The notes under the pieces: model-generated | Databases searched by the model: none | What the model saw: only the letters and a program-made list of their open reading frames with translations | Told to the model about the DNA's origin: nothing | Assembly: GCF_001598215.1 (NCBI RefSeq) | Contig: NZ_BCXJ01000007.1 | Coordinates: forward strand, 62,001 to 126,000 | Direction: 5' to 3' | Source: Shouchella clausii | GTDB lineage: Bacteria; Bacillota; Bacilli; Bacillales; Bacillaceae_D | DNA: 64,000 nt | Program-made: the position numbers and the translations under genes | Part shown: positions 1 through 64,000 of the stretch, one piece after another | How the letters are laid out: each line of letters starts with the position of its first letter | Position numbering within the stretch: the first letter of the stretch is position 1

Positions 1-96
1 GCGGTCTCTACATCATTGGATGAAATTACCACTGGAATAAGAACGTACATTCGCATATAATACAAACAAATGTTCTTTTCAGAAGGGGTGTTTGTA

Positions 97-468
97 TTGA
101 AAAGCATGGATGACGTAAAGCAAGTGGTTTGGCGTAGCAACACATTGTGGGAAGGCATGCGGATGATGCTACCCGAACACAAGGAGCGCCTAATCCAACA
201 AGAAAAAGACGATTGGAAAGTCGAACTCCACGGCGAGTTAGATGACGACCAATGGTTTGAAATCGGCCTTGTTGTCATGGATGCATTAAAGCACACACTT
301 CTCGTTAAAATGACATATTGGGAAGACGGCTTTTATATCGACCGTGAATGTTACATATACAAGGTCGACCATGAAAACAAACGTGTTCGGATTGAGTACG
401 GGCCGTCTGATGACAGTGTGCGTGAGTGGATTAACATGCGTGTTATATACGATGTACAGCGTATATAA
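97..468 (+). CDS. YolD-like protein
   Basis: The 123-residue product matches the YolD-like family: W-x-G-M-x-M-M-L-P-E-H near the N-terminus, then an LDDDQW segment, an AL..TLLVKMTYW strand and a YWEDGF turn. YolD-type proteins are usually encoded next to a UvrX/YqjW-type Y-family DNA polymerase and are thought to assist it. Any such partner would lie left of the window. I chose the TTG at 97 because AGAAGGGG sits 8 bases upstream; an in-frame ATG at 70 has no ribosome binding site and an ATG at 106 is possible. A TATAAT box lies at 55-60. Confidence 0.75.
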   Translation: MKSMDDVKQVVWRSNTLWEGMRMMLPEHKERLIQQEKDDWKVELHGELDDDQWFEIGLVVMDALKHTLLVKMTYWEDGFYIDRECYIYKVDHENKRVRIEYGPSDDSVREWINMRVIYDVQRI

Positions 469-523
469 TTCCAGCAATCCCCTAAGGGTTCGCACCTCTA
501 TTTCGTTTTATAATTGAGTAGAG

Positions 524-1351
524 GTGATACCTATTTTTATTTCCCCTATGCTTTTGCACCGCATCGACGCACCATTGGCCAATGATTGGCTAACGGAGCT
601 AAAATTTGATGGGATTCGTTTGATTTTGTCCAAACACGATGGTGTGACACGGCTTTATACTCGGCACAATACCGAAGTGACAAATCGCTTTGCTGAACTA
701 TGCGCGAACGACTTGGCCGACGGCACCATATTGGACGGGGAATTGGTCGTACTAAACGACAAGGGTCATCCAGACTTAGAACAGATGATGGCCCGCTTTC
801 AATCAACCAAAAACAAGTTACCTATACAATTTGTAGTTTTTGACATTATTAAACACAAACACGTTTGGATGACCACTCTCCCCCTATCCAAACGCAAACA
901 AATACTTTCTGAGTCGTTGCTCCCTCACCCGCACATGACCGAGATAAGATGGATTGAAGGCCAAGCGGATGCGTACTATAATGCAGTTCGCGAGAAAGAC
1001 CTAGAAGGGATCGTCATAAAAAATCCCCGATCTACTTATCAGGTCAATAAACGCACTTCCGATTGGCTAAAAGTTATTAACTATAAGTATGCAGAAGGGT
1101 TAATAACCGCATACCGTAAAGCAGCGTTTGGTTTATTACTTGAGGGTTTTGAGGGGCAACATTGGGGCATTATGGAGCATATGCCTATTAAAGCACGCAG
1201 GGAGTTTTACGAAATTGCCAGGAGGCAGCATGTAAGCGAGAGCAAGAAGTTCGTCTTTTTAGAGACGCCGCTCCCCTGTAAAATTCGTTATAGACACATT
1301 ACAAGTAAGGGCTACCTTCATATCCCCACTTTTTTGGATTGGTTGATATGA
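524..1351 (+). CDS. ATP-dependent DNA ligase, SPbeta YoqV-like
   Basis: Short ATP-dependent DNA ligase of about 270 residues that seals nicks using ATP. The nucleotidyltransferase motifs appear in order: ELKFDG with the catalytic lysine near residue 27, a TRHNTEV segment, LDGELVV, VFDII, EGIVIK and DWLKVIN. The length equals that of the single-domain ligases of SPbeta-like phages. The start is uncertain: GTG at 524 is part of the apparent ribosome binding site GAGGTGAT, and translation may begin at a nearby ATT or ATA. A terminator follows at 1411-1442. It fits with the primase, polymerase and RecJ encoded 47-57 kb away as a self-supplied replication set. Confidence 0.88.
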   Translation: MIPIFISPMLLHRIDAPLANDWLTELKFDGIRLILSKHDGVTRLYTRHNTEVTNRFAELCANDLADGTILDGELVVLNDKGHPDLEQMMARFQSTKNKLPIQFVVFDIIKHKHVWMTTLPLSKRKQILSESLLPHPHMTEIRWIEGQADAYYNAVREKDLEGIVIKNPRSTYQVNKRTSDWLKVINYKYAEGLITAYRKAAFGLLLEGFEGQHWGIMEHMPIKARREFYEIARRQHVSESKKFVFLETPLPCKIRYRHITSKGYLHIPTFLDWLI

Positions 1352-1602
1352 AGGCTGTCGCATATAGATTTTAACAGTAACACATCTCGACTTGAGATTG
1401 GCTTGAAGTGGCATACTCGATTTCTTATGAGTATGCTTTTTTGCAGTTGATCGGCCAACTGCGGGTCGTATGCGTAAAAGGGCAAAGCGTGAGTTATGGT
1501 AAGGCGGTAAGAGTCACTTAAGTGGCTGGGCACGTGGTGTTTTTGAATCAGGTGAGCGTGAATGGTAAACAGCAGCGAATAAGCGGTTGCATTTCTATTC
1601 AT
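1318..1602 (-). CDS. Small HEPN-like protein, possible toxin
   Basis: 94-residue minus-strand ORF. It has an ideal AGGAGG ribosome binding site 7 bases before its ATG, which is the main reason to accept it. The C-terminal half reads QKSILIRNRVCHFKP, an R-x4-H motif of the kind that forms the active site of HEPN ribonucleases and Abi-like proteins. It starts 34 bp from, and points away from, the Panacea gene, a family that neutralises many unrelated toxins. Its 3' end overlaps the ligase by 34 bp, and a plus-strand terminator falls across the HEPN motif, which argues for some caution. Confidence 0.45.
   Translation of the reverse strand: MNRNATAYSLLFTIHAHLIQKHHVPSHLSDSYRLTITHALPFYAYDPQLADQLQKSILIRNRVCHFKPISSRDVLLLKSICDSLHINQSKKVGI
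1411..1442 (+). terminator. Intrinsic terminator after ligase
   Basis: GCATACTC pairs with GAGTATGC (8 bp) and six T follow. It lies inside the opposite-strand ORF 1318-1602. Confidence 0.6.
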
Positions 1603-1636
1603 GCCAAACCTCCTACAAAGAAAGGGGTATGAAAAA

Positions 1637-2179
1637 ATGGCTAATTATGATGCATTGACGGTCGCCAATTACGTAGTTTATCATGCATTAAATCATAAGA
1701 AGGGCATCTTGCATCTCAAGTTGCAAAAGATCCTTTACTTTATCGAAGCTCATTATTTGGTTGATCATGGAAAACCATTAATTGCGGAGCACTTTGAAAA
1801 ATGGAAGCTGGGTCCAGTCATTCCCGAGGTTTATCATGAATACAAAACCTTTGTGTCTCGCCCTATTACTAGAGTACCGCCTATACGCTCTGTTACATTT
1901 AATGAGGAGGCAGACGAATTTGAGTTTTCGGTAGAAAAATTCGATCCGGAGTCTGTAGATATAGGAGCTGCCGACAAAGAATTTATAGAACGCATAACTG
2001 ATCTGTATATTGAAGAAGACGCTTTTGATTTAGTCAAGAGGACACATAAGCATGAATTATGGTCCGACTATGAAAAAGAGATTATGGCTGGCGGCCATAG
2101 GTTCATTTATGAGAAAGAGGAGATGCGTGATTATTTCCTTTCTAGAAAAGATTTGTTGGAGGACACTAATGGTCGCTAA
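1637..2179 (+). CDS. Panacea-domain (DUF4065) antitoxin-like protein
   Basis: 180 residues with the Panacea signature: a LHLKLQKILYFIEAHYL helix near residues 25-41, then AEHFEKWKLGPVIPEVYHEY. Panacea proteins act as cytoplasmic antitoxins that bind diverse toxins, and phage versions are called GepA-like. The ATG at 1637 follows AAAGGGG by 9 bases; an in-frame ATG at 1601 overlaps the divergent gene's ribosome binding site and is less likely. No usual same-strand toxin follows, so the divergent HEPN-like ORF is the only nearby candidate partner. Confidence 0.8.
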   Translation: MANYDALTVANYVVYHALNHKKGILHLKLQKILYFIEAHYLVDHGKPLIAEHFEKWKLGPVIPEVYHEYKTFVSRPITRVPPIRSVTFNEEADEFEFSVEKFDPESVDIGAADKEFIERITDLYIEEDAFDLVKRTHKHELWSDYEKEIMAGGHRFIYEKEEMRDYFLSRKDLLEDTNGR

Positions 2180-2275
2180 GATAGGTATAAACTCAGTGTA
2201 ATAATCTATTCAAGAAATTGCCGCCCCTTCCTTTGTCTATATTTGTCGAACGATAATCCATGAAAGCCTTTTACA

Positions 2276-2322
2276 TGCGCTAGCGCACATGTTACATTAT
2301 AAATAAGAGATGCGCTAGCGCA
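2276..2322. promoter_or_regulatory. Two identical 12-bp palindromes flanking a promoter
   Basis: The perfect palindrome TGCGCTAGCGCA occurs at 2276-2287 and 2311-2322, 35 bp apart, and brackets the AT-rich TACATTATAAAT -10 region of the gene at 2337. A TTTACA -35 box overlaps the edge of the first copy. This is the layout of an autoregulated promoter, with the HTH protein encoded at 2337 as the obvious candidate repressor. Confidence 0.65.
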
Positions 2323-2336
2323 CAAGGAGGGTAAAA

Positions 2337-3074
2337 ATGAGCAGCTTAGAAAACATAATTGGCGTTGAAGAAGCAGCCCCACTTTTAGGCTTATCTCCTG
2401 GTACTCTAAAGAATTATTGTCGTGAACGGAAAATACAAGCAAAAAAGATCGGGCGGGATTGGGTACTCGATAAAACAAATTTACTTATCAATACGGGAGG
2501 AAGAAAAATGAGGGATATCCGAAGCTTAAATAATGTATTTTTTAACGGCATGATGTTGCATTCGGCAGCAGGAATAGACAGCAAAGAAAATAATATCTTT
2601 AGCTGTTTTTATGCCAATGTAACAGAAAGCCCACAGGAAAGCTCTAATCATTTCAGAGTGTATTGGGACTTAAATGGATTTTTTTCCGACGAAGAAAAAC
2701 AAAAATTTGACTGGCCAAACCCCCATGCAGCTTCATTAGTTGGGGACGACCAAAAAGAGAATACGATTGAGTATTTTTCCCAATACCCAGCGTTAAATAA
2801 AGAGCTGACTATTTACGATAGACAAATCAAAGTGTTAAGTCGACCAGTCCGTCAATCGCCCACCTCGTTTGATTTGATATACTGGGCATGCGCTATTGAT
2901 AATCAAGATCGTGTTTATAAAGTCTATTGGAATGTAATCAACTTACATGAACCTTTTAAAATCGAAATGACAGTAGACAAAAAAAGGTATTGCAAAAAAT
3001 GTCTGCAACATTGGGGGCTCAACAACCGCCCATGCGTGGATGAAGCTGGCCATGAGTATGTGCGTAATCAATAA
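2337..3074 (+). CDS. Excisionase/MerR-type HTH protein with C-terminal zinc-binding segment
   Basis: 245 residues. The first 50 form a MerR/excisionase-like helix-turn-helix (VEEAAPLLGLSPGTLKNYC ... KIGRDWVLD). The remainder is unrecognised, with aromatic-rich strands and a final C-x2-C ... C ... H cluster (YCKKC, PCVDEAGH) that could bind zinc. AAGGAGGG precedes the ATG. It sits directly behind the twin TGCGCTAGCGCA palindromes, so it probably controls its own promoter. The large C-terminal domain suggests it also senses a ligand or partner; that part is inference. Confidence 0.65.
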   Translation: MSSLENIIGVEEAAPLLGLSPGTLKNYCRERKIQAKKIGRDWVLDKTNLLINTGGRKMRDIRSLNNVFFNGMMLHSAAGIDSKENNIFSCFYANVTESPQESSNHFRVYWDLNGFFSDEEKQKFDWPNPHAASLVGDDQKENTIEYFSQYPALNKELTIYDRQIKVLSRPVRQSPTSFDLIYWACAIDNQDRVYKVYWNVINLHEPFKIEMTVDKKRYCKKCLQHWGLNNRPCVDEAGHEYVRNQ

Positions 3075-3120
3075 AAGATCAACACCAACAAACTTATATT
3101 ATTATGGAGGGCTTTAATCT

Positions 3121-3648
3121 ATGAACACACAAAAACTTGAAGTTGGACAAGTCTCCCCTTTTCCCAGCCAGCTAGGGCCATCACTCAATTATACAGGCAA
3201 CGGATTTGATTTAGTCATCAATCTGCCGGACTTAACACCAAGGGAAATCTCTTCTTATAAGAACGGCCCCTACCGCTTTGAATTACTTGAAAAAAATCAA
3301 CTAATGATCATGCTCTTCGAGTTTAAACCCGGTTGTCCTTTGTCAGATGCACCGTTTCACATGAGCCAATACCCAGATGACCGAGCGGCTAATTTACCCG
3401 AAACCATTGAAGATGGGCAAGGTTTTGCCCTACAGATCATTGTCATCGAGCAGCGCAGTCAAAAGATTAAGGCCTTACGGACGATTGGGTTGCCGACAAA
3501 GTTTTCCCGTGACTTACTTGATGTATGTCGTAAACAATTAAAGCACCCTCTGTCCAAAAGTGAGTATGACGAAGCGGTTAATCAAACTTTCAAGAATTAT
3601 ACAACTCGACAACTTGCTCGTTATTCTTTCAGTAAAGCAAAAGGTTAA
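3121..3648 (+). CDS. Hypothetical protein, 175 aa
   Basis: Not recognised. The ATG follows TGGAGGG by about 10 bases, spacing to the previous gene is short, and an intrinsic terminator follows, so it ends a transcription unit. The product is soluble and mixed alpha/beta, without signal peptide or membrane segment, and has a basic, tyrosine-rich C-terminus. No catalytic motif is visible. Confidence 0.7.
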   Translation: MNTQKLEVGQVSPFPSQLGPSLNYTGNGFDLVINLPDLTPREISSYKNGPYRFELLEKNQLMIMLFEFKPGCPLSDAPFHMSQYPDDRAANLPETIEDGQGFALQIIVIEQRSQKIKALRTIGLPTKFSRDLLDVCRKQLKHPLSKSEYDEAVNQTFKNYTTRQLARYSFSKAKG

Positions 3649-3666
3649 TTATATTGAATTCAGCTA

Positions 3667-3692
3667 AAGAGGTCTCGAAAGGCCTCTTTTTC
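3667..3692 (+). terminator. Intrinsic terminator
   Basis: AAGAGG/CCTCTT stem followed by a T-rich run. Confidence 0.6.
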
Positions 3693-3724
3693 TCTTAAAT
3701 TGATAAAATAAGGAGGAACTATAA

Positions 3725-4411
3725 ATGAACGCAGCCATCGAAAGGATTAAGCAGTATTATGGCTTTCGCCTAGAAACTAATCCAGACACTTTGTTCGTAG
3801 TCGCTAAAGGGAAGGAGGAAAAAAGAATTCTACAAGCCGATCGCGATTTTTACTTCACTTTTGGACATAAAGGCGATGTGAAAGATTTGTTAAATCAAGG
3901 CTTAGCGGTCAGCATTAATTGTCTTGACCTCTATGCCCACCTTTTCGAATGGAGCGAAGAAGAATTATTCGAAGCTCGTCACAAAATGGAGCGCTCCGCC
4001 TACGAAACCATTCAAAAGATTGAACAGGCGGCAGGGTTATCGGCATTCAAGTATGCAGATGAACCTGTTACGCTCCAAAATATGGAGCAAGTAAAAATGA
4101 ACTATGAAGAGGCTGAACTTGGACAACTTGACGACAAATGGGTTGTGCAAGATTATAGAAGCAACGGGATTGATGACACGTGGGTAGCCCTATATTACTT
4201 TTCAAGCAAGCCAACTCAGTCACAGATTGATCTAGCATACGAGATCAACGAAATCAAAATCGGTATACAAATCTATGGCCACCCCACTTCTTTTCATTAT
4301 GAGGACTTATCGCCTAGCGGGCGGAGGGTTCATATTTCAGAACTGAAGGGTGCGCCGATGGAGATTTGCCGGCAATTCGCAAATAAATATGTTAGAGAGG
4401 AAGATGAATGA
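3725..4411 (+). CDS. Hypothetical protein, family A copy 1 of duplicated cassette
   Basis: 228 residues, not recognised. It is clearly paralogous to the product at 5569-6213: both share a DLYAHLFEW/EIYRHFYKW block, an ELGQLDDKWVV/DLGYSQGRWIV block, a DDTWVALYYFSSKPTQSQID-like block, and a similar C-terminus. AAGGAGGAA precedes the ATG. The stop overlaps the next start (ATGA), so the two genes are probably translationally coupled. No membrane segment or known catalytic motif. Confidence 0.7.
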   Translation: MNAAIERIKQYYGFRLETNPDTLFVVAKGKEEKRILQADRDFYFTFGHKGDVKDLLNQGLAVSINCLDLYAHLFEWSEEELFEARHKMERSAYETIQKIEQAAGLSAFKYADEPVTLQNMEQVKMNYEEAELGQLDDKWVVQDYRSNGIDDTWVALYYFSSKPTQSQIDLAYEINEIKIGIQIYGHPTSFHYEDLSPSGRRVHISELKGAPMEICRQFANKYVREEDE

Positions 4412-5040
4412 TGGTGTTAGAAGGATCTGAAAAACAGGTCGCCTGGGGGCTCGAAATTAAAAAGGATGTCTTAGAAGTATTTGAATCTGCTAAACCCTTT
4501 TTGACCAAGAAAATCGAAGATAAATGCCGGGGAAACCAAAGCAAGTTAGAAGGTCGTCTCGCTGAATTGCAATACTACGAAAATCTTATTAAAAACGAAA
4601 CTAGCGCCGCATTTTTTATTGACAATTTCGGCCGCATGTTCCGCAAGGCAACTAAATCCCAATACCGCGACTTATACCTAACTGATTTATCTATTGTTAT
4701 GTGCTCGGCGCTAGGGAGTATTGCACAGAACGATGATTCAAACCAGTTTAAAGGGCTTGTTGCTCAATACCTAATTAAGGCGTACGAAGAGTACAAATAC
4801 AGTAGCTCTATGAAAATGAAATCTATTTATATAAAAGCAATCAATTGGGCGGAAAAATTTGAAGAAGTGGACGGAAGCTATTACGACTATGTAGCCAATG
4901 TTTACGCCACGTCTAAAGAAAAGAAAAAAGAGATCATTGACGAACTGTTGAGAAAAAGTTGGCGAAAGATAAACACAAACAACGACATAATCGTTTTTGA
5001 AAAAGACAAACATATCATTCGACTTTATAGACTTTATTAA
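4408..5040 (+). CDS. Hypothetical protein, family B copy 1 of duplicated cassette
   Basis: 210 residues, helical. The N-terminus has a GSEKQVAW segment, a motif that recurs at the start of many phage and plasmid proteins of unknown function. It is the full-length paralog of the shorter product at 5114-5491; they share the EVFESAKP, FFIDNFGRMF/FFIDHFGYMF and YLIKAYEEYKYS blocks. The start overlaps the upstream stop. No enzyme motif is visible. Confidence 0.7.
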   Translation: MMVLEGSEKQVAWGLEIKKDVLEVFESAKPFLTKKIEDKCRGNQSKLEGRLAELQYYENLIKNETSAAFFIDNFGRMFRKATKSQYRDLYLTDLSIVMCSALGSIAQNDDSNQFKGLVAQYLIKAYEEYKYSSSMKMKSIYIKAINWAEKFEEVDGSYYDYVANVYATSKEKKKEIIDELLRKSWRKINTNNDIIVFEKDKHIIRLYRLY

Positions 5041-5058
5041 AAGCAGGAGGGGATATAG

Positions 5059-5088
5059 ATGCAGCCCACTCCCCCCCTTGTGAGTTAA
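5059..5088 (+). CDS. Possible 9-residue leader peptide
   Basis: ATG with an excellent GCAGGAGGGG site encodes MQPTPPLVS and stops 25 bases before the next gene. The clustered prolines could stall ribosomes. It may instead be the remnant start of a deleted gene. Confidence 0.25.
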   Translation: MQPTPPLVS

Positions 5089-5113
5089 TAAAAATGGTAA
5101 GGAGCGATACGTA

Positions 5114-5491
5114 ATGTCGTTAGAGGGTACTGAAAAACAAATTGCTTGGGCCAATGATATAAAAAAAGATGTCCTAGAAGTTTTTGAATCTGCTAAACCT
5201 CTCTTAATCAAAAAGGCTGAAGATGAAGAGGATCTTGCGGAGCTGAAATACTACGAGAAATTGCTAAATGAAGAAAAAAGGGCAAAATTCTTTATCGATC
5301 ATTTCGGTTATATGTTCACAAAAACCGATAAAGCATACCGTGACACATACCTAACCAATTTATCTATCGTAATGTGTAAGGTACTTAGAAGCATTGCCCA
5401 ACATGACAAATCAAATAATTTCGTCGGTATTGTTGCCCAAGATCTAATTGGTGCTTACGAAGAGTACAAATACAGTGATCTAAGACAGTAA
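5114..5491 (+). CDS. Hypothetical protein, family B copy 2 (C-terminally shortened)
   Basis: 125 residues. The sequence follows the protein at 4408-5040 from its GTEKQIAW start to the AYEEYKYS block, then ends, lacking the last 70 or so residues. AAGGAGCG precedes the ATG. It precedes a family A copy, so gene order is A-B then B'-A', which suggests a local duplication followed by rearrangement or truncation. Confidence 0.65.
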   Translation: MSLEGTEKQIAWANDIKKDVLEVFESAKPLLIKKAEDEEDLAELKYYEKLLNEEKRAKFFIDHFGYMFTKTDKAYRDTYLTNLSIVMCKVLRSIAQHDKSNNFVGIVAQDLIGAYEEYKYSDLRQ

Positions 5492-5568
5492 TGGGTTTAT
5501 TTAAACGTTTGATTAAAACAAATCCATAAGGGTAGTAACGCCTTCTTAGATAGAAAGGAGAATGCACC

Positions 5569-6213
5569 ATGGACAAAAACACTTTTGATAAACTTGCAAA
5601 AGACTACCAAATTAAAGAACAGTTTAGAGGTCATCTAGTTGCACTTAATGACGGGGAGGAAAAGTCTATCCTTCCAAATGATAAACCTCTCCACTTTGCA
5701 ATTAATCGACCTGTTGACCGTAACAATTTAGAAGAAGAAGTAAAGAAAGGCAACGTATTAAAGACCGACGGACTAGAGATTTATCGCCATTTTTATAAAT
5801 GGGATGACGATACGTATTTTGAGAAAAAATACCGAATGTCGCGGAAAATGCACCATGTTATTCAATCCATTATGGATAGTGTGCATTTAATTGATGTGAA
5901 AAGCGTCGATGACCCCATCCCCCTCGAATATAAAGAAAAAATCAAAATCGGCTTCAAAGAACAAGATCTAGGATATTCCCAAGGTCGTTGGATTGTTGAG
6001 GAGTTAAAAAGCGACTTTGATGACGTGTGGGTTAATCAGTACATTTTCTCCCAAAAACCCACCCAAAAGGATATTGATGTGGCAATCGAAGTTCATGCCA
6101 TCAAAATCCAAATTAAGTATAGCGGTATGGCGACATATTATCATTTTTTAGAGGAGTTAACGGGGACTCCAGAGGAAATAAAGAAACAATTCATAAGCGT
6201 CTATTTCGATTAG
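5569..6213 (+). CDS. Hypothetical protein, family A copy 2
   Basis: 214 residues, paralog of the product at 3725-4411 and of unknown function. The two align along their length, with the best blocks around the YRHFYKW segment and the SQKPTQKDID segment. AAAGGAG lies before the ATG. The divergence shows the duplication is not recent. Confidence 0.7.
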   Translation: MDKNTFDKLAKDYQIKEQFRGHLVALNDGEEKSILPNDKPLHFAINRPVDRNNLEEEVKKGNVLKTDGLEIYRHFYKWDDDTYFEKKYRMSRKMHHVIQSIMDSVHLIDVKSVDDPIPLEYKEKIKIGFKEQDLGYSQGRWIVEELKSDFDDVWVNQYIFSQKPTQKDIDVAIEVHAIKIQIKYSGMATYYHFLEELTGTPEEIKKQFISVYFD

Positions 6214-6250
6214 ATCATAGTTAAACACATGTTTAGTGAGGCGTATCTTA

Positions 6251-6898
6251 ATGGGAGGTAAACGCATAACAAACCTAGTCGGACAAGAATTTGGCCGCCT
6301 AAAAGTAAAAAAAGAAGTAGAAAAAAGAAATGGCAAAAGATACTTTCTGTGTGAGTGTAAGTGTGGTAAATCTAAGATCATCCAATTAAATTCCCTAAGA
6401 CATAGGAATGTCAAATCTTGTGGGTGTTTGATTGGAGAAAAAGCAACTCAAACCCACACAAAAGATTTAGCCGGTAAACGTTTCGGCCGCCTGGTAGCGG
6501 TCGAAATAATCGGTAAAGATAATAAGAAAAACATAAATATTTGGCGATGCAGATGCGATTGCGAAACTCTAATTGATGTAAGAGTAGATCGCCTTACATC
6601 ATTAGAGACACAATCCTGCGGCTGCCTTAAAAAAGAACAAGATGAAACAAATCTCTTACGTAAAGACCGAGATTATGTAGATGGTCAAAACATTTATTTG
6701 ATAAATGACACGCTTTACAAAAATAACACTAGCGGTGTTAGAGGTGTATCTTTTGATAAAAAATCTGGTAAGTGGAGAGCGTACATTAGAGTAAAAAACA
6801 AACAAACGGAGTTAGGGCTTTTTGCAGATAAACAAGATGCAATCAAAGCACGATTGCAGGCAGAAGAAAAATATCACAAACCGTATAAAAATAGATAG
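6251..6898 (+). CDS. Zinc-finger/AP2-type DNA-binding protein, homing-endonuclease-like
   Basis: 215 residues in three parts. Two tandem copies of a module begin GQEFGRLKV / GKRFGRLVA and carry C-x-C-x-C plus SCGCL cysteine clusters, likely zinc-binding. A C-terminal AP2-like domain follows (NTSGVRGVSFDKKSGKWRAY ... GLFADKQDAI). Such combinations are common in phage AP2/HNH homing-endonuclease relatives; no HNH catalytic core is visible, so DNA binding is better supported than cleavage. I chose ATG 6251 behind GTGAGG over an in-frame GTG at 6236. A hairpin terminator overlaps the stop. Confidence 0.75.
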   Translation: MGGKRITNLVGQEFGRLKVKKEVEKRNGKRYFLCECKCGKSKIIQLNSLRHRNVKSCGCLIGEKATQTHTKDLAGKRFGRLVAVEIIGKDNKKNINIWRCRCDCETLIDVRVDRLTSLETQSCGCLKKEQDETNLLRKDRDYVDGQNIYLINDTLYKNNTSGVRGVSFDKKSGKWRAYIRVKNKQTELGLFADKQDAIKARLQAEEKYHKPYKNR

Positions 6899-6920
6899 CT
6901 CGCTTCGGTGGGCTTTTTCT
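6897..6920 (+). terminator. Intrinsic terminator
   Basis: AGCTCGC-TTCG-GTGGGCT hairpin with UUCG-type loop, then five T. Confidence 0.6.
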
Positions 6921-6972
6921 ATGCGACAAGTTCGCACTTAACTGTATCTTTTTATAACTGGAGGAATGCGAA

Positions 6973-7218
6973 ATGCTTGTTGAAGTTGACTTTATTTCTG
7001 TTTGGAATAGCGGATTCGAAGTAGAGACAAAAGCAACACTAAACACACAAACAAATGAATTAACAGAAATTCATTCATATGAGGGCGAACTGATCGATGC
7101 AGAAGGCGATGAATTGGAGCATTTTGAAGGTCAATATATAGAATTTGCCGGAAAGCGATTTTCAGTAGAAGAAACGAATGGTAAGTACATTGCCAATGTG
7201 CCTAAAAATGATATTTAA
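6973..7218 (+). CDS. Small acidic hypothetical protein, 81 aa
   Basis: Strongly acidic, beta-rich protein of unknown function. CTGGAGGAA precedes the ATG. The first third of its gene has a decayed copy at 7483-7560, which shows an old duplication here. Confidence 0.6.
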   Translation: MLVEVDFISVWNSGFEVETKATLNTQTNELTEIHSYEGELIDAEGDELEHFEGQYIEFAGKRFSVEETNGKYIANVPKNDI

Positions 7219-7344
7219 ACTGAAACATCCAATGGAGAGCAATCGTGCTCCGTCTTCCCCCTATTGATTAAATCCTACGCCTTACCGACAAGAGACTATT
7301 AAAAAGGAATAAATCGCTCAAACAAATCATTATATAATTAAGGG

Positions 7345-7399
7345 GAAGCCGATGGACAATTAAGAAGCTGGGTGTCAACTCTTGGTACCCTCTTCCCTT
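7345..7399 (+). ncRNA. Possible short untranslated RNA ending in a terminator
   Basis: TATAAT at 7333-7338, about 25 bases of sequence without a start codon context, then a GGGT..CAA/TTG..ACCC hairpin at 7364-7390 followed by TTTTTT. No clear -35 box. It could also be the terminated end of the upstream transcript. Confidence 0.3.
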
Positions 7400-7434
7400 T
7401 TTTCGTTAAATTTTAGACCCTCGCACAACACCAC

Positions 7435-7480
7435 AAAAGCCTGATCTCTCGTTCACAACATCGAGAAATTAGGCTTTTTT
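7435..7480. terminator. Bidirectional terminator
   Basis: AAAGCCTGAT..CTCG pairs with CGAG..ATTAGGCTTTT; A and T runs on both sides allow function in both directions. Confidence 0.6.
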
Positions 7481-7482
7481 AG

Positions 7483-7560
7483 TTTGGAATGGTGGATCGA
7501 GGTAGAACAAAAACGACACTAGGCCCTCAAAACATATTAACAAAAATCCATTCATTCTCC
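7483..7560 (+). pseudogene. Decayed partial copy of the gene at 6973
   Basis: About 75 bases align with 7000-7080: both read TTTGGAAT, then GGAT..CGA.GTAGA.ACAAAA..., and both end in a CATTCAT stretch. The copy has indels and no start codon or ribosome binding site, so it is a relic. Confidence 0.5.
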
Positions 7561-7591
7561 TCTATATTAATAAAGCAAAGGTGGGCTTTAC

Positions 7592-7831
7592 ATGCAGTTA
7601 GAAATAAAGAAAATTGACGGACTAAAATGGAAAACGGAACATCCAGATTATGACTACCTTGTTTGCAAAGGATACGCTTTATATAGCAAAGAAAAAGGAT
7701 ATTTAGGCTTCAACAGCGAAACGCCTTATACACCCAATGGAGGAAAAGCAACGCTTCAATCGATCATAGATGCAGGTGGGTTAATTCACTATGATGATGT
7801 ATATTGGATTAAGCCAATACGATCATCTTAG
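7592..7831 (+). CDS. Hypothetical protein, 79 aa
   Basis: Not recognised. AAAGGTGGG precedes the ATG. Tyrosine- and lysine-rich, soluble. A terminator at 7906-7943 serves this gene and the convergent gene. Confidence 0.6.
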   Translation: MQLEIKKIDGLKWKTEHPDYDYLVCKGYALYSKEKGYLGFNSETPYTPNGGKATLQSIIDAGGLIHYDDVYWIKPIRSS

Positions 7832-7905
7832 TATAATAACCAGTCTGATGGTTGAAATGTGGTGTGAAATTGGCTACCACAACAAAGCGGTATGACAAAA
7901 AGAAA

Positions 7906-7943
7906 ACTCCTGCTTCTCTCAGTGAGTGACAGGAGTCTTTTTT
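7906..7943. terminator. Bidirectional terminator between convergent genes
   Basis: ACTCCTG/CAGGAGT stem with T run on the plus strand and A run before it. Confidence 0.6.
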
Positions 7944-9277
7944 ATATCATCAAGAATACGGTATAAATTAATTGCTTTGGTATAATGTATACTCTTATTC
8001 TGGTCAATCGCATGCGCTTTGGCGGTCCACATAGCGGCGTGGGATACGAATTGAGTAAGGATAACCAATTCATCTGACTCCTTGAGCAACGATTCAAATT
8101 CAGGGTCCTGCGTGTATCCTGTGTGAGTCAAGATCCTGCATTCCGTTATTTCTTTCGCTTGCTTCGCTCGCTGTCCACCAATTATGCCGATCGTCTTCCC
8201 TTCCAAATTACGCCTTTCTTCTGTGGCTGAATCCGACCTTTCAAAATCAATCGGTACTTCCTCTATCACTACCTCTTCTTGTCTTTCTTCTTTTTTAGGT
8301 TCGTCTTGTGCCAGGATAAGTTCGTTAATAAGACTCTTTAGGTCCTGTATCTTGCGAATATCGTCCGGATCACGGCTAATTATATTTTTATCCCTTCTCT
8401 CGCTCTTTAAAGCCTGATACAACTCATGTATTTTTATATTTTTGTCCTCGATTTCAGCGCGCATCTCTTGGATATGGTGGTGCTTGTCCCGCAAATTGTC
8501 CGACAGGCGATTTAATTCATCGGATAGCTGTGCAATGCGTTTAAACAAAAACGCATTATCCCCACGATCCTTACGAACCACTTTTCCAATCATATCTGTG
8601 CGTAAACGTTCATGTGCTTCTTCCATCGGATAGTTCAAGACGACATACCTTGTCCTCAATTGACCAAATTGTTTAACGTCCCCTTCTACGTACCACCCCA
8701 TTGGACCAATCTCAAGTAACTGATCATACACATAGTCATGGTTGGCAGCATACCAAAACTTTATTTTTTGATCGATAGACATTCCCCTATTAAGAATGTC
8801 CCTTCTCAACTGGTTAACCGTCCGGGCATTTGTGGTCATATTCAATCCCGCAAGACCAGCCAGCAATTCTTCAGGTCGTAGCTCATTTATACTGTCACGC
8901 CAATTTTGTAAGGCGTGCGCCGTAAAGCCGTCCCAAAACTCGGTTTCATGTTGTCTGAAATACTCAAAGCGGTTTTCGTGCTCTTTCATCTGTAAATCCA
9001 GCGTTTCAGGGTGGGTCTGCCCATCATAATCAATTGGTCTTTCGTAATAAACACTGCCAGTAACCGATTCTCTATATACGAGCGATTCCGGAGAAAACGC
9101 TGTTGCGCAACGTTTACAAGAAATGTCGTGTATATAGTGTTTGACGCTGTCCATTTCTTTCTCGACTACCCAATACGGCTTTAATCCGTAATCATAGATC
9201 ACTTCTTCGTTGTATCGTTTGCATCGGGGGCAGTGACCTTTGAATAATGCCTTTATATGTATCATCTTATTCATCAT
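7919..9277 (-). CDS. Zinc-ribbon, coiled-coil, DUF2325 protein
   Basis: 452 residues. N-terminal zinc ribbon (CPRC near residue 16, CKRC near 55), a helical middle that becomes a coiled coil around residues 235-300, then a C-terminal DUF2325 domain beginning GKTIGIIGG and containing a DELVILTQFVSHAA segment. DUF2325 proteins occur on Bacillus plasmids and have no firm function; the Rossmann-like fold suggests nucleotide or DNA association. It stands alone on the minus strand. GGGAGGA precedes the ATG, and a leader with plus-strand signals lies upstream. Confidence 0.75.
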   Translation of the reverse strand: MMNKMIHIKALFKGHCPRCKRYNEEVIYDYGLKPYWVVEKEMDSVKHYIHDISCKRCATAFSPESLVYRESVTGSVYYERPIDYDGQTHPETLDLQMKEHENRFEYFRQHETEFWDGFTAHALQNWRDSINELRPEELLAGLAGLNMTTNARTVNQLRRDILNRGMSIDQKIKFWYAANHDYVYDQLLEIGPMGWYVEGDVKQFGQLRTRYVVLNYPMEEAHERLRTDMIGKVVRKDRGDNAFLFKRIAQLSDELNRLSDNLRDKHHHIQEMRAEIEDKNIKIHELYQALKSERRDKNIISRDPDDIRKIQDLKSLINELILAQDEPKKEERQEEVVIEEVPIDFERSDSATEERRNLEGKTIGIIGGQRAKQAKEITECRILTHTGYTQDPEFESLLKESDELVILTQFVSHAAMWTAKAHAIDQNKSIHYTKAINLYRILDDIKKTPVTH

Positions 9278-9503
9278 TTTCTACATCCTCCCTCTTTTTT
9301 TTTGAACCCCTTATATTGACCGACAGACTGCTTCAGAGACTATAAATCCCCTACTCTAAGTTTCATGCGCTGTACATTCTTTTCCTTATTTTACATGACA
9401 AATATGGGAATGAACAATGGTATATAAGCAACCGGAAAGACGGAAAGATCAATGTGCTTAGGTGTGAACCGATCGTTGGAATTCAGAAACTAGTACAGCA
9501 CAT

Positions 9504-9533
9504 GCGGGGCCAACGAGCCCCGCTTTCTTTTTG
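9504..9533 (+). terminator. Strong terminator in the leader region
   Basis: GCGGGGC/GCCCCGC stem and TTTCTTTTT. It ends a short plus-strand transcript of the 9278-9727 gap, which otherwise holds only the two hairpin elements at 9548 and 9633. An extended -10 (TGGTATATA near 9418) could start such a transcript. Confidence 0.55.
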
Positions 9534-9547
9534 TGTGTTAAATCATA

Positions 9548-9584
9548 GCGGTGAAGTGTCACCGCCAGATAAAAGGCATGAAGG
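9548..9584 (+). promoter_or_regulatory. Hairpin-CRRWAAA element 1
   Basis: GCGGTGA-AGTG-TCACCGC stem followed by C-AGATAAA and GCATGAAGG. First of a tandem pair upstream of the Csx16-like gene. Confidence 0.55.
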
Positions 9585-9632
9585 AAGGGGGAATAACCCT
9601 TTGTTCTTTGGCAATTAAAAACCTGAAACCAT

Positions 9633-9672
9633 GCGGTGGTGAGAACCACCGCCGGAAAAAAGGACGAAGGGG
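9633..9672 (+). promoter_or_regulatory. Hairpin-CRRWAAA element 2
   Basis: GCGGTGGT-GAGA-ACCACCGC stem followed by C-GGAAAA and ACGAAGG. Nearly identical to the element at 19017. Confidence 0.6.
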
Positions 9673-9727
9673 AAAGCAAAAACCCTATCTAAACCGGGTG
9701 GCGGCCGACGCTAAAGGAGTTTTTTAA

Positions 9728-10270
9728 ATGATGACAATTAAAGATCTACTAGCAACTAAAAAGGTTAACGCAACAGGCTTTGCGGCAATCGCTGCACTGT
9801 CCGAGTACAGCGAAGGAACAGAAGAGGTTGTTCTTTCTTCCCTACCACCTGCCGTATTAGCAGCGCAAGGCGTGACAGAATATTATGCCCTCCAGATCCC
9901 ACGCGGCTCAGTTTTCAAAACCGCAGAAGACATCATTGAAGCGAATTTACCTGTCCGTAAATACCAGATCAACCCTGTAGATGTTACCGACATGGAAACG
10001 GTTATTGTTAACCGCCATGAAGGCACAATTAAAATTCTGAAGGAAATGTTTCCATGGGCTGAAGTGCTGGTACAAGTCACAGAAAAAGAAATTGTAGGAA
10101 AGCACGTTGTTGGTGGCCTTCCACCCCACTTAATGACAGCTGCAGGCGCTTTTACGTCTGCGTATATTAAAGGATTTGATTACGCTAAAGACGGCGATCT
10201 CTCTGGGGATGAGCTTAAAGAGCGATTGGTTGTCGCCGACAAGCCGATCACTATAGAAGAAATCAATTAG
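9728..10270 (+). CDS. Csx16-like protein, possible cyclic-oligonucleotide (ring) nuclease
   Basis: 180 residues. The C-terminal half (from about residue 88) resembles Csx16 (Cas_VVA1548): VIVNRHEGTIKIL at the start, VTEKEIVGKHVVGGLPPHL in the middle and a GDLSGDELKERL end. The N-terminal half carries a weaker similar block (SLPPAVLAAQGV), suggesting an internal duplication that lost the RH motif. Csx16 proteins accompany type III CRISPR systems and are considered ring nucleases that remove cyclic oligoadenylate. There is no CRISPR locus here, so a counter-defence role is the natural inference. AAAGGAG precedes the ATG, and two hairpin elements lie upstream. Confidence 0.65.
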   Translation: MMTIKDLLATKKVNATGFAAIAALSEYSEGTEEVVLSSLPPAVLAAQGVTEYYALQIPRGSVFKTAEDIIEANLPVRKYQINPVDVTDMETVIVNRHEGTIKILKEMFPWAEVLVQVTEKEIVGKHVVGGLPPHLMTAAGAFTSAYIKGFDYAKDGDLSGDELKERLVVADKPITIEEIN

Positions 10271-10332
10271 TTTTGCTAGCGCCCGTCTATTAAAAGGTGG
10301 GCGCAAAGGAGAATTAATTAAATTAAACTTTA

Positions 10333-10515
10333 TTGGCTGAAAAAAAAATGAAGCAATTACACAAAGATGTTCTGCAGGTAACAGGCTATGATTTTTCTCA
10401 ATCAAATTCTCGCTTAGATGATATTTTAACTGAATACACAGAGATCGACCAAAAAACTGGCATACGCTATGCATTAATCCCGCCATCAGGGTGGACACGA
10501 TGGGGTGTTAATTGA
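10333..10515 (+). CDS. Small hypothetical protein, 60 aa
   Basis: Weakly supported ORF between two better ones. The TTG start is 20 bases past the nearest AAAGGAG; an ATG at 10348 is an alternative. A GCGCCC/GGGCGC hairpin at 10280-10305 lies upstream. Confidence 0.4.
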   Translation: MAEKKMKQLHKDVLQVTGYDFSQSNSRLDDILTEYTEIDQKTGIRYALIPPSGWTRWGVN

Positions 10516-10535
10516 AACACGAAAGGAGAATTACT

Positions 10536-11384
10536 ATGAAACTAATCAACATTGACTTCACACAGACCAAAATGCCATTCGGCAAGGCGACAGTTTTAAA
10601 GTTAGGAGACAGAACTAGATTTAAAAACATTATTGTCAAAAGGCCGCATTCAAAGCACTACAATATTTCCATAACAAAACAGTTTAATTTATGTTTTGTA
10701 GGAGAACAACGCCCAAGCGACGGGTGGGTTATTAAACTAACGGGCAAAGAAATACTAGCCCAAGAGAAGTACACTCAAAGCTTCCTAAAACTTGTCGATC
10801 ATAGGCATAGTGACATTAGTAAAAGGGATGTCATTTGTATATGCAATATATTCCCTGTCGTTTTTTATGAGTCAAGAAGCGATGGAAAATTTACAGCATA
10901 CCACATAAAGAGTAAAAATTCCTATACTGTATCAATCGTAGACAATCCGCGCGACCAGGCCACAAATCTCATTAGCCTGACAAATGACGGTACAGAAATT
11001 TGGAATTTGCGCTCATATGAATTAAGAGTATTTCTGCATACTTTTGTCCCAAAAAACACCAACGAGCAAATCTTTAAAATTCTATACCCCATCCGTTTCT
11101 GTACGACATTCGGCCTCACAAGAAAATTCGATAATTTGTTAATAGAGCCTAATAAAGACGGCAGTATTACGTACTGGACAACAAATGAAAGTGATCTTCC
11201 TATAAAAAATGGAAAAATCGTAGGGGTTCCGCATGCGAAATATACTGCATACGATCAAGTATTCCCCAGCGGGCCCGCTAAAACAGACAAGATGACAATC
11301 GATATTGCACAAAAGATTGTTAACTACTATTTAACTGAGCAGACATTCGATTCCGTCAAGCGTCTTAACCTATGGGACGATTAA
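10536..11384 (+). CDS. Hypothetical protein, 282 aa
   Basis: Not recognised. AAAGGAG is followed 9 bases later by the chosen ATG; an upstream in-frame start at 10512 lacks a site. The product is soluble, basic and beta-rich, with aromatic residues throughout and no membrane segment. Codon use is like the neighbours. Confidence 0.7.
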   Translation: MKLINIDFTQTKMPFGKATVLKLGDRTRFKNIIVKRPHSKHYNISITKQFNLCFVGEQRPSDGWVIKLTGKEILAQEKYTQSFLKLVDHRHSDISKRDVICICNIFPVVFYESRSDGKFTAYHIKSKNSYTVSIVDNPRDQATNLISLTNDGTEIWNLRSYELRVFLHTFVPKNTNEQIFKILYPIRFCTTFGLTRKFDNLLIEPNKDGSITYWTTNESDLPIKNGKIVGVPHAKYTAYDQVFPSGPAKTDKMTIDIAQKIVNYYLTEQTFDSVKRLNLWDD

Positions 11385-11412
11385 TGATTAATAGTTAATA
11401 AGGAGAATGTAC

Positions 11413-11433
11413 ATGAAACAAGCCGTTTTTTAG
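11413..11433 (+). CDS. Possible 6-residue leader peptide
   Basis: AAGGAG with good spacing precedes ATG for MKQAVF and a stop. The following 130 bases hold repeated AAACGGTTTT/AAGCCGTTTT segments that can pair, which resembles a translated leader before the gene at 11567. It may instead be a gene remnant. Confidence 0.25.
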   Translation: MKQAVF

Positions 11434-11566
11434 ACCGTAAGGTAGGCTGTCAAACGGTTTTGATCACCCCCTCAATAAGTAATGACTTTCAGGCAAACGC
11501 ATGCTTTCCAGACTTACGTTCCACTGTTCCGTAGATCCTTTCAAAAAAATATTAGGAGTGATTAGA

Positions 11567-11707
11567 TTGACCACTATTTACGAAAGACTGCTCTTCCTTG
11601 CCAAAGGAGGTAGAAAGAGCTACTGGCATAAAGGAAAGGAAAATAAAAACACAACAAAACTACAAAACTTGCTAGACGAGTTTGCTAGCAAAAATCACAC
11701 CCTCTAA
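11567..11707 (+). CDS. Small basic protein, 46 aa
   Basis: TTG start at 11567 behind TTAGGAGTG with 7-base spacing. The 46 residues are rich in lysine and arginine (FLAKGGRKSYWHKGKENK) and could bind nucleic acid. An upstream in-frame ATG at 11501 has no ribosome binding site. Confidence 0.45.
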   Translation: MTTIYERLLFLAKGGRKSYWHKGKENKNTTKLQNLLDEFASKNHTL

Positions 11708-11725
11708 TCAATCAATTAAGCGCAA

Positions 11726-11780
11726 ATTGGTGTTTGCTTGACTACATAACGTTTGTTGTGTAGTCAGTCGATGCACCAAT
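11726..11780. repeat. Long imperfect inverted repeat
   Basis: Outer ATTGGTG/CACCAAT and inner TGACTACA/TGTAGTCA arms, extended by ATAAC/GTTGT, form a hairpin of about 19 pairs with a four-base loop. There is no T run, so a leader-RNA structure or operator is more likely than a terminator. Confidence 0.55.
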
Positions 11781-11836
11781 CGCCAACCGCATAAGACCTG
11801 ACCGCAACGGCAGGCTGTGGATAGGAGGAAACGAAA

Positions 11837-12391
11837 ATGGAAACAACTTTTGAAAACTTGGAAAAGCAAGCAAATAATTCGATGGTGCATCTTTGCTTGC
11901 AACACAGCTTACGCCTTTTCCCCGGTAAAAAATACAAACAAGTTCTTTTTCCGGCAAAGTACCTTGTTATGCCGGAAAAACGGGAAGAACTACTCAGTTT
12001 TCTTCTTGAACATGTAAAGGATTTAGATTTCACTTATTTGGATATAGAAATATCCGCAATGAGGAAATTTAAAAACGAAGACATGAGTGTTCATAGGCCT
12101 AGTGACTATTCGAGAGCCAAGACTCTTGTCGCCATTTTATGGTACAGGAAATGCGAAGAGTATGATTTAATATCCCCTCGATTAGATGTTGGCAGACAAT
12201 CTGGCGATGAGCGATCCATCCCACACAACATGCCCTTCGGGGGACGAAAGGCGGTTGAAGATGTTGCAGAGCATCTCCAAAGATGTTTTTACGGTCACAG
12301 AAGCTCCCTCGGTAATATTCGCAGTCTTGATCGCTGGTATCTGTTCAGCGATGAAAAGTTTGAAATATTGACGGGCAAATCACCTGTGTAA
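11837..12391 (+). CDS. Hypothetical protein, 184 aa
   Basis: Not recognised. ATAGGAGGAAA precedes the ATG. Charged and mostly helical, with a basic segment PFGGRKAVEDVAEHL in the C-terminal third. It is preceded by the long hairpin at 11726 and a CCGCA..GTGG mini-hairpin next to the ribosome binding site, so translation may be structure-controlled. Confidence 0.7.
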   Translation: METTFENLEKQANNSMVHLCLQHSLRLFPGKKYKQVLFPAKYLVMPEKREELLSFLLEHVKDLDFTYLDIEISAMRKFKNEDMSVHRPSDYSRAKTLVAILWYRKCEEYDLISPRLDVGRQSGDERSIPHNMPFGGRKAVEDVAEHLQRCFYGHRSSLGNIRSLDRWYLFSDEKFEILTGKSPV

Positions 12392-12461
12392 CAGACAAAA
12401 CACCCGCTTGACAAGTATAGCCGCAGCCACGCAAAGGTTGCGGGCAGGAGGAGAATGAAAA

Positions 12462-13337
12462 ATGATTAACAAATTAAAGCTCCAAATGGAGCAACGTTTG
12501 GTAGAGAAAAAATCGGTTATTACTAAATTAGCAAACATGATACTTGTCAATGTAAATGAGGTAATTGGGGGTACTTGGCAAGTAAACGAAGACGAACCGT
12601 TGGAGTTCGTCAAAGGAAGTGATTTTGAAGAAATTATAGTCCGCGTTTCGGACAGATTACGGAATCGAACTGAAATCAGTTTTGATTTTAATGACGGGAT
12701 CCTTAAAGGGCTATCCCGTGATTACACAGAAAAAATTTCTCTAAGTTTACTTAGAGTAGAGGAAGAAATCCTCATTGATTTAGGGTTTCCGTTAGGAGAA
12801 ACCCAAGTAGAGGGAGTTTACACAAGTTGCGAATACCAAAATGGCGATTCCAGATATGCCATTAGCAACACATTGACGTGCAACTTGTATAACGCAGATG
12901 CAGTTAAGCATCGCGATAGTAAAATCCGCTTAATCAATATGCCGTTAACTAAAAATAATTGGCAAAGCGTAGCATCTGTATTTGAGTCCCTCCCAGGAGA
13001 CTATGACATTCTTTTTGATGACCAATCTTTGATGGATTGGCATAAGGAACAGGAAGAACGGTACGAGAAAAACAACTGTCATGAGTGGTATGATTACGCA
13101 GACTTGACGTTCGTCGGGGATGATAAGTTTGAGTTTATCACTCCAACCTCTTTTAGAGAGGTAACAGTTGATAGGAGAGAAAAATCGATTTCAGTGTTTT
13201 TTCCGCACCAAGGCAGCAGCTGCGCTGCCGAAGAGATTTTGGCACAAGCGAATAATGCATGTGTCTATACTGTCAAAGAGTACAAGGAATTAAAAGTCTA
13301 TAAGGAATTAACAGTCAAAACCCCTTCTTGCAGTTAA
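12462..13337 (+). CDS. Hypothetical protein, 291 aa
   Basis: Not recognised. GCAGGAGGAG precedes the ATG and directly follows a CCGCA/TGCGG hairpin like that before the gene at 11837, hinting at shared control. The product is acidic, soluble, and ends in a direct repeat (KEYKELKVYKELTV). The terminator overlaps the stop codon. Confidence 0.7.
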   Translation: MINKLKLQMEQRLVEKKSVITKLANMILVNVNEVIGGTWQVNEDEPLEFVKGSDFEEIIVRVSDRLRNRTEISFDFNDGILKGLSRDYTEKISLSLLRVEEEILIDLGFPLGETQVEGVYTSCEYQNGDSRYAISNTLTCNLYNADAVKHRDSKIRLINMPLTKNNWQSVASVFESLPGDYDILFDDQSLMDWHKEQEERYEKNNCHEWYDYADLTFVGDDKFEFITPTSFREVTVDRREKSISVFFPHQGSSCAAEEILAQANNACVYTVKEYKELKVYKELTVKTPSCS

Positions 13338-13350
13338 GTTGGGGTTTTGC
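13317..13350 (+). terminator. Intrinsic terminator overlapping a stop codon
   Basis: AAAACCCC/GGGGTTTT stem around the stop of the 291-aa gene. Confidence 0.55.
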
Positions 13351-13375
13351 GCATTTCTATTAAGGAGGGGCTCAC

Positions 13376-13687
13376 ATGAGAGTACCGATGGCACAATGGG
13401 GTACTGTACTTACGGAGAGGGATCTAGGAAAGGAAATTAGAACGCATTTCCTTGATTCATTGTCTCTAGATAACTCAATCGTTGTGGATTTCGCCAACGT
13501 CGAGATGATTAATTCGTCTTTTGCAGACGAGCTATTCGCGAAGTTAATCGCCGAAGTAGGTGCATCCAAGGTTAAAAACAAAGTGAAATTAATTAACATA
13601 TCTCCTACTATAAAAGTTATTATCAATGAAGCCATTTTTACAAGGTCCAAAATGCCAGCGAAAATGAAAGGTGGTATAAACTCATAG
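13376..13687 (+). CDS. STAS-like (DUF4325) protein
   Basis: 103 residues matching the STAS-like DUF4325 family: a GKEIRTHFLDSL helix, IVVDFANVEMINSSFADELF with the anti-sigma-antagonist type strand-helix, and KVKLINISPTIKVII. STAS domains bind partner kinases or anti-sigma factors; the partner here is unknown. AAGGAGGGG precedes the ATG. The opposite-strand ORF 13372-13830 is a shadow. Confidence 0.75.
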   Translation: MRVPMAQWGTVLTERDLGKEIRTHFLDSLSLDNSIVVDFANVEMINSSFADELFAKLIAEVGASKVKNKVKLINISPTIKVIINEAIFTRSKMPAKMKGGINS

Positions 13688-13700
13688 GTGATTATACAGA

Positions 13701-13732
13701 CAAAACCCCCGCTCAATGAGCGGGGGTTTTGT
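13701..13732. terminator. Strong bidirectional terminator
   Basis: AAAACCCCCGCTC-AAT-GAGCGGGGGTTTT. It ends the STAS-like gene on the plus strand and the small RNA from 13858 on the minus strand. Confidence 0.8.
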
Positions 13733-13858
13733 TGCGTGAAATCCATGCCGGAAGAACATTCCGGCAAACACGCTGTGTCGGCCGACACGATTGAATTACT
13801 AAAGTTAGGGTTAAATGTATTGCAATCCACGCCCAGCTATCTGGGCGACATATTACTT
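13701..13858 (-). ncRNA. Candidate small RNA 1 (about 158 nt)
   Basis: A minus-strand promoter (TTGACA-17-TACTCT at 13865-13893) drives a transcript that would fold into three hairpins, CGCCCAG/CTGGGCG, the palindrome GTGTCGGCCGACAC, and TGCCGGAA/TTCCGGCA, before ending in the CCCCCGCTC/GAGCGGGGG terminator. No ORF with a ribosome binding site is present. It ends beside the STAS-like gene, so an antisense effect on that gene's 3' end is possible but unproven. Confidence 0.6.
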
Positions 13859-13864
13859 GAATAA

Positions 13865-13893
13865 AGAGTAGCATTCGACAACCTATTTGTCAA
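13865..13893 (-). promoter_or_regulatory. Sigma-A promoter with operator for small RNA 1
   Basis: Read on the minus strand: TTGACA, 17-bp spacer, TACTCT. The -35 box and spacer contain an inverted repeat TTGACAA-N5-TTGTCGAA, shared with the promoter at 14028. Confidence 0.65.
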
Positions 13894-13916
13894 TGCCGCG
13901 GCAAAAAAACTGAGCA

Positions 13917-14021
13917 CAAAATAAAAAGGAATACAAGCTAGTCCACTGGCTTGTATTCCCGCGCCTCACAATAAGAGGTGATCTTATTGCAGACTGCTAT
14001 ATTCATTGTAGGCTTAACTAC
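13917..14021 (-). ncRNA. Candidate small RNA 2 (about 105 nt)
   Basis: Driven by the promoter at 14028-14056, it contains a CAATAAGA/TCTTATTG hairpin and ends at GGAATACAAGC/GCTTGTATTCC followed by TTTTTATTTT. No convincing ORF. It lies just upstream of small RNA 1 and has its own terminator. Confidence 0.6.
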
Positions 14022-14027
14022 AAATTA

Positions 14028-14056
14028 AGAATACCATTCGACAACCTGTTTGTCAA
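14028..14056 (-). promoter_or_regulatory. Sigma-A promoter with operator for small RNA 2
   Basis: Minus strand TTGACA, 17 bp, TATTCT. The 23-bp segment around the -35 box and spacer is the same as at 13871-13893 apart from one base, so both RNAs are probably under one regulator. Confidence 0.65.
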
Positions 14057-14089
14057 TACTTTTCCATCTAAAAAGGAGTGAGTAGAACA

Positions 14090-14458
14090 ATGGAATGTTG
14101 GCACAACCGCATCTCGCTTAAAAAAGGGTACCCCCATTGTTTGGATTGCAAAAAAGACTTCAAACATGGCGAGCTAGGAAAGATAAGACAAGCCCGTAAA
14201 CAACAATGCAGCCATCCGAATCTAGAATACGGATATGCTTCAAACCCTCCGATGGCTTGGTGTCATGATTGCCACAATTATATTCGTTATATTACGGATC
14301 GAAATGGCAAACCGGTAAAAGAAGGAGATACGATTGTTTTCACAAAGACAGATATTCCTTATAAAGTCGTCACAAAAAATGGATTGTTAGGGGCGTACGA
14401 AGATGGTGAATTCATCGCACTTAAAGATGTATTAAAAAACTTCGTTAAAACTAATTGA
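14090..14458 (+). CDS. Small zinc-finger protein, 122 aa
   Basis: Start at ATG 14090 behind AAGGAGTGA; a GTG at 14078 is part of that site. Two cysteine/histidine clusters, CWH ... CLDC and CSH ... CHDCH, suggest two zinc knuckles in the first 65 residues, followed by a small beta-rich domain. Unknown function, typical of plasmid or phage accessory proteins. Confidence 0.65.
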   Translation: MECWHNRISLKKGYPHCLDCKKDFKHGELGKIRQARKQQCSHPNLEYGYASNPPMAWCHDCHNYIRYITDRNGKPVKEGDTIVFTKTDIPYKVVTKNGLLGAYEDGEFIALKDVLKNFVKTN

Positions 14459-14524
14459 GTCCCCTCCCCCATTTTTATTATCTCCACTTAAGCTTAAAAA
14501 TTATCCAAAAGGAGACTGAGAAAA

Positions 14525-14911
14525 ATGAAATACACGATCACTCTTGATAAACTGGCCACGTTTTTCAATAGCAACCTCGCCGAACACGACCAGATTGGAT
14601 ACAAGTTAAACGGCGATTATGACGACAATTGTTATTTTGTTCAATCCCTTGATGTACAGAATATTCATTTTGAGGCTATACCGACAGAAATAAAAAAACT
14701 CCTGTCTACAGACGGGATGGACAGCAGCAACTGCTACATCTACGATGGCTATCTGGAATTTGACGATGTTATTAAGCTGCCCTATTTTAATAGGGTCACT
14801 CCCAACCAAGAGTATGCGGCCACATTCAGAATTACTATTAAAGACGAAAACGGGGAAAAATTAGATACCAAAAGGCTGCATACCGTTTTTGACATGCTAA
14901 ACAAAGAATAA
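14525..14911 (+). CDS. Hypothetical protein, 128 aa
   Basis: Not recognised. AAAGGAGACTG precedes the ATG. Acidic, beta-rich, soluble. A clean terminator follows. Confidence 0.65.
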   Translation: MKYTITLDKLATFFNSNLAEHDQIGYKLNGDYDDNCYFVQSLDVQNIHFEAIPTEIKKLLSTDGMDSSNCYIYDGYLEFDDVIKLPYFNRVTPNQEYAATFRITIKDENGEKLDTKRLHTVFDMLNKE

Positions 14912-14923
14912 ACTAGATTTCAA

Positions 14924-14951
14924 GCAGAACCTACGCGTTCTGCCTTTTTTT
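14924..14951 (+). terminator. Intrinsic terminator
   Basis: GCAGAAC/GTTCTGC stem followed by seven T. Confidence 0.7.
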
Positions 14952-15133
14952 GATTTTAACAAAATAGAACCCTCTCCCCTTTCCTATCAATACATAAATC
15001 CTTTGTACATCCTACGCATCTATCATCCCATGAACACCATGTAAAACACACTGTGCGCATCCGATACATATACCATACAAAACCAGTGCGACACGCCGCA
15101 CCGATCAATCGAATAAAAAAAGGAGCGATTGTT

Positions 15134-16162
15134 GTGGAATCAAAATCTTTGTCTCAGGTGACTCAAACACAAAACGCCCGCTTAAACGAGGGTGATTATT
15201 ACCCGTCTAAGGACATGCTCGCAGAAATGGTTAAGCAATTTCAAGCACCGGTCACACGTCGTGCGATCCGTCCCGGCTTTATTGCACGGACCGATGGCTT
15301 TGATATAGACCAAACCATCGAATTTTTAGAAACGCTTCCTGATAAACAAGGCGTGCTATCTCGGCTACTCAGCGTGAGTGACTTAACCGAGAATCTATAC
15401 AAGCGCTTTTCCGAAAACCCGACCAGCCTATATAATTGGTACCCGGCTGTCAAACGGGCGCTCTACGAGAGCGACACCGAGCTGAAAACTCCAGACACAA
15501 AAGTCATGCGCCTTCCAATAGAGTTGGCCCAATTCATCCGGCTAGAGTACCACAAAACCTCCCAAGCCGATAAAGATTTGTTTAATCGATTCATCTTCAA
15601 TCAATTCAAGTTGGAGGACGACAAGACCTACTTCATCAAAACCGGAACGTTCTCTTCCAAATTCCAGTTCGCTAACGCCAAATGCAGCGAACCTCGGGAG
15701 ATGGGCGAATACTTCCAGGTTATCAACAATTTCGCAATGGAAGTCGGAGCCGGCCAAACGGTGGATCTTGTCGTGCGTGAATACATCGAGGATGTTGAAA
15801 ACAACCCTACGATTTACAACGGCATGCCATTGCGCACCGAGTTTCGTGCTTTCGTAGATTGTGAAAAGAACGAACTTATCGGTGTCGTCCCCTACTGGCA
15901 CCCAATCGTCATGAAGCGCGCATTAAAAGTCGGACTGTCTGAGTCCATTCAACAGGACTATCAGACCTATTTGCGGCATGAAGACAAACTGACTGCAGAA
16001 TATAACGCTCACCTATCGCATGTTCGCAAAGAGATCGAGTGCATTCTACCGAACTTGCATTTAAGTGGCCAATATTCGATCGACATCATGAAAAATGGCG
16101 ATGATTTCTATGTGATTGATTTAGCCCTGATGAGCGAAAGCGCGCTGACTGAGTTATTATAA
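15134..16162 (+). CDS. D123-like ATP-grasp protein
   Basis: 342 residues from GTG 15134, which follows AGGAG by 8 bases; upstream in-frame codons lack a site. The second half resembles the D123/Cdc123 ATP-grasp family: DKTYFIKTGTFSSK (ATP-binding strand), DLVVREYIE, RTEFRAFVD, GVVPYWHP and YSIDIMKNGDDFYVIDLALM, the last carrying the metal-binding acidic residues. The ligand to be joined or phosphorylated is unknown. Bacterial and phage members are uncharacterised. AT-rich palindromic DNA follows. Confidence 0.55.
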   Translation: MESKSLSQVTQTQNARLNEGDYYPSKDMLAEMVKQFQAPVTRRAIRPGFIARTDGFDIDQTIEFLETLPDKQGVLSRLLSVSDLTENLYKRFSENPTSLYNWYPAVKRALYESDTELKTPDTKVMRLPIELAQFIRLEYHKTSQADKDLFNRFIFNQFKLEDDKTYFIKTGTFSSKFQFANAKCSEPREMGEYFQVINNFAMEVGAGQTVDLVVREYIEDVENNPTIYNGMPLRTEFRAFVDCEKNELIGVVPYWHPIVMKRALKVGLSESIQQDYQTYLRHEDKLTAEYNAHLSHVRKEIECILPNLHLSGQYSIDIMKNGDDFYVIDLALMSESALTELL

Positions 16163-16172
16163 TGGATTCCTA

Positions 16173-16206
16173 AATATATTACATATTAAGTAATATGTAA
16201 TATATT
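16173..16206. repeat. Perfect 34-bp AT-rich palindrome
   Basis: AATATATTACATATTA, two bases, then the exact reverse complement. It contains ATTACAT/ATGTAAT half-sites like those of the candidate partition sites and of the palindrome at 16650. Confidence 0.6.
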
Positions 16207-16260
16207 TTACTTAATAAGTTACCTATTACATAGATATGAAAAAGAAAGGAGAACTGAATT

Positions 16261-16640
16261 ATGACAAAAAACAAGACAAATACTATGACGTCACCATGAG
16301 AGTTGAGGTCAAACGAACAGTCTTAGCAAAATCCAAGGAGGAAGCACGAAACAAAGTAGACCTCTCAGATATGATTTATGAAATTAAATATTGCGGCCTT
16401 GATGAAGAAATCTTTGTCAAAGAGGTACCAGACTGTCTCCCCGATGGATACGACCGCATTGATGATATCGGAAAACAAATCGTCAAACATGCAGGAAATT
16501 CTGCATTGAGAAGGCTCAAAGAACAGTACGCCGAGATTCGGAAGATCAATGAGCAATTAGCAAACGCCGGAAAAAGAACACGTGAACCGCAAGCTTTCAA
16601 CCGGTTAACGGATGAATTTCTAGAAAAACTCAGAAGTTAG
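16261..16640 (+). CDS. Hypothetical protein with apparent 1-base frameshift at its start
   Basis: Good AAAGGAG and ATG 16261 lead into a frame that stops after 12 codons (MTKNKTNTMTSP). The long frame, YYDVTMRVEVKRTVLAKSKE onward, is reached if the six-A run at 16265-16270 has one more A. Alternatives are reinitiation at ATG 16297, which overlaps the short frame's TGA, or a site-less ATG at 16236. The product is a helical protein of about 125 residues, not recognised. Confidence 0.5.
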
Positions 16641-16649
16641 ATGTACAAA

Positions 16650-16680
16650 CAACAGTATTACATAATATGTAATACTGTTG
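16650..16680. repeat. Perfect 31-bp palindrome at the nuclease promoter
   Basis: CAACAGTATTAC-ATAATAT-GTAATACTGTTG. Its right end abuts a TTGTGT-16-TATATT promoter for the nuclease gene, so it may be an operator. Confidence 0.6.
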
Positions 16681-16734
16681 TGTAATCGATTATGTGTTGT
16701 ATATTATGAAACAAGTAAAAGGAGGGCATTATTT

Positions 16735-17304
16735 ATGCTTAAAATAGTAAACAAAATTCTATTCACCACGCTAATTACTATTACATTATTTGTGCTCAGT
16801 GGGTGCAATGAACTTATGGAAGTCTTAAACGAAAATGCATCACCGAAATCAGCCCCAGATGCATTGGAGGAATACCAAAAAGGTGTCGTGACGTATGTGG
16901 TTGACGGAGATACGTTCGACGTCGAACTGGAAAATGGCCAAACAGAACGGGTACGGCCGATTCTGGTAGACGCTCCTGAAATTTGCCACAAGTCCAGTCC
17001 GTCTGACTGTGAAGTCGAACCCTATGGAGATGAGGCCACAGACTTTACTAGAGAACTACTAGACGGAGAAACCGTTTATTTGGAACAAGATGTCTCCGAA
17101 CGTGATCGTTATGACCGTCTGTTGGCTTATGTGTACCTTGAAGACGGCCGCATGTATCAAGAATTAATCCTAGAAGAAGGGCTTGCCAAAATTGCCGTCT
17201 ATGAACCCGATACAAAATACCAGGCGCATCTAGAAGAATTCGAGCAAACAGCAAAGGACGAACAGATCAATTTGTGGTCGATCCCTGGCGCCGCCGGAGA
17301 ATAA
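16735..17304 (+). CDS. Lipoprotein thermonuclease (SNase family)
   Basis: 189 residues from ATG 16735 (AAAGGAGGG upstream). A lipobox LSGC puts Cys24 as the lipidation site, so the mature protein is anchored outside the membrane. The SNase domain follows with catalytic arginine in RVRPILVDAPE, glutamate in PYGDEA and the second arginine in DRYDRLLAYVY. Related to Bacillus YncB/NucB-type and staphylococcal thermonuclease, which degrade DNA and RNA with calcium. A surface nuclease could feed on or exclude foreign DNA. Confidence 0.88.
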   Translation: MLKIVNKILFTTLITITLFVLSGCNELMEVLNENASPKSAPDALEEYQKGVVTYVVDGDTFDVELENGQTERVRPILVDAPEICHKSSPSDCEVEPYGDEATDFTRELLDGETVYLEQDVSERDRYDRLLAYVYLEDGRMYQELILEEGLAKIAVYEPDTKYQAHLEEFEQTAKDEQINLWSIPGAAGE

Positions 17305-17322
17305 TACAGGGAGGAAATCAAC

Positions 17323-17658
17323 ATGTTGATTATCGGAATGATGTTACTGATTGTTGCTATTTATATTGGTTTAATTCTTGGTATTAGCGAGAAATTTAAA
17401 AACAACCGAATTAGATTAACTGGTGGATCAAAATTAATGATCCCGTTACTCCCTGTAATTTTGTTCTTCCTACATTGCAAGATATTCGCAGGGCGCATAC
17501 GGAATAATCATTACAGGCTTGCTTTCGGAGTAATAAAATTTTACATGACAAAATTCCCTATCTTAGTTGGAATAATTATTCAGAGTCATTATGACTCTGA
17601 ATGGCTTGAAAGCACAAAACCCGGTTGCTGCCGCAACCCAGTAAAATGCGCGAAGTAA
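17323..17658 (+). CDS. Small membrane protein
   Basis: 111 residues with ACAGGGAGGAAA before the ATG. One N-terminal membrane helix (LIIGMMLLIVAIYIGLILGI), a second short one (LMIPLLPVILFFLH), and possibly a third. The last 25 or so codons run through the palindrome TTCAGAGTCA-TTA-TGACTCTGAA and hairpin element 3, so the natural C-terminus may have been replaced. Unknown function. Confidence 0.55.
   Translation: MLIIGMMLLIVAIYIGLILGISEKFKNNRIRLTGGSKLMIPLLPVILFFLHCKIFAGRIRNNHYRLAFGVIKFYMTKFPILVGIIIQSHYDSEWLESTKPGCCRNPVKCAK
17623..17655 (+). promoter_or_regulatory. Hairpin-CRRWAAA element 3
   Basis: GGTTGC-TGCC-GCAACC then C-AGTAAAA and GCGCGAAG. It directly precedes the folded RNA region at 17656-17826. 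Confidence 0.55.
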
Positions 17659-17826
17659 GCGGAGCTTCGGTTCCGCCTACCTCGACGGTGTTTCGACTTG
17701 AAGGTTCGGGGCGACCCCGGACGCCCACGCAATATATTTTTTCGAGGTCGCTTGCGCTTAATACCGGTAGCCGTAAAATGATCCTCGGTGAGCGTGTGGA
17801 AAGTAGGGTCGAAATATCGTCGAGGT
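17656..17826 (+). ncRNA. Highly structured leader or non-coding RNA
   Basis: GTAAGCGGA/TCCGCCTAC forms a first hairpin. Then ACCTCGACG (17679) pairs perfectly with CGTCGAGGT (17818), and inside it TTTCGAC (17691) pairs with GTCGAAA (17808), giving 16 pairs around a 3x3 loop. Within that lie TTCGGGG-CGA-CCCCGGA, CACGC/GCGTG and GAGG/CCTC helices. The overall shape is a closed multi-branch RNA of about 150 nt. I do not recognise a riboswitch or ribozyme consensus. It sits 45 bases before the gene at 17871. Confidence 0.6.
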
Positions 17827-17870
17827 GGTTTTTAAACGAACACAAAAAGGATGTGGAAGGATGTGGACCT

Positions 17871-18311
17871 ATGCCACATATGAAATATCTTCAAATGATC
17901 GGACATATCCGAGATAACTTTAAAGACATGGTGGACTTGTTCGAACGAAACGACGAATTTGCACCCATATTTCTTGAGTCGCAAGGGCTTCAAACCTCAG
18001 ACAAAGCCCTCATCAAAGAAGAAATACGCGTGTTGGATTACTTGATTGGGTGTCAACTCGGGTTTGCTCATGAAGAAAACATCCCGAAACCAAGCGTGGA
18101 AGCTACAAACCGTTGTTTTAACCGCCATCTTGCTAAGTTAGAGCGTGTATTCGGTATTCATCCTTACAACGCAAACAAATACCCGGATAAAAATATCCTT
18201 AAGCAATACAAAGCATGCCGTCATTATCTTTTTAAGTTTTCACTGTGCGGCTGGTATCAAGACATGCCGGAGGTAATACTTTCGCTGCAAAAACATCCGT
18301 ATGGCGAATGA
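17871..18311 (+). CDS. Hypothetical protein, 146 aa
   Basis: Start taken at ATG 17871 after GGAAGGATG, itself part of a tandem AAGGATGTGG. A much longer open frame runs back through the structured RNA and is not believable as protein. The product is helical, with conserved-looking histidine and cysteine residues (CFNRHL, CRHYLFKF). Not recognised. A terminator follows. Confidence 0.6.
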   Translation: MPHMKYLQMIGHIRDNFKDMVDLFERNDEFAPIFLESQGLQTSDKALIKEEIRVLDYLIGCQLGFAHEENIPKPSVEATNRCFNRHLAKLERVFGIHPYNANKYPDKNILKQYKACRHYLFKFSLCGWYQDMPEVILSLQKHPYGE

Positions 18312-18320
18312 CGCACACGA

Positions 18321-18353
18321 CACAGACAGGTACTCCTGTCTGTGTTTTTTTTA
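18321..18353 (+). terminator. Intrinsic terminator
   Basis: CACAGACAGG-TACT-CCTGTCTGTG then eight T. Confidence 0.8.
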
Positions 18354-18370
18354 TTTAAAGACGAAGACGC

Positions 18371-18405
18371 GGTTGCTGCTCGCAACCCGATAAATCATAC
18401 GAAGG
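18371..18405 (+). promoter_or_regulatory. Hairpin-CRRWAAA element 4
   Basis: GGTTGC-TGCTC-GCAACC then C-GATAAATCATACGAAGG. Follows the terminator and precedes the gene at 18442. Confidence 0.6.
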
Positions 18406-18441
18406 GATCCATACTAAATAAAATCAAAAGGAGAGATTTTT

Positions 18442-18930
18442 ATGGCATTTACATACAACAACTTAATCGAACAAGTCAAACAACAAGAAAGCGGACTCAT
18501 GGGCATTCACCTACCAATGTTGTCTATGCATTTCACTGAGTTTGTCCACGAAACAAGATTAAACGAAGACGACTACCCATCGATTGAGTCGTATATCAAA
18601 AAAGCGTCGTATCAGGAAAAGCGCGACGTGTTCGAAGCCCTCGGCTTCAACGTGTTGTATATGACATTAAGTGCAATCAAAGTGATTCATTTTGCAGAGG
18701 GTCGGGCATACGGCGCACCGACCAATCCTTCTATCGATCAAGCGTTTCTAGACAATAAACGCAACGTCTTCATCATAGATGTGGAATGCGGGACGACAAA
18801 TTTATACTTTATACTCGAATACCAGAGCGACGATGCCTTAGCCGACTATACTGTAGATCGTCAAAAACTCGCTGAAAAACAAGCGCAGCAAGAACGTACC
18901 CGTGCGATTTTCGGTAGAAAGAAGAACTGA
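18442..18930 (+). CDS. Hypothetical protein, 162 aa
   Basis: AAAAGGAGAG precedes the ATG. Soluble, with an acidic middle and a charged C-terminal helix (KLAEKQAQQERTRAIFGRKK). Not recognised. Expressed from the leader that carries hairpin element 4. Confidence 0.65.
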   Translation: MAFTYNNLIEQVKQQESGLMGIHLPMLSMHFTEFVHETRLNEDDYPSIESYIKKASYQEKRDVFEALGFNVLYMTLSAIKVIHFAEGRAYGAPTNPSIDQAFLDNKRNVFIIDVECGTTNLYFILEYQSDDALADYTVDRQKLAEKQAQQERTRAIFGRKKN

Positions 18931-19016
18931 CCCCAAAACAAATAAGACACGATGACCAAGGATAGTCACAAGAGTGTGATTTGCACCCTTGTGCTCAGTT
19001 GTCAAAACCAGACCAT

Positions 19017-19054
19017 GCGGTGGTTCCCACCACCGCCGGAAAAATGTATGAAAG
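19017..19054 (+). promoter_or_regulatory. Hairpin-CRRWAAA element 5
   Basis: GCGGTGGT-TCCC-ACCACCGC then C-GGAAAAA and TATGAAAG, preceded by CCAGACCAT. Very close to the element at 9633. Confidence 0.6.
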
Positions 19055-19083
19055 CTAAAGCAAAAATTAAAGGAGCGATCCAT

Positions 19084-19545
19084 TTGAATACAGTAATTCA
19101 ACAAATCACAGAAAATCAAGAACCGAAAATTAAACATGTTGATGCCGAAGAGCAAAATCTATACAAGAGCGGTCTTCTCTTGCTATCAACCTTTATTAAA
19201 GAGGACTTTCTCGATCTTCCCCTTCTTTCAGAAGACAAATACTCAACGGACGGACTGTTTTACAACCTACCGTTCTATCATGACGAGACGTTGTATCAAA
19301 ACGGACGCTCCCAGGACCTCCTTGTCGTCTACCGGATCCAAGACGGCGCTTCCGAATGCCCATTGCGGATCGAATTCGAGCTGCTAAATAAATCGACGTC
19401 CGACTATGTCATTCGCGTATTCGACCAGTCCGGCGAGCGGACGGCTAAATACAACCTCGTTGAACGCCGAAACGGGGTAAACCACACCGAATATAAGGAG
19501 CTGCTCGACATGACCCTTTCAGAAATTGTAGCTCATTTCGCTTAA
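19084..19545 (+). CDS. Hypothetical protein, 153 aa
   Basis: TTG start at 19084 behind AAAGGAGCG. Acidic, mixed alpha/beta, unknown function. It is one of the genes placed behind a hairpin-CRRWAAA element and ends in a strong terminator. Confidence 0.65.
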   Translation: MNTVIQQITENQEPKIKHVDAEEQNLYKSGLLLLSTFIKEDFLDLPLLSEDKYSTDGLFYNLPFYHDETLYQNGRSQDLLVVYRIQDGASECPLRIEFELLNKSTSDYVIRVFDQSGERTAKYNLVERRNGVNHTEYKELLDMTLSEIVAHFA

Positions 19546-19558
19546 ACCTAAAACACTA

Positions 19559-19596
19559 GAACCGACAGCCCTCTACGGCTGTCGGTTCTTTTTTTG
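19559..19596 (+). terminator. Strong intrinsic terminator
   Basis: GAACCGACAGCC/GGCTGTCGGTTC, 12 bp, then a T run. Confidence 0.8.
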
Positions 19597-19625
19597 CTGC
19601 CTCGTTTGACCTTCAACGACTCTTT

Positions 19626-20147
19626 TTAGTTCTTCTCTGCCTTAATGACCTGATAAAAGAAAAACTTTACCACAACGTTGAAATAATCGTCTTCTGCTTC
19701 TAATACATAGTTGGCAATAGAGAGCTCTATGATTTCACCCAACTTCTCAGTGTAATTTCTATGCAATGCTTGTATTTCATCCACCATTCTTTCATTCAAA
19801 CGAGCGTTAAATGGGGTACGGTATGTATCACTTAAATTTAAGCCGATGTCATGAGTCATTTCTTTTAATTCAGCAATTCTTTCGCAATTAAATCGAGAAC
19901 TTAACGGTTCAATAGGAAGTTCGCTATTTAGCAGGTCACTGACCATTTTTTCAACCAGTTTTGGCCTTATTAATTTTGGGATTTCCTCTAACTTACTATA
20001 ATTCAAGTAATCCTTTATCACAAAATCATTTATAACCCCTCGCTTGTGAATCATTCCAATGGCTGAAAACAATAACGCATAAAAAGGCAAAACTTTGTAT
20101 GTCTTATTTTCTGCGGAAGTAGTGGTAATTCTTGTTCCAGATACCAA
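19626..20147 (-). CDS. Hypothetical protein, 173 aa
   Basis: Minus-strand gene with TTG start behind GGGAGG at 7-base spacing. Largely helical, with several leucine-rich stretches; no signal peptide or known motif. The roughly 260-base gap to its right (20148-20406) has two copies of ATAGTTGAATA (near 20283 and 20341) and an AT-rich promoter-like stretch before the LXG operon, nothing else that I can identify. Confidence 0.6.
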   Translation of the reverse strand: MVSGTRITTTSAENKTYKVLPFYALLFSAIGMIHKRGVINDFVIKDYLNYSKLEEIPKLIRPKLVEKMVSDLLNSELPIEPLSSRFNCERIAELKEMTHDIGLNLSDTYRTPFNARLNERMVDEIQALHRNYTEKLGEIIELSIANYVLEAEDDYFNVVVKFFFYQVIKAEKN

Positions 20148-20406
20148 GGATAAACCTCCCTTTCCAAATATCCATGCGACTTAAATCTATTATGTAGGAT
20201 GCATCTAGATTTGTCACCAACAAGAGGCATGGATCACTCTTCACTTCCTCATGCGGTAAATTAGCCTCAATTGCAATGAGGATAGTTGAATAAGGGGAAG
20301 CAGCTTATTGGCGCCTACCTTCGCAAAATTCATCTACGAAATAGTTGAATATGAAAAAAGATTCTTTTATGCTTGATATATATGGAAAAAGAAGGGGTAT
20401 ATACGA

Positions 20407-20802
20407 ATGGATTATTCAGCAAACATTACCCAGTTGAGAAATGAAGTTGGTTCGCTTCGTGGGGAAATTGCGTCCATCCAGCAAGATATCAGGCGTCTTC
20501 AAGAGGCGAAAAGCACTCTTATGGAACAACAGGTCTCTTTCCATCACGAAAAGGCACAGTTACAAGAACCAGGTTTAACCGCTGGGGTATGGCATGGAAA
20601 CGAAGCAAATGACCATGACACCAAGCGTTCTAGTTTAGAAACGTCTTATCGAGCCTCTGAAGACCAGTTGGAAGAGATCATTTCCTCAATTGAAAGGAAA
20701 ATCAACCTTTTGCGAAGTGATATTCAACACGCACACACACTTATTGACGTTAAACAATCGCAAGTAGCGATGTTCAAGCGTCTGCAAAATGAATCAGGGT
20801 GA
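20407..20802 (+). CDS. LXG-operon chaperone, DUF5082/YwqH-like
   Basis: 131 residues, coiled-coil (LRNEVGSLRGEIASIQQDIR) and basic-helical, the position and type of the YwqH-like DUF5082 protein that starts many LXG operons. Such proteins act as partners that guide LXG toxins to the type VII (Esx) secretion system. AAGAAGGGG precedes the ATG, and the stop overlaps the next start. Confidence 0.75.
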   Translation: MDYSANITQLRNEVGSLRGEIASIQQDIRRLQEAKSTLMEQQVSFHHEKAQLQEPGLTAGVWHGNEANDHDTKRSSLETSYRASEDQLEEIISSIERKINLLRSDIQHAHTLIDVKQSQVAMFKRLQNESG

Positions 20803-21071
20803 TGAAAATGGCAGAAATCAAAGTGAATGAAAGTAACGCATTAGAAGTGTTTCAACATGTCACAAATGCTGCAACTGGCTTAGCTTCAATAGAAGCAACA
20901 ATTGAAATGGCAACATCATCACTTGATGTTCTTGAACAACTTAACCACTTGGAGAAAGCATATCAAGCGCAGCTCAAGTCGTATATGGAAACGTTAAACA
21001 AAACGAAACAAGAGAGCCAACAGCTAATTAAAATATACGGGGAAATAGACCGGGCTTTGGCTAATCAATGA
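20802..21071 (+). CDS. LXG-operon small partner, DUF5344/YwqI-like
   Basis: 89 residues, helical and WXG100-sized, with the AATGLASIEATIEMATSSLD region typical of YwqI-like DUF5344 proteins that pair with the LXG toxin for type VII secretion. TGATG overlap with the previous stop; ATG 20808 is an alternative start. Confidence 0.7.
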   Translation: MKMAEIKVNESNALEVFQHVTNAATGLASIEATIEMATSSLDVLEQLNHLEKAYQAQLKSYMETLNKTKQESQQLIKIYGEIDRALANQ

Positions 21072-21088
21072 AGAAAGGAGCATAGCTA

Positions 21089-22621
21089 ATGAAAAAGTAT
21101 GTTGCCTCTGATTTTTTCTCTGCCCTCGATAAGATCGACTCGGACATGAATCAGTACACAGAGACATTGAGCAACGTTCATTCTGCTATTCAAGGCGTCG
21201 TAAATTTGGGAGACAATCTCACAGGGCAAGGCGGAGAAGCGCTCAAAAACTTTTACGCCAATAACCATGTGCCGCTGCTTTCCTATTGGACGATGGCCTG
21301 CCAACAAGTTAAAATAGCTACGGCAAAAATGCGGATGAACGCGCTAAGCTTTGAGAGCAGCGATGCAGTGATTGATGAAAGCTTTATTGAAGGAGAAGTC
21401 ATTCCTCAATTAGAAAAAAATCAGCGAAGAATCCAACAACATCAAGACAGAATTAATGGTGTTGTTGATAGCGTCTCGGATATTGTGTCTTTGCCTAAAA
21501 TTGACACAAGTGCCATACAGACAGGGATACACGAGGCGAAGCAGCATGCAATGAATACGGTTGAAAAGCTCTATGCTTTCGACCATGCGCAATCAGCAGC
21601 GGTCGACCAACTGATTTCGTTGATGGCGCCAATTAGCTCGTTTATTGACGGTTTAAATGGGGCGATTGAATCAGGTGTTAGCATTACGGCACTTGCCGGC
21701 TACATTGCTTCCCAAGATGTGCCGCCAGAAATAAAAGCGATGCATCCGATGTTAAATGGCACGTATAATGTATTGACTCCATATCAGAACTTTAACGACC
21801 AAGCGGTACATACACAGAACTTCTTGCTTTCGCCAAACCCGTTTGGATTTATTCACTTTAGCAATCCGTTCATTGCAAACGTCGCCCATCGATTTTATTT
21901 GGCGAGCGGGAATATTGACGTGGTTCATCATTACTCGCCAGATCAGAAGATTGCAGGTACAGTAGTGGATGCGAATGGAAATGAGATTGCATCTTCTGCT
22001 TACACAGTCGACGCTGAAATTATTAATGATTGGGGCGATGGCCATATTGAGGTTCGTGGAGGAAAAGTGGACTACGATGCACTAGAGGAACAAGGAATTA
22101 TTCCTAACAGATTCGTTACTAACTCGGGGCATTCCATACACTACACGGATATTGATGGGGAGCTTGTTATATTTATGGATGACCCTGATGCGCATTATTA
22201 TACGAATGCTCACAAACAAACAAGGACAAATCAAGCAATAGCGCATTTGACTAGGGTGGGTTCGATAATTATTGGAGGCCATATAGGCTACACACAGGCG
22301 CTAAAAAAAGCGAATGGCTCTAAGGTTATAGAAGAAAAAAAACCACCTACTGTAGCTGGTGAAGCCAAAAACTATGTTTTCGGCACTTCAGGTTTATTGG
22401 CAGGCGTCCCAATAATCACCACCCCTATCCCTTCTACTGGGACAGAGGAACGAATTCTCTGGATTAGCACTGATGAAGGGCAAACATGGGACACTAAAAT
22501 CTATGTAGAAGTTGATAAAAACGGCAAAGCAACAATGACAGATTACGAAGATAGGACACCAGAAGGACCTATAGGATGGCTCTATGAAAAAACCATAAAG
22601 CAATGGATTGGGGATTCATGA
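21089..22621 (+). CDS. LXG-domain polymorphic toxin
   Basis: 510 residues. Residues 1 to about 200 form the LXG domain (SALDKIDSDMNQYTETLSNV near the start, long helices). A linker follows, and from about residue 270 a variable C-terminal toxin domain that I do not recognise; it lacks the HNH or EndoU motifs common in Bacillus LXG proteins. Strand-rich segments HIEVRGGKVDYDALEEQGI and WISTDEGQTWDTKIYV are notable. Secreted by the type VII system against competitors. AGAAAGGAG precedes the ATG; the next gene starts inside its stop. Confidence 0.8.
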   Translation: MKKYVASDFFSALDKIDSDMNQYTETLSNVHSAIQGVVNLGDNLTGQGGEALKNFYANNHVPLLSYWTMACQQVKIATAKMRMNALSFESSDAVIDESFIEGEVIPQLEKNQRRIQQHQDRINGVVDSVSDIVSLPKIDTSAIQTGIHEAKQHAMNTVEKLYAFDHAQSAAVDQLISLMAPISSFIDGLNGAIESGVSITALAGYIASQDVPPEIKAMHPMLNGTYNVLTPYQNFNDQAVHTQNFLLSPNPFGFIHFSNPFIANVAHRFYLASGNIDVVHHYSPDQKIAGTVVDANGNEIASSAYTVDAEIINDWGDGHIEVRGGKVDYDALEEQGIIPNRFVTNSGHSIHYTDIDGELVIFMDDPDAHYYTNAHKQTRTNQAIAHLTRVGSIIIGGHIGYTQALKKANGSKVIEEKKPPTVAGEAKNYVFGTSGLLAGVPIITTPIPSTGTEERILWISTDEGQTWDTKIYVEVDKNGKATMTDYEDRTPEGPIGWLYEKTIKQWIGDS

Positions 22622-22962
22622 AAAACATAAATGGAAAAGAAATCAAACTAAGCCGAAAAAACAAGATTGTTGCTTTTGTTCTATTGCCGCTTTATATGAT
22701 CTCTGTTTTTCTAATAAGCTATACAGTAGGTCTTGAGATAGCTAGCAAATGGTATGATTCAATGGCGATCATCACATTCATAATAGCGATACTTGTGCTT
22801 TGTGTCATACTAAACCCAATTTTCAACGCGTTCGACTTCTATGACATATATGTAGTGAATGGAGATTTAAGCTTAAAGGAAAAAATGAAGAAGTTTAAAG
22901 CAGCTTTCATAACATTCACTCTTATTTCTGTTGTTGCAGGCTTATGGGGAGGGATAATTTAA
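22618..22962 (+). CDS. Membrane immunity protein candidate
   Basis: 114 residues, start chosen at the ATGA overlap with the toxin stop (an ATG at 22603 is also in frame). Three membrane helices (KIVAFVLLPLYMISVFLISY, MAIITFIIAILVLCVIL, AAFITFTLISVVAGL). Position directly after an LXG toxin marks it as the likely immunity gene, and its membrane location suggests the toxin acts at the membrane or cell envelope. Confidence 0.6.
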   Translation: MKNINGKEIKLSRKNKIVAFVLLPLYMISVFLISYTVGLEIASKWYDSMAIITFIIAILVLCVILNPIFNAFDFYDIYVVNGDLSLKEKMKKFKAAFITFTLISVVAGLWGGII

Positions 22963-22971
22963 CTTGATTTT

Positions 22972-23009
22972 AAAAGCACCCTCGCTGGATGAGTAGCGAG
23001 AGTGCTTTT
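22972..23009 (+). terminator. Terminator after LXG operon (inverted copy of 25010)
   Basis: AAAAGCACCCTCGCT/AGCGAGAGTGCTTTT with loop GGATGAGT. The rest of 22963-23395 shows a decayed-looking reading frame (NAFDDLGGAPFFEAEKPYGY near 23200) and AT-rich promoter DNA before 23396. Confidence 0.7.
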
Positions 23010-23395
23010 CAATATGCACTTCTCAAGCTTATTGGTCCATAGTCACTCACTTAAACATACTGTCTTACCCTTCATGCGGTCTCCTGGTGGCCCACAATTG
23101 GCCATATCCGCTCTCTCATACCCGCAGCTCTCACAAGGGGATAATCAACTGCCATAATGCCTCCTGTGTAAATCAGGGAATTTTGGTTTTGCTTAACGCA
23201 TTTGACGATTTAGGAGGGGCTCCTTTTTTTGAAGCAGAAAAACCTTATGGGTATGGTAGAGACTCATTCTGTTCCTTTAATTATAAATTTTTTATAAAAT
23301 CTCACACCGCACTATTGTCTTTATTCTGAAAAAAGATAACATATAGTTGTAATATATTTCTATATATTAACATTAGAAGAAAGAAGGGATTTTCG

Positions 23396-24418
23396 TTGTT
23401 TAAGAAGATTTTGGCTTTAGTTTTTTTGTTAGCTTTAGTAGCTACTTCAACTATTATGTTGAGTACCAGTGCGGCTCTAGCGGAAGTCATTGACAGAAGT
23501 ATTGTTCACGATGAAGAAACTGGAAATACAACAATTAACGAAACAATCATTTTAGAAGTTGATGAAAACGGGGTAGCAAAAGAATCATTTGAGCCATTTA
23601 ACACAGAATCTGATATTATAGAACAAGCTAGAAATCAGTTTGATGCCGACCTTTCAGAAGAAACCATCGAACACTTTGACTTTGCATCTGCGCAAGAAGA
23701 TGTTGTTCAACTAACCCCACTTGAGGAATTTGAAAAATCCGAGAGTAAAGACGACGTAAAAGCCCAATCTGGTTATAGCTATGCGGAGGTGCAAACAACA
23801 CTCGATTTCAATGCTACCGACAAGACAGTTACTTACGGAGCAAGAATTTCGCAATTGGTAGGTACTAGGCCAGTTGTTCTTATCACTGGAGGCACACTTT
23901 ATTCCAGTAATAGTTATAATGGTGCATTTTCAAGGGTTTCTCATCATACAAAAGAATTTACTGGCCCTCAAATAAGAATAGGCGCTTCTTATAAGAAATC
24001 TTATAAAGTTCCTAGTAGCAAATATTTTATAATGGATTATGTATCAACAGCAGGGTGGATAGGGTCAGCCCCACTTACAAAGCAACTTACTGAGGGTCCA
24101 TTTTTGACAAATAAAAAAGCAGCATTGTATCCTCAATACTATAATTCACATAACAAAAGGTATATGCCCGCTCCTGCACGAGCAGATATGAAGGTTGTGC
24201 CTGCTGATCAAAGAACAAAAAGAGATCCTAAAATAATCAATAAGTATCAAAAATGGTATATTGGTCAGTATGGTGATCCTAAAATAAAGTGGGAGTCTTA
24301 TGATATTCACCACATCATTCCTTTAAAGTATGGTGGGACGAATGCAATGAACAACCTTATTCACCTACCTAGAGACTTTCATCAGAAAAAAGTAACACCT
24401 TGGTGGAGCGCTTACTAG
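23396..24418 (+). CDS. Secreted HNH nuclease toxin
   Basis: 340 residues from TTG 23396 behind AAGAAGGG. Classical signal peptide (FKKILALVFLLALVATSTIM, cleavage near ALA-EV at about residue 30), an acidic pro-like region, then a beta-rich middle. The last 60 residues form an HNH/ColE7-like nuclease: YDIHHIIPLKYGGTNAMNNL followed by HQKKVTPWW. It is probably a Sec-exported DNase bacteriocin or contact toxin, with the next gene as immunity. Lower GC than its neighbours suggests separate origin. Confidence 0.75.
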   Translation: MFKKILALVFLLALVATSTIMLSTSAALAEVIDRSIVHDEETGNTTINETIILEVDENGVAKESFEPFNTESDIIEQARNQFDADLSEETIEHFDFASAQEDVVQLTPLEEFEKSESKDDVKAQSGYSYAEVQTTLDFNATDKTVTYGARISQLVGTRPVVLITGGTLYSSNSYNGAFSRVSHHTKEFTGPQIRIGASYKKSYKVPSSKYFIMDYVSTAGWIGSAPLTKQLTEGPFLTNKKAALYPQYYNSHNKRYMPAPARADMKVVPADQRTKRDPKIINKYQKWYIGQYGDPKIKWESYDIHHIIPLKYGGTNAMNNLIHLPRDFHQKKVTPWWSAY

Positions 24419-24436
24419 ATAATAGGAGGCAATAAA

Positions 24437-24988
24437 ATGTCGAGCACTTTGAAGGAAATCTTAGATAGTCTTAAAGAAGCATTAAATGAGGAGGGAAAAA
24501 TTAAATCACTTCTCACATCAGAGGAATGCTTTTGTTCATTCAATGAACCAGTTTCTGAAAATGATCTCTCACAGTTCGAAAAAGATCAAGGCATCAACAT
24601 CCCTTCAGATTTTAAAGAGTTCTTGTCTCTACATAATGGAGCAAGGATTTATGGAGTTTTACTTTTTGGTGAACCTGCGGGTGGTGGCTTAAGACTGTTT
24701 AATCTTGATCAAATAAAAGAAGCTCAAAAGTATCTTGACACTAAAGACATCCCTATTGCATTTCTACTTGAAGAGTGTCATTTAATTATCAATAAGAAAA
24801 AGGTTAAAGAGAGAAATCCAAACTATCTTTATATTTTGGAAGATGTAGATGAGCCTAGGCCTTTGAATTCAAGTTTTGAAATGTTTCTTGAGAGATACAT
24901 TCTTTCATATGGATCAGTATTTTGGGATTGGAATGACAGTGCGGAAGTGTATTATCGTTCTTATCCTAGAGAAGATGGCCTTTTTTAA
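24437..24988 (+). CDS. SMI1/KNR4 (SUKH) immunity protein
   Basis: 183 residues of the SUKH superfamily: ENDLSQFEKDQGINIPSDFK and EFLSLHNGARIYGVLLFG, then LFNLDQIKEAQKYLD and a FEMFLERYI end. SUKH proteins neutralise cognate nuclease toxins, and this one begins 18 bases after the HNH toxin stop, with AATAGGAGG before the ATG. A terminator follows. Confidence 0.85.
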   Translation: MSSTLKEILDSLKEALNEEGKIKSLLTSEECFCSFNEPVSENDLSQFEKDQGINIPSDFKEFLSLHNGARIYGVLLFGEPAGGGLRLFNLDQIKEAQKYLDTKDIPIAFLLEECHLIINKKKVKERNPNYLYILEDVDEPRPLNSSFEMFLERYILSYGSVFWDWNDSAEVYYRSYPREDGLF

Positions 24989-25009
24989 AAAATAATAAGC
25001 ACCCCCATA

Positions 25010-25045
25010 AGCACCCTCGCTACTCATCCAGCGAGGGTGCTTTTC
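25010..25045 (+). terminator. Terminator (inverted copy of 22972)
   Basis: AGCACCCTCGC/GCGAGGGTGCT with loop TACTCATCCA; its loop is the reverse complement of the loop at 22972. Confidence 0.75.
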
Positions 25046-25082
25046 TGATATTCATCTCCTCACATCATTGGCGAAACGCACA

Positions 25083-26090
25083 TCAACCCTTTATTTTCGC
25101 AATAATGTTAAGTAATTCTTTTATATCATCGTTTTGCAATAAAGGTTCTTCCTCTTCGGTTTTCACTTCTTTCACACTCACATCTAATTCAAACCGACCG
25201 CCTGTGGATTCGATTAAAGCAATAATTCCGTTTAGACGATTCGCCGCTTCTTTTGAAGACAACTCGCCGTGAAATTTGACCTTCACTCCATATTGGTCCA
25301 CTTCATGCTGATTTGGTTCTGGGTGGGGCGTAACCTCCTTCTGTTCTTCACGAACCTCATATCGTTCATTTTCTTTCTCTTCAGTGCTAATCGCAACTGC
25401 CTGCGGCTTATGACCGTCTTCATCTTTTGTATTTGTTTTTTTGCTTTCTACCTCTTTGTCTTTTAAATATTCCTTTGCTCTTCTGGTGTAATTATGCCAA
25501 TAACTTCGATCTTTCCCAAAATGTTTGGCTAATGCGGTTGCAGTAACTCCATCTTGAACCCAAGCCAACATAATATCCATTTTGTCTTTGGACCTTGTGT
25601 TTACCCATTGCTCCTGTGAGGGAAAGTTTTTATAACTCACTTTATAATGATTCAGCTGTTCTTCTGTTAATGGTTTAGCAGTAGCTGCAGCTTTTCTTGC
25701 CTTTGCCGCATTGCTCATTTCAATGACTCCCTTCATTTTTGACTTTCCTGCAAAGCCGTCTATATTTATGTTATGCTTCTTGGATTCTTTGAAAAGATTA
25801 ATCTTATTCCAACGCGGGAATCCACAAATCTCATCAAGGGTGTATGTGTCTCTCCACTTCAACAATAACTCTTTTTGGTCATCGCTATTAAGTTCTAGAT
25901 ACTCTGACCTTGAAAAAACACTATCTAAGTCTGGTTTTTGAGAGTGCATATATCGATCAACTTTGTCCTTCGGTAATAAATCGTACGCACTAATCATTTT
26001 CCCCTTTGACCGATACTTTCCGTGGGCGTTTCTTTTTTTACTATAAGCATCTTGATTCAGCATTCTTTCGATTTCACGTGAGGATTCCAT
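25083..26090 (-). CDS. Tandem helix-turn-helix-like protein
   Basis: 335 residues. Two related segments, near residues 40-110 (LLPKDKVDRYMHS ... WRDTYTLDEIC) and 140-215 (LTEEQLNHYKVSY ... WVQDGVTATALAKHFG), both end in an HTH-like helix pair, so an internal duplication is likely. A charged linker and a beta-rich C-terminus follow. AGGAGGG lies 12 bases before the ATG. It is the last gene of the minus-strand defence-like block and may be its regulator. Confidence 0.6.
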   Translation of the reverse strand: MESSREIERMLNQDAYSKKRNAHGKYRSKGKMISAYDLLPKDKVDRYMHSQKPDLDSVFSRSEYLELNSDDQKELLLKWRDTYTLDEICGFPRWNKINLFKESKKHNINIDGFAGKSKMKGVIEMSNAAKARKAAATAKPLTEEQLNHYKVSYKNFPSQEQWVNTRSKDKMDIMLAWVQDGVTATALAKHFGKDRSYWHNYTRRAKEYLKDKEVESKKTNTKDEDGHKPQAVAISTEEKENERYEVREEQKEVTPHPEPNQHEVDQYGVKVKFHGELSSKEAANRLNGIIALIESTGGRFELDVSVKEVKTEEEEPLLQNDDIKELLNIIAKIKG

Positions 26091-26179
26091 AACTTTTTTC
26101 TACCCTCCTATTTACCCCATTATATATAATGACTAAGTGATATGATCCAATCGGAAATATGAGCGCTTAACCATTTATA

Positions 26180-27335
26180 TTACACCTCTCCAATATCAAA
26201 CCTTCTTCTCAAGATGCAATAATGAATCAAGTTGAGATAAAATTTATCAAGTTTTTTTACTGGATAAATTGGCCCAAATATTTCAGGGATATATCCAATA
26301 AGTAACCCTTTCTCAGTAAATAATGAATCATGAAAATAAGCCTTGATTGATTCTAGAGTTCTTTTATTTCTACCACCCCTCGAACCATCGTGATACACCT
26401 CAAAGCACTTTAAGTCTGCATTATACTCGGTGAACCTATCGAGATTTAATTGAATAATGTTATTTTTATACTGTGTTTCTGGATTCTCCATAAAAACAAT
26501 TAAGTATGTTTTGTCATTACTTCCTGCTTGAATAGAGAACCCTAGCGTCACTAAACCCAAACAATCGTCTTTAACATATACAATTCGATTAATGGAGCAC
26601 CAACTACCCGAGCTTCGATTCCTGGCTTTAATTTCCTCCACGATTTCGTTGTCTTCAATTCCAACACCCTCTAAATCGCTAAACATAAAATGATTTTCTT
26701 CATCGAATAAACTTTTATACAGAATAGAAGCTAAGAATGCCACATCATCGCTTGAACGTGGACTAAGATGTCCGTTCTCTTCTAAATGTTCATATAGCTC
26801 CAATTCATCCTCCGGAAATGGCTTGACCATTTTTCTTTTAATGTTCTTTATAGGTCGCTCATTTTTGCTTAAAGTGGAAAAGGTGAATTTTCCACCTCTT
26901 CTTTTAGATTTATTCTTAACGATCCTGTATCGAATGAATTCTTCCCTATTACAGATAACAAAATTGGCGCATCCGAGTTCCTTACAATAATTTTCAGCTT
27001 GTCTTCTTACCTCATAGTTCAATGGGGTGTCATCTCTTTTACACTCAATAACCAACAAAGGCTTTTTATTTTTATGACTGCTGTTATAAACAACAATATC
27101 TGGCCTACCCCACTATTCAATCGAACTTCTTTCTCAATATTTTTTTAGGTACCCCTGCTTTCATATGTAGATAGTTTATCATTTTAAGTCTGACAAACTC
27201 TTCCGGAGCATTTTTATATATAGATTTTCCCCTAGAATTAAGTCTGAGTGGATCTATGTAATACTCGTCGAGAGAAATATTTTTTTCATATTCAGAGCCA
27301 AAAATCATCTTATCCCTCCAAAAACACAATTTCAC
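26180..27335 (-). pseudogene. Broken HsdR-N-like/PD-(D/E)xK nuclease-type gene
   Basis: Two open pieces, 27117-27335 and 26180-27058, join into one protein if a missing base near 27117 and an in-frame TAG just after it are ignored. The join reads WGRPDIVVYN then KPLLVIECKRDD, the PD-x(n)-E-x-K nuclease signature of type I restriction N-terminal (HSDR_N) domains. The remainder resembles no known domain. Start ATG at 27335. Either a decayed nuclease or a sequence error; I favour decay because two lesions are needed. Confidence 0.6.
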
Positions 27336-27336
27336 T

Positions 27337-27909
27337 CTATTTGATCGATTTTGATTTTAAACTACCTTCTTTATTTGGTGAATGCAAGCCTGTTTTTTCT
27401 GTGACTGGTGGCAAATAATCGACATCTAGGAAAGTATGGGGAGGCTCTCCAAAATGCTTTTTGTATAGAGCCATCACCTTATTTACCAGGTAAGTTCGAC
27501 GTTGCTTCTGACCCTTGCTTGCGAAACAAGCCGAACATACACCGCTGTCGTTATCTTCTAAATCCATCATTGTTTCATTGATACCGAGGCGTTTTGCAAT
27601 GCATGCTCTATGCTGGCCATCAATAAAAGACACATGCCCGCAAGAACCCATAGAGGCCTGCATAGGCATCGCGCTTAGCTTGTTTTGATCTGTATAGTAA
27701 TTTGCATTAATCAGGCTTTCAGCAAGCTCTCTGCATTTGCCAACAGAACCATCTCTAAATTTGTTCCCTTCTCTTGCTGATACGATAGAGGCCTGCTCAT
27801 CGGTCAGGTCCAGGGAGCATTGCCCTGTTCTTACGGCATAACAGTCATAACCACTTAGTCTAAAGCAGTATACCTGTTTGGTTGGATCAACTTTTTGAAA
27901 CAATCCCAT
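27337..27909 (-). CDS. DGQHR/ParB-like protein
   Basis: 190 residues. The core HVSFIDGQHRACIAKRLGI is the DGQHR signature of ParB/sulfiredoxin-fold proteins, including DndB-like DNA-modification proteins. The central CSACF plus other cysteines could bind a metal. GGGGTGA precedes the ATG. It sits between the broken nuclease and the HEPN-motif gene with short gaps and is probably co-transcribed. Function unproven. Confidence 0.6.
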   Translation of the reverse strand: MGLFQKVDPTKQVYCFRLSGYDCYAVRTGQCSLDLTDEQASIVSAREGNKFRDGSVGKCRELAESLINANYYTDQNKLSAMPMQASMGSCGHVSFIDGQHRACIAKRLGINETMMDLEDNDSGVCSACFASKGQKQRRTYLVNKVMALYKKHFGEPPHTFLDVDYLPPVTEKTGLHSPNKEGSLKSKSIK

Positions 27910-27968
27910 TCAAGTCACCCCATTTTCTGATTAGAGTGTGTTTATAACCTAAGACATCTTTTTCAACA

Positions 27969-29051
27969 TCAACCCTTATTAAAAAGATAGTCCGCTACTT
28001 CATAGTCTTCGCCCTGACAAACAACTATACCGGACTCATTGATTGCGTAAAACCCAGCTATTTTCGTACGCCTCACAGCAAAATTGCCGATCTTACTCTC
28101 CCTGCCTTTCTTGATGCGTTTTATACGATTTAATACCTTCAGCTTTTGCTTTGCTTTATGGATATCAGCCTCTTCAAGGTTATCCACGCCGTGCAAGATC
28201 GCATCCAGCATCAATATAATCTTCAAAGAAACCTCTTTTTTTGCGAAAAAATCAGGCAAGGCAGCTCCATGGGCAATTGCATGCCTGTTTGTTTCATACC
28301 GTGTTTGTTCTCCATGGCGAAAATCGCCATTTAAGATTTGATCAAGATAAAACTTTTTAGCATTTTTTTCGAAGTCGAGCCAATTTTTGTCGTCGGAAAA
28401 TAAATTATTGACCAACAGCTTTAGTTGGGATGTGTTTAGTTTTTCTTTATGATCAAAACTCTGAGCGACTACGCCTTCCAATTGGGTCAGCAATGAAGGG
28501 ACGGTTAAAGCGTACAACCCCCAATTATGGGCAGTTAACGCCTGTCTTGTAAGCTGCGTTCTTCCTTTTAACGCGCTGCTTCTCTCCCAGGAGTGCTTTA
28601 ACATATCAATCACTTGTGGCCTGAATAGTTTTTCTGTCATCATATAATCGACCTTACTTACAAGGACTTCAAGTGTCTCAGAATCTTTTTCGAGGTACTC
28701 GCCGAACGCTGAACCTAACTCCCTCCCTTCTCGTATGTCTACTGAAAGCGTAGGAGGGTAGCCTGCTCTAAGCAAGATCTCTGAGAAGTTTTTAATTTCT
28801 TTATTGGATCTCTCGACCGACTCCTTTATACCATCCAGGCTCGGGATTAATTGAACGATTGGCACGCTCGTTATCTGTTTAACATTTTCCATGACGGTCG
28901 CGGCAGCCATCGTCCGTTTGACAGTTCTCATTAATTGTTGAACCCCATCAGGGACAGCAAGATTAGAAATTCTACTCAATTGTGCATCTCTTATCGCTCT
29001 CTGCAAGCCAAGTAACTGATTAATATGGTCGGTCATACCAAACGGCTTCAT
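27969..29051 (-). CDS. HEPN-motif protein, possible ribonuclease
   Basis: 360 residues, helical. Near residue 260 the segment TRYETNRHAIAHGAALPDFF contains R-x4-H (RHAIAH), the active-site motif of HEPN RNases, inside a helix-turn-helix context typical of the fold. The N-terminal 200 residues are unrecognised helices and the C-terminus is a basic beta-rich tail. Sandwiched between a DGQHR protein and a PD-(D/E)xK protein, it is a good candidate effector of a defence module. Confidence 0.6.
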   Translation of the reverse strand: MKPFGMTDHINQLLGLQRAIRDAQLSRISNLAVPDGVQQLMRTVKRTMAAATVMENVKQITSVPIVQLIPSLDGIKESVERSNKEIKNFSEILLRAGYPPTLSVDIREGRELGSAFGEYLEKDSETLEVLVSKVDYMMTEKLFRPQVIDMLKHSWERSSALKGRTQLTRQALTAHNWGLYALTVPSLLTQLEGVVAQSFDHKEKLNTSQLKLLVNNLFSDDKNWLDFEKNAKKFYLDQILNGDFRHGEQTRYETNRHAIAHGAALPDFFAKKEVSLKIILMLDAILHGVDNLEEADIHKAKQKLKVLNRIKRIKKGRESKIGNFAVRRTKIAGFYAINESGIVVCQGEDYEVADYLFNKG

Positions 29052-29128
29052 TCAATTCCCACCTTCAGACAAGCCGATCTTTTATGCTCTCTTTGTGGCT
29101 CGTTTAGTGATACGTGCTTATAGACATA

Positions 29129-30370
29129 TCAAATCTTCGGTATATGGTAAAGCATCAAAGCAAGCTCAAATTTCTTATCGCTATCGTTTGGAAAACTAAA
29201 TAAATAATTCAACCAGGTTTCATCACGTTGTTCCAATTTTTTGATGTAGCTGCTGTGTTCTTTTATCGACTCAGTGGCTGTATTTAATACATTTGAGAAG
29301 TCTTTGTTCTCAACAAACATAATAATAGCCACCTTGGAATCACGCCAGGTCAAATAGCCGAGCAATTGATCGATGGTTTTTTGAAAAGACGATTTCCCTC
29401 TCCAAAACTTACACTCTGCAACAAATACATTTGAACCTTTATACCTTAACAAAATATCAGTCTTTCCCGTTCTATTAAACGTCTCACCCGTGGCGCTCCC
29501 CTCAAATTGAGGTTCTAGCAGCATTAAAAAATGATCTCTGAGATGTTCTTCTGCTTTAGAGCTATAAACAGAAGGCTTCCTTTCAAACTCTTTCCCCATG
29601 TCATTAATCATTTTTAAGATACTGAAATAAGTCACTTTACTTAATGTTGGTTCAGGTATTGCGGGTTTTCCTGGTTGTATTTTCGGCTCGATGGGTATTT
29701 TCTTTTTCATTTCTTTAGATGGGATTGTGAACGTCTCAGGTACATTTTTTGCCTGTTTGATTGGGATAATTAGCGTTTGTTCAACTTCTTTCGTTTTCAA
29801 TATTTCCGACTTTCTTTTTTCAAAAATTGATTTTACTGTTTTATGTAGGTTTTCGTTGAATTCATCAATGTCCTTATTTAGCCTTTCAGAGTACAGCTTT
29901 AGTTGATTTTGAATATTTTTAATCCCTTGATTGATATTCTCGACGTCGTTTTTGAATTGTACAAATCGCTTTTTTAGATTGTTGCTTTGAATTGCTAAAA
30001 CAGGCGGACTGAAATCATATGTTGAGGGTTGCAGATCAAACAACTTTGGATCGTTCGTAAAAGGCCAAGAAATATAGTATACATTTTTTCGAAAGGATCC
30101 ATTTTCAGTCGTAATATAAAAACCATTAGGAAAATCTTTACCAGCGATCTCCTCCTCTTTTCTATCGTATACAGCCTTTTCTATGATTACATTCACATTC
30201 TCTATTTTAAAACATTCAAATAGATAATCCACATATTGGGCCTCATCCACCCCCAGGATAAGATCCTCTGATTTCGTGACTATTAAATCCTGAATGTCTT
30301 CTTCAAGCTTTCTCTTAAAGTCAAAAAATGAGCGTTTACTAAATAGCGCCCTCTCATTGCTATATACCAT
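29129..30370 (-). CDS. PD-(D/E)xK nuclease-like protein
   Basis: 413 residues. N-terminal half with long coiled coil (residues about 130-200), a proline-rich hinge (PIEPKIQPGKPAIPEP), then a C-terminal restriction-like domain: GKTDILLRYKG and VFVAECKFWRG give the D...ExK catalytic residues, followed by a QLLGYLTWRDSKVAIIMFVE segment. AAAGGAGTG precedes the ATG. First gene of the minus-strand defence-like block. Confidence 0.7.
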   Translation of the reverse strand: MVYSNERALFSKRSFFDFKRKLEEDIQDLIVTKSEDLILGVDEAQYVDYLFECFKIENVNVIIEKAVYDRKEEEIAGKDFPNGFYITTENGSFRKNVYYISWPFTNDPKLFDLQPSTYDFSPPVLAIQSNNLKKRFVQFKNDVENINQGIKNIQNQLKLYSERLNKDIDEFNENLHKTVKSIFEKRKSEILKTKEVEQTLIIPIKQAKNVPETFTIPSKEMKKKIPIEPKIQPGKPAIPEPTLSKVTYFSILKMINDMGKEFERKPSVYSSKAEEHLRDHFLMLLEPQFEGSATGETFNRTGKTDILLRYKGSNVFVAECKFWRGKSSFQKTIDQLLGYLTWRDSKVAIIMFVENKDFSNVLNTATESIKEHSSYIKKLEQRDETWLNYLFSFPNDSDKKFELALMLYHIPKI

Positions 30371-30473
30371 TTAACTTGCCACTCCTTTTAACATAGTCTT
30401 ACCCCGCCAGTCGAATTAAGGGCTTCCCTCGAACTCCGCTTTTTAAGAATTTGCTTCCAAAAGGTTGAATTGG

Positions 30474-30546
30474 GGCTGTATCGGGTATAGACTTATACTC
30501 AATACAGCATGATATAAACTTATCCTGTGCGCCAACACAGGATAAG
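30474..30546. terminator. Two strong hairpins behind the toxin-like peptide
   Basis: GCTGTAT..ATACAGC at 30474-30508 and CTTATCCTGTG/CACAGGATAAG (11 bp) at 30519-30546. Neither has a long T run on either strand. They resemble the structured 3' end of type I toxin mRNAs. Nothing convincing is encoded at 30371-30597. Confidence 0.45.
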
Positions 30547-30597
30547 CGGATTCTGTCTTTTTGTGTATTGGGACAGTATAGCTCTTGGGCTTTACGC

Positions 30598-30699
30598 TCA
30601 GGAGTTTTTTTTCTGTAATTCATTCATCCCTAGAACTAGCATACCTGCAAAAGACATAGCTGAAAATACAAGCTGAATCAATTGAATGGTTTCTATCAT
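30598..30699 (-). CDS. Holin-like type I toxin peptide (TxpA/BsrG-like)
   Basis: 33 residues: METIQLIQLV-type start (M-I-E-T-I-Q-L), one hydrophobic helix (VFSAMSFAGMLVLGM), and a final KK. This is the pattern of the Hol_Tox/TxpA-BsrG membrane toxins of Bacillus type I systems. GGGGGTGA precedes the ATG, and an extended -10 (TGCTATAAA) lies upstream. An antisense antitoxin RNA would be expected on the plus strand, but I cannot point to its promoter. Confidence 0.5.
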   Translation of the reverse strand: MIETIQLIQLVFSAMSFAGMLVLGMNELQKKNS

Positions 30700-30789
30700 T
30701 TGCTCACCCCCTTGACTTAATATATCTTTTTTATAGCATCGCTTAAACGCAGCTTTTGCGTCGCTTGTAGGTTTAAAAACGTTTTGCAA

Positions 30790-31461
30790 GTTTCAACCAA
30801 TTACATTGTTTTGTATACCACATATGGTAGGTGATAAACGATAATTAATCAATATTTTGATTAATCCCCAACTTGTGCACAATTAGCACAAAGGCTCGTC
30901 TGTAAAGGAAAAGACTTGTGGATATTTTCTCAAGTTTGTTTTTCTTTTGTTATTCAGCTCTATTTCTATTTTAACATCTGGATTATGGAGAATGTTAGTT
31001 CATGCAAACAACTTAAATAACTAAGTTACTCATTACCATAAACCATTATAAGAAAAGGAATAATGAACAAATTAAAGAATACATTAAGTAATAAAGTAAA
31101 TACTTTTGCGGAGAAAACCCTTTAAGGGTAAGAGGTTGAGAAATTTATATCAACAAAAATGCGCCCCGTATTCTTGCTTAACGGCATTCATCGTTTATTC
31201 CAAACGCCTCTCCATTATTCATACCAGGAAGTCACTAATAACGAGTAGAGGAAAAAAACTCACATCCAAAAATTAATAATTAACAGTAGTAAAATTTTCC
31301 AATTGGTTGGTTTATTCACCCCCAAAGTTTATGAATTTCCCCACTCAAAGAAAAAAACATGTTTATGTTCTAATACGTTTCATATCAGTAATAAAAAAAG
31401 GCATGACAAAACCCACTCGCCTAATGGCCAGTGTTTGCCAAAAATTTACATTATCTTTTTT
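30790..31461. other. Gene-free AT-rich region
   Basis: About 670 bases without a supported gene. It contains one near-match to a DnaA box (TGTGGATA at 30923) and the short repeat TTAATTAATC/ATTGATTAAT near 30845-30865. I see no strong promoter or terminator. Confidence 0.4.
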
Positions 31462-32988
31462 TTAAAAAGGGAATTCGAAGTCCACGCTCTCATCTTTTAC
31501 AGCAAATGAGTCCTCTTGCCTTGCAATTTTAATTTGAGAGGTTCCCGTTAAATGAATCGCTGAATCGTCCCAGAGCGATTTTCTAATGGTTTTTGCTTCA
31601 CGATCAGAAAGCAGCTTCAGTGAAGAAATGTGCTGGAGATGACGATTGAGCTGCTCCCATCTATCTTGCCCGCTGTTTATATTTAATAATGATAACGTTC
31701 GATCTACGGCTCTAGAAATAGACTCGTTTAGACCGTCCAAGACACGCTCAATTTCAGCGTTAAATACCTTCAGGTTATTTCTGATTGTATTTTTGGAACT
31801 ACTTTTGTTAATTAAATTATGTAAGACCTTATTGCGCTTTTCTATAAGTTCTTTTAAATGATTGTACTTTGATTTCCTATCTTGCTGTGTGATGCTATTA
31901 ACGACTTCGATTTGCTTTCTTATTTCTGCCGCTTCCTCTTTCATTTTTCGGAAATTGTCGTAGAGTAAATTCAGGTTGTTCTTGAAGAAGGTCTCTTTGG
32001 CCGCCATGTAGTTTTGCGCTAACTGTAGCCGTGCGCTTTCCTCTGAACTGAGAGTCGCAACGTAATCGGTCAGCTTATTGAGCATGATCCCTCTCAGTAG
32101 AGCAGATAGAGACTCTGGTGTTTGCTCATCCTTATCGCCCTTAGGCTTATTAAACTCTTGGAATAAGACGTTAAGAGACTCTACATAAATGCTTTTTAAC
32201 CCAGCAGATAGCTTCTCAAAGTGATCAAACGCTTTTTTTGCTTTAATCTCTTTGAACAGCGCGTTGAAAAAACCTTTTCCTGTTTTTAGAATCGCAGCGT
32301 AATAATCTGCCGTTAAATGAAAGTCAGAACCATTTTCAAAGGCGATTAGTTTGACCAGTTCGTATTCCGCTTCTGCACTAATGAATTCTTGGCTAACATC
32401 CGTGTCAAATATAAATTCCACGTAGGGTTGTTTGAGTTTATACACCACGCTAGTTTGAACGATATTCATAGTTTGATTGATTTCGTCTAGGGCTGAATGG
32501 ATTCGTTGCCTCGTCATAGCTCTAACTCCACTATTTAAGGTCTTGAATTTTATACGTTGCGTAGTGGATTGGTTTGAAGACATACCAAAAGCAGCCACTA
32601 GCAGCAATTTTTTTGCTGCAATACTGAGTGACTGAAATTCTTCGGTGTATAGAAACTTAAATTTTTTGGTATACTTTGCGTTCCCTTTTACATACTCAAG
32701 CTTTGAGAGCCCGAGATTCAACTTGTAGACATTTTCGCCGAATGTTGGCGCAGCCACTATAAACGGTTTGCGCCGCTCATCAGGCAGAACATCCTTTTGC
32801 TGACTAGACAGTTTACGGATAACTTGCTTCGCATATCTAGTTGTCGTATTGCATGCTTGGGCAATATCCTCGCAATCAATCACAACATTGCCGAGCCAAT
32901 CTTGATTGGCTACCAGGTACAAACAAATATCAAATTCTTTAGACGATACATGACTAAGCAAATACTTATAAATGTCATTGTAGATCAT
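31462..32988 (-). CDS. Large plasmid protein with N-terminal winged-helix segment
   Basis: 508 residues, linked to the replication region. Residues 1-80 look like a winged helix (FDICLYLVANQDW ... DIAQACNTTTRYAKQVIRKL), and a second similar segment follows around 115-190. The C-terminal 200 residues are long coiled-coil helices. It lies just downstream of the initiator gene on the same strand, with GGGGGAAA before the ATG. Likely DNA-binding; role in replication control or maintenance is inferred from position only. Confidence 0.65.
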   Translation of the reverse strand: MIYNDIYKYLLSHVSSKEFDICLYLVANQDWLGNVVIDCEDIAQACNTTTRYAKQVIRKLSSQQKDVLPDERRKPFIVAAPTFGENVYKLNLGLSKLEYVKGNAKYTKKFKFLYTEEFQSLSIAAKKLLLVAAFGMSSNQSTTQRIKFKTLNSGVRAMTRQRIHSALDEINQTMNIVQTSVVYKLKQPYVEFIFDTDVSQEFISAEAEYELVKLIAFENGSDFHLTADYYAAILKTGKGFFNALFKEIKAKKAFDHFEKLSAGLKSIYVESLNVLFQEFNKPKGDKDEQTPESLSALLRGIMLNKLTDYVATLSSEESARLQLAQNYMAAKETFFKNNLNLLYDNFRKMKEEAAEIRKQIEVVNSITQQDRKSKYNHLKELIEKRNKVLHNLINKSSSKNTIRNNLKVFNAEIERVLDGLNESISRAVDRTLSLLNINSGQDRWEQLNRHLQHISSLKLLSDREAKTIRKSLWDDSAIHLTGTSQIKIARQEDSFAVKDESVDFEFPF

Positions 32989-33077
32989 TGCGGTTTCCCC
33001 CTACCTGGTTGAAGGGAGATCGCAAATTGTCTAAATTTGGCTGATTATTGATCTTCATAGAAAGTTCTCCCTCACTC

Positions 33078-33106
33078 TTGAGTAATCGGGAAAACCCTGA
33101 TACAAT
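33078..33106 (+). promoter_or_regulatory. Plus-strand promoter of antisense RNA
   Basis: TTGAGT, 17-bp spacer, TACAAT; a strong sigma-A match in a region where all genes are on the other strand. Confidence 0.6.
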
Positions 33107-33112
33107 AGAAAA

Positions 33113-33270
33113 GTAATAACAACACCTATTTGAAAACAGACTGGTGCCTTGGTACGGTGCTTGTCTTTTAAAACTTGCACGCGTTGTAGATGTCTCCCCA
33201 GACATTTTATCTACGATTCCATTGTGCAGGATTTTCCTTAGAAGCTGAGCTGGTAACTCAGCTTTTTTTT
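33113..33270 (+). ncRNA. Candidate antisense RNA beside the initiator gene
   Basis: About 158 nt from the promoter at 33078 to an AGCTGAG/CTCAGCT terminator with eight T at 33243-33270. It folds into a GTAGAT/ATCTAC hairpin near 33184-33216 and others. It lies opposite the leader of the 508-aa gene and meets the initiator gene at its stop, so it is placed to control the former in cis. Confidence 0.55.
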
Positions 33271-34021
33271 ATTTTGAATGCACATGCGGTAATTGCTGTG
33301 CGCTTGAAACAATGTTGGATAAATTGGTGCTCACGACAAACGAAACACCAACTACTTTTCTTGATTCTTTGTATTCCTTGAGTTCAAACGTGATATCTGT
33401 TTTTGCGTCTAAATCCTTTTTTGCCCTTAGTATAACTTTTTCTTTAAGTTTAGAGTATAGTTGGTGGGTCCCTTCAGGGACGTTCAGTAATTCCCTGAAT
33501 TCGTCAATCGGATAATATCTGCTCTCTTTGTTTTCATATTGTTTTAACAGCTCGTACATCCTACCACTATACCTGCTCTTTAAAGCGAGCACATTTCTAA
33601 GTTTGAAAGAGGTACGCAGCATATGTTGGTTCAATTGCAGAAGATATGGTCTAAGCATTTCAGAGAATTCGAGTTCAACAATCCCCTTGCCCTTGTGATA
33701 GACGGCACTGGAGAGCCAGGACAATACGATTCGTCTATCCCCTTCGTTTATCGTCACTGTTTTGCCAACCAAACCCTCAATGGTATCTTCCACGACATTG
33801 TAAAAATTTTTGCTAGTGATACCGATTACTTTCGCAAACTCTTCTATTTTTATTTTTTGTCGGCGAAAATTGGTGTCTTTTTCATCAATAAACGACGCCA
33901 AGACCCAAATAATTCTCTTTTCTTGCATTGTTAGATCTTGGGGTGTTTCGATCAACTTGTTCGCTTGGTTAACCGTTTCTTCCGAAGAAATCGTGGGCAA
34001 TAATGAAAGTTGCTCATTCAT
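33269..34021 (-). CDS. Replication initiator, Rep_3 (RepB) family
   Basis: 250 residues of the Rep_3 family of iteron-binding theta-plasmid initiators. Typical segments: LTMQEKRIIWVLASFI in the first winged helix, LSWLSSAVYHKGKGIVELEF, and LKSRYSGRMYELLKQYENK in the second winged helix. It would bind the iterons immediately upstream to open the origin and also repress itself. GTGAGGT precedes the ATG. Confidence 0.88.
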   Translation of the reverse strand: MNEQLSLLPTISSEETVNQANKLIETPQDLTMQEKRIIWVLASFIDEKDTNFRRQKIKIEEFAKVIGITSKNFYNVVEDTIEGLVGKTVTINEGDRRIVLSWLSSAVYHKGKGIVELEFSEMLRPYLLQLNQHMLRTSFKLRNVLALKSRYSGRMYELLKQYENKESRYYPIDEFRELLNVPEGTHQLYSKLKEKVILRAKKDLDAKTDITFELKEYKESRKVVGVSFVVSTNLSNIVSSAQQLPHVHSK

Positions 34022-34063
34022 ATTTCTACCTCACTTGTTATTCATTCTAATATAATGTTTAGA

Positions 34064-34770
34064 AGATACGCCACTCCTGAAAAAGGGACATTTCGTGATT
34101 TTAATAGAAAATCCAGTACTGCCAACAGTTTGCGCTCCATAAAAAATCAAAATAAAAATTAAATGCCCCTTCTATAGGAGTGAAATGTCCCTTTTAGTGG
34201 AGTCAACTATCCCTTTTACAGGAGTGCAATTTAAAGCAATAACCAAATGCCCCTTTTATAGGGGCTAACTGTCCCTTGTCCTTGCTAGTAATTGTAATAT
34301 AATACATAGTGATTGCGCCACTCCTGAAAAAGGGACATTTAACAAAAAGCAGAAAAAATCCAGTACTGCCAACGGTTTGCGCTCCATAAAAAATCAAAAT
34401 AAAAATTAAATGCCCCTTCTATAGGAGTGAAATGTCCCTTTTAGGGGAGTAACTGTCCCTTGTCCTTGCTAGTAATTGTAATATAATGCATAATGGTTGC
34501 GCCACTCCTGAAAAAGGGACATTTCGCGTTTTAACCCTAAAAAGCCAGTGTTATCAATACTTTTAGCCTCTTATAAACTTAAAATAAAATTTAACTATCC
34601 CCTTTTGAGGAGTGAAAGATCCCTTTTACGGGAGTCAAATTAAGCAAAACGATCTTTAAATGTCCCTTTTAGAGGAGTCTTGATTCATGTTGCGACTTCG
34701 CCCCTTTTTACGGAAGGCCGTATTTTTAAGGCTCTATCCTAAACATCCCTTTTACAGGAGTGAGGGATCC
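34064..34770. repeat. Iteron array, probable replication origin
   Basis: At least nine copies of a roughly 22-bp iteron with core TGTCCCTTTTAnAGGAGTG, in both orientations, often back to back (for example 34164-34230). A larger unit of about 120 bp, CCACTCCTGAAAAAGGGACA plus CCAGTACTGCCAAC and two iterons, occurs at 34070 and 34313 with a partial third copy at 34500. AT-rich DNA lies between the units. Directly upstream of the Rep_3 gene, this is the expected origin. Confidence 0.85.
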
Positions 34771-34853
34771 CTTTAACTAGCAAACAAATACGAGAAAAAG
34801 AGAACTTCCTGCTCGAAAGCCCTCTTTATTGTTCGATCTTGTATGAGGTTGAA

Positions 34854-35369
34854 TCACTTCTCCATGCTCTCCATCTCATCAAGCAATGCTTCAATGGCTT
34901 TGTTCATAAACATAGTTTTGAAACCCCGCTTGCCGTCAGCCAATTTATCCAACCGTTCCTGCAAGTCTTTTCTAAACAAGAAGGTGGCCCTATTATGAGT
35001 TTCTTCGACCGTCTTCTTTTTGCTTTTTTCATCATACATGCTCATAATACTGTTTGTGACGTCTCTTATGGTTTTGGAAGACGCTTCTCTGTTATCATTT
35101 AAATATCCATAAGAAGCTTCAGTTCCTATATTACGTTCTTGTATTACATCTTCCGTAATAGATTTTGTGTTACTGTTTCTTATTTCATCAGACTGAATAC
35201 CTTCTGACTTCTGTATGTTCATTCCATCAGTCTTTTCTTGTTTAGAATTTTGTTTCTTCTTTTTGGTTTCATTAAAAGTAACCGTATTGTTGTTGCTGAT
35301 GTCTTTTTCTAGTTCAGGTTCATGAAATTGATTAAATGCATTGGCTAATGATTTATTTTTGCGGGCCAT
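34854..35369 (-). CDS. ParB-like ribbon-helix-helix partition protein
   Basis: 171 residues, two bases after the ParA stop. The N-terminal 100 residues are polar and probably disordered, and residues 125-165 (RATFLFRKDLQERLDKLADG ... MNKAIEALLDE) look like a ribbon-helix-helix DNA-binding domain. Small RHH proteins act as centromere binders in type Ib partition systems. Its own gene contains a candidate binding site at 35141. Confidence 0.7.
   Translation of the reverse strand: MARKNKSLANAFNQFHEPELEKDISNNNTVTFNETKKKKQNSKQEKTDGMNIQKSEGIQSDEIRNSNTKSITEDVIQERNIGTEASYGYLNDNREASSKTIRDVTNSIMSMYDEKSKKKTVEETHNRATFLFRKDLQERLDKLADGKRGFKTMFMNKAIEALLDEMESMEK
35141..35160. promoter_or_regulatory. Candidate partition site, copy 1
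   Basis: GTATTACATCTTCCGTAATA inside the ParB-like gene; shared with 36253 and 45529. Confidence 0.4.
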
Positions 35370-35370
35370 A

Positions 35371-36183
35371 CTACACCTGTCCTTTCACTGATTCTTGGGC
35401 CAAAAATTCCTTGGCGATATCATCATACGAGCTGACAAGCTTGTTTTTAGATTCACTTGAGAGGATAGCTGGAACACTGCTGTAGGCCACAGCCTTAGCA
35501 AAGGCGATGGTTTTTGGAATAATTGTTTCGTACATATAAATTCCTGATTGGTCGCAATACTTTCTCGCTTCTTGCAGCATCTCTGAATGGAGCGATGTAC
35601 CAGATTCGACTTTCATCCCAATTACACCACCTATATTAAGAGAGGGGTTGTAATCGTTTCTGAATTCAGCGATGGCCTTCACTACGCGAATCAGGCCTTT
35701 CACGTCATACATTTCAGGCACAAACGGAATAATGACATGATTGGCATAGGTCAAACAGTTCCCTGCCACAAACCCAAGAGATGGAGGCGTATCAATAAAT
35801 ATGTAATCGTACTCTTTGTTGATGCTCTCCATGCCGTCCTTAAGCAGATAGTAAGGCCGAGTGTATTTGTCGAGGTAGGGCAAAACATCGAATTCCAGGA
35901 AGTTCATGTCGTCGTTTGCTGGTAATAAATCAATGTTTCTTTTCATGGTACGAATCGCATCTTTCGGGTTGCAACCATTCAGCATGACATCATAAATCGT
36001 GTGTTCAAACTCATAGGGGTTTTTTCCGAACGCTATGCTGCTATTTCCCTGCGCGTCCGTATCAACAATTAAAACCTTTTTCTTGTACTTCTTGGCAAGG
36101 ATAGACGCCAAATTGGTCACAAGCGAGGTTTTCCCCACACCACCTTTGTTCATGCTAATCGAATAGATTTCTGCCACACTCAC
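35371..36183 (-). CDS. parA: ParA partition ATPase
   Basis: 270 residues with the deviant Walker A MNKGGVGKTS near residue 11, VDTDAQGNSSI and IDTPPSLG. Drives plasmid segregation by nucleoid-bound ATPase cycling together with the RHH protein encoded downstream. GTG at 36183 is very close to AGGGTGAT; the GTG at 36177 is a plausible alternative start. The promoter region holds a candidate partition site, so autoregulation is likely. Confidence 0.93.
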   Translation of the reverse strand: MSVAEIYSISMNKGGVGKTSLVTNLASILAKKYKKKVLIVDTDAQGNSSIAFGKNPYEFEHTIYDVMLNGCNPKDAIRTMKRNIDLLPANDDMNFLEFDVLPYLDKYTRPYYLLKDGMESINKEYDYIFIDTPPSLGFVAGNCLTYANHVIIPFVPEMYDVKGLIRVVKAIAEFRNDYNPSLNIGGVIGMKVESGTSLHSEMLQEARKYCDQSGIYMYETIIPKTIAFAKAVAYSSVPAILSSESKNKLVSSYDDIAKEFLAQESVKGQV

Positions 36184-36209
36184 ATCACCCTTCTATTTAT
36201 GATACATTT

Positions 36210-36238
36210 ATTTTATAAGTGTAATACACGATCGTCAA
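36210..36238 (-). promoter_or_regulatory. parA promoter
   Basis: Minus strand TTGACG, 17 bp, TAAAAT. The spacer carries GTATTACAC, half of the candidate partition site. Confidence 0.6.
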
Positions 36239-36252
36239 CGTAGAACTTAATC

Positions 36253-36273
36253 GTATTATGTAAGATGTAATAC
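36253..36273 (-). promoter_or_regulatory. Candidate partition site, copy 2
   Basis: Reads GTATTACATCTTACATAATA toward parA, preceded by GTTACATG as at 45518. Confidence 0.5.
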
Positions 36274-36448
36274 TTTCATGTAACAACAGACTGGTTTTTT
36301 TCTTGCAAAAATCGACATAAATCGTTCAAGGTATAAGGGCGCAACCCTTGGCCAATTCCGTGTTAAAAATAAATAAAGAGGAAAGTAGATTAAACATAGA
36401 GAAAAAATAATAGAACGGTATAATGAAGAGAAAACGGGAGGACACATC

Positions 36449-36691
36449 ATGGCAAAAAATAAAGCGGAAATCACTCTTAAGATTTCCGTAGTGGAAGCGG
36501 AAAAAGGAAAAGAACCATCACTTTCCGTTACCATTGGACTCGAAGGAACAAACCATGAGGTGATGAATATTGCTGAAATCGCCCAAAACATGGAGATTCT
36601 CGGTGAAGTGGGTGTAGAGAATATCCTGCTCTACATTCTTAAAAAAGAAGGAGATGTATTTCGGTCAGACTGTGACGGCCCGATCCATTAA
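36449..36691 (+). CDS. Hypothetical protein, 80 aa
   Basis: Divergent from parA, with TATAAT near 36420 and CGGGAGG before the ATG. Small acidic-to-neutral protein, no recognised motif. A terminator follows. Confidence 0.65.
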   Translation: MAKNKAEITLKISVVEAEKGKEPSLSVTIGLEGTNHEVMNIAEIAQNMEILGEVGVENILLYILKKEGDVFRSDCDGPIH

Positions 36692-36705
36692 TAGATGTAT
36701 AAGAG

Positions 36706-36732
36706 GCTTCCTATTTTTAGGAAGCTTTCTTT
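36706..36732 (+). terminator. Intrinsic terminator
   Basis: GCTTCCTA/TAGGAAGC then a T-rich run. Confidence 0.65.
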
Positions 36733-36793
36733 GTGTGAAACGAGATTTAGGCAAAATGGGTATCGGTTACGTTGAGCGGTGATAAAGGAGATC

Positions 36794-36829
36794 GTCGCGC
36801 AGGCGCGCGACCTGAAAATTGATTAAAAC
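36794..36829 (+). promoter_or_regulatory. Hairpin with A-rich tail, variant element
   Basis: GTCGCGC-AGGC-GCGCGAC followed by CTGAAAATTG. Similar layout to the hairpin-CRRWAAA family but a poorer tail match. Confidence 0.35.
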
Positions 36830-36877
36830 ACAAGCCGATGGCATACAAAGATGTCGGGCAGAGGGGGTTGGTTGAAT

Positions 36878-37282
36878 ATGCGATTATCCTTTTACAAGGA
36901 TGAATGGGAATCGAAAGAAATTCCGTTTACCGATAAAACATATGCAGAAATATTTCCTGAGCGGGCAAACATATTAGCCCCAAAAAAAAAACAGACGAGG
37001 GGTGATGTCATGACTCTACTTCCTGTTTCCTTTTTTTATCTGATCGCTGGTAGCGCCGTGTTCATTCGGCGCAAACTCGGCGTCGAACAAAAAGATGCAG
37101 ACTATGTGTCTTATGTGCTATTTTACACCGGTGTGAGCTTCTTTATTTTAGGAGTGTTTGAGTGTATATTCCCTTCGCCGTTTTGGGGAATTCCACTTGT
37201 AATTGGATTATTATTGATGGTGCGCCTAGTTATAAAACGAACAACCGCCATCCTAAATAACCAAAACGAGCATGACAGTTAA
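36878..37282 (+). CDS. Small membrane protein
   Basis: 134 residues from ATG 36878 (AGAGGGGG upstream). A soluble N-terminus is followed by two or three membrane helices (LLPVSFFYLIAGSAVFI, VLFYTGVSFFILGVFECI, GIPLVIGLLLMVRLVI). A run of ten A near 36981 and a strong internal site (GAGGGGTGAT) before ATG 37010 suggest that the membrane part can be made alone. Unknown function. Confidence 0.6.
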   Translation: MRLSFYKDEWESKEIPFTDKTYAEIFPERANILAPKKKQTRGDVMTLLPVSFFYLIAGSAVFIRRKLGVEQKDADYVSYVLFYTGVSFFILGVFECIFPSPFWGIPLVIGLLLMVRLVIKRTTAILNNQNEHDS

Positions 37283-37305
37283 TGCTGATTGATCTGATTG
37301 ACCAT

Positions 37306-37347
37306 AACCGATGCCGTATTTACGCGGTATCGGTTTTATTTTTTTAG
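37306..37347 (+). terminator. Intrinsic terminator
   Basis: AACCGATGCCG/CGGTATCGGTT then a T-rich run. Confidence 0.65.
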
Positions 37348-37448
37348 ATGTTTACCCGTTAATGCCCAACTGTTTTGTATCTATATCGTGGCTCATACCA
37401 TGGGTGCATCAATAATTTGATGCGTATATGCAATTAAAAGCAAAAGAC

Positions 37449-37483
37449 GGTTGCATACGCAACCCGATAAATATAGTGAGACC
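37449..37483 (+). promoter_or_regulatory. Hairpin-CRRWAAA element 6
   Basis: GGTTGC-ATAC-GCAACC then C-GATAAATATAGTGAGA, upstream of the gene at 37509. Same stem as 17623 and 18371. Confidence 0.6.
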
Positions 37484-37508
37484 AAAAAATGAACGGGAGC
37501 GAATACAA

Positions 37509-37922
37509 ATGACAACATATACTTTCACTTTCGAAGACGTAACAGTAAAATTCCATCCGTCAACTACTACTGTCAAACAAGGACAAGAAGCGGCTTATGT
37601 CCTTTTGAACGGTTTTAGAGAAGACGGAAGCATTGCAACGGACTGTGGCACCATCAAAACATCGCCTGAGTTCACAAAAATGTTAAACGCCAACCATATG
37701 GCGTATGTAGAAAAATCACTAACAGTAAAAACCTACTCATTTCTTGATGGCTATATCTTGCATGTTTCAGATGTAGCCGGCAAGTGCGTTTTCTCGATCG
37801 CATATAATACGGAAGACATTCTCTTCTTCCATAAGCTATTAAAGCTCGACCTCTCAGAAGAAGCACAGCAGATTAGCCTTCGGGATCTCGATTATTTTCA
37901 AGAGAGCATCCCAACGAAGTAA
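37509..37922 (+). CDS. Hypothetical protein, 137 aa
   Basis: ATG 37509 behind ACGGGAGCG. The longer open frame from 37428 runs through the hairpin element and is discounted. Beta-rich soluble protein (TTYTFTFEDVTVKFHPSTTT start), unknown function. A GCCGG..CCGGC hairpin at 37933-37961 follows. Confidence 0.65.
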   Translation: MTTYTFTFEDVTVKFHPSTTTVKQGQEAAYVLLNGFREDGSIATDCGTIKTSPEFTKMLNANHMAYVEKSLTVKTYSFLDGYILHVSDVAGKCVFSIAYNTEDILFFHKLLKLDLSEEAQQISLRDLDYFQESIPTK

Positions 37923-38024
37923 CTCGACGGCAGCCGGGGAAAAAATGACTTTTCCTCCGGCAGTTTCCTCATGCGCACTACAAAAAAAACACCCTTTTCG
38001 GGACCAACCTTTAGGAGGAAAATC

Positions 38025-38402
38025 ATGTATAAAGTTAATAAACCTAATAATTTTTTTGCAAAAGGATTCTATATTGAAGACCAAGTACGATCTTCAAATA
38101 GCAAAATCCATAACGAGGAGCAGTTTCGTATTGCTCTGTTAGATCATGCAAAAAAGAAAGAACAAAGCATGTATGATGGTTGGGACATTGACGATTATAC
38201 ATGTGAGAAAGAACAAGAGTTCTTTCAGGAATGGACTGAAAAACAGAGAAGACTAAAGGAAGGAACTTTCTCTGATTTAGTCCAGTATGTCATTGATGAA
38301 AGAATCAATCTTTCGTTAGTGAAGCCTAGTGAACTTACTCAAGAGGATTTTGAAGATGATAATAACCCGAAGTTTTTAGTTGTACAAAATATCATTTTGT
38401 AA
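38025..38402 (+). CDS. Hypothetical protein, 125 aa
   Basis: AGGAGGAAA precedes ATG 38025. Charged, helical, with a central EKEQEFFQEWTEKQRRLKEG stretch that may be a coiled coil. Not recognised. Confidence 0.65.
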   Translation: MYKVNKPNNFFAKGFYIEDQVRSSNSKIHNEEQFRIALLDHAKKKEQSMYDGWDIDDYTCEKEQEFFQEWTEKQRRLKEGTFSDLVQYVIDERINLSLVKPSELTQEDFEDDNNPKFLVVQNIIL

Positions 38403-38511
38403 AAAGTTTCCATGAGCAGAATTAGAAGGATGTAAATTATGTATAAAATTTAAATATAAAACAAATAAAAAGATTTTGTCAAGAGAAATTTTGATATAGG
38501 AGAGATATGAT

Positions 38512-38820
38512 ATGACAACACACAAAAAATCAATGGTCAGTATAGGGATTATGCACAAAGGGGAAAACCGCATCCTATATACTGGCGTTCGCGGCAAAGA
38601 TGGTCTTACTGATCTAATCAGTAAGTATTTCTCTAATAAACGCTTTGCGAAGTTCGATGAAGAAGATTATCGTGATCTAATTGAATATCTTCGCATGGTG
38701 GGCAAGAACAGTGAACCGGATCAAGAAAAGCTTATACGGTCCGAAGTTAAGAAGATCGCAGATGCGGTTGATGCCTATAACCCTAATGGTTACGCCAAGC
38801 TAACTTATCAGCGCTTTTAA
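38512..38820 (+). CDS. Hypothetical protein, 102 aa
   Basis: ATAGGAGAG precedes the ATG. Basic, soluble, unknown. Spacing to its neighbours suggests co-transcription with 38892. Confidence 0.65.
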   Translation: MTTHKKSMVSIGIMHKGENRILYTGVRGKDGLTDLISKYFSNKRFAKFDEEDYRDLIEYLRMVGKNSEPDQEKLIRSEVKKIADAVDAYNPNGYAKLTYQRF

Positions 38821-38891
38821 AAAGACTGATCGCTCAACCAATAGTTGATAGTCTTACGATTAGTTAAAGCTAATAAAAAGGAGAGATTGGC

Positions 38892-39374
38892 ATGACTACA
38901 CACTATATTGAACTCAACGTACATCTAAAGCGAGAAGAAACATCGCATAACGGATTGCGCGTTTTAGCTGACGCGTTGCCTCTGCTTCGCACAAACGCGC
39001 CGGCTTTTATGAATGAAAAAAGTGATTTGAGCACCTATCAAGCCATTGTCGAATCGAGCGCTTACCGACATGTGCGCAAGTATGAATCACGCACACATAT
39101 CACAGAAAGGGATCGTCCAATGTACATGGACGAAAACGAGACCACCCCTCACATCGAACCCTATACAAAAAACCGGGGAGTCAACAAGGATGATATGTAT
39201 CTTGTCGTAATACCGGCTGTTCTAAATGACAAAGCCGAACTAAATGACTACATGTTCAACCATTTGAAAACATTACTCATTGCATTGTTTGGTGAAAGTA
39301 ATGTAAAGATTAATTCGTTTGAAGGCACGAACGAAACACCGATTGAGGACTTAGTTGGAACGATGAATATTTAA
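38892..39374 (+). CDS. Hypothetical protein, 160 aa
   Basis: AAAGGAGAG precedes the ATG. Mixed alpha/beta soluble protein with the conserved-looking segment DDMYLVVIPAVLNDKAELND. Not recognised. Confidence 0.65.
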   Translation: MTTHYIELNVHLKREETSHNGLRVLADALPLLRTNAPAFMNEKSDLSTYQAIVESSAYRHVRKYESRTHITERDRPMYMDENETTPHIEPYTKNRGVNKDDMYLVVIPAVLNDKAELNDYMFNHLKTLLIALFGESNVKINSFEGTNETPIEDLVGTMNI

Positions 39375-39403
39375 AAAAAATGAAAGGTGGTGAGCAAAGA
39401 TAC

Positions 39404-39544
39404 ATGAGCAAGAAAACTCCAGGCGATGAACTTGTGGATGCTTATTTTAACCTTGGTGTTATATCTCTTGTTATTATTTTTGTTGTTTTGGTATACGCCT
39501 CTATCAAAACAATCCTTCCCGATTTCAACCTCTTTTGTAATTAG
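39404..39544 (+). CDS. Single-pass membrane microprotein, 46 aa
   Basis: AAAGGTGG precedes ATG 39404. A polar N-terminus (MSKKTPGDELVDAYF) leads into one membrane helix (LGVISLVIIFVVLVYASI). It ends 8 bases before a strong terminator, so it closes the 38.5-39.5 kb unit. The overlapping frame at 39426 lacks a ribosome binding site. Confidence 0.55.
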   Translation: MSKKTPGDELVDAYFNLGVISLVIIFVVLVYASIKTILPDFNLFCN

Positions 39545-39551
39545 CTTTTGG

Positions 39552-39590
39552 AAAAACCCATACCGTGATTACGGTATGGGTTTTTGTTTT
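39552..39590 (+). terminator. Strong intrinsic terminator
   Basis: AAACCCATACCGT-GATT-ACGGTATGGGTTTTT. Confidence 0.8.
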
Positions 39591-39599
39591 GTTATCGCA

Positions 39600-40062
39600 C
39601 ATGAGTAAAACTGCGTATCAGATGCGATATAAAATTAGTATATTGGTTGTGTATTGCGAGTTGCGGTGTACGGATAAAATCACACATAAAATCGATATAA
39701 CATACCTCGCTGAATAAAAGTAAGTATAAAGTGTGATACATGGTGTGTATTTCGTGCGGAATGTCATGTGCGAAACAAATGAATATTGGACTTTATTATG
39801 ATATGCCGTACGAAATATGCATAATGTATGACATATCGTGCGTATGAATTAAGAGTGTATTGGGTACGATGCGTTGTGTGCGTGTTATGAATATTTTGTG
39901 CGTTATAACGTGCATATCATTAAATTCTCACATAAGATGCGATAATAATCATTTACCGTATATGCATATCGTGCCGTATCACATGAAGTGTATAATATAT
40001 GAAAGACCGAACATGTCGATTCACTCGGCATCCAGCAAAGTAAATAAAATCCAGATTATGGA
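39600..40062. repeat. Gene-free AT-rich region with degenerate repeats
   Basis: No ORF is supported. A motif of form ATATTTCGTGCGGNATRTCAT recurs at 39749 (TATTTCGTGCGGAATGTCAT), inverted at 39797-39818 (TTTCGTACGGCATATC on the minus strand), at 39833 (CATATCGTGCGTATGA) and at 39964 (CATATCGTGCCGTATCA). This looks like a cluster of protein-binding sites or a centromere- or origin-like element. Confidence 0.45.
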
Positions 40063-40091
40063 TTGATTTATTCGATGTTGGAGTGTATAAT
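40063..40091 (+). promoter_or_regulatory. Sigma-A promoter reading into the structured region
   Basis: TTGATT, 17 bp, TATAAT, with an overlapping inverted repeat GTGTATAATAT-GATCATACAC. No gene begins within 1.5 kb downstream. Confidence 0.6.
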
Positions 40092-40154
40092 ATGATCATA
40101 CACCTTGCGATAAGGAGCTCTAGCCACTTACGCGCAGGCCCTTGTCAAACGGAA

Positions 40155-40186
40155 AACCCTTGGACTAGTCATCCAGGGGTTTTTTA
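40155..40186 (+). terminator. Terminator 1 of a series
   Basis: AACCCTTGGA/TCCAGGGGTT then T run; about 60 bases after the promoter's start site. Confidence 0.7.
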
Positions 40187-40211
40187 AATTAAAAACCATG
40201 ATGAAAGACCT

Positions 40212-40250
40212 GGCTGCTCGATTCTCTCGCATCCCGATAAAATACGTGAC
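40212..40250 (+). promoter_or_regulatory. Hairpin-CRRWAAA element 7
   Basis: GGCTGC and GCATCC arms (one mismatch, 11-base loop) then C-GATAAAATACGTGA. Not followed by a gene but by more terminators. Confidence 0.45.
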
Positions 40251-40263
40251 GACCACCTCCATC

Positions 40264-40309
40264 CCCCTTTCTCCAGTGACACCACTGGGGAGAGGGGACT
40301 TTTTTTGAC
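40264..40309 (+). terminator. Terminator 2 of a series
   Basis: CCCCTTTCTCCAGTG/CACTGGGGAGAGGGG stem then seven T. Confidence 0.75.
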
Positions 40310-40399
40310 AACAGACCAAGAAATCTCTGGAACAACAGACCTTCAAAACACTGAGCATTCAGTTTTTTGAAAGATTTGTTTCAGCAAAAGACCGCAGAG

Positions 40400-40455
40400 T
40401 CACCGTTTGAAATCACTGAACCGATGCCTTTTCAGGGTGACGGTTCTTTTTTTTA
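40400..40455 (+). terminator. Terminator 3 with possible alternative pairing
   Basis: GAACCG (40418) pairs with CGGTTC (40441) before eight T. An upstream GTCACC (40400) can instead pair with GGTGAC (40435), so the two helices exclude each other as in attenuators. Confidence 0.5.
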
Positions 40456-40499
40456 TGGAACCAGAATGAATCTATTTTTGGAAGCACCAGACCGTATCT

Positions 40500-41683
40500 T
40501 CTGACCTTCAAAACCTTGCAACAACACGATTTAGAGGGGGTCCCGCGTCGGTCGGTGGTCCTTCTTACCCTTTCTCGCTACGCTCGTATAACCGCTCCCT
40601 TCTTCCCCCTCTAAATCGCGCCAAAGCCCTTCTTACAAACAGCGTGGGTCCCGCCTGACCTACGGTGGTTTTTCTTGCCTTTTTTACCTCACACTTTGTG
40701 TGTACAAACCCTCTTTTTTTGTCATACAACCGCCTCGGTCAGCCCACGCTGTTTGACGAATGTCTCTCTCTTGTTTTCTCTTTTTTTTGACGGCCGCTCC
40801 GATGGCTCTCCGCGTCTCTACCACCTTTTTGGCAACGTCCCTTACCGCCTTTTTTTTGGGCAACTCCTTGTCCGAACCCCGGCTCGAAATGCCGCCCAAC
40901 TGCCGCTCGAATCCGCCCTGTTTGGAGCGTTTACCGGGGCGGAATACACGCCGGTGGTCGCCCGCCTATGCCCGAATATGCCGTCATACGAGGATGGCTC
41001 GATGGTCGGTGCGGCATATTTGAGGAATCGCGTAACGGCGGGCTTTGCGCGGGGCGGAATACGCGGCGTATTTCGGCTCGGTAGCGCCCCGGTATCACGT
41101 ACCGCTTGTCGCACCGGGGTTTATCGGTATTGCTCGGTATACGGTGAGTGGGGCGGTATGCGGTAAGGGAAAGAGCATAAGGGGGACGTATGACAAGCTG
41201 CGCTTGTCAGTCAGCATAGCTGACCGTCCCCCTTACTGCGAACAGGAACGCTCGCGCGTCCCTGTTCTTGGTCCTACGCTACGCTTCGGACTGCTCAATC
41301 GAAAGCTCCTATTCGTCGCTTTCTAATTTAAAACCGCTCCTCCTCTCCTGCGGCGATAAATCGTTATCCCCGCATCCGTTCCGGTAAAGATCAATTGATT
41401 GAACGATGTGCTGCTTACACAAAGCTCCACGCTTTGTTTGTACGCACATCAAAAACATATTTGTACGCACACCTGTCCGAAATACGGACCGAAATGCTCG
41501 CGCATTTGCAGTCAAAAAGATTTTGTCGGTGTGCGAAATGTATGAAATACGCGGCGAAAATGCTTTCACATCTTCACCTAAAAACAAACCGAAAATCAAA
41601 AAAAAAATAGAGTATGTCCTTTTGACATACTCCAATAAAACAACTAGCATTTAAATACAATAAAAAACGGAGGTTCAACACAT
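40500..41683. other. GC-rich hairpin-dense region without supported genes
   Basis: Several ORFs are open on both strands but none has a ribosome binding site or recognisable product. Two similar modules, CGATTTAGAGGGGG ... CCCCCTCTAAATCG (40528-40617) and AAACAGCGTGGG ... CCCACGCTGTTT (40637-40756), each enclose GGGTCCCGC and a GGTGGT..TTCTT core. Further on lie GGGGCGGNATNCG repeats (40935-41165), TAAGGGGGACG/CGTCCCCCTTA around two small hairpins (41178-41236), and AACAGGAACGC/GCGTCCCTGTT (41240-41268). Confidence 0.5.
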
Positions 41684-42217
41684 ATGTCCATATGTACTTA
41701 CCAGATGTGCATAAAAGGAAACACTGAACACATCAAAACATTCATTGACCATATGAATGACCGAGAGAACGTATACGAGTGCGAAGTATTACATGATCGT
41801 GAAACGCAAGACAATGAAAGTGAGTTCTATTTAAGCGGTAGTTGCGATCATTCTGTAAAGAAAAGCCTACTGTCTGAACAAAGCATCTCAGACATCGCAG
41901 AAAAATTAAACATAGAGATATATAGCCAAACGTTAAACGAAGACCCGCATCGATTGGGAGACTATCCAGTAAAAGGATTAAAAACAGATGGATATGATGA
42001 GCACTACATCATCAACAAAGGGGCCATGATTGCATCAGAAACAAACAAAGTCACCGTTTATTTCACAGAGAAATATGAAAACACGGGTGTACCTCTCGAC
42101 GAGTTTAATGAAATCACCAATGCGAATTTAACACAAGGCGAATATGAAGCAGGTGAATTCGTGAAGCGCGGCGGATATACCAACTGGTACAAAGACATCC
42201 CCCCTTATGCTATCTAA
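41684..42217 (+). CDS. Hypothetical protein, possible YubB/Api92 ferredoxin-like
   Basis: 177 residues; ACGGAGG precedes the ATG. The overall pattern (a short strand CTYQMCIKG, helix, then sheet with a YVK..., final NWYKDIPPY) faintly resembles ferredoxin-like Api92/YubB phage and plasmid proteins; I would not insist. Soluble and acidic. First convincing gene after the hairpin-dense region. Confidence 0.55.
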   Translation: MSICTYQMCIKGNTEHIKTFIDHMNDRENVYECEVLHDRETQDNESEFYLSGSCDHSVKKSLLSEQSISDIAEKLNIEIYSQTLNEDPHRLGDYPVKGLKTDGYDEHYIINKGAMIASETNKVTVYFTEKYENTGVPLDEFNEITNANLTQGEYEAGEFVKRGGYTNWYKDIPPYAI

Positions 42218-42240
42218 TTCGTTAATAAGATTTTCTTGAA

Positions 42241-42276
42241 GAAACCCCTCAGTATATATGCTCAGGGGTTTCTTTT
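42241..42276 (+). terminator. Intrinsic terminator
   Basis: GAAACCCCTCAG/CTCAGGGGTTTC then TTTT. Confidence 0.7.
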
Positions 42277-42404
42277 CCTATTTTATTGACCATGTGCATA
42301 TGCTAAAGATTTTTCGACCACTGCAAACCCCGACATAAACCTTCTTTTCAACGTGCTACAACACCCACCCAACCAACCAGACCATCCCACTAAACGGCAG
42401 ACAA

Positions 42405-42443
42405 GACATGTCGCCGACATGTCCAATAAATCATACGAACGAA
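42405..42443 (+). promoter_or_regulatory. Hairpin-CRRWAAA element 8
   Basis: GACATGTC-GCC-GACATGTC then C-AATAAATCATACGAAC, preceded by CCAGACCAT. Upstream of the gene at 42483. Confidence 0.6.
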
Positions 42444-42482
42444 AAACCAAATCGCATTCATAATTACACAGGGGTGATCGGT

Positions 42483-42893
42483 ATGGATATAGAGCTCATC
42501 AGAGAATTAGAAGTGATCTACTTTCTTGATCGCAACGCATGGGATGTCAACAACCCAGAAGCGTTAATCATAGAAATGGAAATCATTGAGGAAAACGGGA
42601 AATTGCTTGCATACGCCGAGCAGGGGCATGAAACTCTACAGTTAGAGTTAACTGAGGCGTTCGTCTCAGATGTAACAAAGGGCGAACGCAAATACCTGTT
42701 TGAATCAAGAACGGCAGCCCAGGCGCACTACGACCAAGAAATTGAACAGGAAGTACAGGTCATTCACAACATGCCAAAAGATGTTCTGCTTCAACAATTC
42801 TTTGATAAATGGCAGGGAGAAGAACTTCACGATGTTAAAATTGTGAATGCCATGAAAGAAAAAATAAAGAATGAGTTTGGTGTGAATGTGTAA
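42483..42893 (+). CDS. Hypothetical protein, 136 aa
   Basis: ATG 42483 behind AGGGGTGAT; an upstream frame through the hairpin element is discounted. Acidic, with long helices at the C-terminus. Not recognised. A strong terminator follows. Confidence 0.65.
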   Translation: MDIELIRELEVIYFLDRNAWDVNNPEALIIEMEIIEENGKLLAYAEQGHETLQLELTEAFVSDVTKGERKYLFESRTAAQAHYDQEIEQEVQVIHNMPKDVLLQQFFDKWQGEELHDVKIVNAMKEKIKNEFGVNV

Positions 42894-42906
42894 GACTCGC
42901 AATAAC

Positions 42907-42941
42907 AACACGCAGCGGAATTCCGCTGCGTGTTTTTTTTT
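42907..42941 (+). terminator. Strong intrinsic terminator
   Basis: ACACGCAGCGGAA/TTCCGCTGCGTGT then nine T. Confidence 0.8.
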
Positions 42942-43069
42942 CAAGATGGGGCAAGGAAAAACCCTGGTTCTATGAGGTATATTGTCACAAAAAGTCCCTC
43001 CTTCTCTTTAAAGTGCTTGACATGTAGTGTCACCCTCCAGTTTGTTCCAATCTGGTAAGAGGCTCTTCA

Positions 43070-43105
43070 CATTTGTGCCAACATGTCCGATAAAAGGCTT
43101 GAATA
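43070..43105 (+). promoter_or_regulatory. Hairpin-CRRWAAA element 9 (weak stem)
   Basis: ACAT..ATGT short stem then CC-GATAAAAGGCTTGAA. The tail fits the family well; the stem is poor. It lies in the 42942-43209 gap before the next gene. Confidence 0.35.
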
Positions 43106-43209
43106 CAAAAAGTGGCTGAAAACCAACGAGATTCAATATTATATACGATCACAATGAGGACCCATAAATGATTATTAAATTATTAAAGATAGAAAAGAGG
43201 TGAGAAACC

Positions 43210-44031
43210 ATGACGACAAAACGGATCAAACAAATCAAGCGAGAAATAAACAATAAAAACGCACATAAAAAATACCGAAGACGCATCTCTACACCGAAGG
43301 GTGATTTCAATAAACACGTCCAACGCCCGTTCCAGGAAGAATTCAAAAACGGGAATTTCCGTAACGACATCTATTTCGCGATGAGCCCTACGTTCATCGC
43401 GCGCGTTTATATTAAAAACATCCTATTGTGCACTTGGCCCGCCTTGCTGCTACATGGGATCATGTTCGGAACCCACTGTCTTTTAACGTCAGTAGTGGGA
43501 GATGTATACACTGCCCCTGCAGAAGCATTTCAACTACTATTCATCGCTTACGCGATCTGCCTATTCTTTGCCTTCCGAAAAATAAATGACCACATGGCCT
43601 TGTACAACATCACTATGCTAGTGAGCAAGTACAACATCAACCAGAAGTTCCTAACGATGGTTTACCGCTCTCCTAACGTCGAAGAGAACAGGGAAGTTGC
43701 CGTGATGGATCATTACCGAAAAAAATTTAACAAATACAGCCTGTTTCCGAGCAAAAGGGAGCTTGCACTCGAAGAACAGCAGTATCAAAGACAGAAAAAC
43801 AGTAAGAAAGAATCGGTACGACAATTTGCAGAGATGCGCAGGCAACGACTCTCTATAAACAGTAAGAAAGAGGAACACATCGCAGCAAAAGAGATCGCCG
43901 ACTGGAAACAAGCTCGATACGGTGGTGAAAATGAGTACGACGTCATGGTGGCCAAGTACAAATACCGTACCGTTCCGGCGATCCGGGAAATCATCGATGG
44001 TGTAAAACACCGACCTAATTACAATGTGTGA
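43210..44031 (+). CDS. Membrane protein with basic tail
   Basis: 273 residues; AAAGAGGTG precedes the ATG. A very basic N-terminus, two membrane helices near residues 75-95 (NILLCTWPALLLHGIMFG) and 110-125 (LLFIAYAICLFFAF), and a long charged cytoplasmic helix region rich in glutamine, lysine and arginine. Not recognised; the basic tail might contact nucleic acid. Confidence 0.6.
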   Translation: MTTKRIKQIKREINNKNAHKKYRRRISTPKGDFNKHVQRPFQEEFKNGNFRNDIYFAMSPTFIARVYIKNILLCTWPALLLHGIMFGTHCLLTSVVGDVYTAPAEAFQLLFIAYAICLFFAFRKINDHMALYNITMLVSKYNINQKFLTMVYRSPNVEENREVAVMDHYRKKFNKYSLFPSKRELALEEQQYQRQKNSKKESVRQFAEMRRQRLSINSKKEEHIAAKEIADWKQARYGGENEYDVMVAKYKYRTVPAIREIIDGVKHRPNYNV

Positions 44032-44044
44032 GGTAGGCACTCAA

Positions 44045-44079
44045 GACACATAGCGATAACTCGCTATGTGTCTTTTTTT
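44045..44079 (+). terminator. Strong intrinsic terminator
   Basis: GACACATAGCGA-TAAC-TCGCTATGTGTC then seven T. Confidence 0.85.
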
Positions 44080-44120
44080 GTGTGAATTGTTTTTAAGAGC
44101 TGGTTTTTCACCATACAACA

Positions 44121-44172
44121 TGGATGGTCAACCAACCATCCAACAAGGCTTCGCCCAATAAAATAGATAAAG
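44121..44172 (+). promoter_or_regulatory. Hairpin-CRRWAAA element 10 (double hairpin)
   Basis: TGGATGGT/ACCATCCA hairpin, then GGC-TTC-GCC and C-AATAAAATAGAT. Upstream of the macro-domain gene. Confidence 0.4.
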
Positions 44173-44204
44173 CAAAATTCAAAAAAAAAAACATAACCAA
44201 AAAA

Positions 44205-44250
44205 GCGGGCCACGGAGTGAAACTGTCCGCATCTCGATAAAACCCACAAA
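44205..44250 (+). promoter_or_regulatory. Hairpin-CRRWAAA element 11 (weak)
   Basis: GCGG/CCGC stem with an irregular middle then TC-GATAAAACCC; followed by TACAAT at 44258. Confidence 0.35.
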
Positions 44251-44355
44251 CACAGGTACAATGAAAATCCAGACCGATTTCTAGTAATAACGGAAAAACA
44301 CCAAATTACGACTATGTTTCACAGGACGAAAATCCATTCAAGGAGCATTAACCTC

Positions 44356-44847
44356 ATGCCGATCAAAACCAAAAACGGAACAATTATTAATGCAAAAGAG
44401 CACATCATCGCCCACCAAGTCAACGGACTAGGTGTCATGAGCGGAGGTGTTGCTAGACAAATCAAGCAAGCGTATCCAGGCGTTTACCGGAGGTATAAAA
44501 CCTTCGTAAGCAATCATAGCTCTCCAGAAGAGCTGCTCGGGCGCAATTTGATGATAGTAACTGATGGTAGACCTGTGTACCAATATGACCCATCAGGCGG
44601 GGCAAAAATCATCAGCAACCTGTTTGGACAAGGTCGTGTTGGGGCCGCGCAAAAACAAACAGATGAAAAGGCGCTACGAAAAGCTCTTGAACACCTAGTC
44701 GAATTTGCTAAAATCAGCAATTTGTCTATCGCCATTCCTCATGGTATTGGTTGCGGACCTGGAGGCAGTGACTGGAGTCAAATTCAAACCATCATCGAAG
44801 ATGTCTTCGAGAACTACTCCGTGACCCTCTACCGCCATACAGAATAA
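44356..44847 (+). CDS. Macro-domain protein (ADP-ribose hydrolase-like)
   Basis: 163 residues from ATG 44356 (AAGGAG 11 bases upstream). Macro-domain motifs: HIIAHQVNGLGVMSGGVARQ for the ADP-ribose loop, GGAKIISNLFGQGRVG, and IAIPHGIGCGPGGSDW at the second loop. Macro domains remove or bind ADP-ribose on proteins or nucleic acids. In a mobile element this may undo defensive ADP-ribosylation or reverse that of a DarT-like toxin, of which none is seen here. Two hairpin-CRRWAAA elements precede it. Confidence 0.82.
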   Translation: MPIKTKNGTIINAKEHIIAHQVNGLGVMSGGVARQIKQAYPGVYRRYKTFVSNHSSPEELLGRNLMIVTDGRPVYQYDPSGGAKIISNLFGQGRVGAAQKQTDEKALRKALEHLVEFAKISNLSIAIPHGIGCGPGGSDWSQIQTIIEDVFENYSVTLYRHTE

Positions 44848-44880
44848 AAAGATAATGCATTAGAAAAGGGGAGACCGACA

Positions 44881-45147
44881 ATGAATCACGACATAGAGCA
44901 TCTAACCAAGGCGGAACTAACAGACATAATTGCAAATGACAGAACGGATATCCCGAAACTACTCTCGCACATCTCTCAACAAGAAGCGGTAATCAGAGAA
45001 TACCAGTCAACCATTCGAAATATGGACGCTCTGGCCGATTCTATCCGGTTCAGCGAACCAGAAAAGAAACCTGAAACAGAGAAAGTTGTTGACGAGATCA
45101 TCCGGCTAATATCTGAATTAGAAAAAAAAGTAGGCAATATAACATAA
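44881..45147 (+). CDS. Small helical protein, 88 aa
   Basis: AGGGGAG precedes the ATG, 33 bases after the macro gene, so probably co-transcribed. Coiled-coil-like helices throughout. Not recognised. Confidence 0.6.
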   Translation: MNHDIEHLTKAELTDIIANDRTDIPKLLSHISQQEAVIREYQSTIRNMDALADSIRFSEPEKKPETEKVVDEIIRLISELEKKVGNIT

Positions 45148-45303
45148 AAAAAAATAAAACAGTGCAACATATTCCGCCCCATATGCACCACTCCCATCTT
45201 TGTGATTGGTATAATATGTAAAAAGGGTTAGGTATTCTTTATTCCCTTGAACACTAAAGGAAATGTAGAACTAGATTAATCCGACATACGGGGGTGCTAT
45301 GCT

Positions 45304-45516
45304 ATGGGGTTTTTAGATCAAATTGACAGCCGCATCATCTTTCTGGCTGTTGGGACGCTTTTGCTTCTTGGAAGCTTTGCCACGATCAACAGCAGGAATG
45401 CATCAAAATTTGACCACGACTTCGCTTTCATATTGCTTATCGCAGGCATGGTGAGTCTTGGCTGTGGCTTTGGACTCATTGACCTAAGCAAATTGAAAGA
45501 CATGTGGCCACAATAG
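45304..45516 (+). CDS. Small membrane protein, 70 aa
   Basis: GGGGGTGC precedes the ATG and a TATAAT lies near 45210. Two membrane helices (IIFLAVGTLLLLGSFATI, FAFILLIAGMVSLGCGFGL). Unknown. Confidence 0.55.
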   Translation: MGFLDQIDSRIIFLAVGTLLLLGSFATINSRNASKFDHDFAFILLIAGMVSLGCGFGLIDLSKLKDMWPQ

Positions 45517-45528
45517 TGTTACATGTTT

Positions 45529-45547
45529 GTATTACATCTTACGTAAT
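45529..45547 (+). promoter_or_regulatory. Candidate partition site, copy 3
   Basis: GTATTACATCTTACGTAAT preceded by GTTACATGTTT, the same arrangement as upstream of parA. Confidence 0.45.
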
Positions 45548-45602
45548 TTTATTACTCATGAGTATTCAGTTTTTATTTTGAGGAGGAGGGATTGATAATA
45601 CG

Positions 45603-45968
45603 ATGCCTGCTATTGTTGACAAAATGAGTATTGAGAAACACGGAACCGGCAAACGGCTTGACCGACGAGTCAAGCTAACTGCCGAAGACAAAGACGCTAT
45701 CCGTACACAATATTTCAATGCGCACCCAAGCCAACGACCAACTATTACGTCAATCGCCGCCAAATACAACGTCAATCGTCGGCTGATCCAATTCATCCTG
45801 TTTCCTGAAAGAGAGGTCCGAAACAAAGAGTTGGCTCGCGCCAGGCGGAAAGACGGCCGGTATTACAACAGGGAAAAAAGTCGAAAGAACATGCAGGAGT
45901 ACCGAGATTACAAACGCGCTCTCTCAAAAGAGGGGAAGCTCAAACCATCCGAGCGTGAATCATCATAG
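45603..45968 (+). CDS. HTH DNA-binding protein, 121 aa
   Basis: A basic protein with a helix-turn-helix segment, TITSIAAKYNVNRRLIQFIL, similar to the HTH of resolvase/Hin-type or phage homeodomain-like proteins, and a very basic C-terminal helix. GAGGAGGAGGG lies about 12 bases before the ATG. The candidate partition site lies in its promoter region, so it may be under Par-type control. Confidence 0.6.
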   Translation: MPAIVDKMSIEKHGTGKRLDRRVKLTAEDKDAIRTQYFNAHPSQRPTITSIAAKYNVNRRLIQFILFPEREVRNKELARARRKDGRYYNREKSRKNMQEYRDYKRALSKEGKLKPSERESS

Positions 45969-46090
45969 AAATAGAAAGACAGCACAGCAGGTCCATACAT
46001 GACGTGCTTTTTTATTTTATGTGCAAATACCCTGGCAGCAAAATAAACGATTGAATCTTTGCTGTTCAAATTCAAAACAGGGGTGATTGG

Positions 46091-46642
46091 ATGGAAAAGG
46101 CGATCATGCACATTGGCTTCACTGGCCACAGACCCAAAAAGCTCGGCGGGTATAATCTCAACACGCAAGGATATCTCAACCTGCAGGAGGATCTCGAAAC
46201 CTACATCCAGCGACTTCTCGATGCGGGTTTCAAAAAAGTGGTTGGCCATTCCGGTCTTGCACTTGGTGGTGACACCGTTTGGTCAAAAGCCATTCTTGCA
46301 ATGAAAGAGAAACATCCCGGACGGGTACTGTTTCACGCAGAAATTCCGATGATGGAGCAACCTAACGCGTGGTTCAAACAATCCGACATCGATTTTTGGC
46401 ACGAACAGGTCGAACGTGCTGATTTCAAGTCTGTGTACGGTTCGCTAGAGGGCGTTGATGAGAACAAGCGCAGGAAGCTAGCCTCAAAATTCCTAGATTT
46501 GCGAAATGAAGGCATGCTTGACCATTCTGACGTACTTTTAGCGCTTTATGACGGATCATCAGGCGGAACAGGAAACGCGGTCAAATATGCCAAGAAAATC
46601 AATCTTGTGACCCACACAGTCCATCCGAGCGTCTATTTCTGA
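46091..46642 (+). CDS. SLOG-family (DUF1273/YpsA-like) protein
   Basis: 183 residues of the SLOG superfamily: IGFTGHRPKKLGGY at the start, KVVGHSGLALGGDTVWSKA, and VLLALYDGSSGGTGNAVKYA, which form the Rossmann-like nucleotide-binding pockets. SLOG domains are thought to bind nucleotides or NAD-derived ligands and appear in anti-phage systems and YpsA. AGGGGTGAT precedes the ATG. Its nearness to the macro-domain gene raises the idea of shared nucleotide metabolism. Confidence 0.75.
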   Translation: MEKAIMHIGFTGHRPKKLGGYNLNTQGYLNLQEDLETYIQRLLDAGFKKVVGHSGLALGGDTVWSKAILAMKEKHPGRVLFHAEIPMMEQPNAWFKQSDIDFWHEQVERADFKSVYGSLEGVDENKRRKLASKFLDLRNEGMLDHSDVLLALYDGSSGGTGNAVKYAKKINLVTHTVHPSVYF

Positions 46643-46690
46643 TGTTCGGATGTTTTGTTTATCTCTTAATTACAAAAGGAGGAGACTTTT

Positions 46691-47059
46691 ATGAATATCA
46701 AAGATTTTGCTGGTGTAAACAACCTATTTGAAAAACCAAATGGCGAGAAAATGTCCCACCAAGAACTGTACACCAAAGTAGTAAAGGGAATCGGGCTAGA
46801 GGTTTGTGAAAAGTATATCCCTGTATCGATAGAGAAACTACGCGATGCCCTACAGGTTGATCCGCACCTAAACACTATTGAACTCAAAAAGTGGGACAAC
46901 GCCGTGAACAGAGCTTTTCGCCATACTTTCCGGCTAGTCAAAGTTGACACAATTAGTCAAAGCGAAGCGGTATGTACACTAAAACAGGCGGCACGCATGC
47001 TTGTCGACAGGGATTATCCGGAATACACAGAAATGCAGAAGGAAAAAACGTTTATATGA
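46691..47059 (+). CDS. Hypothetical protein, 122 aa
   Basis: AAAGGAGGAG precedes the ATG. Helical and basic, unrecognised. Its stop overlaps the next start (ATGA), so it begins a three-gene coupled set ending at 47720. Confidence 0.65.
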   Translation: MNIKDFAGVNNLFEKPNGEKMSHQELYTKVVKGIGLEVCEKYIPVSIEKLRDALQVDPHLNTIELKKWDNAVNRAFRHTFRLVKVDTISQSEAVCTLKQAARMLVDRDYPEYTEMQKEKTFI

Positions 47060-47337
47060 GTAAACCGCTCTCCCTTCGGATGAAATGGAAGCTATTCCGT
47101 CGTTACTTGAAAGAAAGCAAAGACGGCGTCATTGTGAATTGCGCACATTGTGGAAGCATTGACATTGCTTTTGGCCATCAGATCGAACACCGCATTGCCG
47201 ACCTCCGTGTTTATAAGAGTAGTTATTTTTGCAATAACTGCGGAGCTACATGCAAAAACACGCAGGAATGGACGGAAAACACATCCATGCGCACCAATCA
47301 TATAAGAATTAATCACACCGAGGAGGAAAACAAGTGA
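47056..47337 (+). CDS. Zinc-ribbon protein, 93 aa
   Basis: Start taken at the ATGA overlap at 47056. CAHC and CNNCGATC give a C-x2-C ... C-x2-C zinc ribbon, followed by a histidine-containing tail. A longer frame from 46972 overlaps the previous gene and is discounted. Likely nucleic-acid binding. Confidence 0.65.
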   Translation: MSKPLSLRMKWKLFRRYLKESKDGVIVNCAHCGSIDIAFGHQIEHRIADLRVYKSSYFCNNCGATCKNTQEWTENTSMRTNHIRINHTEEENK

Positions 47338-47720
47338 ATCGAGAACAAGCAAGAGCGTATTTTGCGGCAACATCACTCACTTACTCTGATTTGTTAAAGG
47401 AAGACATTTTTCAATTACAAACAATCTTGGATCAACACCTAAAGTCATACTTCGTAAATGGTGGCAATCATGCCAAAAACATGGCTATGAAAGTAAGTGA
47501 CATTCGCAAGGAAGACATTCAAATGAAAAACGGCAAACTGATTTCAGCCCGTATTCAAATTGATGGCAGTTATTTCGAAAGGCGAGAAGCTATTACGTTT
47601 AGCCATACCGGTTTTATCGGTTTCGGTGGAGAACTTGATGGTCAGAACGTGCAGCCGATTCTTAAAGCGTTTATTGCCTGGTGTGATCAAATGGTGGATG
47701 CTAAAGCAGCTACTGTGTAG
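47334..47720 (+). CDS. Hypothetical protein, 128 aa
   Basis: GTG start overlapping the previous stop, with GAGGAGGAAAA upstream. Soluble, beta-rich centre (ISARIQIDGSYFERREAITF). Not recognised. Confidence 0.65.
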   Translation: MNREQARAYFAATSLTYSDLLKEDIFQLQTILDQHLKSYFVNGGNHAKNMAMKVSDIRKEDIQMKNGKLISARIQIDGSYFERREAITFSHTGFIGFGGELDGQNVQPILKAFIAWCDQMVDAKAATV

Positions 47721-47752
47721 GAGAAACCAAAACACCGTTAGGAGGCACAGAG

Positions 47753-47878
47753 ATGAAGAAATGCAAAAAATGCAAAGGTCTAGGTTTTGTCTTAGGGTTA
47801 GTGTACAAAGGAATGTATAAAGGCGTGGTCAATTCACCATCGGTTTGCCGTAAATGCTATGGAAAAGGCGTTGTTTAG
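47753..47878 (+). CDS. DnaJ-type zinc-finger microprotein, 41 aa
   Basis: TTAGGAGG precedes ATG 47753. Two C-x2-C-x-G-x-G knuckles, CKKCKGLG and CRKCYGKG, separated by 18 residues, match one zinc centre of the DnaJ cysteine-rich domain standing alone. Possibly a protein- or RNA-binding adaptor. Confidence 0.65.
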   Translation: MKKCKKCKGLGFVLGLVYKGMYKGVVNSPSVCRKCYGKGVV

Positions 47879-47987
47879 GGCCTCTGACGAACGATCGCGT
47901 TGCTGTAGGGGCTTATCCTTGGGAACACTTAGAGTTATAATTGATGCCCTGTTTTGAGTTTGAATCTCAAAAAAGGAAGTGGTCTGC

Positions 47988-48380
47988 ATGAATCAATCAT
48001 TAGACAAATCAAAATGGGTGTGTACAGACCCAGATATGGTAGAAGAATTCGGCATGACTTGTATTGTAATAAGTGGGGAAATAAACCCTGACTGTAATGG
48101 TGACAATGACATCAAAATACAATACGAAAACGGTTCAATCGACTATATGAAACTCAGACGGTTCCTGTGCAGATTCAAGCAAATAACAACACCATTAACT
48201 ATCAAAGAACGACGCTCTATGTTGACCGGCAAATTACAAAAAGCAAAACAGATTACAATCGAGCTTGAACTAGAAATTAATAGTTTACAAGACGAATGCA
48301 ACCACCCGAACATTAGAGAAAACAAAGGATCAGGGTCTTGCCCCGATTGCGGCTGGAGGGGTGTAGATGAATTGCCATAA
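47988..48380 (+). CDS. Hypothetical protein with zinc-knuckle C-terminus
   Basis: 130 residues from ATG 47988 (AAGGAAG upstream; TATAAT near 47936). Central coiled-coil helix (LTGKLQKAKQITIELELE) and a C-terminal CNHPN ... CPDCGWRG cluster likely to bind zinc. The stop overlaps the next gene. Confidence 0.6.
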   Translation: MNQSLDKSKWVCTDPDMVEEFGMTCIVISGEINPDCNGDNDIKIQYENGSIDYMKLRRFLCRFKQITTPLTIKERRSMLTGKLQKAKQITIELELEINSLQDECNHPNIRENKGSGSCPDCGWRGVDELP

Positions 48381-48540
48381 GTGCCTAAAAGAAATGAAAC
48401 AAACACGTATAGACACATTACCCGAGAAGCAATTCAGGTGGTTGAAATGCAATACGTGTGGCTCAGTGGCTTACAAAACGATCAATAATTCTGGTGTTGT
48501 CATGAAAGTGGTTTGGCACAATAAGGCCGATCTTCAATAA
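48367..48540 (+). CDS. Zinc-ribbon microprotein, 57 aa
   Basis: ATG 48367 behind GGAGGGGTG, overlapping the previous stop. CHKC and CNTCG form a zinc ribbon. A terminator shared with the convergent recJ gene follows. Confidence 0.55.
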   Translation: MNCHKCLKEMKQTRIDTLPEKQFRWLKCNTCGSVAYKTINNSGVVMKVVWHNKADLQ

Positions 48541-48581
48541 GCCTTAGCTCACACCATGTCCTGTGCGAATAAGCACATAAA

Positions 48582-48630
48582 AACTCTCTTATCCGTTATA
48601 CAGAACTTGTGATAAGAGAGTTCTTTTTTA
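48582..48630. terminator. Terminator between convergent units
   Basis: AACTCTCTTATC/GATAAGAGAGTT stem then six T on the plus strand. Confidence 0.7.
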
Positions 48631-48641
48631 TTGACAAGCCG

Positions 48642-50618
48642 TTACATTTTTAATTCAGAAACATCTTCAGCAATAAGCTGCAGGGATTCATCTCCGTTAA
48701 ATCGATTGATACTAAGCGTCCCTGTGACGACAAACACTCGATGATCCGGTGCAGGATTCCCTTGCGCATCTGTCTCCACCGGCTCAGATCTTGAAAAAAG
48801 CTCCGCCCCATTCCAGTGAATCACAGACAACCCATTGGAGAGCATTAGCTTCACGTGCTGTTTCCCTGCACCCATATTGAATATATAGGGTACATCACGC
48901 ATCGCAATGGCGACACTAAATGTGGGTTTCGGAAACCCGTGACCAAACGGTTCTAGCTGTTCAAAAAACCGGACGGCTTCCCAAAGCGTTTGGTTCGTAA
49001 ATACGGTATGATTACCGTGAAGAAGGACTGTTTCAGAATTAGGCGCTGTACTGGCACCAAGCGGCAATAAACGCTCATACACATCAGTAGTGAGAATGTA
49101 CTCTCCGTTAAATGGTGGCAGGGTTTCCGGTTCCTTCTGGTGAAGCCGTTCAGCCATAATTGCCGTAAACCGGCTCACAAATACGTCGCGAAACCGATCG
49201 TAATTCTCTGCAAGAACCGAAATGCCTGCAGCTTGTGGATGGCCGCCCCATTTCTCGATGAGGCCTGGGTGTTCCTCATCAATGGTGGTGAGGAAACTAT
49301 GCAGATCAAACGACTCGGGGGAACGAGCAGAACCAGTTAGCAAGTATCCACTTGGTACATCGACATTAATGACATCGTCTTCATCCTGATTGCCTTTGAT
49401 TCCAGTGATTTCAACTCCGAACGCGATGCTCGGGAGCCCATACCTTTTCGTGAAGTTCCCAGAAAGAAGACCAGCGATACCCTTATTCATCCGCGCATTG
49501 AACACCATTTGGTCAATAGGCGTCTTTCCATACAATTGCATCCCTTCAACATGGGAAAACAACTCATTCGTCAGTGATCGTACGTATGCTTTTCGTTGCT
49601 CGTTGATTGCAAACAATTCGTCGCTTGGGAGAACTCTTTGTTCATCCAAGAGGTCGACCCTCTTCGATTGAAATAACCGGAACGCAAGCTCACTATCCCC
49701 TGTCATCCGGCGAGGGCTATTTAACATCGGACCGATCGTAAAACCAAACGTATCGACGTCTATGCCGTATTTTAATTTTCCGTTTTGCTGGAGTGTGGTC
49801 ACAAGCAAATCTACGCCTCGGTAGTACTGGTGGAGTGGCGTATCTCCATATCCACATACCCTATCCACACTATATTCGTTAACAAAATGCGTTAGCATCC
49901 TTACCGACTCGGTGACGTAATACCGGTTCTCATTGAGAAAAGGCATAACATCACTCACAGTCGATATGCCGACAAGGAGAACCAAAGAACGAAAGTCACG
50001 CCACACATGAGGGCAATCAATATATTTACGGGCATATGCCGTAAGGGTCTTATAAATGACCGCTGTGCCACTAATGTGTGTAAACGGGTATGTATTATCT
50101 CCGTGGCCGTTCGGATTAACCACCGCATCGGCACAAGGGGCCGTGTCCGCCAAATGGTGGTCCGTAACGAGAACCATGAGCCCCTTCTCTTTTGCATATC
50201 GGATACCATCGTGAGCATTACTACCGTTGTCTGTCGTGATAATGGCCATGGTGTCCGGTTGAGCTTTCAGCACGTTATCCACACTTTTTTTTGATAATCC
50301 GTATCCGTCGCATGTCTTTGGAGGGTACAAGTACACATCTCCAAAACCAAATAAAAACAATCCAACACGCGCAAGCGTGCCAGAAAGAACGCCGTCCGCA
50401 TCATAGTCCGGGATGATAGCGATGGGTTGTCCCTTCAAGCTGTGCAAGATGTCAATCCACTTTCCGACCCCTTTTAATAAAAACGGATCATGCTGGTGGT
50501 TCTCACTCGGATTTATTAAATACGTAACATCCTCCATTGTAAGAGAACGCCTATCTAAAAACGAGCGAATTATTGAATTCTGTGCAGGTATCAATGACAC
50601 CGCTTGTTCCGTCGTCAT
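48642..50618 (-). CDS. recJ: RecJ-like single-strand exonuclease
   Basis: About 658 residues, DHH/DHHA1 superfamily. Motifs in order: DYDADG near residue 71, a TTDNGSNAHDG metal loop, VTDHH, HISGTAVIYKTL, ISTVSDVMP, the GPMLNSPRRM signature, and WGGHPQAAGISV in the DHHA1 domain. An OB-like C-terminal part follows. RecJ degrades single-stranded DNA 5'-3' in repair. A plasmid or phage copy fits the replication module. Start set at ATG 50618 (AGAGGTGG); an ATG at 50639 is in frame. Confidence 0.85.
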   Translation of the reverse strand: MTTEQAVSLIPAQNSIIRSFLDRRSLTMEDVTYLINPSENHQHDPFLLKGVGKWIDILHSLKGQPIAIIPDYDADGVLSGTLARVGLFLFGFGDVYLYPPKTCDGYGLSKKSVDNVLKAQPDTMAIITTDNGSNAHDGIRYAKEKGLMVLVTDHHLADTAPCADAVVNPNGHGDNTYPFTHISGTAVIYKTLTAYARKYIDCPHVWRDFRSLVLLVGISTVSDVMPFLNENRYYVTESVRMLTHFVNEYSVDRVCGYGDTPLHQYYRGVDLLVTTLQQNGKLKYGIDVDTFGFTIGPMLNSPRRMTGDSELAFRLFQSKRVDLLDEQRVLPSDELFAINEQRKAYVRSLTNELFSHVEGMQLYGKTPIDQMVFNARMNKGIAGLLSGNFTKRYGLPSIAFGVEITGIKGNQDEDDVINVDVPSGYLLTGSARSPESFDLHSFLTTIDEEHPGLIEKWGGHPQAAGISVLAENYDRFRDVFVSRFTAIMAERLHQKEPETLPPFNGEYILTTDVYERLLPLGASTAPNSETVLLHGNHTVFTNQTLWEAVRFFEQLEPFGHGFPKPTFSVAIAMRDVPYIFNMGAGKQHVKLMLSNGLSVIHWNGAELFSRSEPVETDAQGNPAPDHRVFVVTGTLSINRFNGDESLQLIAEDVSELKM

Positions 50619-50639
50619 ATTGTCAACCACCTCTCTCAT

Positions 50640-50923
50640 CCGTCAAGATCACTATCCAGTTCGCACATGCGCATTTCGTTCCATATATTGGTATTTTTGA
50701 TTATATCACATACAAAACGCTGTGCATAGAGCGTTTTTGAAGAATGTCGCTACGTGCTCACTCCTTCCCTTATAGAGAGTTAAGAACTTGTATTTAGAAC
50801 TCGATTCACCAGAGCAATCCTTGCACCATTTTAAAGATCCTAAATACCGACAAAAACCAAGAAGACAAAAACCTAACAAAACTGTCCTGACCTGTCCATG
50901 GGACCTAAATTCGGAGGGATTTT
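50640..50923. other. Divergent intergenic region
   Basis: About 285 bases between recJ and the next gene. It holds a TGTCC-AT-GGGAC hairpin at 50887-50900 followed by CCTAAATTCGGAGG, a poor member of the hairpin-CRRWAAA group. No other feature is clear. Confidence 0.35.
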
Positions 50924-51376
50924 ATGAACCAAACTGTAGCAAACAAATCGTCTTATAAAATCAAAGGGTTCTATATTGGAGAAAACGGAGTCATTATTCC
51001 AGATACTCACTTCCATTACTCAGGTGTCGATAGTATGATAGACCACCAACGAATTTGGTACGCCGAAGCTGAAAAGAACGGATACCAAAGCGGCGAACTC
51101 GACGAAGCCGCTATCATGCAAGAATATTACAAAGGTCAACTCACTCAAGAACAACTGCTCGCTATCATCAATGACGGAGAATTAATGAACACCCCTTTCG
51201 ACGAGTTGTTTCCAACAAAAATCGATGCATACATCATTCAAATGCTCAAATCGGAATATGCAGACCTTAAAGCATACGTCCTCGACTTCGAAAATGGTGC
51301 AAACTGTTCGGAGGAACTATCAAGGATGAAAACCATTCAAAACGAAATCGCACGCATCACATCCCATGGGTCCTAA
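50924..51376 (+). CDS. Hypothetical protein, 150 aa
   Basis: CGGAGGGA precedes the ATG. Acidic, helical at the C-terminus (LDFENGANCSEELSRMKTIQ). Not recognised. A CCATGGG/CCCATGG terminator overlaps the stop. Confidence 0.65.
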   Translation: MNQTVANKSSYKIKGFYIGENGVIIPDTHFHYSGVDSMIDHQRIWYAEAEKNGYQSGELDEAAIMQEYYKGQLTQEQLLAIINDGELMNTPFDELFPTKIDAYIIQMLKSEYADLKAYVLDFENGANCSEELSRMKTIQNEIARITSHGS

Positions 51377-51391
51377 ACCCATGGATTTTTA
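51364..51391 (+). terminator. Intrinsic terminator
   Basis: CCATGGG-TCCTAAA-CCCATGG then ATTTTT. Confidence 0.65.
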
Positions 51392-51419
51392 ATTTCCTTG
51401 CGCGGAGTCACAGACATAG

Positions 51420-51451
51420 CAGGAGGTGCACTCAATTCGCCGCACCTCCTG
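51420..51451 (+). repeat. Hairpin sequestering a ribosome-binding-like sequence
   Basis: CAGGAGGTGC/GCACCTCCTG, 10 bp perfect. No start codon with a real gene follows. Confidence 0.5.
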
Positions 51452-51459
51452 ATTTCAAA

Positions 51460-52215
51460 AATGTTCCTTTGTTCCTGGTTTTTTCGAGAAAGCTTTTATA
51501 TGCGTAACATGTATATGTATATATAGTCTTTTATTAAAAGAAAGAGGAACAAAGGAACATAGTGACTGGAGCCCTTGGGAATAAAGGATTTCGTTGTTCC
51601 TTTTTTCTGTGACCAACCAGGGACATTCAAGGAACATTTGAGACCAAAAAGGAACAAATGCGGTCGAAATGCTTGCGTGCATGCAAAAAGACCATGCGAA
51701 CGAGCATGTTCGATAACACCTTTTTGGCGTGAAAATACTTGCGTGCATGCAAGAAAGCACCCAAAAAGGAACATTTGAGAGCCAAAAAGGAACATTTTGA
51801 CCCTAAATAGGAACAAACGAGGAACAAAAATAAATGAAACCAGGAACGGAAATTCGCTCAAAAACTGCTTCTTTGTTTAACTTTTGAAGTTAAAAATCTG
51901 TAGGAGTTCGAAACATTATCGAAGAACAAAGGGTCTAATCGACAACTTTCGACTATAAAAGACACGAACGGGTTTTCTGCGCGACCAAGAGGTGTTGACT
52001 CACATATCCCCTTTTTGAACAATGTTTCGCTTTATCTGCAGGGCTAAACAAATCTAGATTGTGAGAAGGGTCGGAATTAAGGGGCATCTAGTGACTTTTT
52101 CTTTTAAATAAGAGGAACAAAGGAACATGATCGCTCTAACCCTTCATACGCTCGCCTTTTGTTGTTCCTTTTTGATCCAACAAATCAGGAACATACGATG
52201 CAAAAAAGGAACAAA
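51460..52215. repeat. GGAACA repeat array, possible second origin
   Basis: About 17 copies of GGAACA(A/T), mostly on the plus strand and often as AAAAAGGAACATTT. The 16-mer AGGAACAAAGGAACAT occurs at 51545 and 52113, and inverted near 51461. Each of the first two is followed by GTTGTTCCTTTTT about 50 bases on, so a unit of roughly 100 bp is repeated. CTTGCGTGCATGCAA also occurs twice (51670, 51738). No gene is supported in 51377-52491. Confidence 0.65.
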
Positions 52216-52491
52216 AAACACCCGTGAGCGGAAAATAAACACAATCTCATGATTCCTGAAACCGCTTTCCATTAAGAGCTCGCAAACTGAAAGAGAGCCG
52301 GGTACAAAAAGGCCGTATAGGTAAAAACAATATGTCAACCCCCTATGGGAACAATTGTGAAAGATTCTTTATGAAATTAATTTTGCAATTCTAACCCCAC
52401 CATTTAAACTGAGCTTAGGGTGAAATTAATTACCATAATTAACCATATCGGTTGTTGACTGTTAATAAACACGGAGGAGGGACCCTATACG

Positions 52492-53094
52492 ATGAGACTT
52501 GAACGAATAACGTTATATGACATGCGTATGGCTTCCGGGAAATCCGGGGCGGCCATCGCAAGACTTTGCGGCACGACCTACCGCTCGCTGCGATATTGGG
52601 AAACAGGAGCAGCAATCCCCAATATTGTGAACACCCATGACTTACTCCAAATTTATGGGTATTCGTTTTACGAGCTAGATCTCACAACCTTTTATGCAAA
52701 ACAACCAAACCGGGGTGAAAAACAAAAAAGGATAGACGACGCGGCCGCTCAGAAAAAGAAATTCGCAATACCTCCGCCTAGAATTCTATCTCTATATGAA
52801 ATGCGCCGAACATCCGGGTATTCAGGAAGAACTGTTGCTAGGATTTGCGGAGCAACCTATCGCTCCTTGCGAAATTGGGAGACAGGGTCGTCTATCCCAA
52901 ATGTCATCAACATCGACGACCTATTGCAGATTTACGGGTATTCCTTCCATAAACTCGACTTAACACCTTTCTACACGACTTTTGGGGCGCGTAGAAAAAA
53001 ACAGAAAGAACTGGACGCCCAAACAGACAACCCACTTCGAGACCGGCGTTTATTTGAACAAGGGGTGGAACCATCCAATAAATCCCGCCAATAA
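52492..53094 (+). CDS. Tandem helix-turn-helix (XRE-like) protein
   Basis: 200 residues in two near-repeats, at about residues 5-65 and 100-160: LYDMRMASGKSGAAIARLCG / LYEMRRTSGYSGRTVARICG, then TYRSLRYWETG / TYRSLRNWETG and DLLQIYGYSF in both. Each is an XRE-type HTH. ACGGAGGAGGG precedes the ATG. With two linked DNA-binding units, directly beside the GGAACA array and before the helicase, it is a good candidate to bind that array as regulator or initiator. Confidence 0.75.
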   Translation: MRLERITLYDMRMASGKSGAAIARLCGTTYRSLRYWETGAAIPNIVNTHDLLQIYGYSFYELDLTTFYAKQPNRGEKQKRIDDAAAQKKKFAIPPPRILSLYEMRRTSGYSGRTVARICGATYRSLRNWETGSSIPNVINIDDLLQIYGYSFHKLDLTPFYTTFGARRKKQKELDAQTDNPLRDRRLFEQGVEPSNKSRQ

Positions 53095-53099
53095 CGGAG
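53064..53099 (+). promoter_or_regulatory. Hairpin-CRRWAAA element 12 (inside gene end)
   Basis: GGGTG-GAAC-CATCC then AATAAATCCCGCC, overlapping the 3' end of the HTH gene and upstream of the primase. Confidence 0.35.
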
Positions 53100-53131
53100 G
53101 TAACGACAAACGAAAGGAGAAAAAGCGTAAT

Positions 53132-54808
53132 ATGCCAAATGCGACTGCGACAAACCAACCGTCACTTCCGTCAGATATCTATATACCAAAGTACTTAGCT
53201 GATTTTTTGTCATCCCATTTATCAGGCGTGACTGTACCTGATGGAGTTGATATGACATTTCTGCTCCAATTGGGGATCGGAGCCTTAAATGCCAAAATAG
53301 AAGATGTTGAAGGTCTCAATATGAAACTCAAATCAGGAAAAAAACGAATTCCTGACTCACTAGCGTTCGATGAAGTCGCTATCATTATGATGACTTTATT
53401 CACGTTCAAAAACATACAGATGACAGAACGAGCAGAGGATACGGTCCTCGGCATTTACATCAGCGACAAAACATCCGCGAAGTACGGCACCTATGTTACC
53501 AATACAAAATACATGTTCGAAATCATGGAGCGGATTGTGCCAAACTTCAAAAATAAGGACATGCAAGATGTTCTTGATAAAATCGAACGATCTGCTCCGA
53601 CAGTCGAACAGACGAAAGACCGCCACCTGTTCGTCGTCAAGAATGGCGTCTATGACCAACGAACTGGGGAACTTCATGGCTTCAGCCCCGATTATGTGTA
53701 CCTGACAAAAATACCGGTGAATTACATCCCCAACCCCATTAATCCGGCTCTTGTTGCGCCGGACGGCTATAAATGGGATGTAGAATCATGGATAAAGGAT
53801 TTAGCTGTAGATGAGGACACCGCAACACTAATTTGGCAGGTCATTGCTGATTGTTTGCAGCCCCATTATTCCCGCCACAAGTCCATCTGGTTTTATTCAG
53901 AAAAGGGCAACAACGGAAAAGGAACCATCGGCCAACTCATAAAAAACCTGCTCGGAAAAGGCAATTATTCCTCTTTATCCGTCGCGGATTTTAACCACGA
54001 ATTTTTGAAAGAAACTCTGATAGGTACTGCAGCCAACATCTCTGATGAGAACGATGTCGAAGTTTTTATCGATTCAATAAAAGATTACAAGGCCAGCATC
54101 ACGGGCGATGACATCAACATCAATCGGAAATACCAAAAACCACTCAGGATTCAATTCCGAGGTACGAACATTCAAATGATGAACGGTCTACCAAAAACCA
54201 AGGATAAGTCAGACTCCTTCTACCGTCGACTCATCATCGTACCTTTCCTGAAATCCTTCACGAACAACGGCGAACGGAAATATATCAAAAACGACTATAT
54301 TCACGAAACAGCCGTGCTGGAATATGTATTATTCAAAGCCTTAAACATGCAATTCGACGAATATATTACACCCGCAAGTTCTGCGGAACTCTTGGAATCG
54401 TATAAAGAAAAAAACAACCCGGTATTAGAATTCTGGAACGAACTAAAAGAAGAGTTCGTGTGGGATTTACTACCCACACAGTTTCTATATGATTTATTCG
54501 TGAAGTGGTTTGACATCAACAATCCATCCGGAAAGGTCATGTCGAAACGAACATTCATGGATACGTTAAGTAACGTAATTTACTCGCAAAACGACCCTTG
54601 GGAAGTAAAGACCGGACAAAAAGATAGAATCCGTTCATCCGGCAGAATGGATGCCGACGAACCACTCATCACCGAATATGGATTAGACAAACCCGATCGA
54701 GGCGGAAACCCGTCGAGTTGGGTGGATCCGTCGTATGGCGGTCCGAATGAACAAAAAAGACGAGATTTCCCGCGTAAAAGCACGTACCGAGGCCTCCTTC
54801 GGCTGTAA
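53132..54808 (+). CDS. Phage/plasmid primase-SF3 helicase (D5/P4 type)
   Basis: 558 residues from ATG 53132 (AAAGGAG). The C-terminal half is a superfamily 3 helicase: Walker A GNNGKGTIGQLIKNL near residue 259, NISDENDVEVF as Walker B, and RGTNIQMMNGLPKT ... FYRRLIIVPF sensor region, as in P4-type DNA primase/helicases. The N-terminal part lacks a clear primase zinc or DxD motif. It unwinds the origin and precedes the polymerase gene, so the set looks self-sufficient. Confidence 0.85.
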   Translation: MPNATATNQPSLPSDIYIPKYLADFLSSHLSGVTVPDGVDMTFLLQLGIGALNAKIEDVEGLNMKLKSGKKRIPDSLAFDEVAIIMMTLFTFKNIQMTERAEDTVLGIYISDKTSAKYGTYVTNTKYMFEIMERIVPNFKNKDMQDVLDKIERSAPTVEQTKDRHLFVVKNGVYDQRTGELHGFSPDYVYLTKIPVNYIPNPINPALVAPDGYKWDVESWIKDLAVDEDTATLIWQVIADCLQPHYSRHKSIWFYSEKGNNGKGTIGQLIKNLLGKGNYSSLSVADFNHEFLKETLIGTAANISDENDVEVFIDSIKDYKASITGDDININRKYQKPLRIQFRGTNIQMMNGLPKTKDKSDSFYRRLIIVPFLKSFTNNGERKYIKNDYIHETAVLEYVLFKALNMQFDEYITPASSAELLESYKEKNNPVLEFWNELKEEFVWDLLPTQFLYDLFVKWFDINNPSGKVMSKRTFMDTLSNVIYSQNDPWEVKTGQKDRIRSSGRMDADEPLITEYGLDKPDRGGNPSSWVDPSYGGPNEQKRRDFPRKSTYRGLLRL

Positions 54809-54860
54809 ACAACAGACAAATACTCTTTTAAGAAGCACGGACACGGAAAGGGCGATACAA

Positions 54861-56588
54861 ATGGCTTACACTTATAAACAGGACGACATGTTTTATGATG
54901 TCGAATCTCTATCCAATGTCTTCACGGTTGCATGGTGGCTCCCCCACGCAGACAGAAATGCCATCATTTTGTCCTATCTGGATGATGATAACATCATTCA
55001 AGGAGAAGCCGATGAAGAATATATTCGGCAGTATATCTATCAGTTACACCCGCGGCTTAAACAAGCGGGAACCACAATTGTATTTGAAAACATTAAACAT
55101 ACGGGCTGCATCAACGAATACGTCGGACAGAATGGAAACACACATAGTGTTCTCGGCTTGCAGAGCTTCGCCAAACGAATGGGGCTTGCCAACCAGACAA
55201 CATACTTGAACGCTCGTGTTGAGGAACGGCACAAAGAAGGTGGGGGATTGCAATATGACCCTGCCTTCTATCCAGTTAAACAAACCGACCCCGACTACGA
55301 CGAAAACCGCCACGGTTATCGGTTTGGGTATAACTCCACGAACTACGACTTGACCATGCTAGCCTATCTTTTGTCAGGCATGCACGACCGGCACTTCGGC
55401 TGTGACTACACAAACCGACTAGTGGAGTGGGATGCCAATACGCCGCTCACAGCAGCCATGCTGCGCCGCTTCAACGATGAGTTATTTGAGACTTGTTGGA
55501 AATCGAAAATGGCGATGAGACTTGCGCACACACCTGGCTCTCACCCGGATTCCTTCGGCGATTTCACAAAACCAGGATGGATTTTACGGAAAAGCTGGCT
55601 GTTAACTGGGCGCACCATCGATGTGGCACGCCTGAACGAGAAACAGCAGAAAGTGGGGCTCAAACGTTTATTGGGTATGCTTGGGCTCCAAATCATGGAA
55701 TCTGAGAAACTAGAAAACGACACCAGAATCAACACATTGGAAGAATTTGCTGACCTGCTCGCTTACAACATCTCGGATGTCGTGAACTTGCAGTTATTGT
55801 TTGAGCACAAAATCTATCAGAACGCCTTTAACGTACGCGGGCAGCTGCTTAAAACATTTCCCGCAACGATTTATGGCCAAAAACGAGGGTACGCTCAGAA
55901 CGGCCGAGAGCTGCCTGTAGACGACGGCAATTACACGAATATCCGGAAGGATCGACTCACTCGTGACTCGACCAGTGCGAAATTCGTTGAGTATGCGATC
56001 GCACCGTACAAACCAATTAAAGACATCCCGGCGGTATCGTTTGTTTATCCGTCAGAGCTTGAAGCAAAGAAACTCGGGATTAAACAGACAGACATCTTAG
56101 AAGACACAAAGAAGTTCTTCGAAGAAAATGTCACCGCTGACCCGAATCACCAGGCGCATAAAGACTTCATGGAGGTATACAACTTCTATGATAACATCCG
56201 TGGCCACAACTTTAATTCATCCAGAGCTTACGCGCAGCATTACGGAAGCGAAGCAATGGAGGCAAAAAACAGCCAATATATTCGTGGGTTAATGTCAACG
56301 TACAACACCAACCTGTTCTATCACCACAAAGATGAACAGGGCAACGTGTACCGTTCCTCTTGTCTTGCGAACTTTTCGATTGGGGGAATACATGGCGCGG
56401 AAGTCAATACCGCACTCTACAACCAAGACTTAACGGAGTACCAGAACGAGCGCGCCATACAAGATTACGTCGAGAGCTTGTATCCATCGGCGACTGACGC
56501 GCTGAACGGGCCGACTTCTATCACTCTACCAGACTCCCTCACACTCACGGAACGTGTGAAAAGAAGGTCAAAGCTGACGGAACCATAA
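54861..56588 (+). CDS. Family B DNA polymerase, exonuclease part (gene split by a frameshift)
   Basis: 575 residues. The proofreading motifs are present: YDVES (Exo I), YNSTNYDLTM (Exo II) and YNISDVVNL (Exo III). The frame stops after VKRRSKLTEP because one A appears missing in GTGAAAAGAAGG near 56559. The next frame continues without break through VKADGTIKIREF into the polymerase part. Start at ATG 54861 after GAAAGGGCG. Either a recent indel, a -1 slip site or a sequence error; the restored protein would have about 1050 residues. Confidence 0.8.
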   Translation: MAYTYKQDDMFYDVESLSNVFTVAWWLPHADRNAIILSYLDDDNIIQGEADEEYIRQYIYQLHPRLKQAGTTIVFENIKHTGCINEYVGQNGNTHSVLGLQSFAKRMGLANQTTYLNARVEERHKEGGGLQYDPAFYPVKQTDPDYDENRHGYRFGYNSTNYDLTMLAYLLSGMHDRHFGCDYTNRLVEWDANTPLTAAMLRRFNDELFETCWKSKMAMRLAHTPGSHPDSFGDFTKPGWILRKSWLLTGRTIDVARLNEKQQKVGLKRLLGMLGLQIMESEKLENDTRINTLEEFADLLAYNISDVVNLQLLFEHKIYQNAFNVRGQLLKTFPATIYGQKRGYAQNGRELPVDDGNYTNIRKDRLTRDSTSAKFVEYAIAPYKPIKDIPAVSFVYPSELEAKKLGIKQTDILEDTKKFFEENVTADPNHQAHKDFMEVYNFYDNIRGHNFNSSRAYAQHYGSEAMEAKNSQYIRGLMSTYNTNLFYHHKDEQGNVYRSSCLANFSIGGIHGAEVNTALYNQDLTEYQNERAIQDYVESLYPSATDALNGPTSITLPDSLTLTERVKRRSKLTEP

Positions 56589-56653
56589 AAATTCGAGAAT
56601 TTGTAAAGTCCGGCTCTACCAAGAAAAATGCCACCTGGCGAAGTGTACCAGAA

Positions 56654-58006
56654 GTGAGTTTGTTTAAGAAAAACCCATCAGGGAACTGGGAAGTTCAGAA
56701 AAAATACACGTACGTGAGTGTAGGGCCAAGCCATCATGAAGATTTTACGTCCTATTACCCTCTGTTGCTTTCCCGTCTATCCGTGTTTATCAATCCAAGC
56801 TATCACGGATTTGACGAAAAAGGTGATCCAGCGGACCCGTATTATGAACTGTTTCTGACGCGTTTGAAGAAAAAGAAAGAAGCAAAAGACATGTCGCTCT
56901 CACAGGAGCAACGCGACCTGGCTCAAATCGAGCAAGAGTCACGAAAACTCTTGATCAATGCGGCATCCGGAGCCGGAGACGCCACGTTTGATAACAACAT
57001 TCGAGCGAATAACGCGGTTATTTCCATGCGGATTATTGGGCAGCTTTTTGCTTGGCGCATCGGACAAGCTCAAGCTCTAGCTGGCGCCCGTGTGCCGAGC
57101 ACCAACACTGATGGACTGTATACGATGGGCATTTCTGCCGAATTAAACGATCGAATCTTGGAGGACATCTCAAAAGACATGCACATCGGCATCGAACCAG
57201 AACGCCTTGATCGCTTTGTCTCAAAGGATTCAAACAACCGTCTGGAAGTGTTTAATGGCGACATTACGTCAGCCAAAGGCGGCACGCTCAACTCCTGGGA
57301 AGGTCCGCAACCGACACAATCACTCGATCATGCGGCCATTATCGACCACATTCTAGCGAAATACCTTGCCGATGAACGCTTGGAGAACCCTGCGAATCAC
57401 GCATTCGATCGCGAACACGCCGAGAGCATGTTCCATGATTTCATTCAAGAACATCTTCAAAAAGGTACGCCGCAGGATGCGCTCAAGTTCTTCCAATGGA
57501 TTGTCGCAAGCTCAACAGGGACGCACCGTTACAACTATGCAAAGCTGATAAATAAACATACGGGCGAAACAATGATTAAGAATCTCCAACATTTCAACCG
57601 GATCTTCTTAATCAAAGACGCAAACGAACCTGTCCGTCAGGAATTATATCTCGCTACACGCCGAGCTATCGACAAGAAGACATGGGAAAAGCGAGAAAAA
57701 GAATATCAGAACGGAGAGCGTATGCGTGGCAGCCTATGGGAGCATGATGAAGACGCCCTCCAGATCCTTGCTGAAAACGGGCTTGATTTGAGATCACACA
57801 ACGAGAATCCCATGTCCGAACACCACAAGGACGAGGCGACAACGGTGAAAATTCGCACCATGCCACAGAACCAACACATTGGTATCTATAACCAGTCCAT
57901 CGTTGATTTGCCAAACGAAACAGCGCTTCAAATGATCGACTCGCTTGACTTAGACGCCTACACAGACATTTTGGCGCACACGTTTCGTTCCTGGTCGAAT
58001 GTATGA
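56654..58006 (+). CDS. Family B DNA polymerase, polymerase part (gene split by a frameshift)
   Basis: 450 residues in the -1 frame relative to the exonuclease part. HHEDFTSYYPLLL is motif A, NIRANNAVISMRIIGQL resembles motif B, and STNTDGLY is motif C with a Thr-Asp pair as in phage family B enzymes. The frame is open back to about 56540, and the GTG at 56654 has no ribosome binding site, so this is not an independent gene but the second half of 54861-56588. Confidence 0.75.
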   Translation: MSLFKKNPSGNWEVQKKYTYVSVGPSHHEDFTSYYPLLLSRLSVFINPSYHGFDEKGDPADPYYELFLTRLKKKKEAKDMSLSQEQRDLAQIEQESRKLLINAASGAGDATFDNNIRANNAVISMRIIGQLFAWRIGQAQALAGARVPSTNTDGLYTMGISAELNDRILEDISKDMHIGIEPERLDRFVSKDSNNRLEVFNGDITSAKGGTLNSWEGPQPTQSLDHAAIIDHILAKYLADERLENPANHAFDREHAESMFHDFIQEHLQKGTPQDALKFFQWIVASSTGTHRYNYAKLINKHTGETMIKNLQHFNRIFLIKDANEPVRQELYLATRRAIDKKTWEKREKEYQNGERMRGSLWEHDEDALQILAENGLDLRSHNENPMSEHHKDEATTVKIRTMPQNQHIGIYNQSIVDLPNETALQMIDSLDLDAYTDILAHTFRSWSNV

Positions 58007-58022
58007 TAGAAAATAAAAACGA

Positions 58023-58056
58023 GAACGCCCCAGCGAATGACGCTGGGGCGTTCTTT
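58023..58056 (+). terminator. Strong intrinsic terminator
   Basis: GAACGCCCCAGCG/CGCTGGGGCGTTC, 13 bp, then TTT. Ends the replication operon. Confidence 0.75.
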
Positions 58057-58076
58057 ACAAAAAGGGGTCACTAAAC

Positions 58077-58940
58077 ATGGAAGATATTAAAGAAATCGAG
58101 CGTTATATAGAAAAGAAGTGGTTTAAAAATCACGTAGCGACCGTCTCTGAGACAGACTGCGCAACGATACTTGATTGGTCCGCTCCTGGTACTAACAAGT
58201 ATTCTGTTAGGTATATTTTTGCAGGCCGCAACTTATATGTTTCTGGCGACATTGGGGACGCAATATTCAACCTCACTTGGCGGGCGACAATCGAAAGCTT
58301 TGATGATATTGAATTAGGATACTTATTGGGTAAGTTATCTTGCCATTCGCGCGAAAGATGGCACTTTGATGAGGAATTAGCCATAAAAGAGCTAAACGAA
58401 TGGTACGAAGATGCAACATACGGGACAAGAGACAATAAAAATGCTTATGTCCAAGAGCTAGACCGCATAACGGCAAATGTCAGTAGATTCATTGTAGAAG
58501 TAAGTGACCATAAGGAATTCGAACGTCGCCTAATTGCTTACTATAGGGACAACACATTCAATTATATTGATAGCGAAGATTTCGCCATGTTTTATGACTT
58601 CGGTAAGAAACTACCGAATGATAAAGAATTAGCCATAAAAAAGCTAAACGAATGGTACGAAGATGCAAAAAACGAGAAAGATGATTATCTTCAAGAGTTG
58701 GACCGCACAACAGCAAATGTCAGTAAAATCATTCAACAAGTAAGTAGCCATAAGGAATTTGAACTTCACTTGTTCAATTATTATATGGACAACACATTTG
58801 ATTATATTGACAGCGAGGCTTTCGCCATGTTTTCCGACTTCGGTAAGAAACTACCGAATGAATTTGTAGCCTATCTATTAGGTATCAAACTAGCCATGAG
58901 TCAATTATCGGAAGCCAAAAAAGGAGAGAGTATAACATGA
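58077..58940 (+). CDS. Protein with internal tandem repeat, 287 aa
   Basis: AAAAGGGG precedes the ATG. Residues about 100-180 and 185-265 are copies: EELAIKELNEWYEDA / KELAIKKLNEWYEDA, ELDRITANVS / ELDRTTANVS, and DSEDFAMFYDFGKKLPN / DSEAFAMFSDFGKKLPN. High DNA identity suggests a fairly recent duplication. Helical, acidic, unknown function. ATGA overlap with the next gene. Confidence 0.7.
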   Translation: MEDIKEIERYIEKKWFKNHVATVSETDCATILDWSAPGTNKYSVRYIFAGRNLYVSGDIGDAIFNLTWRATIESFDDIELGYLLGKLSCHSRERWHFDEELAIKELNEWYEDATYGTRDNKNAYVQELDRITANVSRFIVEVSDHKEFERRLIAYYRDNTFNYIDSEDFAMFYDFGKKLPNDKELAIKKLNEWYEDAKNEKDDYLQELDRTTANVSKIIQQVSSHKEFELHLFNYYMDNTFDYIDSEAFAMFSDFGKKLPNEFVAYLLGIKLAMSQLSEAKKGESIT

Positions 58941-59161
58941 AAATTGAATACGTAATTTACGCAGTAATCGACTCCAGCACAAACGAACGAGAAGAAGTGG
59001 CGCGAGACGAAGAAGAGCGAACACCCGAAGAATTGCAGGGATTACAAGCAGCTATCGCTATTATGTACGGGATTGATTTTGAGTATGAGTATCTTGTTAT
59101 TGAAAAGCAAGTGACATTTACCGAGCCGTTATTAAAAGAAGGACAAGAGTGGCAGGGATGA
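58937..59161 (+). CDS. Small acidic protein, 74 aa
   Basis: Start overlaps the previous stop (ATGA) behind AAAGGAGAG. Very acidic (EEVARDEEERTPEELQ). Unknown. Its own stop overlaps the next start. Confidence 0.6.
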   Translation: MKIEYVIYAVIDSSTNEREEVARDEEERTPEELQGLQAAIAIMYGIDFEYEYLVIEKQVTFTEPLLKEGQEWQG

Positions 59162-59511
59162 AAGTCTTTGAATTTCTAAAAAATATTGAAGTGAGCGCAA
59201 CAGGAGGATTTGCAATTCACATCATGCTTTGCACCTTATTCGTTACTGGCTATGGAATTATTGGCTTGTTGCATTTACCAAAGGGGGCCGCGATGAAAAA
59301 GTATGCAGTAGGTGTCGCACCATTTGATGGGGAGATCAAAGTAGAGGTCGTAACCGCAGAAAATAAAATCAAAGCAATGATAAAAGCGGTAGAGAAACAA
59401 AACTTCGATCTCGTTAAGGACAAACTTCCCGACTTTTCATCAGAGGAAGAAGCAGTGCAGTACTATTTTGACGGGGATATACTTGTATCTTTACCTGTCC
59501 AAATCGATTAA
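59158..59511 (+). CDS. Hypothetical protein with N-terminal membrane helix
   Basis: 117 residues from the ATGA overlap. One membrane helix (FAIHIMLCTLFVTGYGIIG), then a strong internal site AAAGGGGG before ATG 59293 that would give a 73-residue soluble protein (KKYAVGVAPFDGEIKVEVVT). The two parts may be separate proteins fused in frame. Unknown function. Confidence 0.5.
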   Translation: MKVFEFLKNIEVSATGGFAIHIMLCTLFVTGYGIIGLLHLPKGAAMKKYAVGVAPFDGEIKVEVVTAENKIKAMIKAVEKQNFDLVKDKLPDFSSEEEAVQYYFDGDILVSLPVQID

Positions 59512-59546
59512 GGTAGTTAGGCTCCAACTACAAAAGGAGGATGCAA

Positions 59547-59771
59547 ATGGCAATCAAATTTAGAGTGAAATACGAAATCACACCCATTCGTTTCGTCGAC
59601 GTATTTTGCCCATCGTGCAAGCATGGATTCGATGCTAGGGATAATGGCATGCGTGATGACGGAGGAGAAATATACGATGAAGTCGATTTGAACTTTTCGG
59701 TTTTTAAATGCCCTAAATGCGCACTTGATTTTAGCACTAGGGGTAAAGAGATCGAGATCGAAGCTGAGTAG
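59547..59771 (+). CDS. Zinc-ribbon protein, 74 aa
   Basis: AAAGGAGG precedes ATG 59547; an ATG at 59541 is too close. CPSC ... CPKC form a zinc ribbon, likely nucleic-acid binding. Not otherwise recognised. Confidence 0.65.
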   Translation: MAIKFRVKYEITPIRFVDVFCPSCKHGFDARDNGMRDDGGEIYDEVDLNFSVFKCPKCALDFSTRGKEIEIEAE

Positions 59772-59897
59772 GATACGACATCCCCTTTTGAGCATACAGA
59801 GTGTTTATTAATAAATTTTAAGATTACATGCATTGTTTAGTAATCCTACTACCCATTTCAATATAAAAATTTGGCCACGACCAAAGGAGGATGTCTA

Positions 59898-60296
59898 ATG
59901 ACTAAATGCAAAGCTTGCGAAGACAGTGAATACAAATTTCGTGCGTGGTATTCAAGCGGCACGAAAGAATTGATGCTGTATGAAGATTACCCAGGTCAAG
60001 TCTTTAAATGGTTATCAGAGGGCCAGCCGCTTGAAATTATGCAGTACACAGGGCTAAAGGACAAGCGCGGTGTGGAGATATATAAAGCAGACTTATACAG
60101 AGAAGGAGACAATCTATACAAAGTCGTGCGGATGGATGAACACGCGATGTATGGATTGAAAGTGATAAAAACAAATTATGTGTTGATCAGAGGGCTAACA
60201 TTTCCTATTTGGCACTATATTGGGAACGCCCCGTTACAAACTAGGGGTGAGATTGTCGGCAACATCTATGAAAATTCAGCGTTGCTAAATAACTAG
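59898..60296 (+). CDS. YopX-family protein
   Basis: 132 residues of the YopX family of phage proteins: KFRAWYSSG near the N-terminus, MQYTGLKDKRGVEIYKADL, a long beta-rich centre, and GEIVGNIYENSALL at the end. Family members are found in SPbeta and many Firmicutes phages; no function is established. AAAGGAGG precedes ATG 59898. Confidence 0.8.
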   Translation: MTKCKACEDSEYKFRAWYSSGTKELMLYEDYPGQVFKWLSEGQPLEIMQYTGLKDKRGVEIYKADLYREGDNLYKVVRMDEHAMYGLKVIKTNYVLIRGLTFPIWHYIGNAPLQTRGEIVGNIYENSALLNN

Positions 60297-60327
60297 GTAA
60301 CTAGGCTGCTGCCAGAGGAGGATTAAT

Positions 60328-60477
60328 GTGGCTAGATTTGGATTCAGGCTTATAGCGTGCAGCGCTTGCCAAAGGACGAAATTAATTCCCGGAAAGAAAA
60401 AACGTTGTTACGACTGTTATATGAATGGATACACCAAAAGAACTAAAGACATACCTTACCGTGCGAAAAATAACTAG
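60328..60477 (+). CDS. Zinc-ribbon microprotein, 49 aa
   Basis: GTG start behind AGAGGAGGA. CSAC and CYDC with many lysines and arginines point to a zinc ribbon binding nucleic acid. Confidence 0.55.
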   Translation: MARFGFRLIACSACQRTKLIPGKKKRCYDCYMNGYTKRTKDIPYRAKNN

Positions 60478-60504
60478 AGGTTACTGCCTATAAGGAGGCT
60501 ATAC

Positions 60505-60912
60505 ATGAAACGTGCTTTTATTAGTACAGACAAAGACGTGTGGATACAGGTTATAAGTAAAAAGTCCGCAGTAATAGTAAAAATCCACGAAAAAGATTTG
60601 CCAGACGAGAAAAATAATTTGACTGTTATTTCTGGTGACATGTTTGACTATTTTAGAGAGTTTATAAAAGAAGCCGCAGAACACGCATGGGGTAATTTAA
60701 AACCCAAAGAAGCTAGTAGTTTGGGCGCTGATTACTACGAATATTACGATAAGGAGCTTGATAACAACGGCTACTTGTCTATTAAAGGGAAGGAAATTCA
60801 TTTCGAACGGCCGCAAAAGGACCATAGAAGAGTTTACAAATTCAACAAGCGGAAAATGGAGTCTTTCTTGTTTGATCTTGAGAAGCTTAGGGAGGGGAAG
60901 CGGAATGGATAA
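60505..60912 (+). CDS. Hypothetical protein, 135 aa
   Basis: ATAAGGAGG precedes the ATG. Charged and soluble, unknown. Overlaps the next gene by 8 bases. Confidence 0.65.
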   Translation: MKRAFISTDKDVWIQVISKKSAVIVKIHEKDLPDEKNNLTVISGDMFDYFREFIKEAAEHAWGNLKPKEASSLGADYYEYYDKELDNNGYLSIKGKEIHFERPQKDHRRVYKFNKRKMESFLFDLEKLREGKRNG

Positions 60913-61015
60913 ACCAAAATGTGCTGAATGCAGGAAAGAAAGTAAATTTCTGTTAGTTGTTTTTAATCCAATCGAGGGAAAAACGCTGATCTGTGAAGAC
61001 TGCTGTATTGTATAA
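60905..61015 (+). CDS. Zinc-ribbon microprotein, 36 aa
   Basis: ATG 60905 behind GGGAGGGG inside the previous gene's end. CAEC ... CEDCC suggests a zinc ribbon. A CCCCGC/GCGGGG hairpin at 61043-61059 follows without a T run. Confidence 0.55.
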   Translation: MDKPKCAECRKESKFLLVVFNPIEGKTLICEDCCIV

Positions 61016-61139
61016 GGCCACTACTGTATAGGAATACTCACTCCCCGCCCTGTGCGGGGCATCACTTAAAACCTATTACAGAGTCTGTGGCTTTAGTTAT
61101 TCAATACGAATTGTAAATTCAACTAACCGGAGGAAACCG

Positions 61140-61706
61140 ATGAATCTAACAAATTTGTTTAAAATCCAAAAGGACCTTGATCAAAAAATCATCGAAAAAC
61201 ACGGTTTGCAAGACATGGACCGTTTACCGTATTTAATACTGGCCTTGCAAGTTGAGCTGGGAGAGTGTGCCAACGAATGGCGCGGATTTAAGTTTTGGAG
61301 TGAAAACAACTCACCTAAACCACCGAAACACAATTGGAGAGTCTCAGAAGATGGATTAAATAAAGAATGGATACCTGATTGGGGATATGAATCTTATCCA
61401 CTCCTAGAAGAATACGTCGACTGTCTGCACTTTATCTTGTCGATTGGTATCCACCACGGATTTGACAAGGAGGTAGCTGGGCTTTCCATCGAAGATGTGT
61501 ATGTAGGGGATATAACAGAGCAATTTAGTGAGTTAATGCGTGCAGATTGGCACAAGTACGTAATAGGTGATGGAGACTATTACCATCGTGGCTTGGAAAT
61601 GTTTCTAAGCCTTGGCGAAATGCTTGGATTTACTTGGGGAGAGATCGAGCAGGCATACCTTCAAAAGAATGAAATCAATCACAAAAGGCAAGAAACGGGG
61701 TATTGA
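61140..61706 (+). CDS. Dimeric all-alpha dUTPase
   Basis: 188 residues of the MazG-related dimeric dUTPase family: LALQVELGECANEWRGFKFW carries the ExxE metal motif, and LLEEYVDCLHFILSIGI is the second metal motif with its E and D. It hydrolyses dUTP to dUMP and keeps uracil out of DNA. CGGAGGAAA precedes the ATG. Typical of Firmicutes phages. Confidence 0.9.
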   Translation: MNLTNLFKIQKDLDQKIIEKHGLQDMDRLPYLILALQVELGECANEWRGFKFWSENNSPKPPKHNWRVSEDGLNKEWIPDWGYESYPLLEEYVDCLHFILSIGIHHGFDKEVAGLSIEDVYVGDITEQFSELMRADWHKYVIGDGDYYHRGLEMFLSLGEMLGFTWGEIEQAYLQKNEINHKRQETGY

Positions 61707-61708
61707 TT

Positions 61709-61894
61709 ATGAGAGTCACAATCGTTTTAAAAAGTGGATTTAACATGAATGGCAATATGGTCAATGACAACTTCAAAAGCTTTATTAACGGATGGGAAAA
61801 TCAAAAATTCATTACGTTACAAGAAGAAGATAATATTAATGCAATTATATTAACAAGTGAGATTGCTTCTATTTTAAGACAAAAAGAAGGTTGA
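61709..61894 (+). CDS. Small hypothetical protein, likely frameshifted at its end
   Basis: 61 residues from ATG 61709. If one A is removed from the run near 61880, the frame continues as KKVDISSPVGSYLLTDYEVN and ends at 61981, a plausible 29-residue extension. Otherwise 61895-62237 has only the mini-ORF at 62007 and AT-rich DNA. Unknown function. Confidence 0.45.
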   Translation: MRVTIVLKSGFNMNGNMVNDNFKSFINGWENQKFITLQEEDNINAIILTSEIASILRQKEG

Positions 61895-62006
61895 TATCTC
61901 TTCTCCAGTGGGCAGCTATCTGCTAACGGATTATGAGGTCAATGACGTACAGGAAGCCTTTGACTTAATTAAATCGCTGTAAGGCGTACACCTATTGGAG
62001 GGAGAA

Positions 62007-62060
62007 ATGAGCAAAATTATAAAAAGAAAAGACAGGCGGTTTCGTCAATTTTCGTTGTGA
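62007..62060 (+). CDS. Possible 17-residue basic peptide
   Basis: ATTGGAGGGAG precedes ATG 62007; MSKIIKRKDRRFRQFSL. A microprotein or gene remnant. Confidence 0.25.
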   Translation: MSKIIKRKDRRFRQFSL

Positions 62061-62237
62061 TTTGCACTCTCTAGACTACTGTCTTTGGGTTTATTAGCTT
62101 TCTGCATTTCATGTACGAATCATTTATCAAATAGTCTTCCCTCACCTTGTATAGGACTAAAAGAAAAAAGCGAGCGACCAACCAGATTTATATTTGTAAG
62201 AATTATTTTTCTATTCGCATAAAGGAGAGAGACCAAT

Positions 62238-62924
62238 ATGACCAAACAAAGCAAATGGGCTGAAATTGGCAACGATTATATTGAAGATGCAGACGAAGGC
62301 TTTCATGTACTTCATATTGATGCCTGGAAAACTAGCGACGACGATGAAGAAGCAACCGTTATAGCAAAGCTTATTGGAATCAACAAAGACGGCGCACCGC
62401 ATGTCTATCTATCTTACCAGGACACTGACGCACCGATTGACCCGCTTGCGCAAAAAGCCATCCGAGAAGCTGATGAGAAATTGCGCGATTACCTAAAACA
62501 AAAAGCAAAAGAGCAAAAGCGTTTAGTGCAGAAACGAAAACAACCTCGATATCGCTATGAAGTAGGCGGTCTTCTTACTGGTTCTGATCCAATAAGCAGA
62601 GCAAGACTTTTTTCAGGCACAGGTATGCCAAAAAGTTATCACGGGTCGATCGCTCTTCGGATTTGCATCCCAGAAGATCTTGATCTAACCAACGATCACC
62701 AAAAGGAATATTTCGCAGCCAACGGCGGATATAAGCGGTACTCCACGACAAGCGACACTCGAACACTTGATGAACTGGGATATGATGTCATAGTTCGAGA
62801 TGAGACAAAGGGTAAATGGGTTGTCCGTAATGAGTTCAAGGGGAAATGTCTGAATGAGATCGCCATTTATACGATGCAGGGCTGGTGGAAACTGAACAGC
62901 AACAAAGCGGATGTTTCATCATGA
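62238..62924 (+). CDS. Hypothetical protein, 228 aa
   Basis: AAAGGAGAG precedes the ATG. Acidic N-terminus, a basic coiled-coil segment near residue 85 (LRDYLKQKAKEQKRLVQKRK), then a beta-rich C-terminus. Not recognised. Stop overlaps the next start. Confidence 0.65.
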   Translation: MTKQSKWAEIGNDYIEDADEGFHVLHIDAWKTSDDDEEATVIAKLIGINKDGAPHVYLSYQDTDAPIDPLAQKAIREADEKLRDYLKQKAKEQKRLVQKRKQPRYRYEVGGLLTGSDPISRARLFSGTGMPKSYHGSIALRICIPEDLDLTNDHQKEYFAANGGYKRYSTTSDTRTLDELGYDVIVRDETKGKWVVRNEFKGKCLNEIAIYTMQGWWKLNSNKADVSS

Positions 62925-63124
62925 ATACCAAAAAGAAACAATACTTCAAAAAAGCGATGAGCTACGTATGGTTCATCGCCTTTATTGCGTGGATTTTCAT
63001 GGGTGTCGGCGTTGGTCTCTTCGAATATGATCCAGGCATCATTACCCGGACATCCACTTTCATACTCGCTTCAGCGTATTTCTATCATCTATATGACAAA
63101 AGCAAAACGGAGCAAAGACAATGA
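62921..63124 (+). CDS. Small membrane protein, 67 aa
   Basis: ATGA start. Two membrane helices (YVWFIAFIAWIFMGVGVGLF, TSTFILASAYFYHLY). Holin-like in size, unknown. Overlaps the next gene by ATGA. Confidence 0.55.
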   Translation: MNTKKKQYFKKAMSYVWFIAFIAWIFMGVGVGLFEYDPGIITRTSTFILASAYFYHLYDKSKTEQRQ

Positions 63125-63411
63125 GCCAAACACACGAATTGCCTACACCCACCCATCCAGACATGTTTAAAGACCTATCTTGGGAGTTATCTCACGGCGT
63201 GAGGGTGCGGACACACAAATACGATGAAACCCTGTATGCATTCGAGATCACACAATATAAGCAATGTCTCGGCACTCTCATACCAAACAGCATCGGTGAC
63301 ATGAAGCGCATGAAATATGTACTCGATAATGATTTACCGATTGACGGATTCGAATGCAACGACGGTTTCGGAACGGTCATCCATGTAAAGAAAAAAGGAC
63401 CACCGAACTAA
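63121..63411 (+). CDS. Hypothetical protein, 96 aa
   Basis: ATGA coupled to the previous gene. Basic-to-neutral soluble protein, not recognised. Confidence 0.55.
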   Translation: MSQTHELPTPTHPDMFKDLSWELSHGVRVRTHKYDETLYAFEITQYKQCLGTLIPNSIGDMKRMKYVLDNDLPIDGFECNDGFGTVIHVKKKGPPN

Positions 63412-63469
63412 GTCTCGCACCGTTTAATAAATAAGATATATTGCAGCACGGCAGAAAGGAGAACGTACT

Positions 63470-63781
63470 GTGATTTATAAAAATATCAAAATTAAGAACG
63501 AAACGTATTGGCTTCGTAAGATGACCAAGACGCAAGTACAAAATGTTATTCGAGAGAAAGGCTATTTCCATGGCTTTCTTTGTGGGAAAAACACCCACCC
63601 AGAACAGATTGCTGACGATTGGCATTTTGGGGTCGAAATCAAAATAACCGATCTCGACACTTTTGAACAACGTGTTGAAGACTTCAAGGCAGGTCATACC
63701 ACGCACACCCCCGGACTTATTACGTACACCCCCGGGCTCGGCCAGCATCCGCATTACTACCAGATTATCAAAACGTGCTAA
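63470..63781 (+). CDS. Hypothetical protein, 103 aa
   Basis: GTG start behind AAAGGAGAA. C-terminus has a twice-repeated TxTPGL segment (THTPGLITYTPGLG). Not recognised. Confidence 0.55.
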   Translation: MIYKNIKIKNETYWLRKMTKTQVQNVIREKGYFHGFLCGKNTHPEQIADDWHFGVEIKITDLDTFEQRVEDFKAGHTTHTPGLITYTPGLGQHPHYYQIIKTC

Positions 63782-63850
63782 ATAGGGCACCCCTCTTTGA
63801 ATGAGGTCTCGTCTTTTTAGTTCTAACACCACGAATAGGAGAGAATCATT

Positions 63851-64000
63851 ATGATGACACAAAAAGCGATGAAGACCAAATCCACTTTAGTCATAAAAAA
63901 CGTAGAAAAAATTACGGATCAAAAGACACGGCGGAAATACAAAAAAATGTTTAAGCAGACTGCTCGTCGCAAACAACGCCTACTCGAAAAGAAAGAAGCG
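63851..64000 (+). CDS. Basic protein, truncated by window end
   Basis: ATG 63851 (or 63854) behind AATAGGAGAG; the frame is open to the last base. Strongly basic helices (KKMFKQTARRKQRLLEKKE). The remainder lies outside the window. Confidence 0.5.
   Translation, partial: MMTQKAMKTKSTLVIKNVEKITDQKTRRKYKKMFKQTARRKQRLLEKKEA

Follow-up and report, generated by a model that had tools for sequence, protein, structure and literature searches.

The window, a 64,000-nt stretch of Shouchella clausii DNA, belongs to a 188.8-kb element (C7) and carries on its plus strand a series of short stem-loops, most of them heading small genes. The bit scores given below are those of a covariance model (R1) derived from 12 copies, all from contigs of relatives and none from C7. 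Putative promoters 1a (9548-9565, GCGGTGA-agtg-TCACCGC, 18.2 bits; tail CAGATAAAAGGCATGAAGG at 9566-9584) and 1b (9633-9652, GCGGTGGT-gaga-ACCACCGC, 20.5 bits; tail CGGAAAAAAGGACGAAG at 9653-9669) follow a plus-strand terminator-like stem (9504-9523, 24 nt before the hairpin at 9548) and precede a plus-strand gene at 9728-10270. An earlier, sequence-only reading had taken this gene for a Csx16-like target; there is a match to Csx16/Cas_VVA1548, but a weak one (E 3.1e-4, 21.3 bits, below the Pfam cut-off of 25; E 3.5e-4 in a second search). Putative promoter 2 (17623-17638, GGTTGC-tgcc-GCAACC; tail CAGTAAAATGCGCGAAG at 17639-17655), whose tail has one extra base, gave no R1 match at E<=5; the small gene behind it (17871-18311, no Pfam family) has its chosen start, ATG 17871, about 215 nt past the tail, in a frame open from 17625. 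This gene is followed by a terminator-like stem (18319-18346) that ends 24 nt before putative promoter 3 (18371-18387, GGTTGC-tgctc-GCAACC, 16.6 bits; tail CGATAAATCATACGAAGG at 18388-18405), behind which lies a small gene (18442-18930) with Pfam matches all below cut-off. Putative promoters 4 (19017-19036, GCGGTGGT-tccc-ACCACCGC, 22.2 bits; tail CGGAAAAATGTATGAAAG at 19037-19054) and 5 (37449-37464, GGTTGC-atac-GCAACC, 14.6 bits; tail CGATAAATATAGTGAGA at 37465-37481) head small genes at 19084-19545 (TTG start) and 37509-37922, neither with a Pfam family. Putative promoter 6 (42405-42423, GACATGTC-gcc-GACATGTC, 14.2 bits; tail CAATAAATCATACGAACG at 42424-42441) precedes a small gene at 42483-42893. 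All these features and genes are on the plus strand.

Beside these seven strong sites, two weaker plus-strand copies appear plausible. The one at 40212-40252, previously counted among eight well-supported sites, has a mismatched stem (GGCTGC..GCATCC, tail CGATAAAATACGTGACGA; 11.9 bits, E 0.9) and heads no gene, a conserved and seemingly non-coding stretch of about 1.2 kb lying slightly downstream; the other seven of the eight held up. The bulged copy at 43069-43104 (tail CCGATAAAAGGCTTGAAT; 12.4 bits, E 0.66) has a recognisably similar tail before the corresponding gene in both Evansella and Paenibacillus, and is the only one of four sites proposed as weaker that can be retained as plausible: near 44121, R1 reached only 10.0 bits (E 3, at 44148), and 44205 and 53064 gave no match at E<=5. 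Thus, the roughly 12 sites originally listed reduce to seven strong, two plausible and three unsupported ones. The latter include those assigned to the macro-domain gene, which is itself genuine (PF01661, 26 bits versus a cut-off of 22). A possible variant copy at 41610-41647 on the plus strand (GAGTATGTC-ctttt-GACATACTC, then CAATAAAACAACTAG without YGA) gave no R1 match at E<=5. No Rfam family matched at gathering score across the window.

The hairpin family is real. Its motif, a stem of variable sequence followed by C-RRWAAA-N5-YGA, was defined on C7 first and tested afterwards on the RNA polymerase (RNAP)-bearing contigs of relatives. At the seven strong sites, perfect stems of 6-8 bp run straight into a tail that reads C, then one purine or two, (A/G)(A/T)AAA, five unspecified bases and finally (C/T)GA. 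If a copy must have the tail and a perfectly paired stem of at least 5 bp, C7 holds nine on the plus and none on the minus strand, compared with 0.05 per strand in shuffles; the additional copies outside the window (C7:30666, 33375, 33436, 33703 and 127534) are on the plus strand as well, and so is every one of the 18 best R1 matches on C7. The five Bacillaceae-type elements together have 24 copies on the strand opposite to the RNAP gene and one on the same strand as that gene (0-0.15 per strand in shuffles). An open reading frame of at least 40 codons starts within 200 nt in 21 of these 24 copies, the median distance between stem and start codon being 59 nt. The 24 copies comprise 15 stem strings, or 11 if length variants of a stem are counted once. 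The first reading's claims that the hairpins are all on the plus strand, mostly stand close before a small gene and are conserved in structure rather than sequence are thereby confirmed. R1 is not specific by itself: searched against the host genome, with 150 of 3,245 candidates scored, it gave 39 matches at E<=10, 13 on C7, which makes up 4% of that genome, and 26 elsewhere. Ten of its 18 best C7 matches score above 14.7 bits, the maximum reached in 193 kb taken from the genome's other contigs. The covariance search on related plasmids, in which a lack of enrichment upstream of genes was named at the outset as a refutation of the first reading, has now been run and did not refute it.

C7 is a large bacterial plasmid that probably spreads by mating. 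Its genes include those for a MobL-type relaxase and a type IV secretion system (T4SS) coupling protein, and the latter (T4SS-DNA_transf) is adjoined by a fused RNAP. The RNAP gene lies outside the window (C7:172026-177341) and specifies a single chain of 1,771 aa of the fused beta/beta' type. Profile searches detected Rpb2_6 above cut-off (E 5.7e-6) and, in the same chain, Rpb1_2 below it (E 1.3e-4, 22.7 bits versus 25.3); both were also matched in all five relatives scanned, in some cases below cut-off. The catalytic motifs GDK..D..GNKG and DFDGD are intact, GDK..D..GNK and DFDGD being invariant in alignments of 7 and of 16 RNAPs, and PDB profile matches included RNAP beta' and beta chains and the P23-45 virion RNAP (8h2m/8h2n). 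Judged by its sequence, the plasmid enzyme combines the features of a two-barrel RNAP, namely both catalytic parts, the aspartate triad and the paired basic residues.

The RNAP-bearing contigs of four relatives share the motif, with copies opposite to and on the RNAP strand numbering 5 and 0 in Virgibacillus, 3 and 1 in Evansella, 5 and 0 in P. gallinarum, and 2 and 0 in Paenibacillus Root52. Hairpins recur before orthologous genes: the stem of putative promoter 6 is identical before its orthologues, with the tail kept in Virgibacillus and deviating in Evansella, and the stem of putative promoter 3 is identical before the Evansella orthologue, again with a deviating tail, so that two orthologous promoters in Evansella retain the stem but not the tail. 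Four staphylococcal plasmids carry a divergent RNAP and a sister motif with the tail TTAGATAnnAATAAAA, in 10, 2, 7 and 7 copies versus 0, 0, 0 and 1 on the other strand (26 versus 1). The tails differ between the Bacillaceae-type and staphylococcal clades, and what is common to both is the architecture. Altogether, motif and RNAP co-occur in nine elements; as judged from sequence comparison the pairing is demonstrated only within these two clades, and relaxase and coupling protein co-occur with the hairpin family no less than the RNAP does. The conjugative plasmids pLS20 and pSK41, without this RNAP, have no hairpins of either type. No clear equivalent family was seen on the RNAP-bearing contigs of Kurthia (91.9 kb) and IMG/VR (86.6 kb, inspected by eye outside the RNAP locus), on the RNAP-bearing Lactococcus plasmid pJM4A, which has one Staph-type match, or in 50-kb parts of the RNAP-bearing plasmids Gordonia pGKT2 and one from Streptomyces. 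One IMG/VR record without a detected RNAP holds a Staph-type core match.

The surroundings of the hairpins bear on how they are read. Terminator-like stems end 8-24 nt before the hairpin in two window copies and four of ten SAP020A copies, which leaves no space between for a sigma-A promoter. This argues against an element acting at the RNA level, a 5' leader hairpin serving to stabilise the mRNA or as the target of an RNA-binding regulator encoded by the plasmid. The proximity of hairpins to gene starts and the conservation of structure over sequence would suit such a leader, as would sigma-A-like sites 25-32 nt upstream of some SAP020A copies (e.g., 19575-19548 and 20098-20071 in L040); however, these occur there no more often than in shuffled sequence (80 versus 99.5), and a leader would not need AAA and YGA to stand a fixed 5 nt apart. 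We found no positive evidence for the binding sites of an RNA-binding regulator proposed earlier, and regard an RNA-level function as improbable.

The earlier reading had also considered folded promoters of the Frpo/ssi type. In F-like conjugative plasmids these precede SSB and anti-defence genes, and Frpo folds to display -35 and -10 boxes to the host polymerase, according to the part of PMC11541004 used here. Applied to C7, the hairpin would mimic a double-stranded promoter on the incoming strand, to be read by host RNAP and sigma-A. The promoter half of this idea fares well, with terminators close upstream and a fixed tail following, and gene class (SSB, NADAR, anti-defence) and setting match those of Frpo (PMC11541004, in part); the TTGC in staphylococcal stems even bears a vague likeness to a -35 box. 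The Bacillaceae-type stems and tails, by contrast, vary in the stem and lack both the -35 and -10 consensus (e.g., GCGGCTAACGCCGC-CGATAAAACAAATGACA), and between 9300 and 19300, where 24 promoter-like sites were listed, none overlaps any of the five hairpins of this region, the nearest upstream site without an intervening terminator being 17510-17539, before 17623. Frpo/ssi systems, as far as described there, rely on host RNAP, bring none of their own and are read from the transferred strand. A BLAST search of 72,556 plasmids with the staphylococcal element matched five, and these are precisely the five staphylococcal records in which the RNAP is encoded. With the boxes absent and a plasmid RNAP co-occurring, reading by the host in the manner of Frpo is not backed. 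By analogy with pLS20, the transferred strand of C7 would be the coding strand (PMC5313138), a polarity that would be wrong for direct reading (PMC5313138 and PMC8708921, in part), and we see little chance for this explanation.

Instead, we favour, with a probability of roughly 0.73, that hairpin and tail form the promoter of an RNAP-based transcription system brought by the conjugative element. The plasmid RNAP, which we infer to be the reader, would recognise a short hairpin of variable stem sequence plus a fixed tail, C-RRWAAA-N5-YGA in the C7 type and the sister tail in the staphylococcal relatives, and RNA would start just downstream, probably at the purine of a Y-R step that lies some 14 nt beyond the stem. 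Such promoters would drive dispersed small establishment or anti-defence genes (NADAR, perhaps the Csx16-like one) whose orientation is opposite to that of the genes for the RNAP and the coupling protein. The RNAP may be made for mating, or delivered during mating, and the hairpin presumably functions as a fold of the DNA itself, be it supercoiled or single-stranded.

This mode of action would resemble that of the phage N4 virion-RNAP promoters, which need a hairpin extruded by supercoiling and are activated by SSB. As outlined in the part of PMC4496689 considered, N4 has a short GC-rich hairpin of partly free sequence directly before the start, an A-rich stretch from hairpin to start, its own RNAP, and first genes expressed on entry; the plasmid likewise has hairpins directly upstream of genes and an RNAP of its own, the tie between the two being one of co-occurrence. 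The N4 enzyme, however, is T7-like and the plasmid RNAP of the beta/beta' type, which does not fit N4; in N4 the hairpin has a 3-nt loop and its centre lies at -11, compared with a centre about 20-25 nt before the proposed start on the plasmid, and the phage has three hairpin promoters, the plasmid element about a dozen. The RNAP itself finds its likeness in single-chain two-barrel enzymes of phages and plasmids, including the tail-tape-fused virion RNAP of P23-45; these have their own promoters, and one is part of the virion. For the P23-45 group, the portion of PMC10770324 covered describes linear AT-rich or GC-rich motifs, mentions no hairpin and concerns phage rather than conjugation.

Each staphylococcal plasmid has one extra copy on the conjugation strand, near the start of the conjugation operon, which heads no gene and is followed by a short terminated stretch. 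Relaxase and IS200/IS605 sites consist of a hairpin plus a fixed 3' flank. Both points would suit DNA-processing sites, whether for nicking, for recombination or as single-strand origins, or else palindromes that a DNA-binding protein uses as operators; yet the copies follow gene starts and gene orientation, and a sequence-specific operator would not tolerate the stem variation noted above, so that we rate this as very unlikely. The promoter reading may be carried further to a conjugative equivalent of a virion RNAP, in which the enzyme crosses the T4SS with the DNA and fires the hairpin promoters in the new host before host transcription acts; this we consider possible but rather doubtful. 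In that case the conjugation-strand hairpin would be read straight off the incoming strand and might serve to prime synthesis of the second one, and the remaining hairpins would fire after the strand has been copied and supercoiled.

Among MobL plasmids, the pLS20 family also has repeated regulatory DNA, EGeRS1 and EGeRS2, before dispersed establishment operons, and in pLS20 these operons and the conjugation operon occupy opposite strands. Unlike the short C7 hairpins, EGeRS1 spans 400-750 bp with many inverted repeats, no promoter being found in the region tested in pLS20, and EGeRS2 is a repressor-controlled sigma-A promoter (PMC8708921, in the part at hand). pLS20 is absent from the RNAP search matches, and with pLS20 as query, blastn searches of C7, Evansella and Virgibacillus (E<=1e-3) revealed no EGeRS1-like region: there were two matches, each of them in Evansella at a distance from the hairpins there.

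We found no description in the literature of a plasmid RNAP beside DNA-transfer genes combined with hairpin promoters and, to our knowledge, no hairpin-promoter system has been known for a cellular-type RNAP, of which this would be the first. How incoming plasmid genes are expressed fast enough against host defences is a largely open question in Gram-positive bacteria, to which an own RNAP with a private promoter class would be a direct answer; a simple sequence search would then flag small uncharacterised genes as establishment or anti-defence candidates. As to shorter motifs near the hairpins, CCAGACC, once thought to precede several, directly precedes 19017 alone among 12 listed C7 copies, and ACCAT occurs within 12 nt upstream of five of the 12.

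Comparison of complete contigs points to an association between a plasmid RNA polymerase (RNAP) and a private class of putative hairpin promoters; it is strong in two clades and lacking in two controls. The enzyme is a 1,771-aa single-chain protein encoded on contig C7 (NZ_BCXJ01000007.1) at C7:172026-177341, next to the co-oriented gene for a coupling protein (T4SS-DNA_transf, E 1.3e-24); it was matched by RNA_pol_Rpb2_6 above (E 5.7e-6) and RNA_pol_Rpb1_2 below (E 1.3e-4) the respective cut-off; both domains were matched in all five relatives scanned, in some cases below cut-off. Its sequence contains GDKLSDFGGNKG and DMDFDGD, and RNAP alignments of 7 and 16 sequences show no variation in the catalytic motifs. 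A profile of 16 RNAPs matched 121 PDB sequences at E≤0.01; the 60 matches listed comprise RNAP chains, mostly β', and the tape-measure-fused P23-45 virion RNAP. A C-terminal sub-profile aimed at isolating the P23-45 match gave no PDB match. Since MobL relaxase matches sit at both ends of C7 on the minus strand, the contig is probably circular. Among 72,556 plasmid records, 13 carry relatives of the RNAP (five Staphylococcus, five Lactococcus, one each Streptomyces, Rhodococcus and Gordonia), annotated in every case as 'hypothetical protein'. In the staphylococcal, Gordonia and Streptomyces records examined, a coupling-protein gene lies a few genes from the RNAP, and MobL is annotated in those of S. 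aureus, S. capitis, Gordonia and Streptomyces. Genome contigs yielded 48 RNAP loci, the last two matching over a short stretch only, with many Actinobacteria among them and with identities of 82% (Virgibacillus), 83% (Evansella), 68–69% (two Paenibacillus) and 40% (Kurthia); in 41 genomes of the family and 397 of the order, own genome included, the RNAP was found in the own genome only. One contig filed as viral (IMGVR_UViG_3300026735_000021) carries a 46% identical RNAP and may be a plasmid of the RNAP-bearing kind rather than a virus. In the parts of the literature available to us, our searches found no description of the RNAP or of hairpin promoters on these plasmids; PMC5512222, as far as accessible, reports N4-like virion RNAPs from phages and prophages only, and the accessible part of PMC7824862 mentions RNAPs of mobile elements.

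Seven of the eight hairpin sites considered well supported in the sequence-only reading (window 9548, 9633, 17623, 18371, 19017, 37449 and 42405) were recovered exactly, each as a perfect stem of 6–8 bp with a loop of 3–5 nt, followed by a tail of C, one or two purines, (A/G)(A/T)AAA, five free bases and (C/T)GA. The eighth, at 40212, turned out to be a weaker copy, as did 43070, which had been ranked as weaker from the outset. Three further candidates (44121, 44205 and 53064) received no support from R1, a covariance model of hairpin plus tail trained on 12 copies from relatives; R1 also misses 17623. Extra copies on the same strand lie beyond the window, which spans C7:62001-126000, at C7:30666, 33375, 33436, 33703 and 127534. 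The proposed confinement to the plus strand held at stricter settings, with no minus-strand copy anywhere on the 188,829 bp of C7, and gave way to weak minus-strand matches in the loosest scan. Mismatch-tolerant scorers too returned many weak matches, which lay on either strand and extended to other contigs, and our counts are therefore based on perfect stems; MAFFT alignments of the C7 copies misplaced the stems and were left out of the model in favor of a separate alignment (A4). As to the genes thought to be targets, the Csx16 match remained below cut-off, and the macro-domain gene is preceded by the unsupported hairpins. Transposon ends, CRISPR repeats and a riboswitch were considered as hairpin identities and set aside. 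Rfam gave no match in the window at gathering score, a tRNA search of the window found none, and megablast of window 36700-48600 against the plasmid collection gave no match. Across 100 genomes, own included, the exact hairpin pattern occurred in the own genome only.

The motif was then applied to four relatives whose RNAP contigs had been retrieved in full, requiring the tail as derived from the window together with a perfect stem of ≥5 bp. The strand not carrying the RNAP gene had 9 copies on C7, 5 in Virgibacillus, 3 in Evansella, 5 in P. gallinarum and 2 in Paenibacillus Root52, as opposed to 0, 0, 1, 0 and 0 on the RNAP strand and 0–0.15 per strand in shuffled sequence. In P. gallinarum the RNAP gene lies on the other strand, and the hairpins are likewise switched. 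A single copy turned up on the eight strands of four further contigs from the own genome. For 21 of the 24 copies, an ORF of ≥40 codons starts within 200 nt, by a rule that misses the NADAR gene and the gene at 17871. The 24 copies comprise 15 stem strings, or 11 when forms of one stem that differ in length are merged. In the pair counts, 45 of 48 cells are paired and covariation amounts to 0.371 versus 0.139 in shuffles (0 of 500); these values only describe the stems, because selection for perfect stems makes base pairing circular. The informative facts are strand, tail and gene position rather than pairing. The 18 best R1 matches on C7 are all on the plus strand, although a few, such as that at window 36907, are probably due to chance. 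On contigs C8–C10 of the same genome (193 kb) the top R1 match scored 14.7 bits, a value exceeded by 10 matches on C7. Genome-wide (4.66 Mb, 14 contigs), 13 of 39 matches at E≤10 fell on C7, which makes up 4% of the genome, all on the plus strand, and 26 elsewhere. The RNAP frame of Paenibacillus Root52 (locus L053, G425:C7:70662-75863 in the numbering of that genome) contains one in-frame TAG, and its contig keeps two perfect hairpins with tail.

Sixteen C7 genes were used as queries to compare the regions upstream of their orthologues among the matches listed. Four of the queries (g19083, g53112, NADAR and SSB-like) were out-of-frame translations with stops, and the matches served to locate the upstream regions. 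Upstream of the orthologue of the gene at 42483, Virgibacillus retains GACATGTC-3nt-GACATGTC with the tail, and Evansella retains the stem with a deviating tail; likewise, GGTTGC/GCAACC is retained in Evansella before the orthologue of the gene at 18442, again with a deviating tail. The SSB-like gene has a single upstream hairpin on C7 (GCGGTG/CACCGC) and two in both relatives (GCAGTG/CACTGC plus one of the GCGGTG type). We rejected the notion that GCAGTG/CACTGC is the C7 hairpin in altered form, as it represents an additional second hairpin in the two relatives. The double hairpin preceding the small gene at C7:33484 is also present in Virgibacillus, there with an imperfect second stem. Upstream of the macro-gene orthologue, among the matches listed, no hairpin was evident in Evansella and a doubtful one was seen in Virgibacillus.

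A sister system is found on four staphylococcal plasmids (SAP020A, S. aureus NZ_CP150776, S. capitis pAYP1020 and S. epidermidis pHD75-1_1), where AGTGGTTGC-3nt-GCAACCACT-TAGATAnnAATAAAA, with a somewhat variable stem, precedes small genes that run opposite to the conjugation genes. Counting perfect stems of ≥6 bp gave 10, 2, 7 and 7 copies, respectively, on the strand opposite the RNAP, compared with 0, 0, 0 and 1 on the RNAP strand, and in 18 of the 26 copies the start codon ends 36–42 nt past the tail start. A 48-base query of this element hit 5 of 72,556 plasmid records, which are exactly the five staphylococcal RNAP records, and matched none of the eight non-staphylococcal ones. Hairpin-headed genes in S. 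epidermidis include SSB and NADAR; NADAR is hairpin-headed on C7 as well (PF08719, E 4.2e-29). All four plasmids carry one further hairpin on the conjugation strand, roughly 0.5 kb upstream of the operon for conjugation (loci L039:4951, L043:46670, L047:47050 and the corresponding site in pHD75-1_1, L141). Inspection by eye shows no gene behind it; what comes next is a short stretch that is conserved in three of the plasmids, and then a terminator. This hairpin might, speculatively, use the transferred strand as template and give rise to a small RNA or primer. Neither hairpin type had a copy on the conjugative plasmids pLS20 (65,774 bp) and pSK41 (46,445 bp). No hairpin family was recognized in Kurthia, Lactococcus pJM4A or the IMG/VR contig, nor was a clear one seen by eye in the actinobacterial upstream regions examined. 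A staphylococcal-type core match in one IMG/VR record, in which no RNAP was found, was probably due to chance.

We infer a causal tie of the RNAP to the putative hairpin promoters. In SAP020A, 4 of 10 copies have a terminator-like stem that ends 8–14 nt ahead of the hairpin, and in the window two such plus-strand stems (9504-9523 and 18319-18346) each end 24 nt before a hairpin. No σA-like site overlapping these six hairpins was among the sites listed (for SAP020A, 60 of 80). With terminators close before and no overlapping σA-like site, transcription of the genes behind the six hairpins would either start at hairpin and tail or result from read-through. Two other SAP020A copies have a σA-like site 25–32 nt upstream; the density of such sites in this plasmid is not above that of shuffles (80 versus 99.5). 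A pyrimidine-purine step, the usual initiator, lies five bases past the AAA of the tail and would be a candidate start site for initiation at the hairpin. If the polarity of pLS20 (PMC5313138) applies here, the transferred strand would be the coding strand, and the hairpin genes would thus not be directly readable from the incoming strand. Under that analogy, an N4-like use after second-strand synthesis would be the better fit; N4 hairpins, according to the accessible part of PMC4496689, are extruded from supercoiled DNA with the help of SSB.

Other features of the window were noted along the way. Downstream of the weak 40212 hairpin lies an apparently non-coding, GC-rich stretch of ~1.2 kb with inverted repeats (40480-41600), 71–78% identical in pieces to Evansella and Virgibacillus and 68% identical over 184 bases to Paenibacillus; it is possibly a large RNA, an oriT or a replication origin, and three Rfam matches at E≤1 within 40200-41700 were all under gathering scores. 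The ~215 nt (17656-17870) that separate hairpin 17623 from the ATG at 17871 are GC-rich and look structured, with no blastn similarity to the other contigs examined. The region 52982-58006 encodes a phage-like primase/helicase (first listed phage match 32.9% identity over 84%), followed by two ORFs resembling, on inspection by eye, the two halves of a B-family DNA polymerase, the second with a weak NCBIfam DNA polymerase match (E 0.0093). Judged by eye, the region 21089-24988 may encode a polymorphic toxin with an immunity-type neighbor. The window also encodes an ATP-dependent DNA ligase (524-1351) and a thermonuclease-like protein (16678-17304); genes of both kinds are annotated in pLS20 as well, on the side of its establishment genes.
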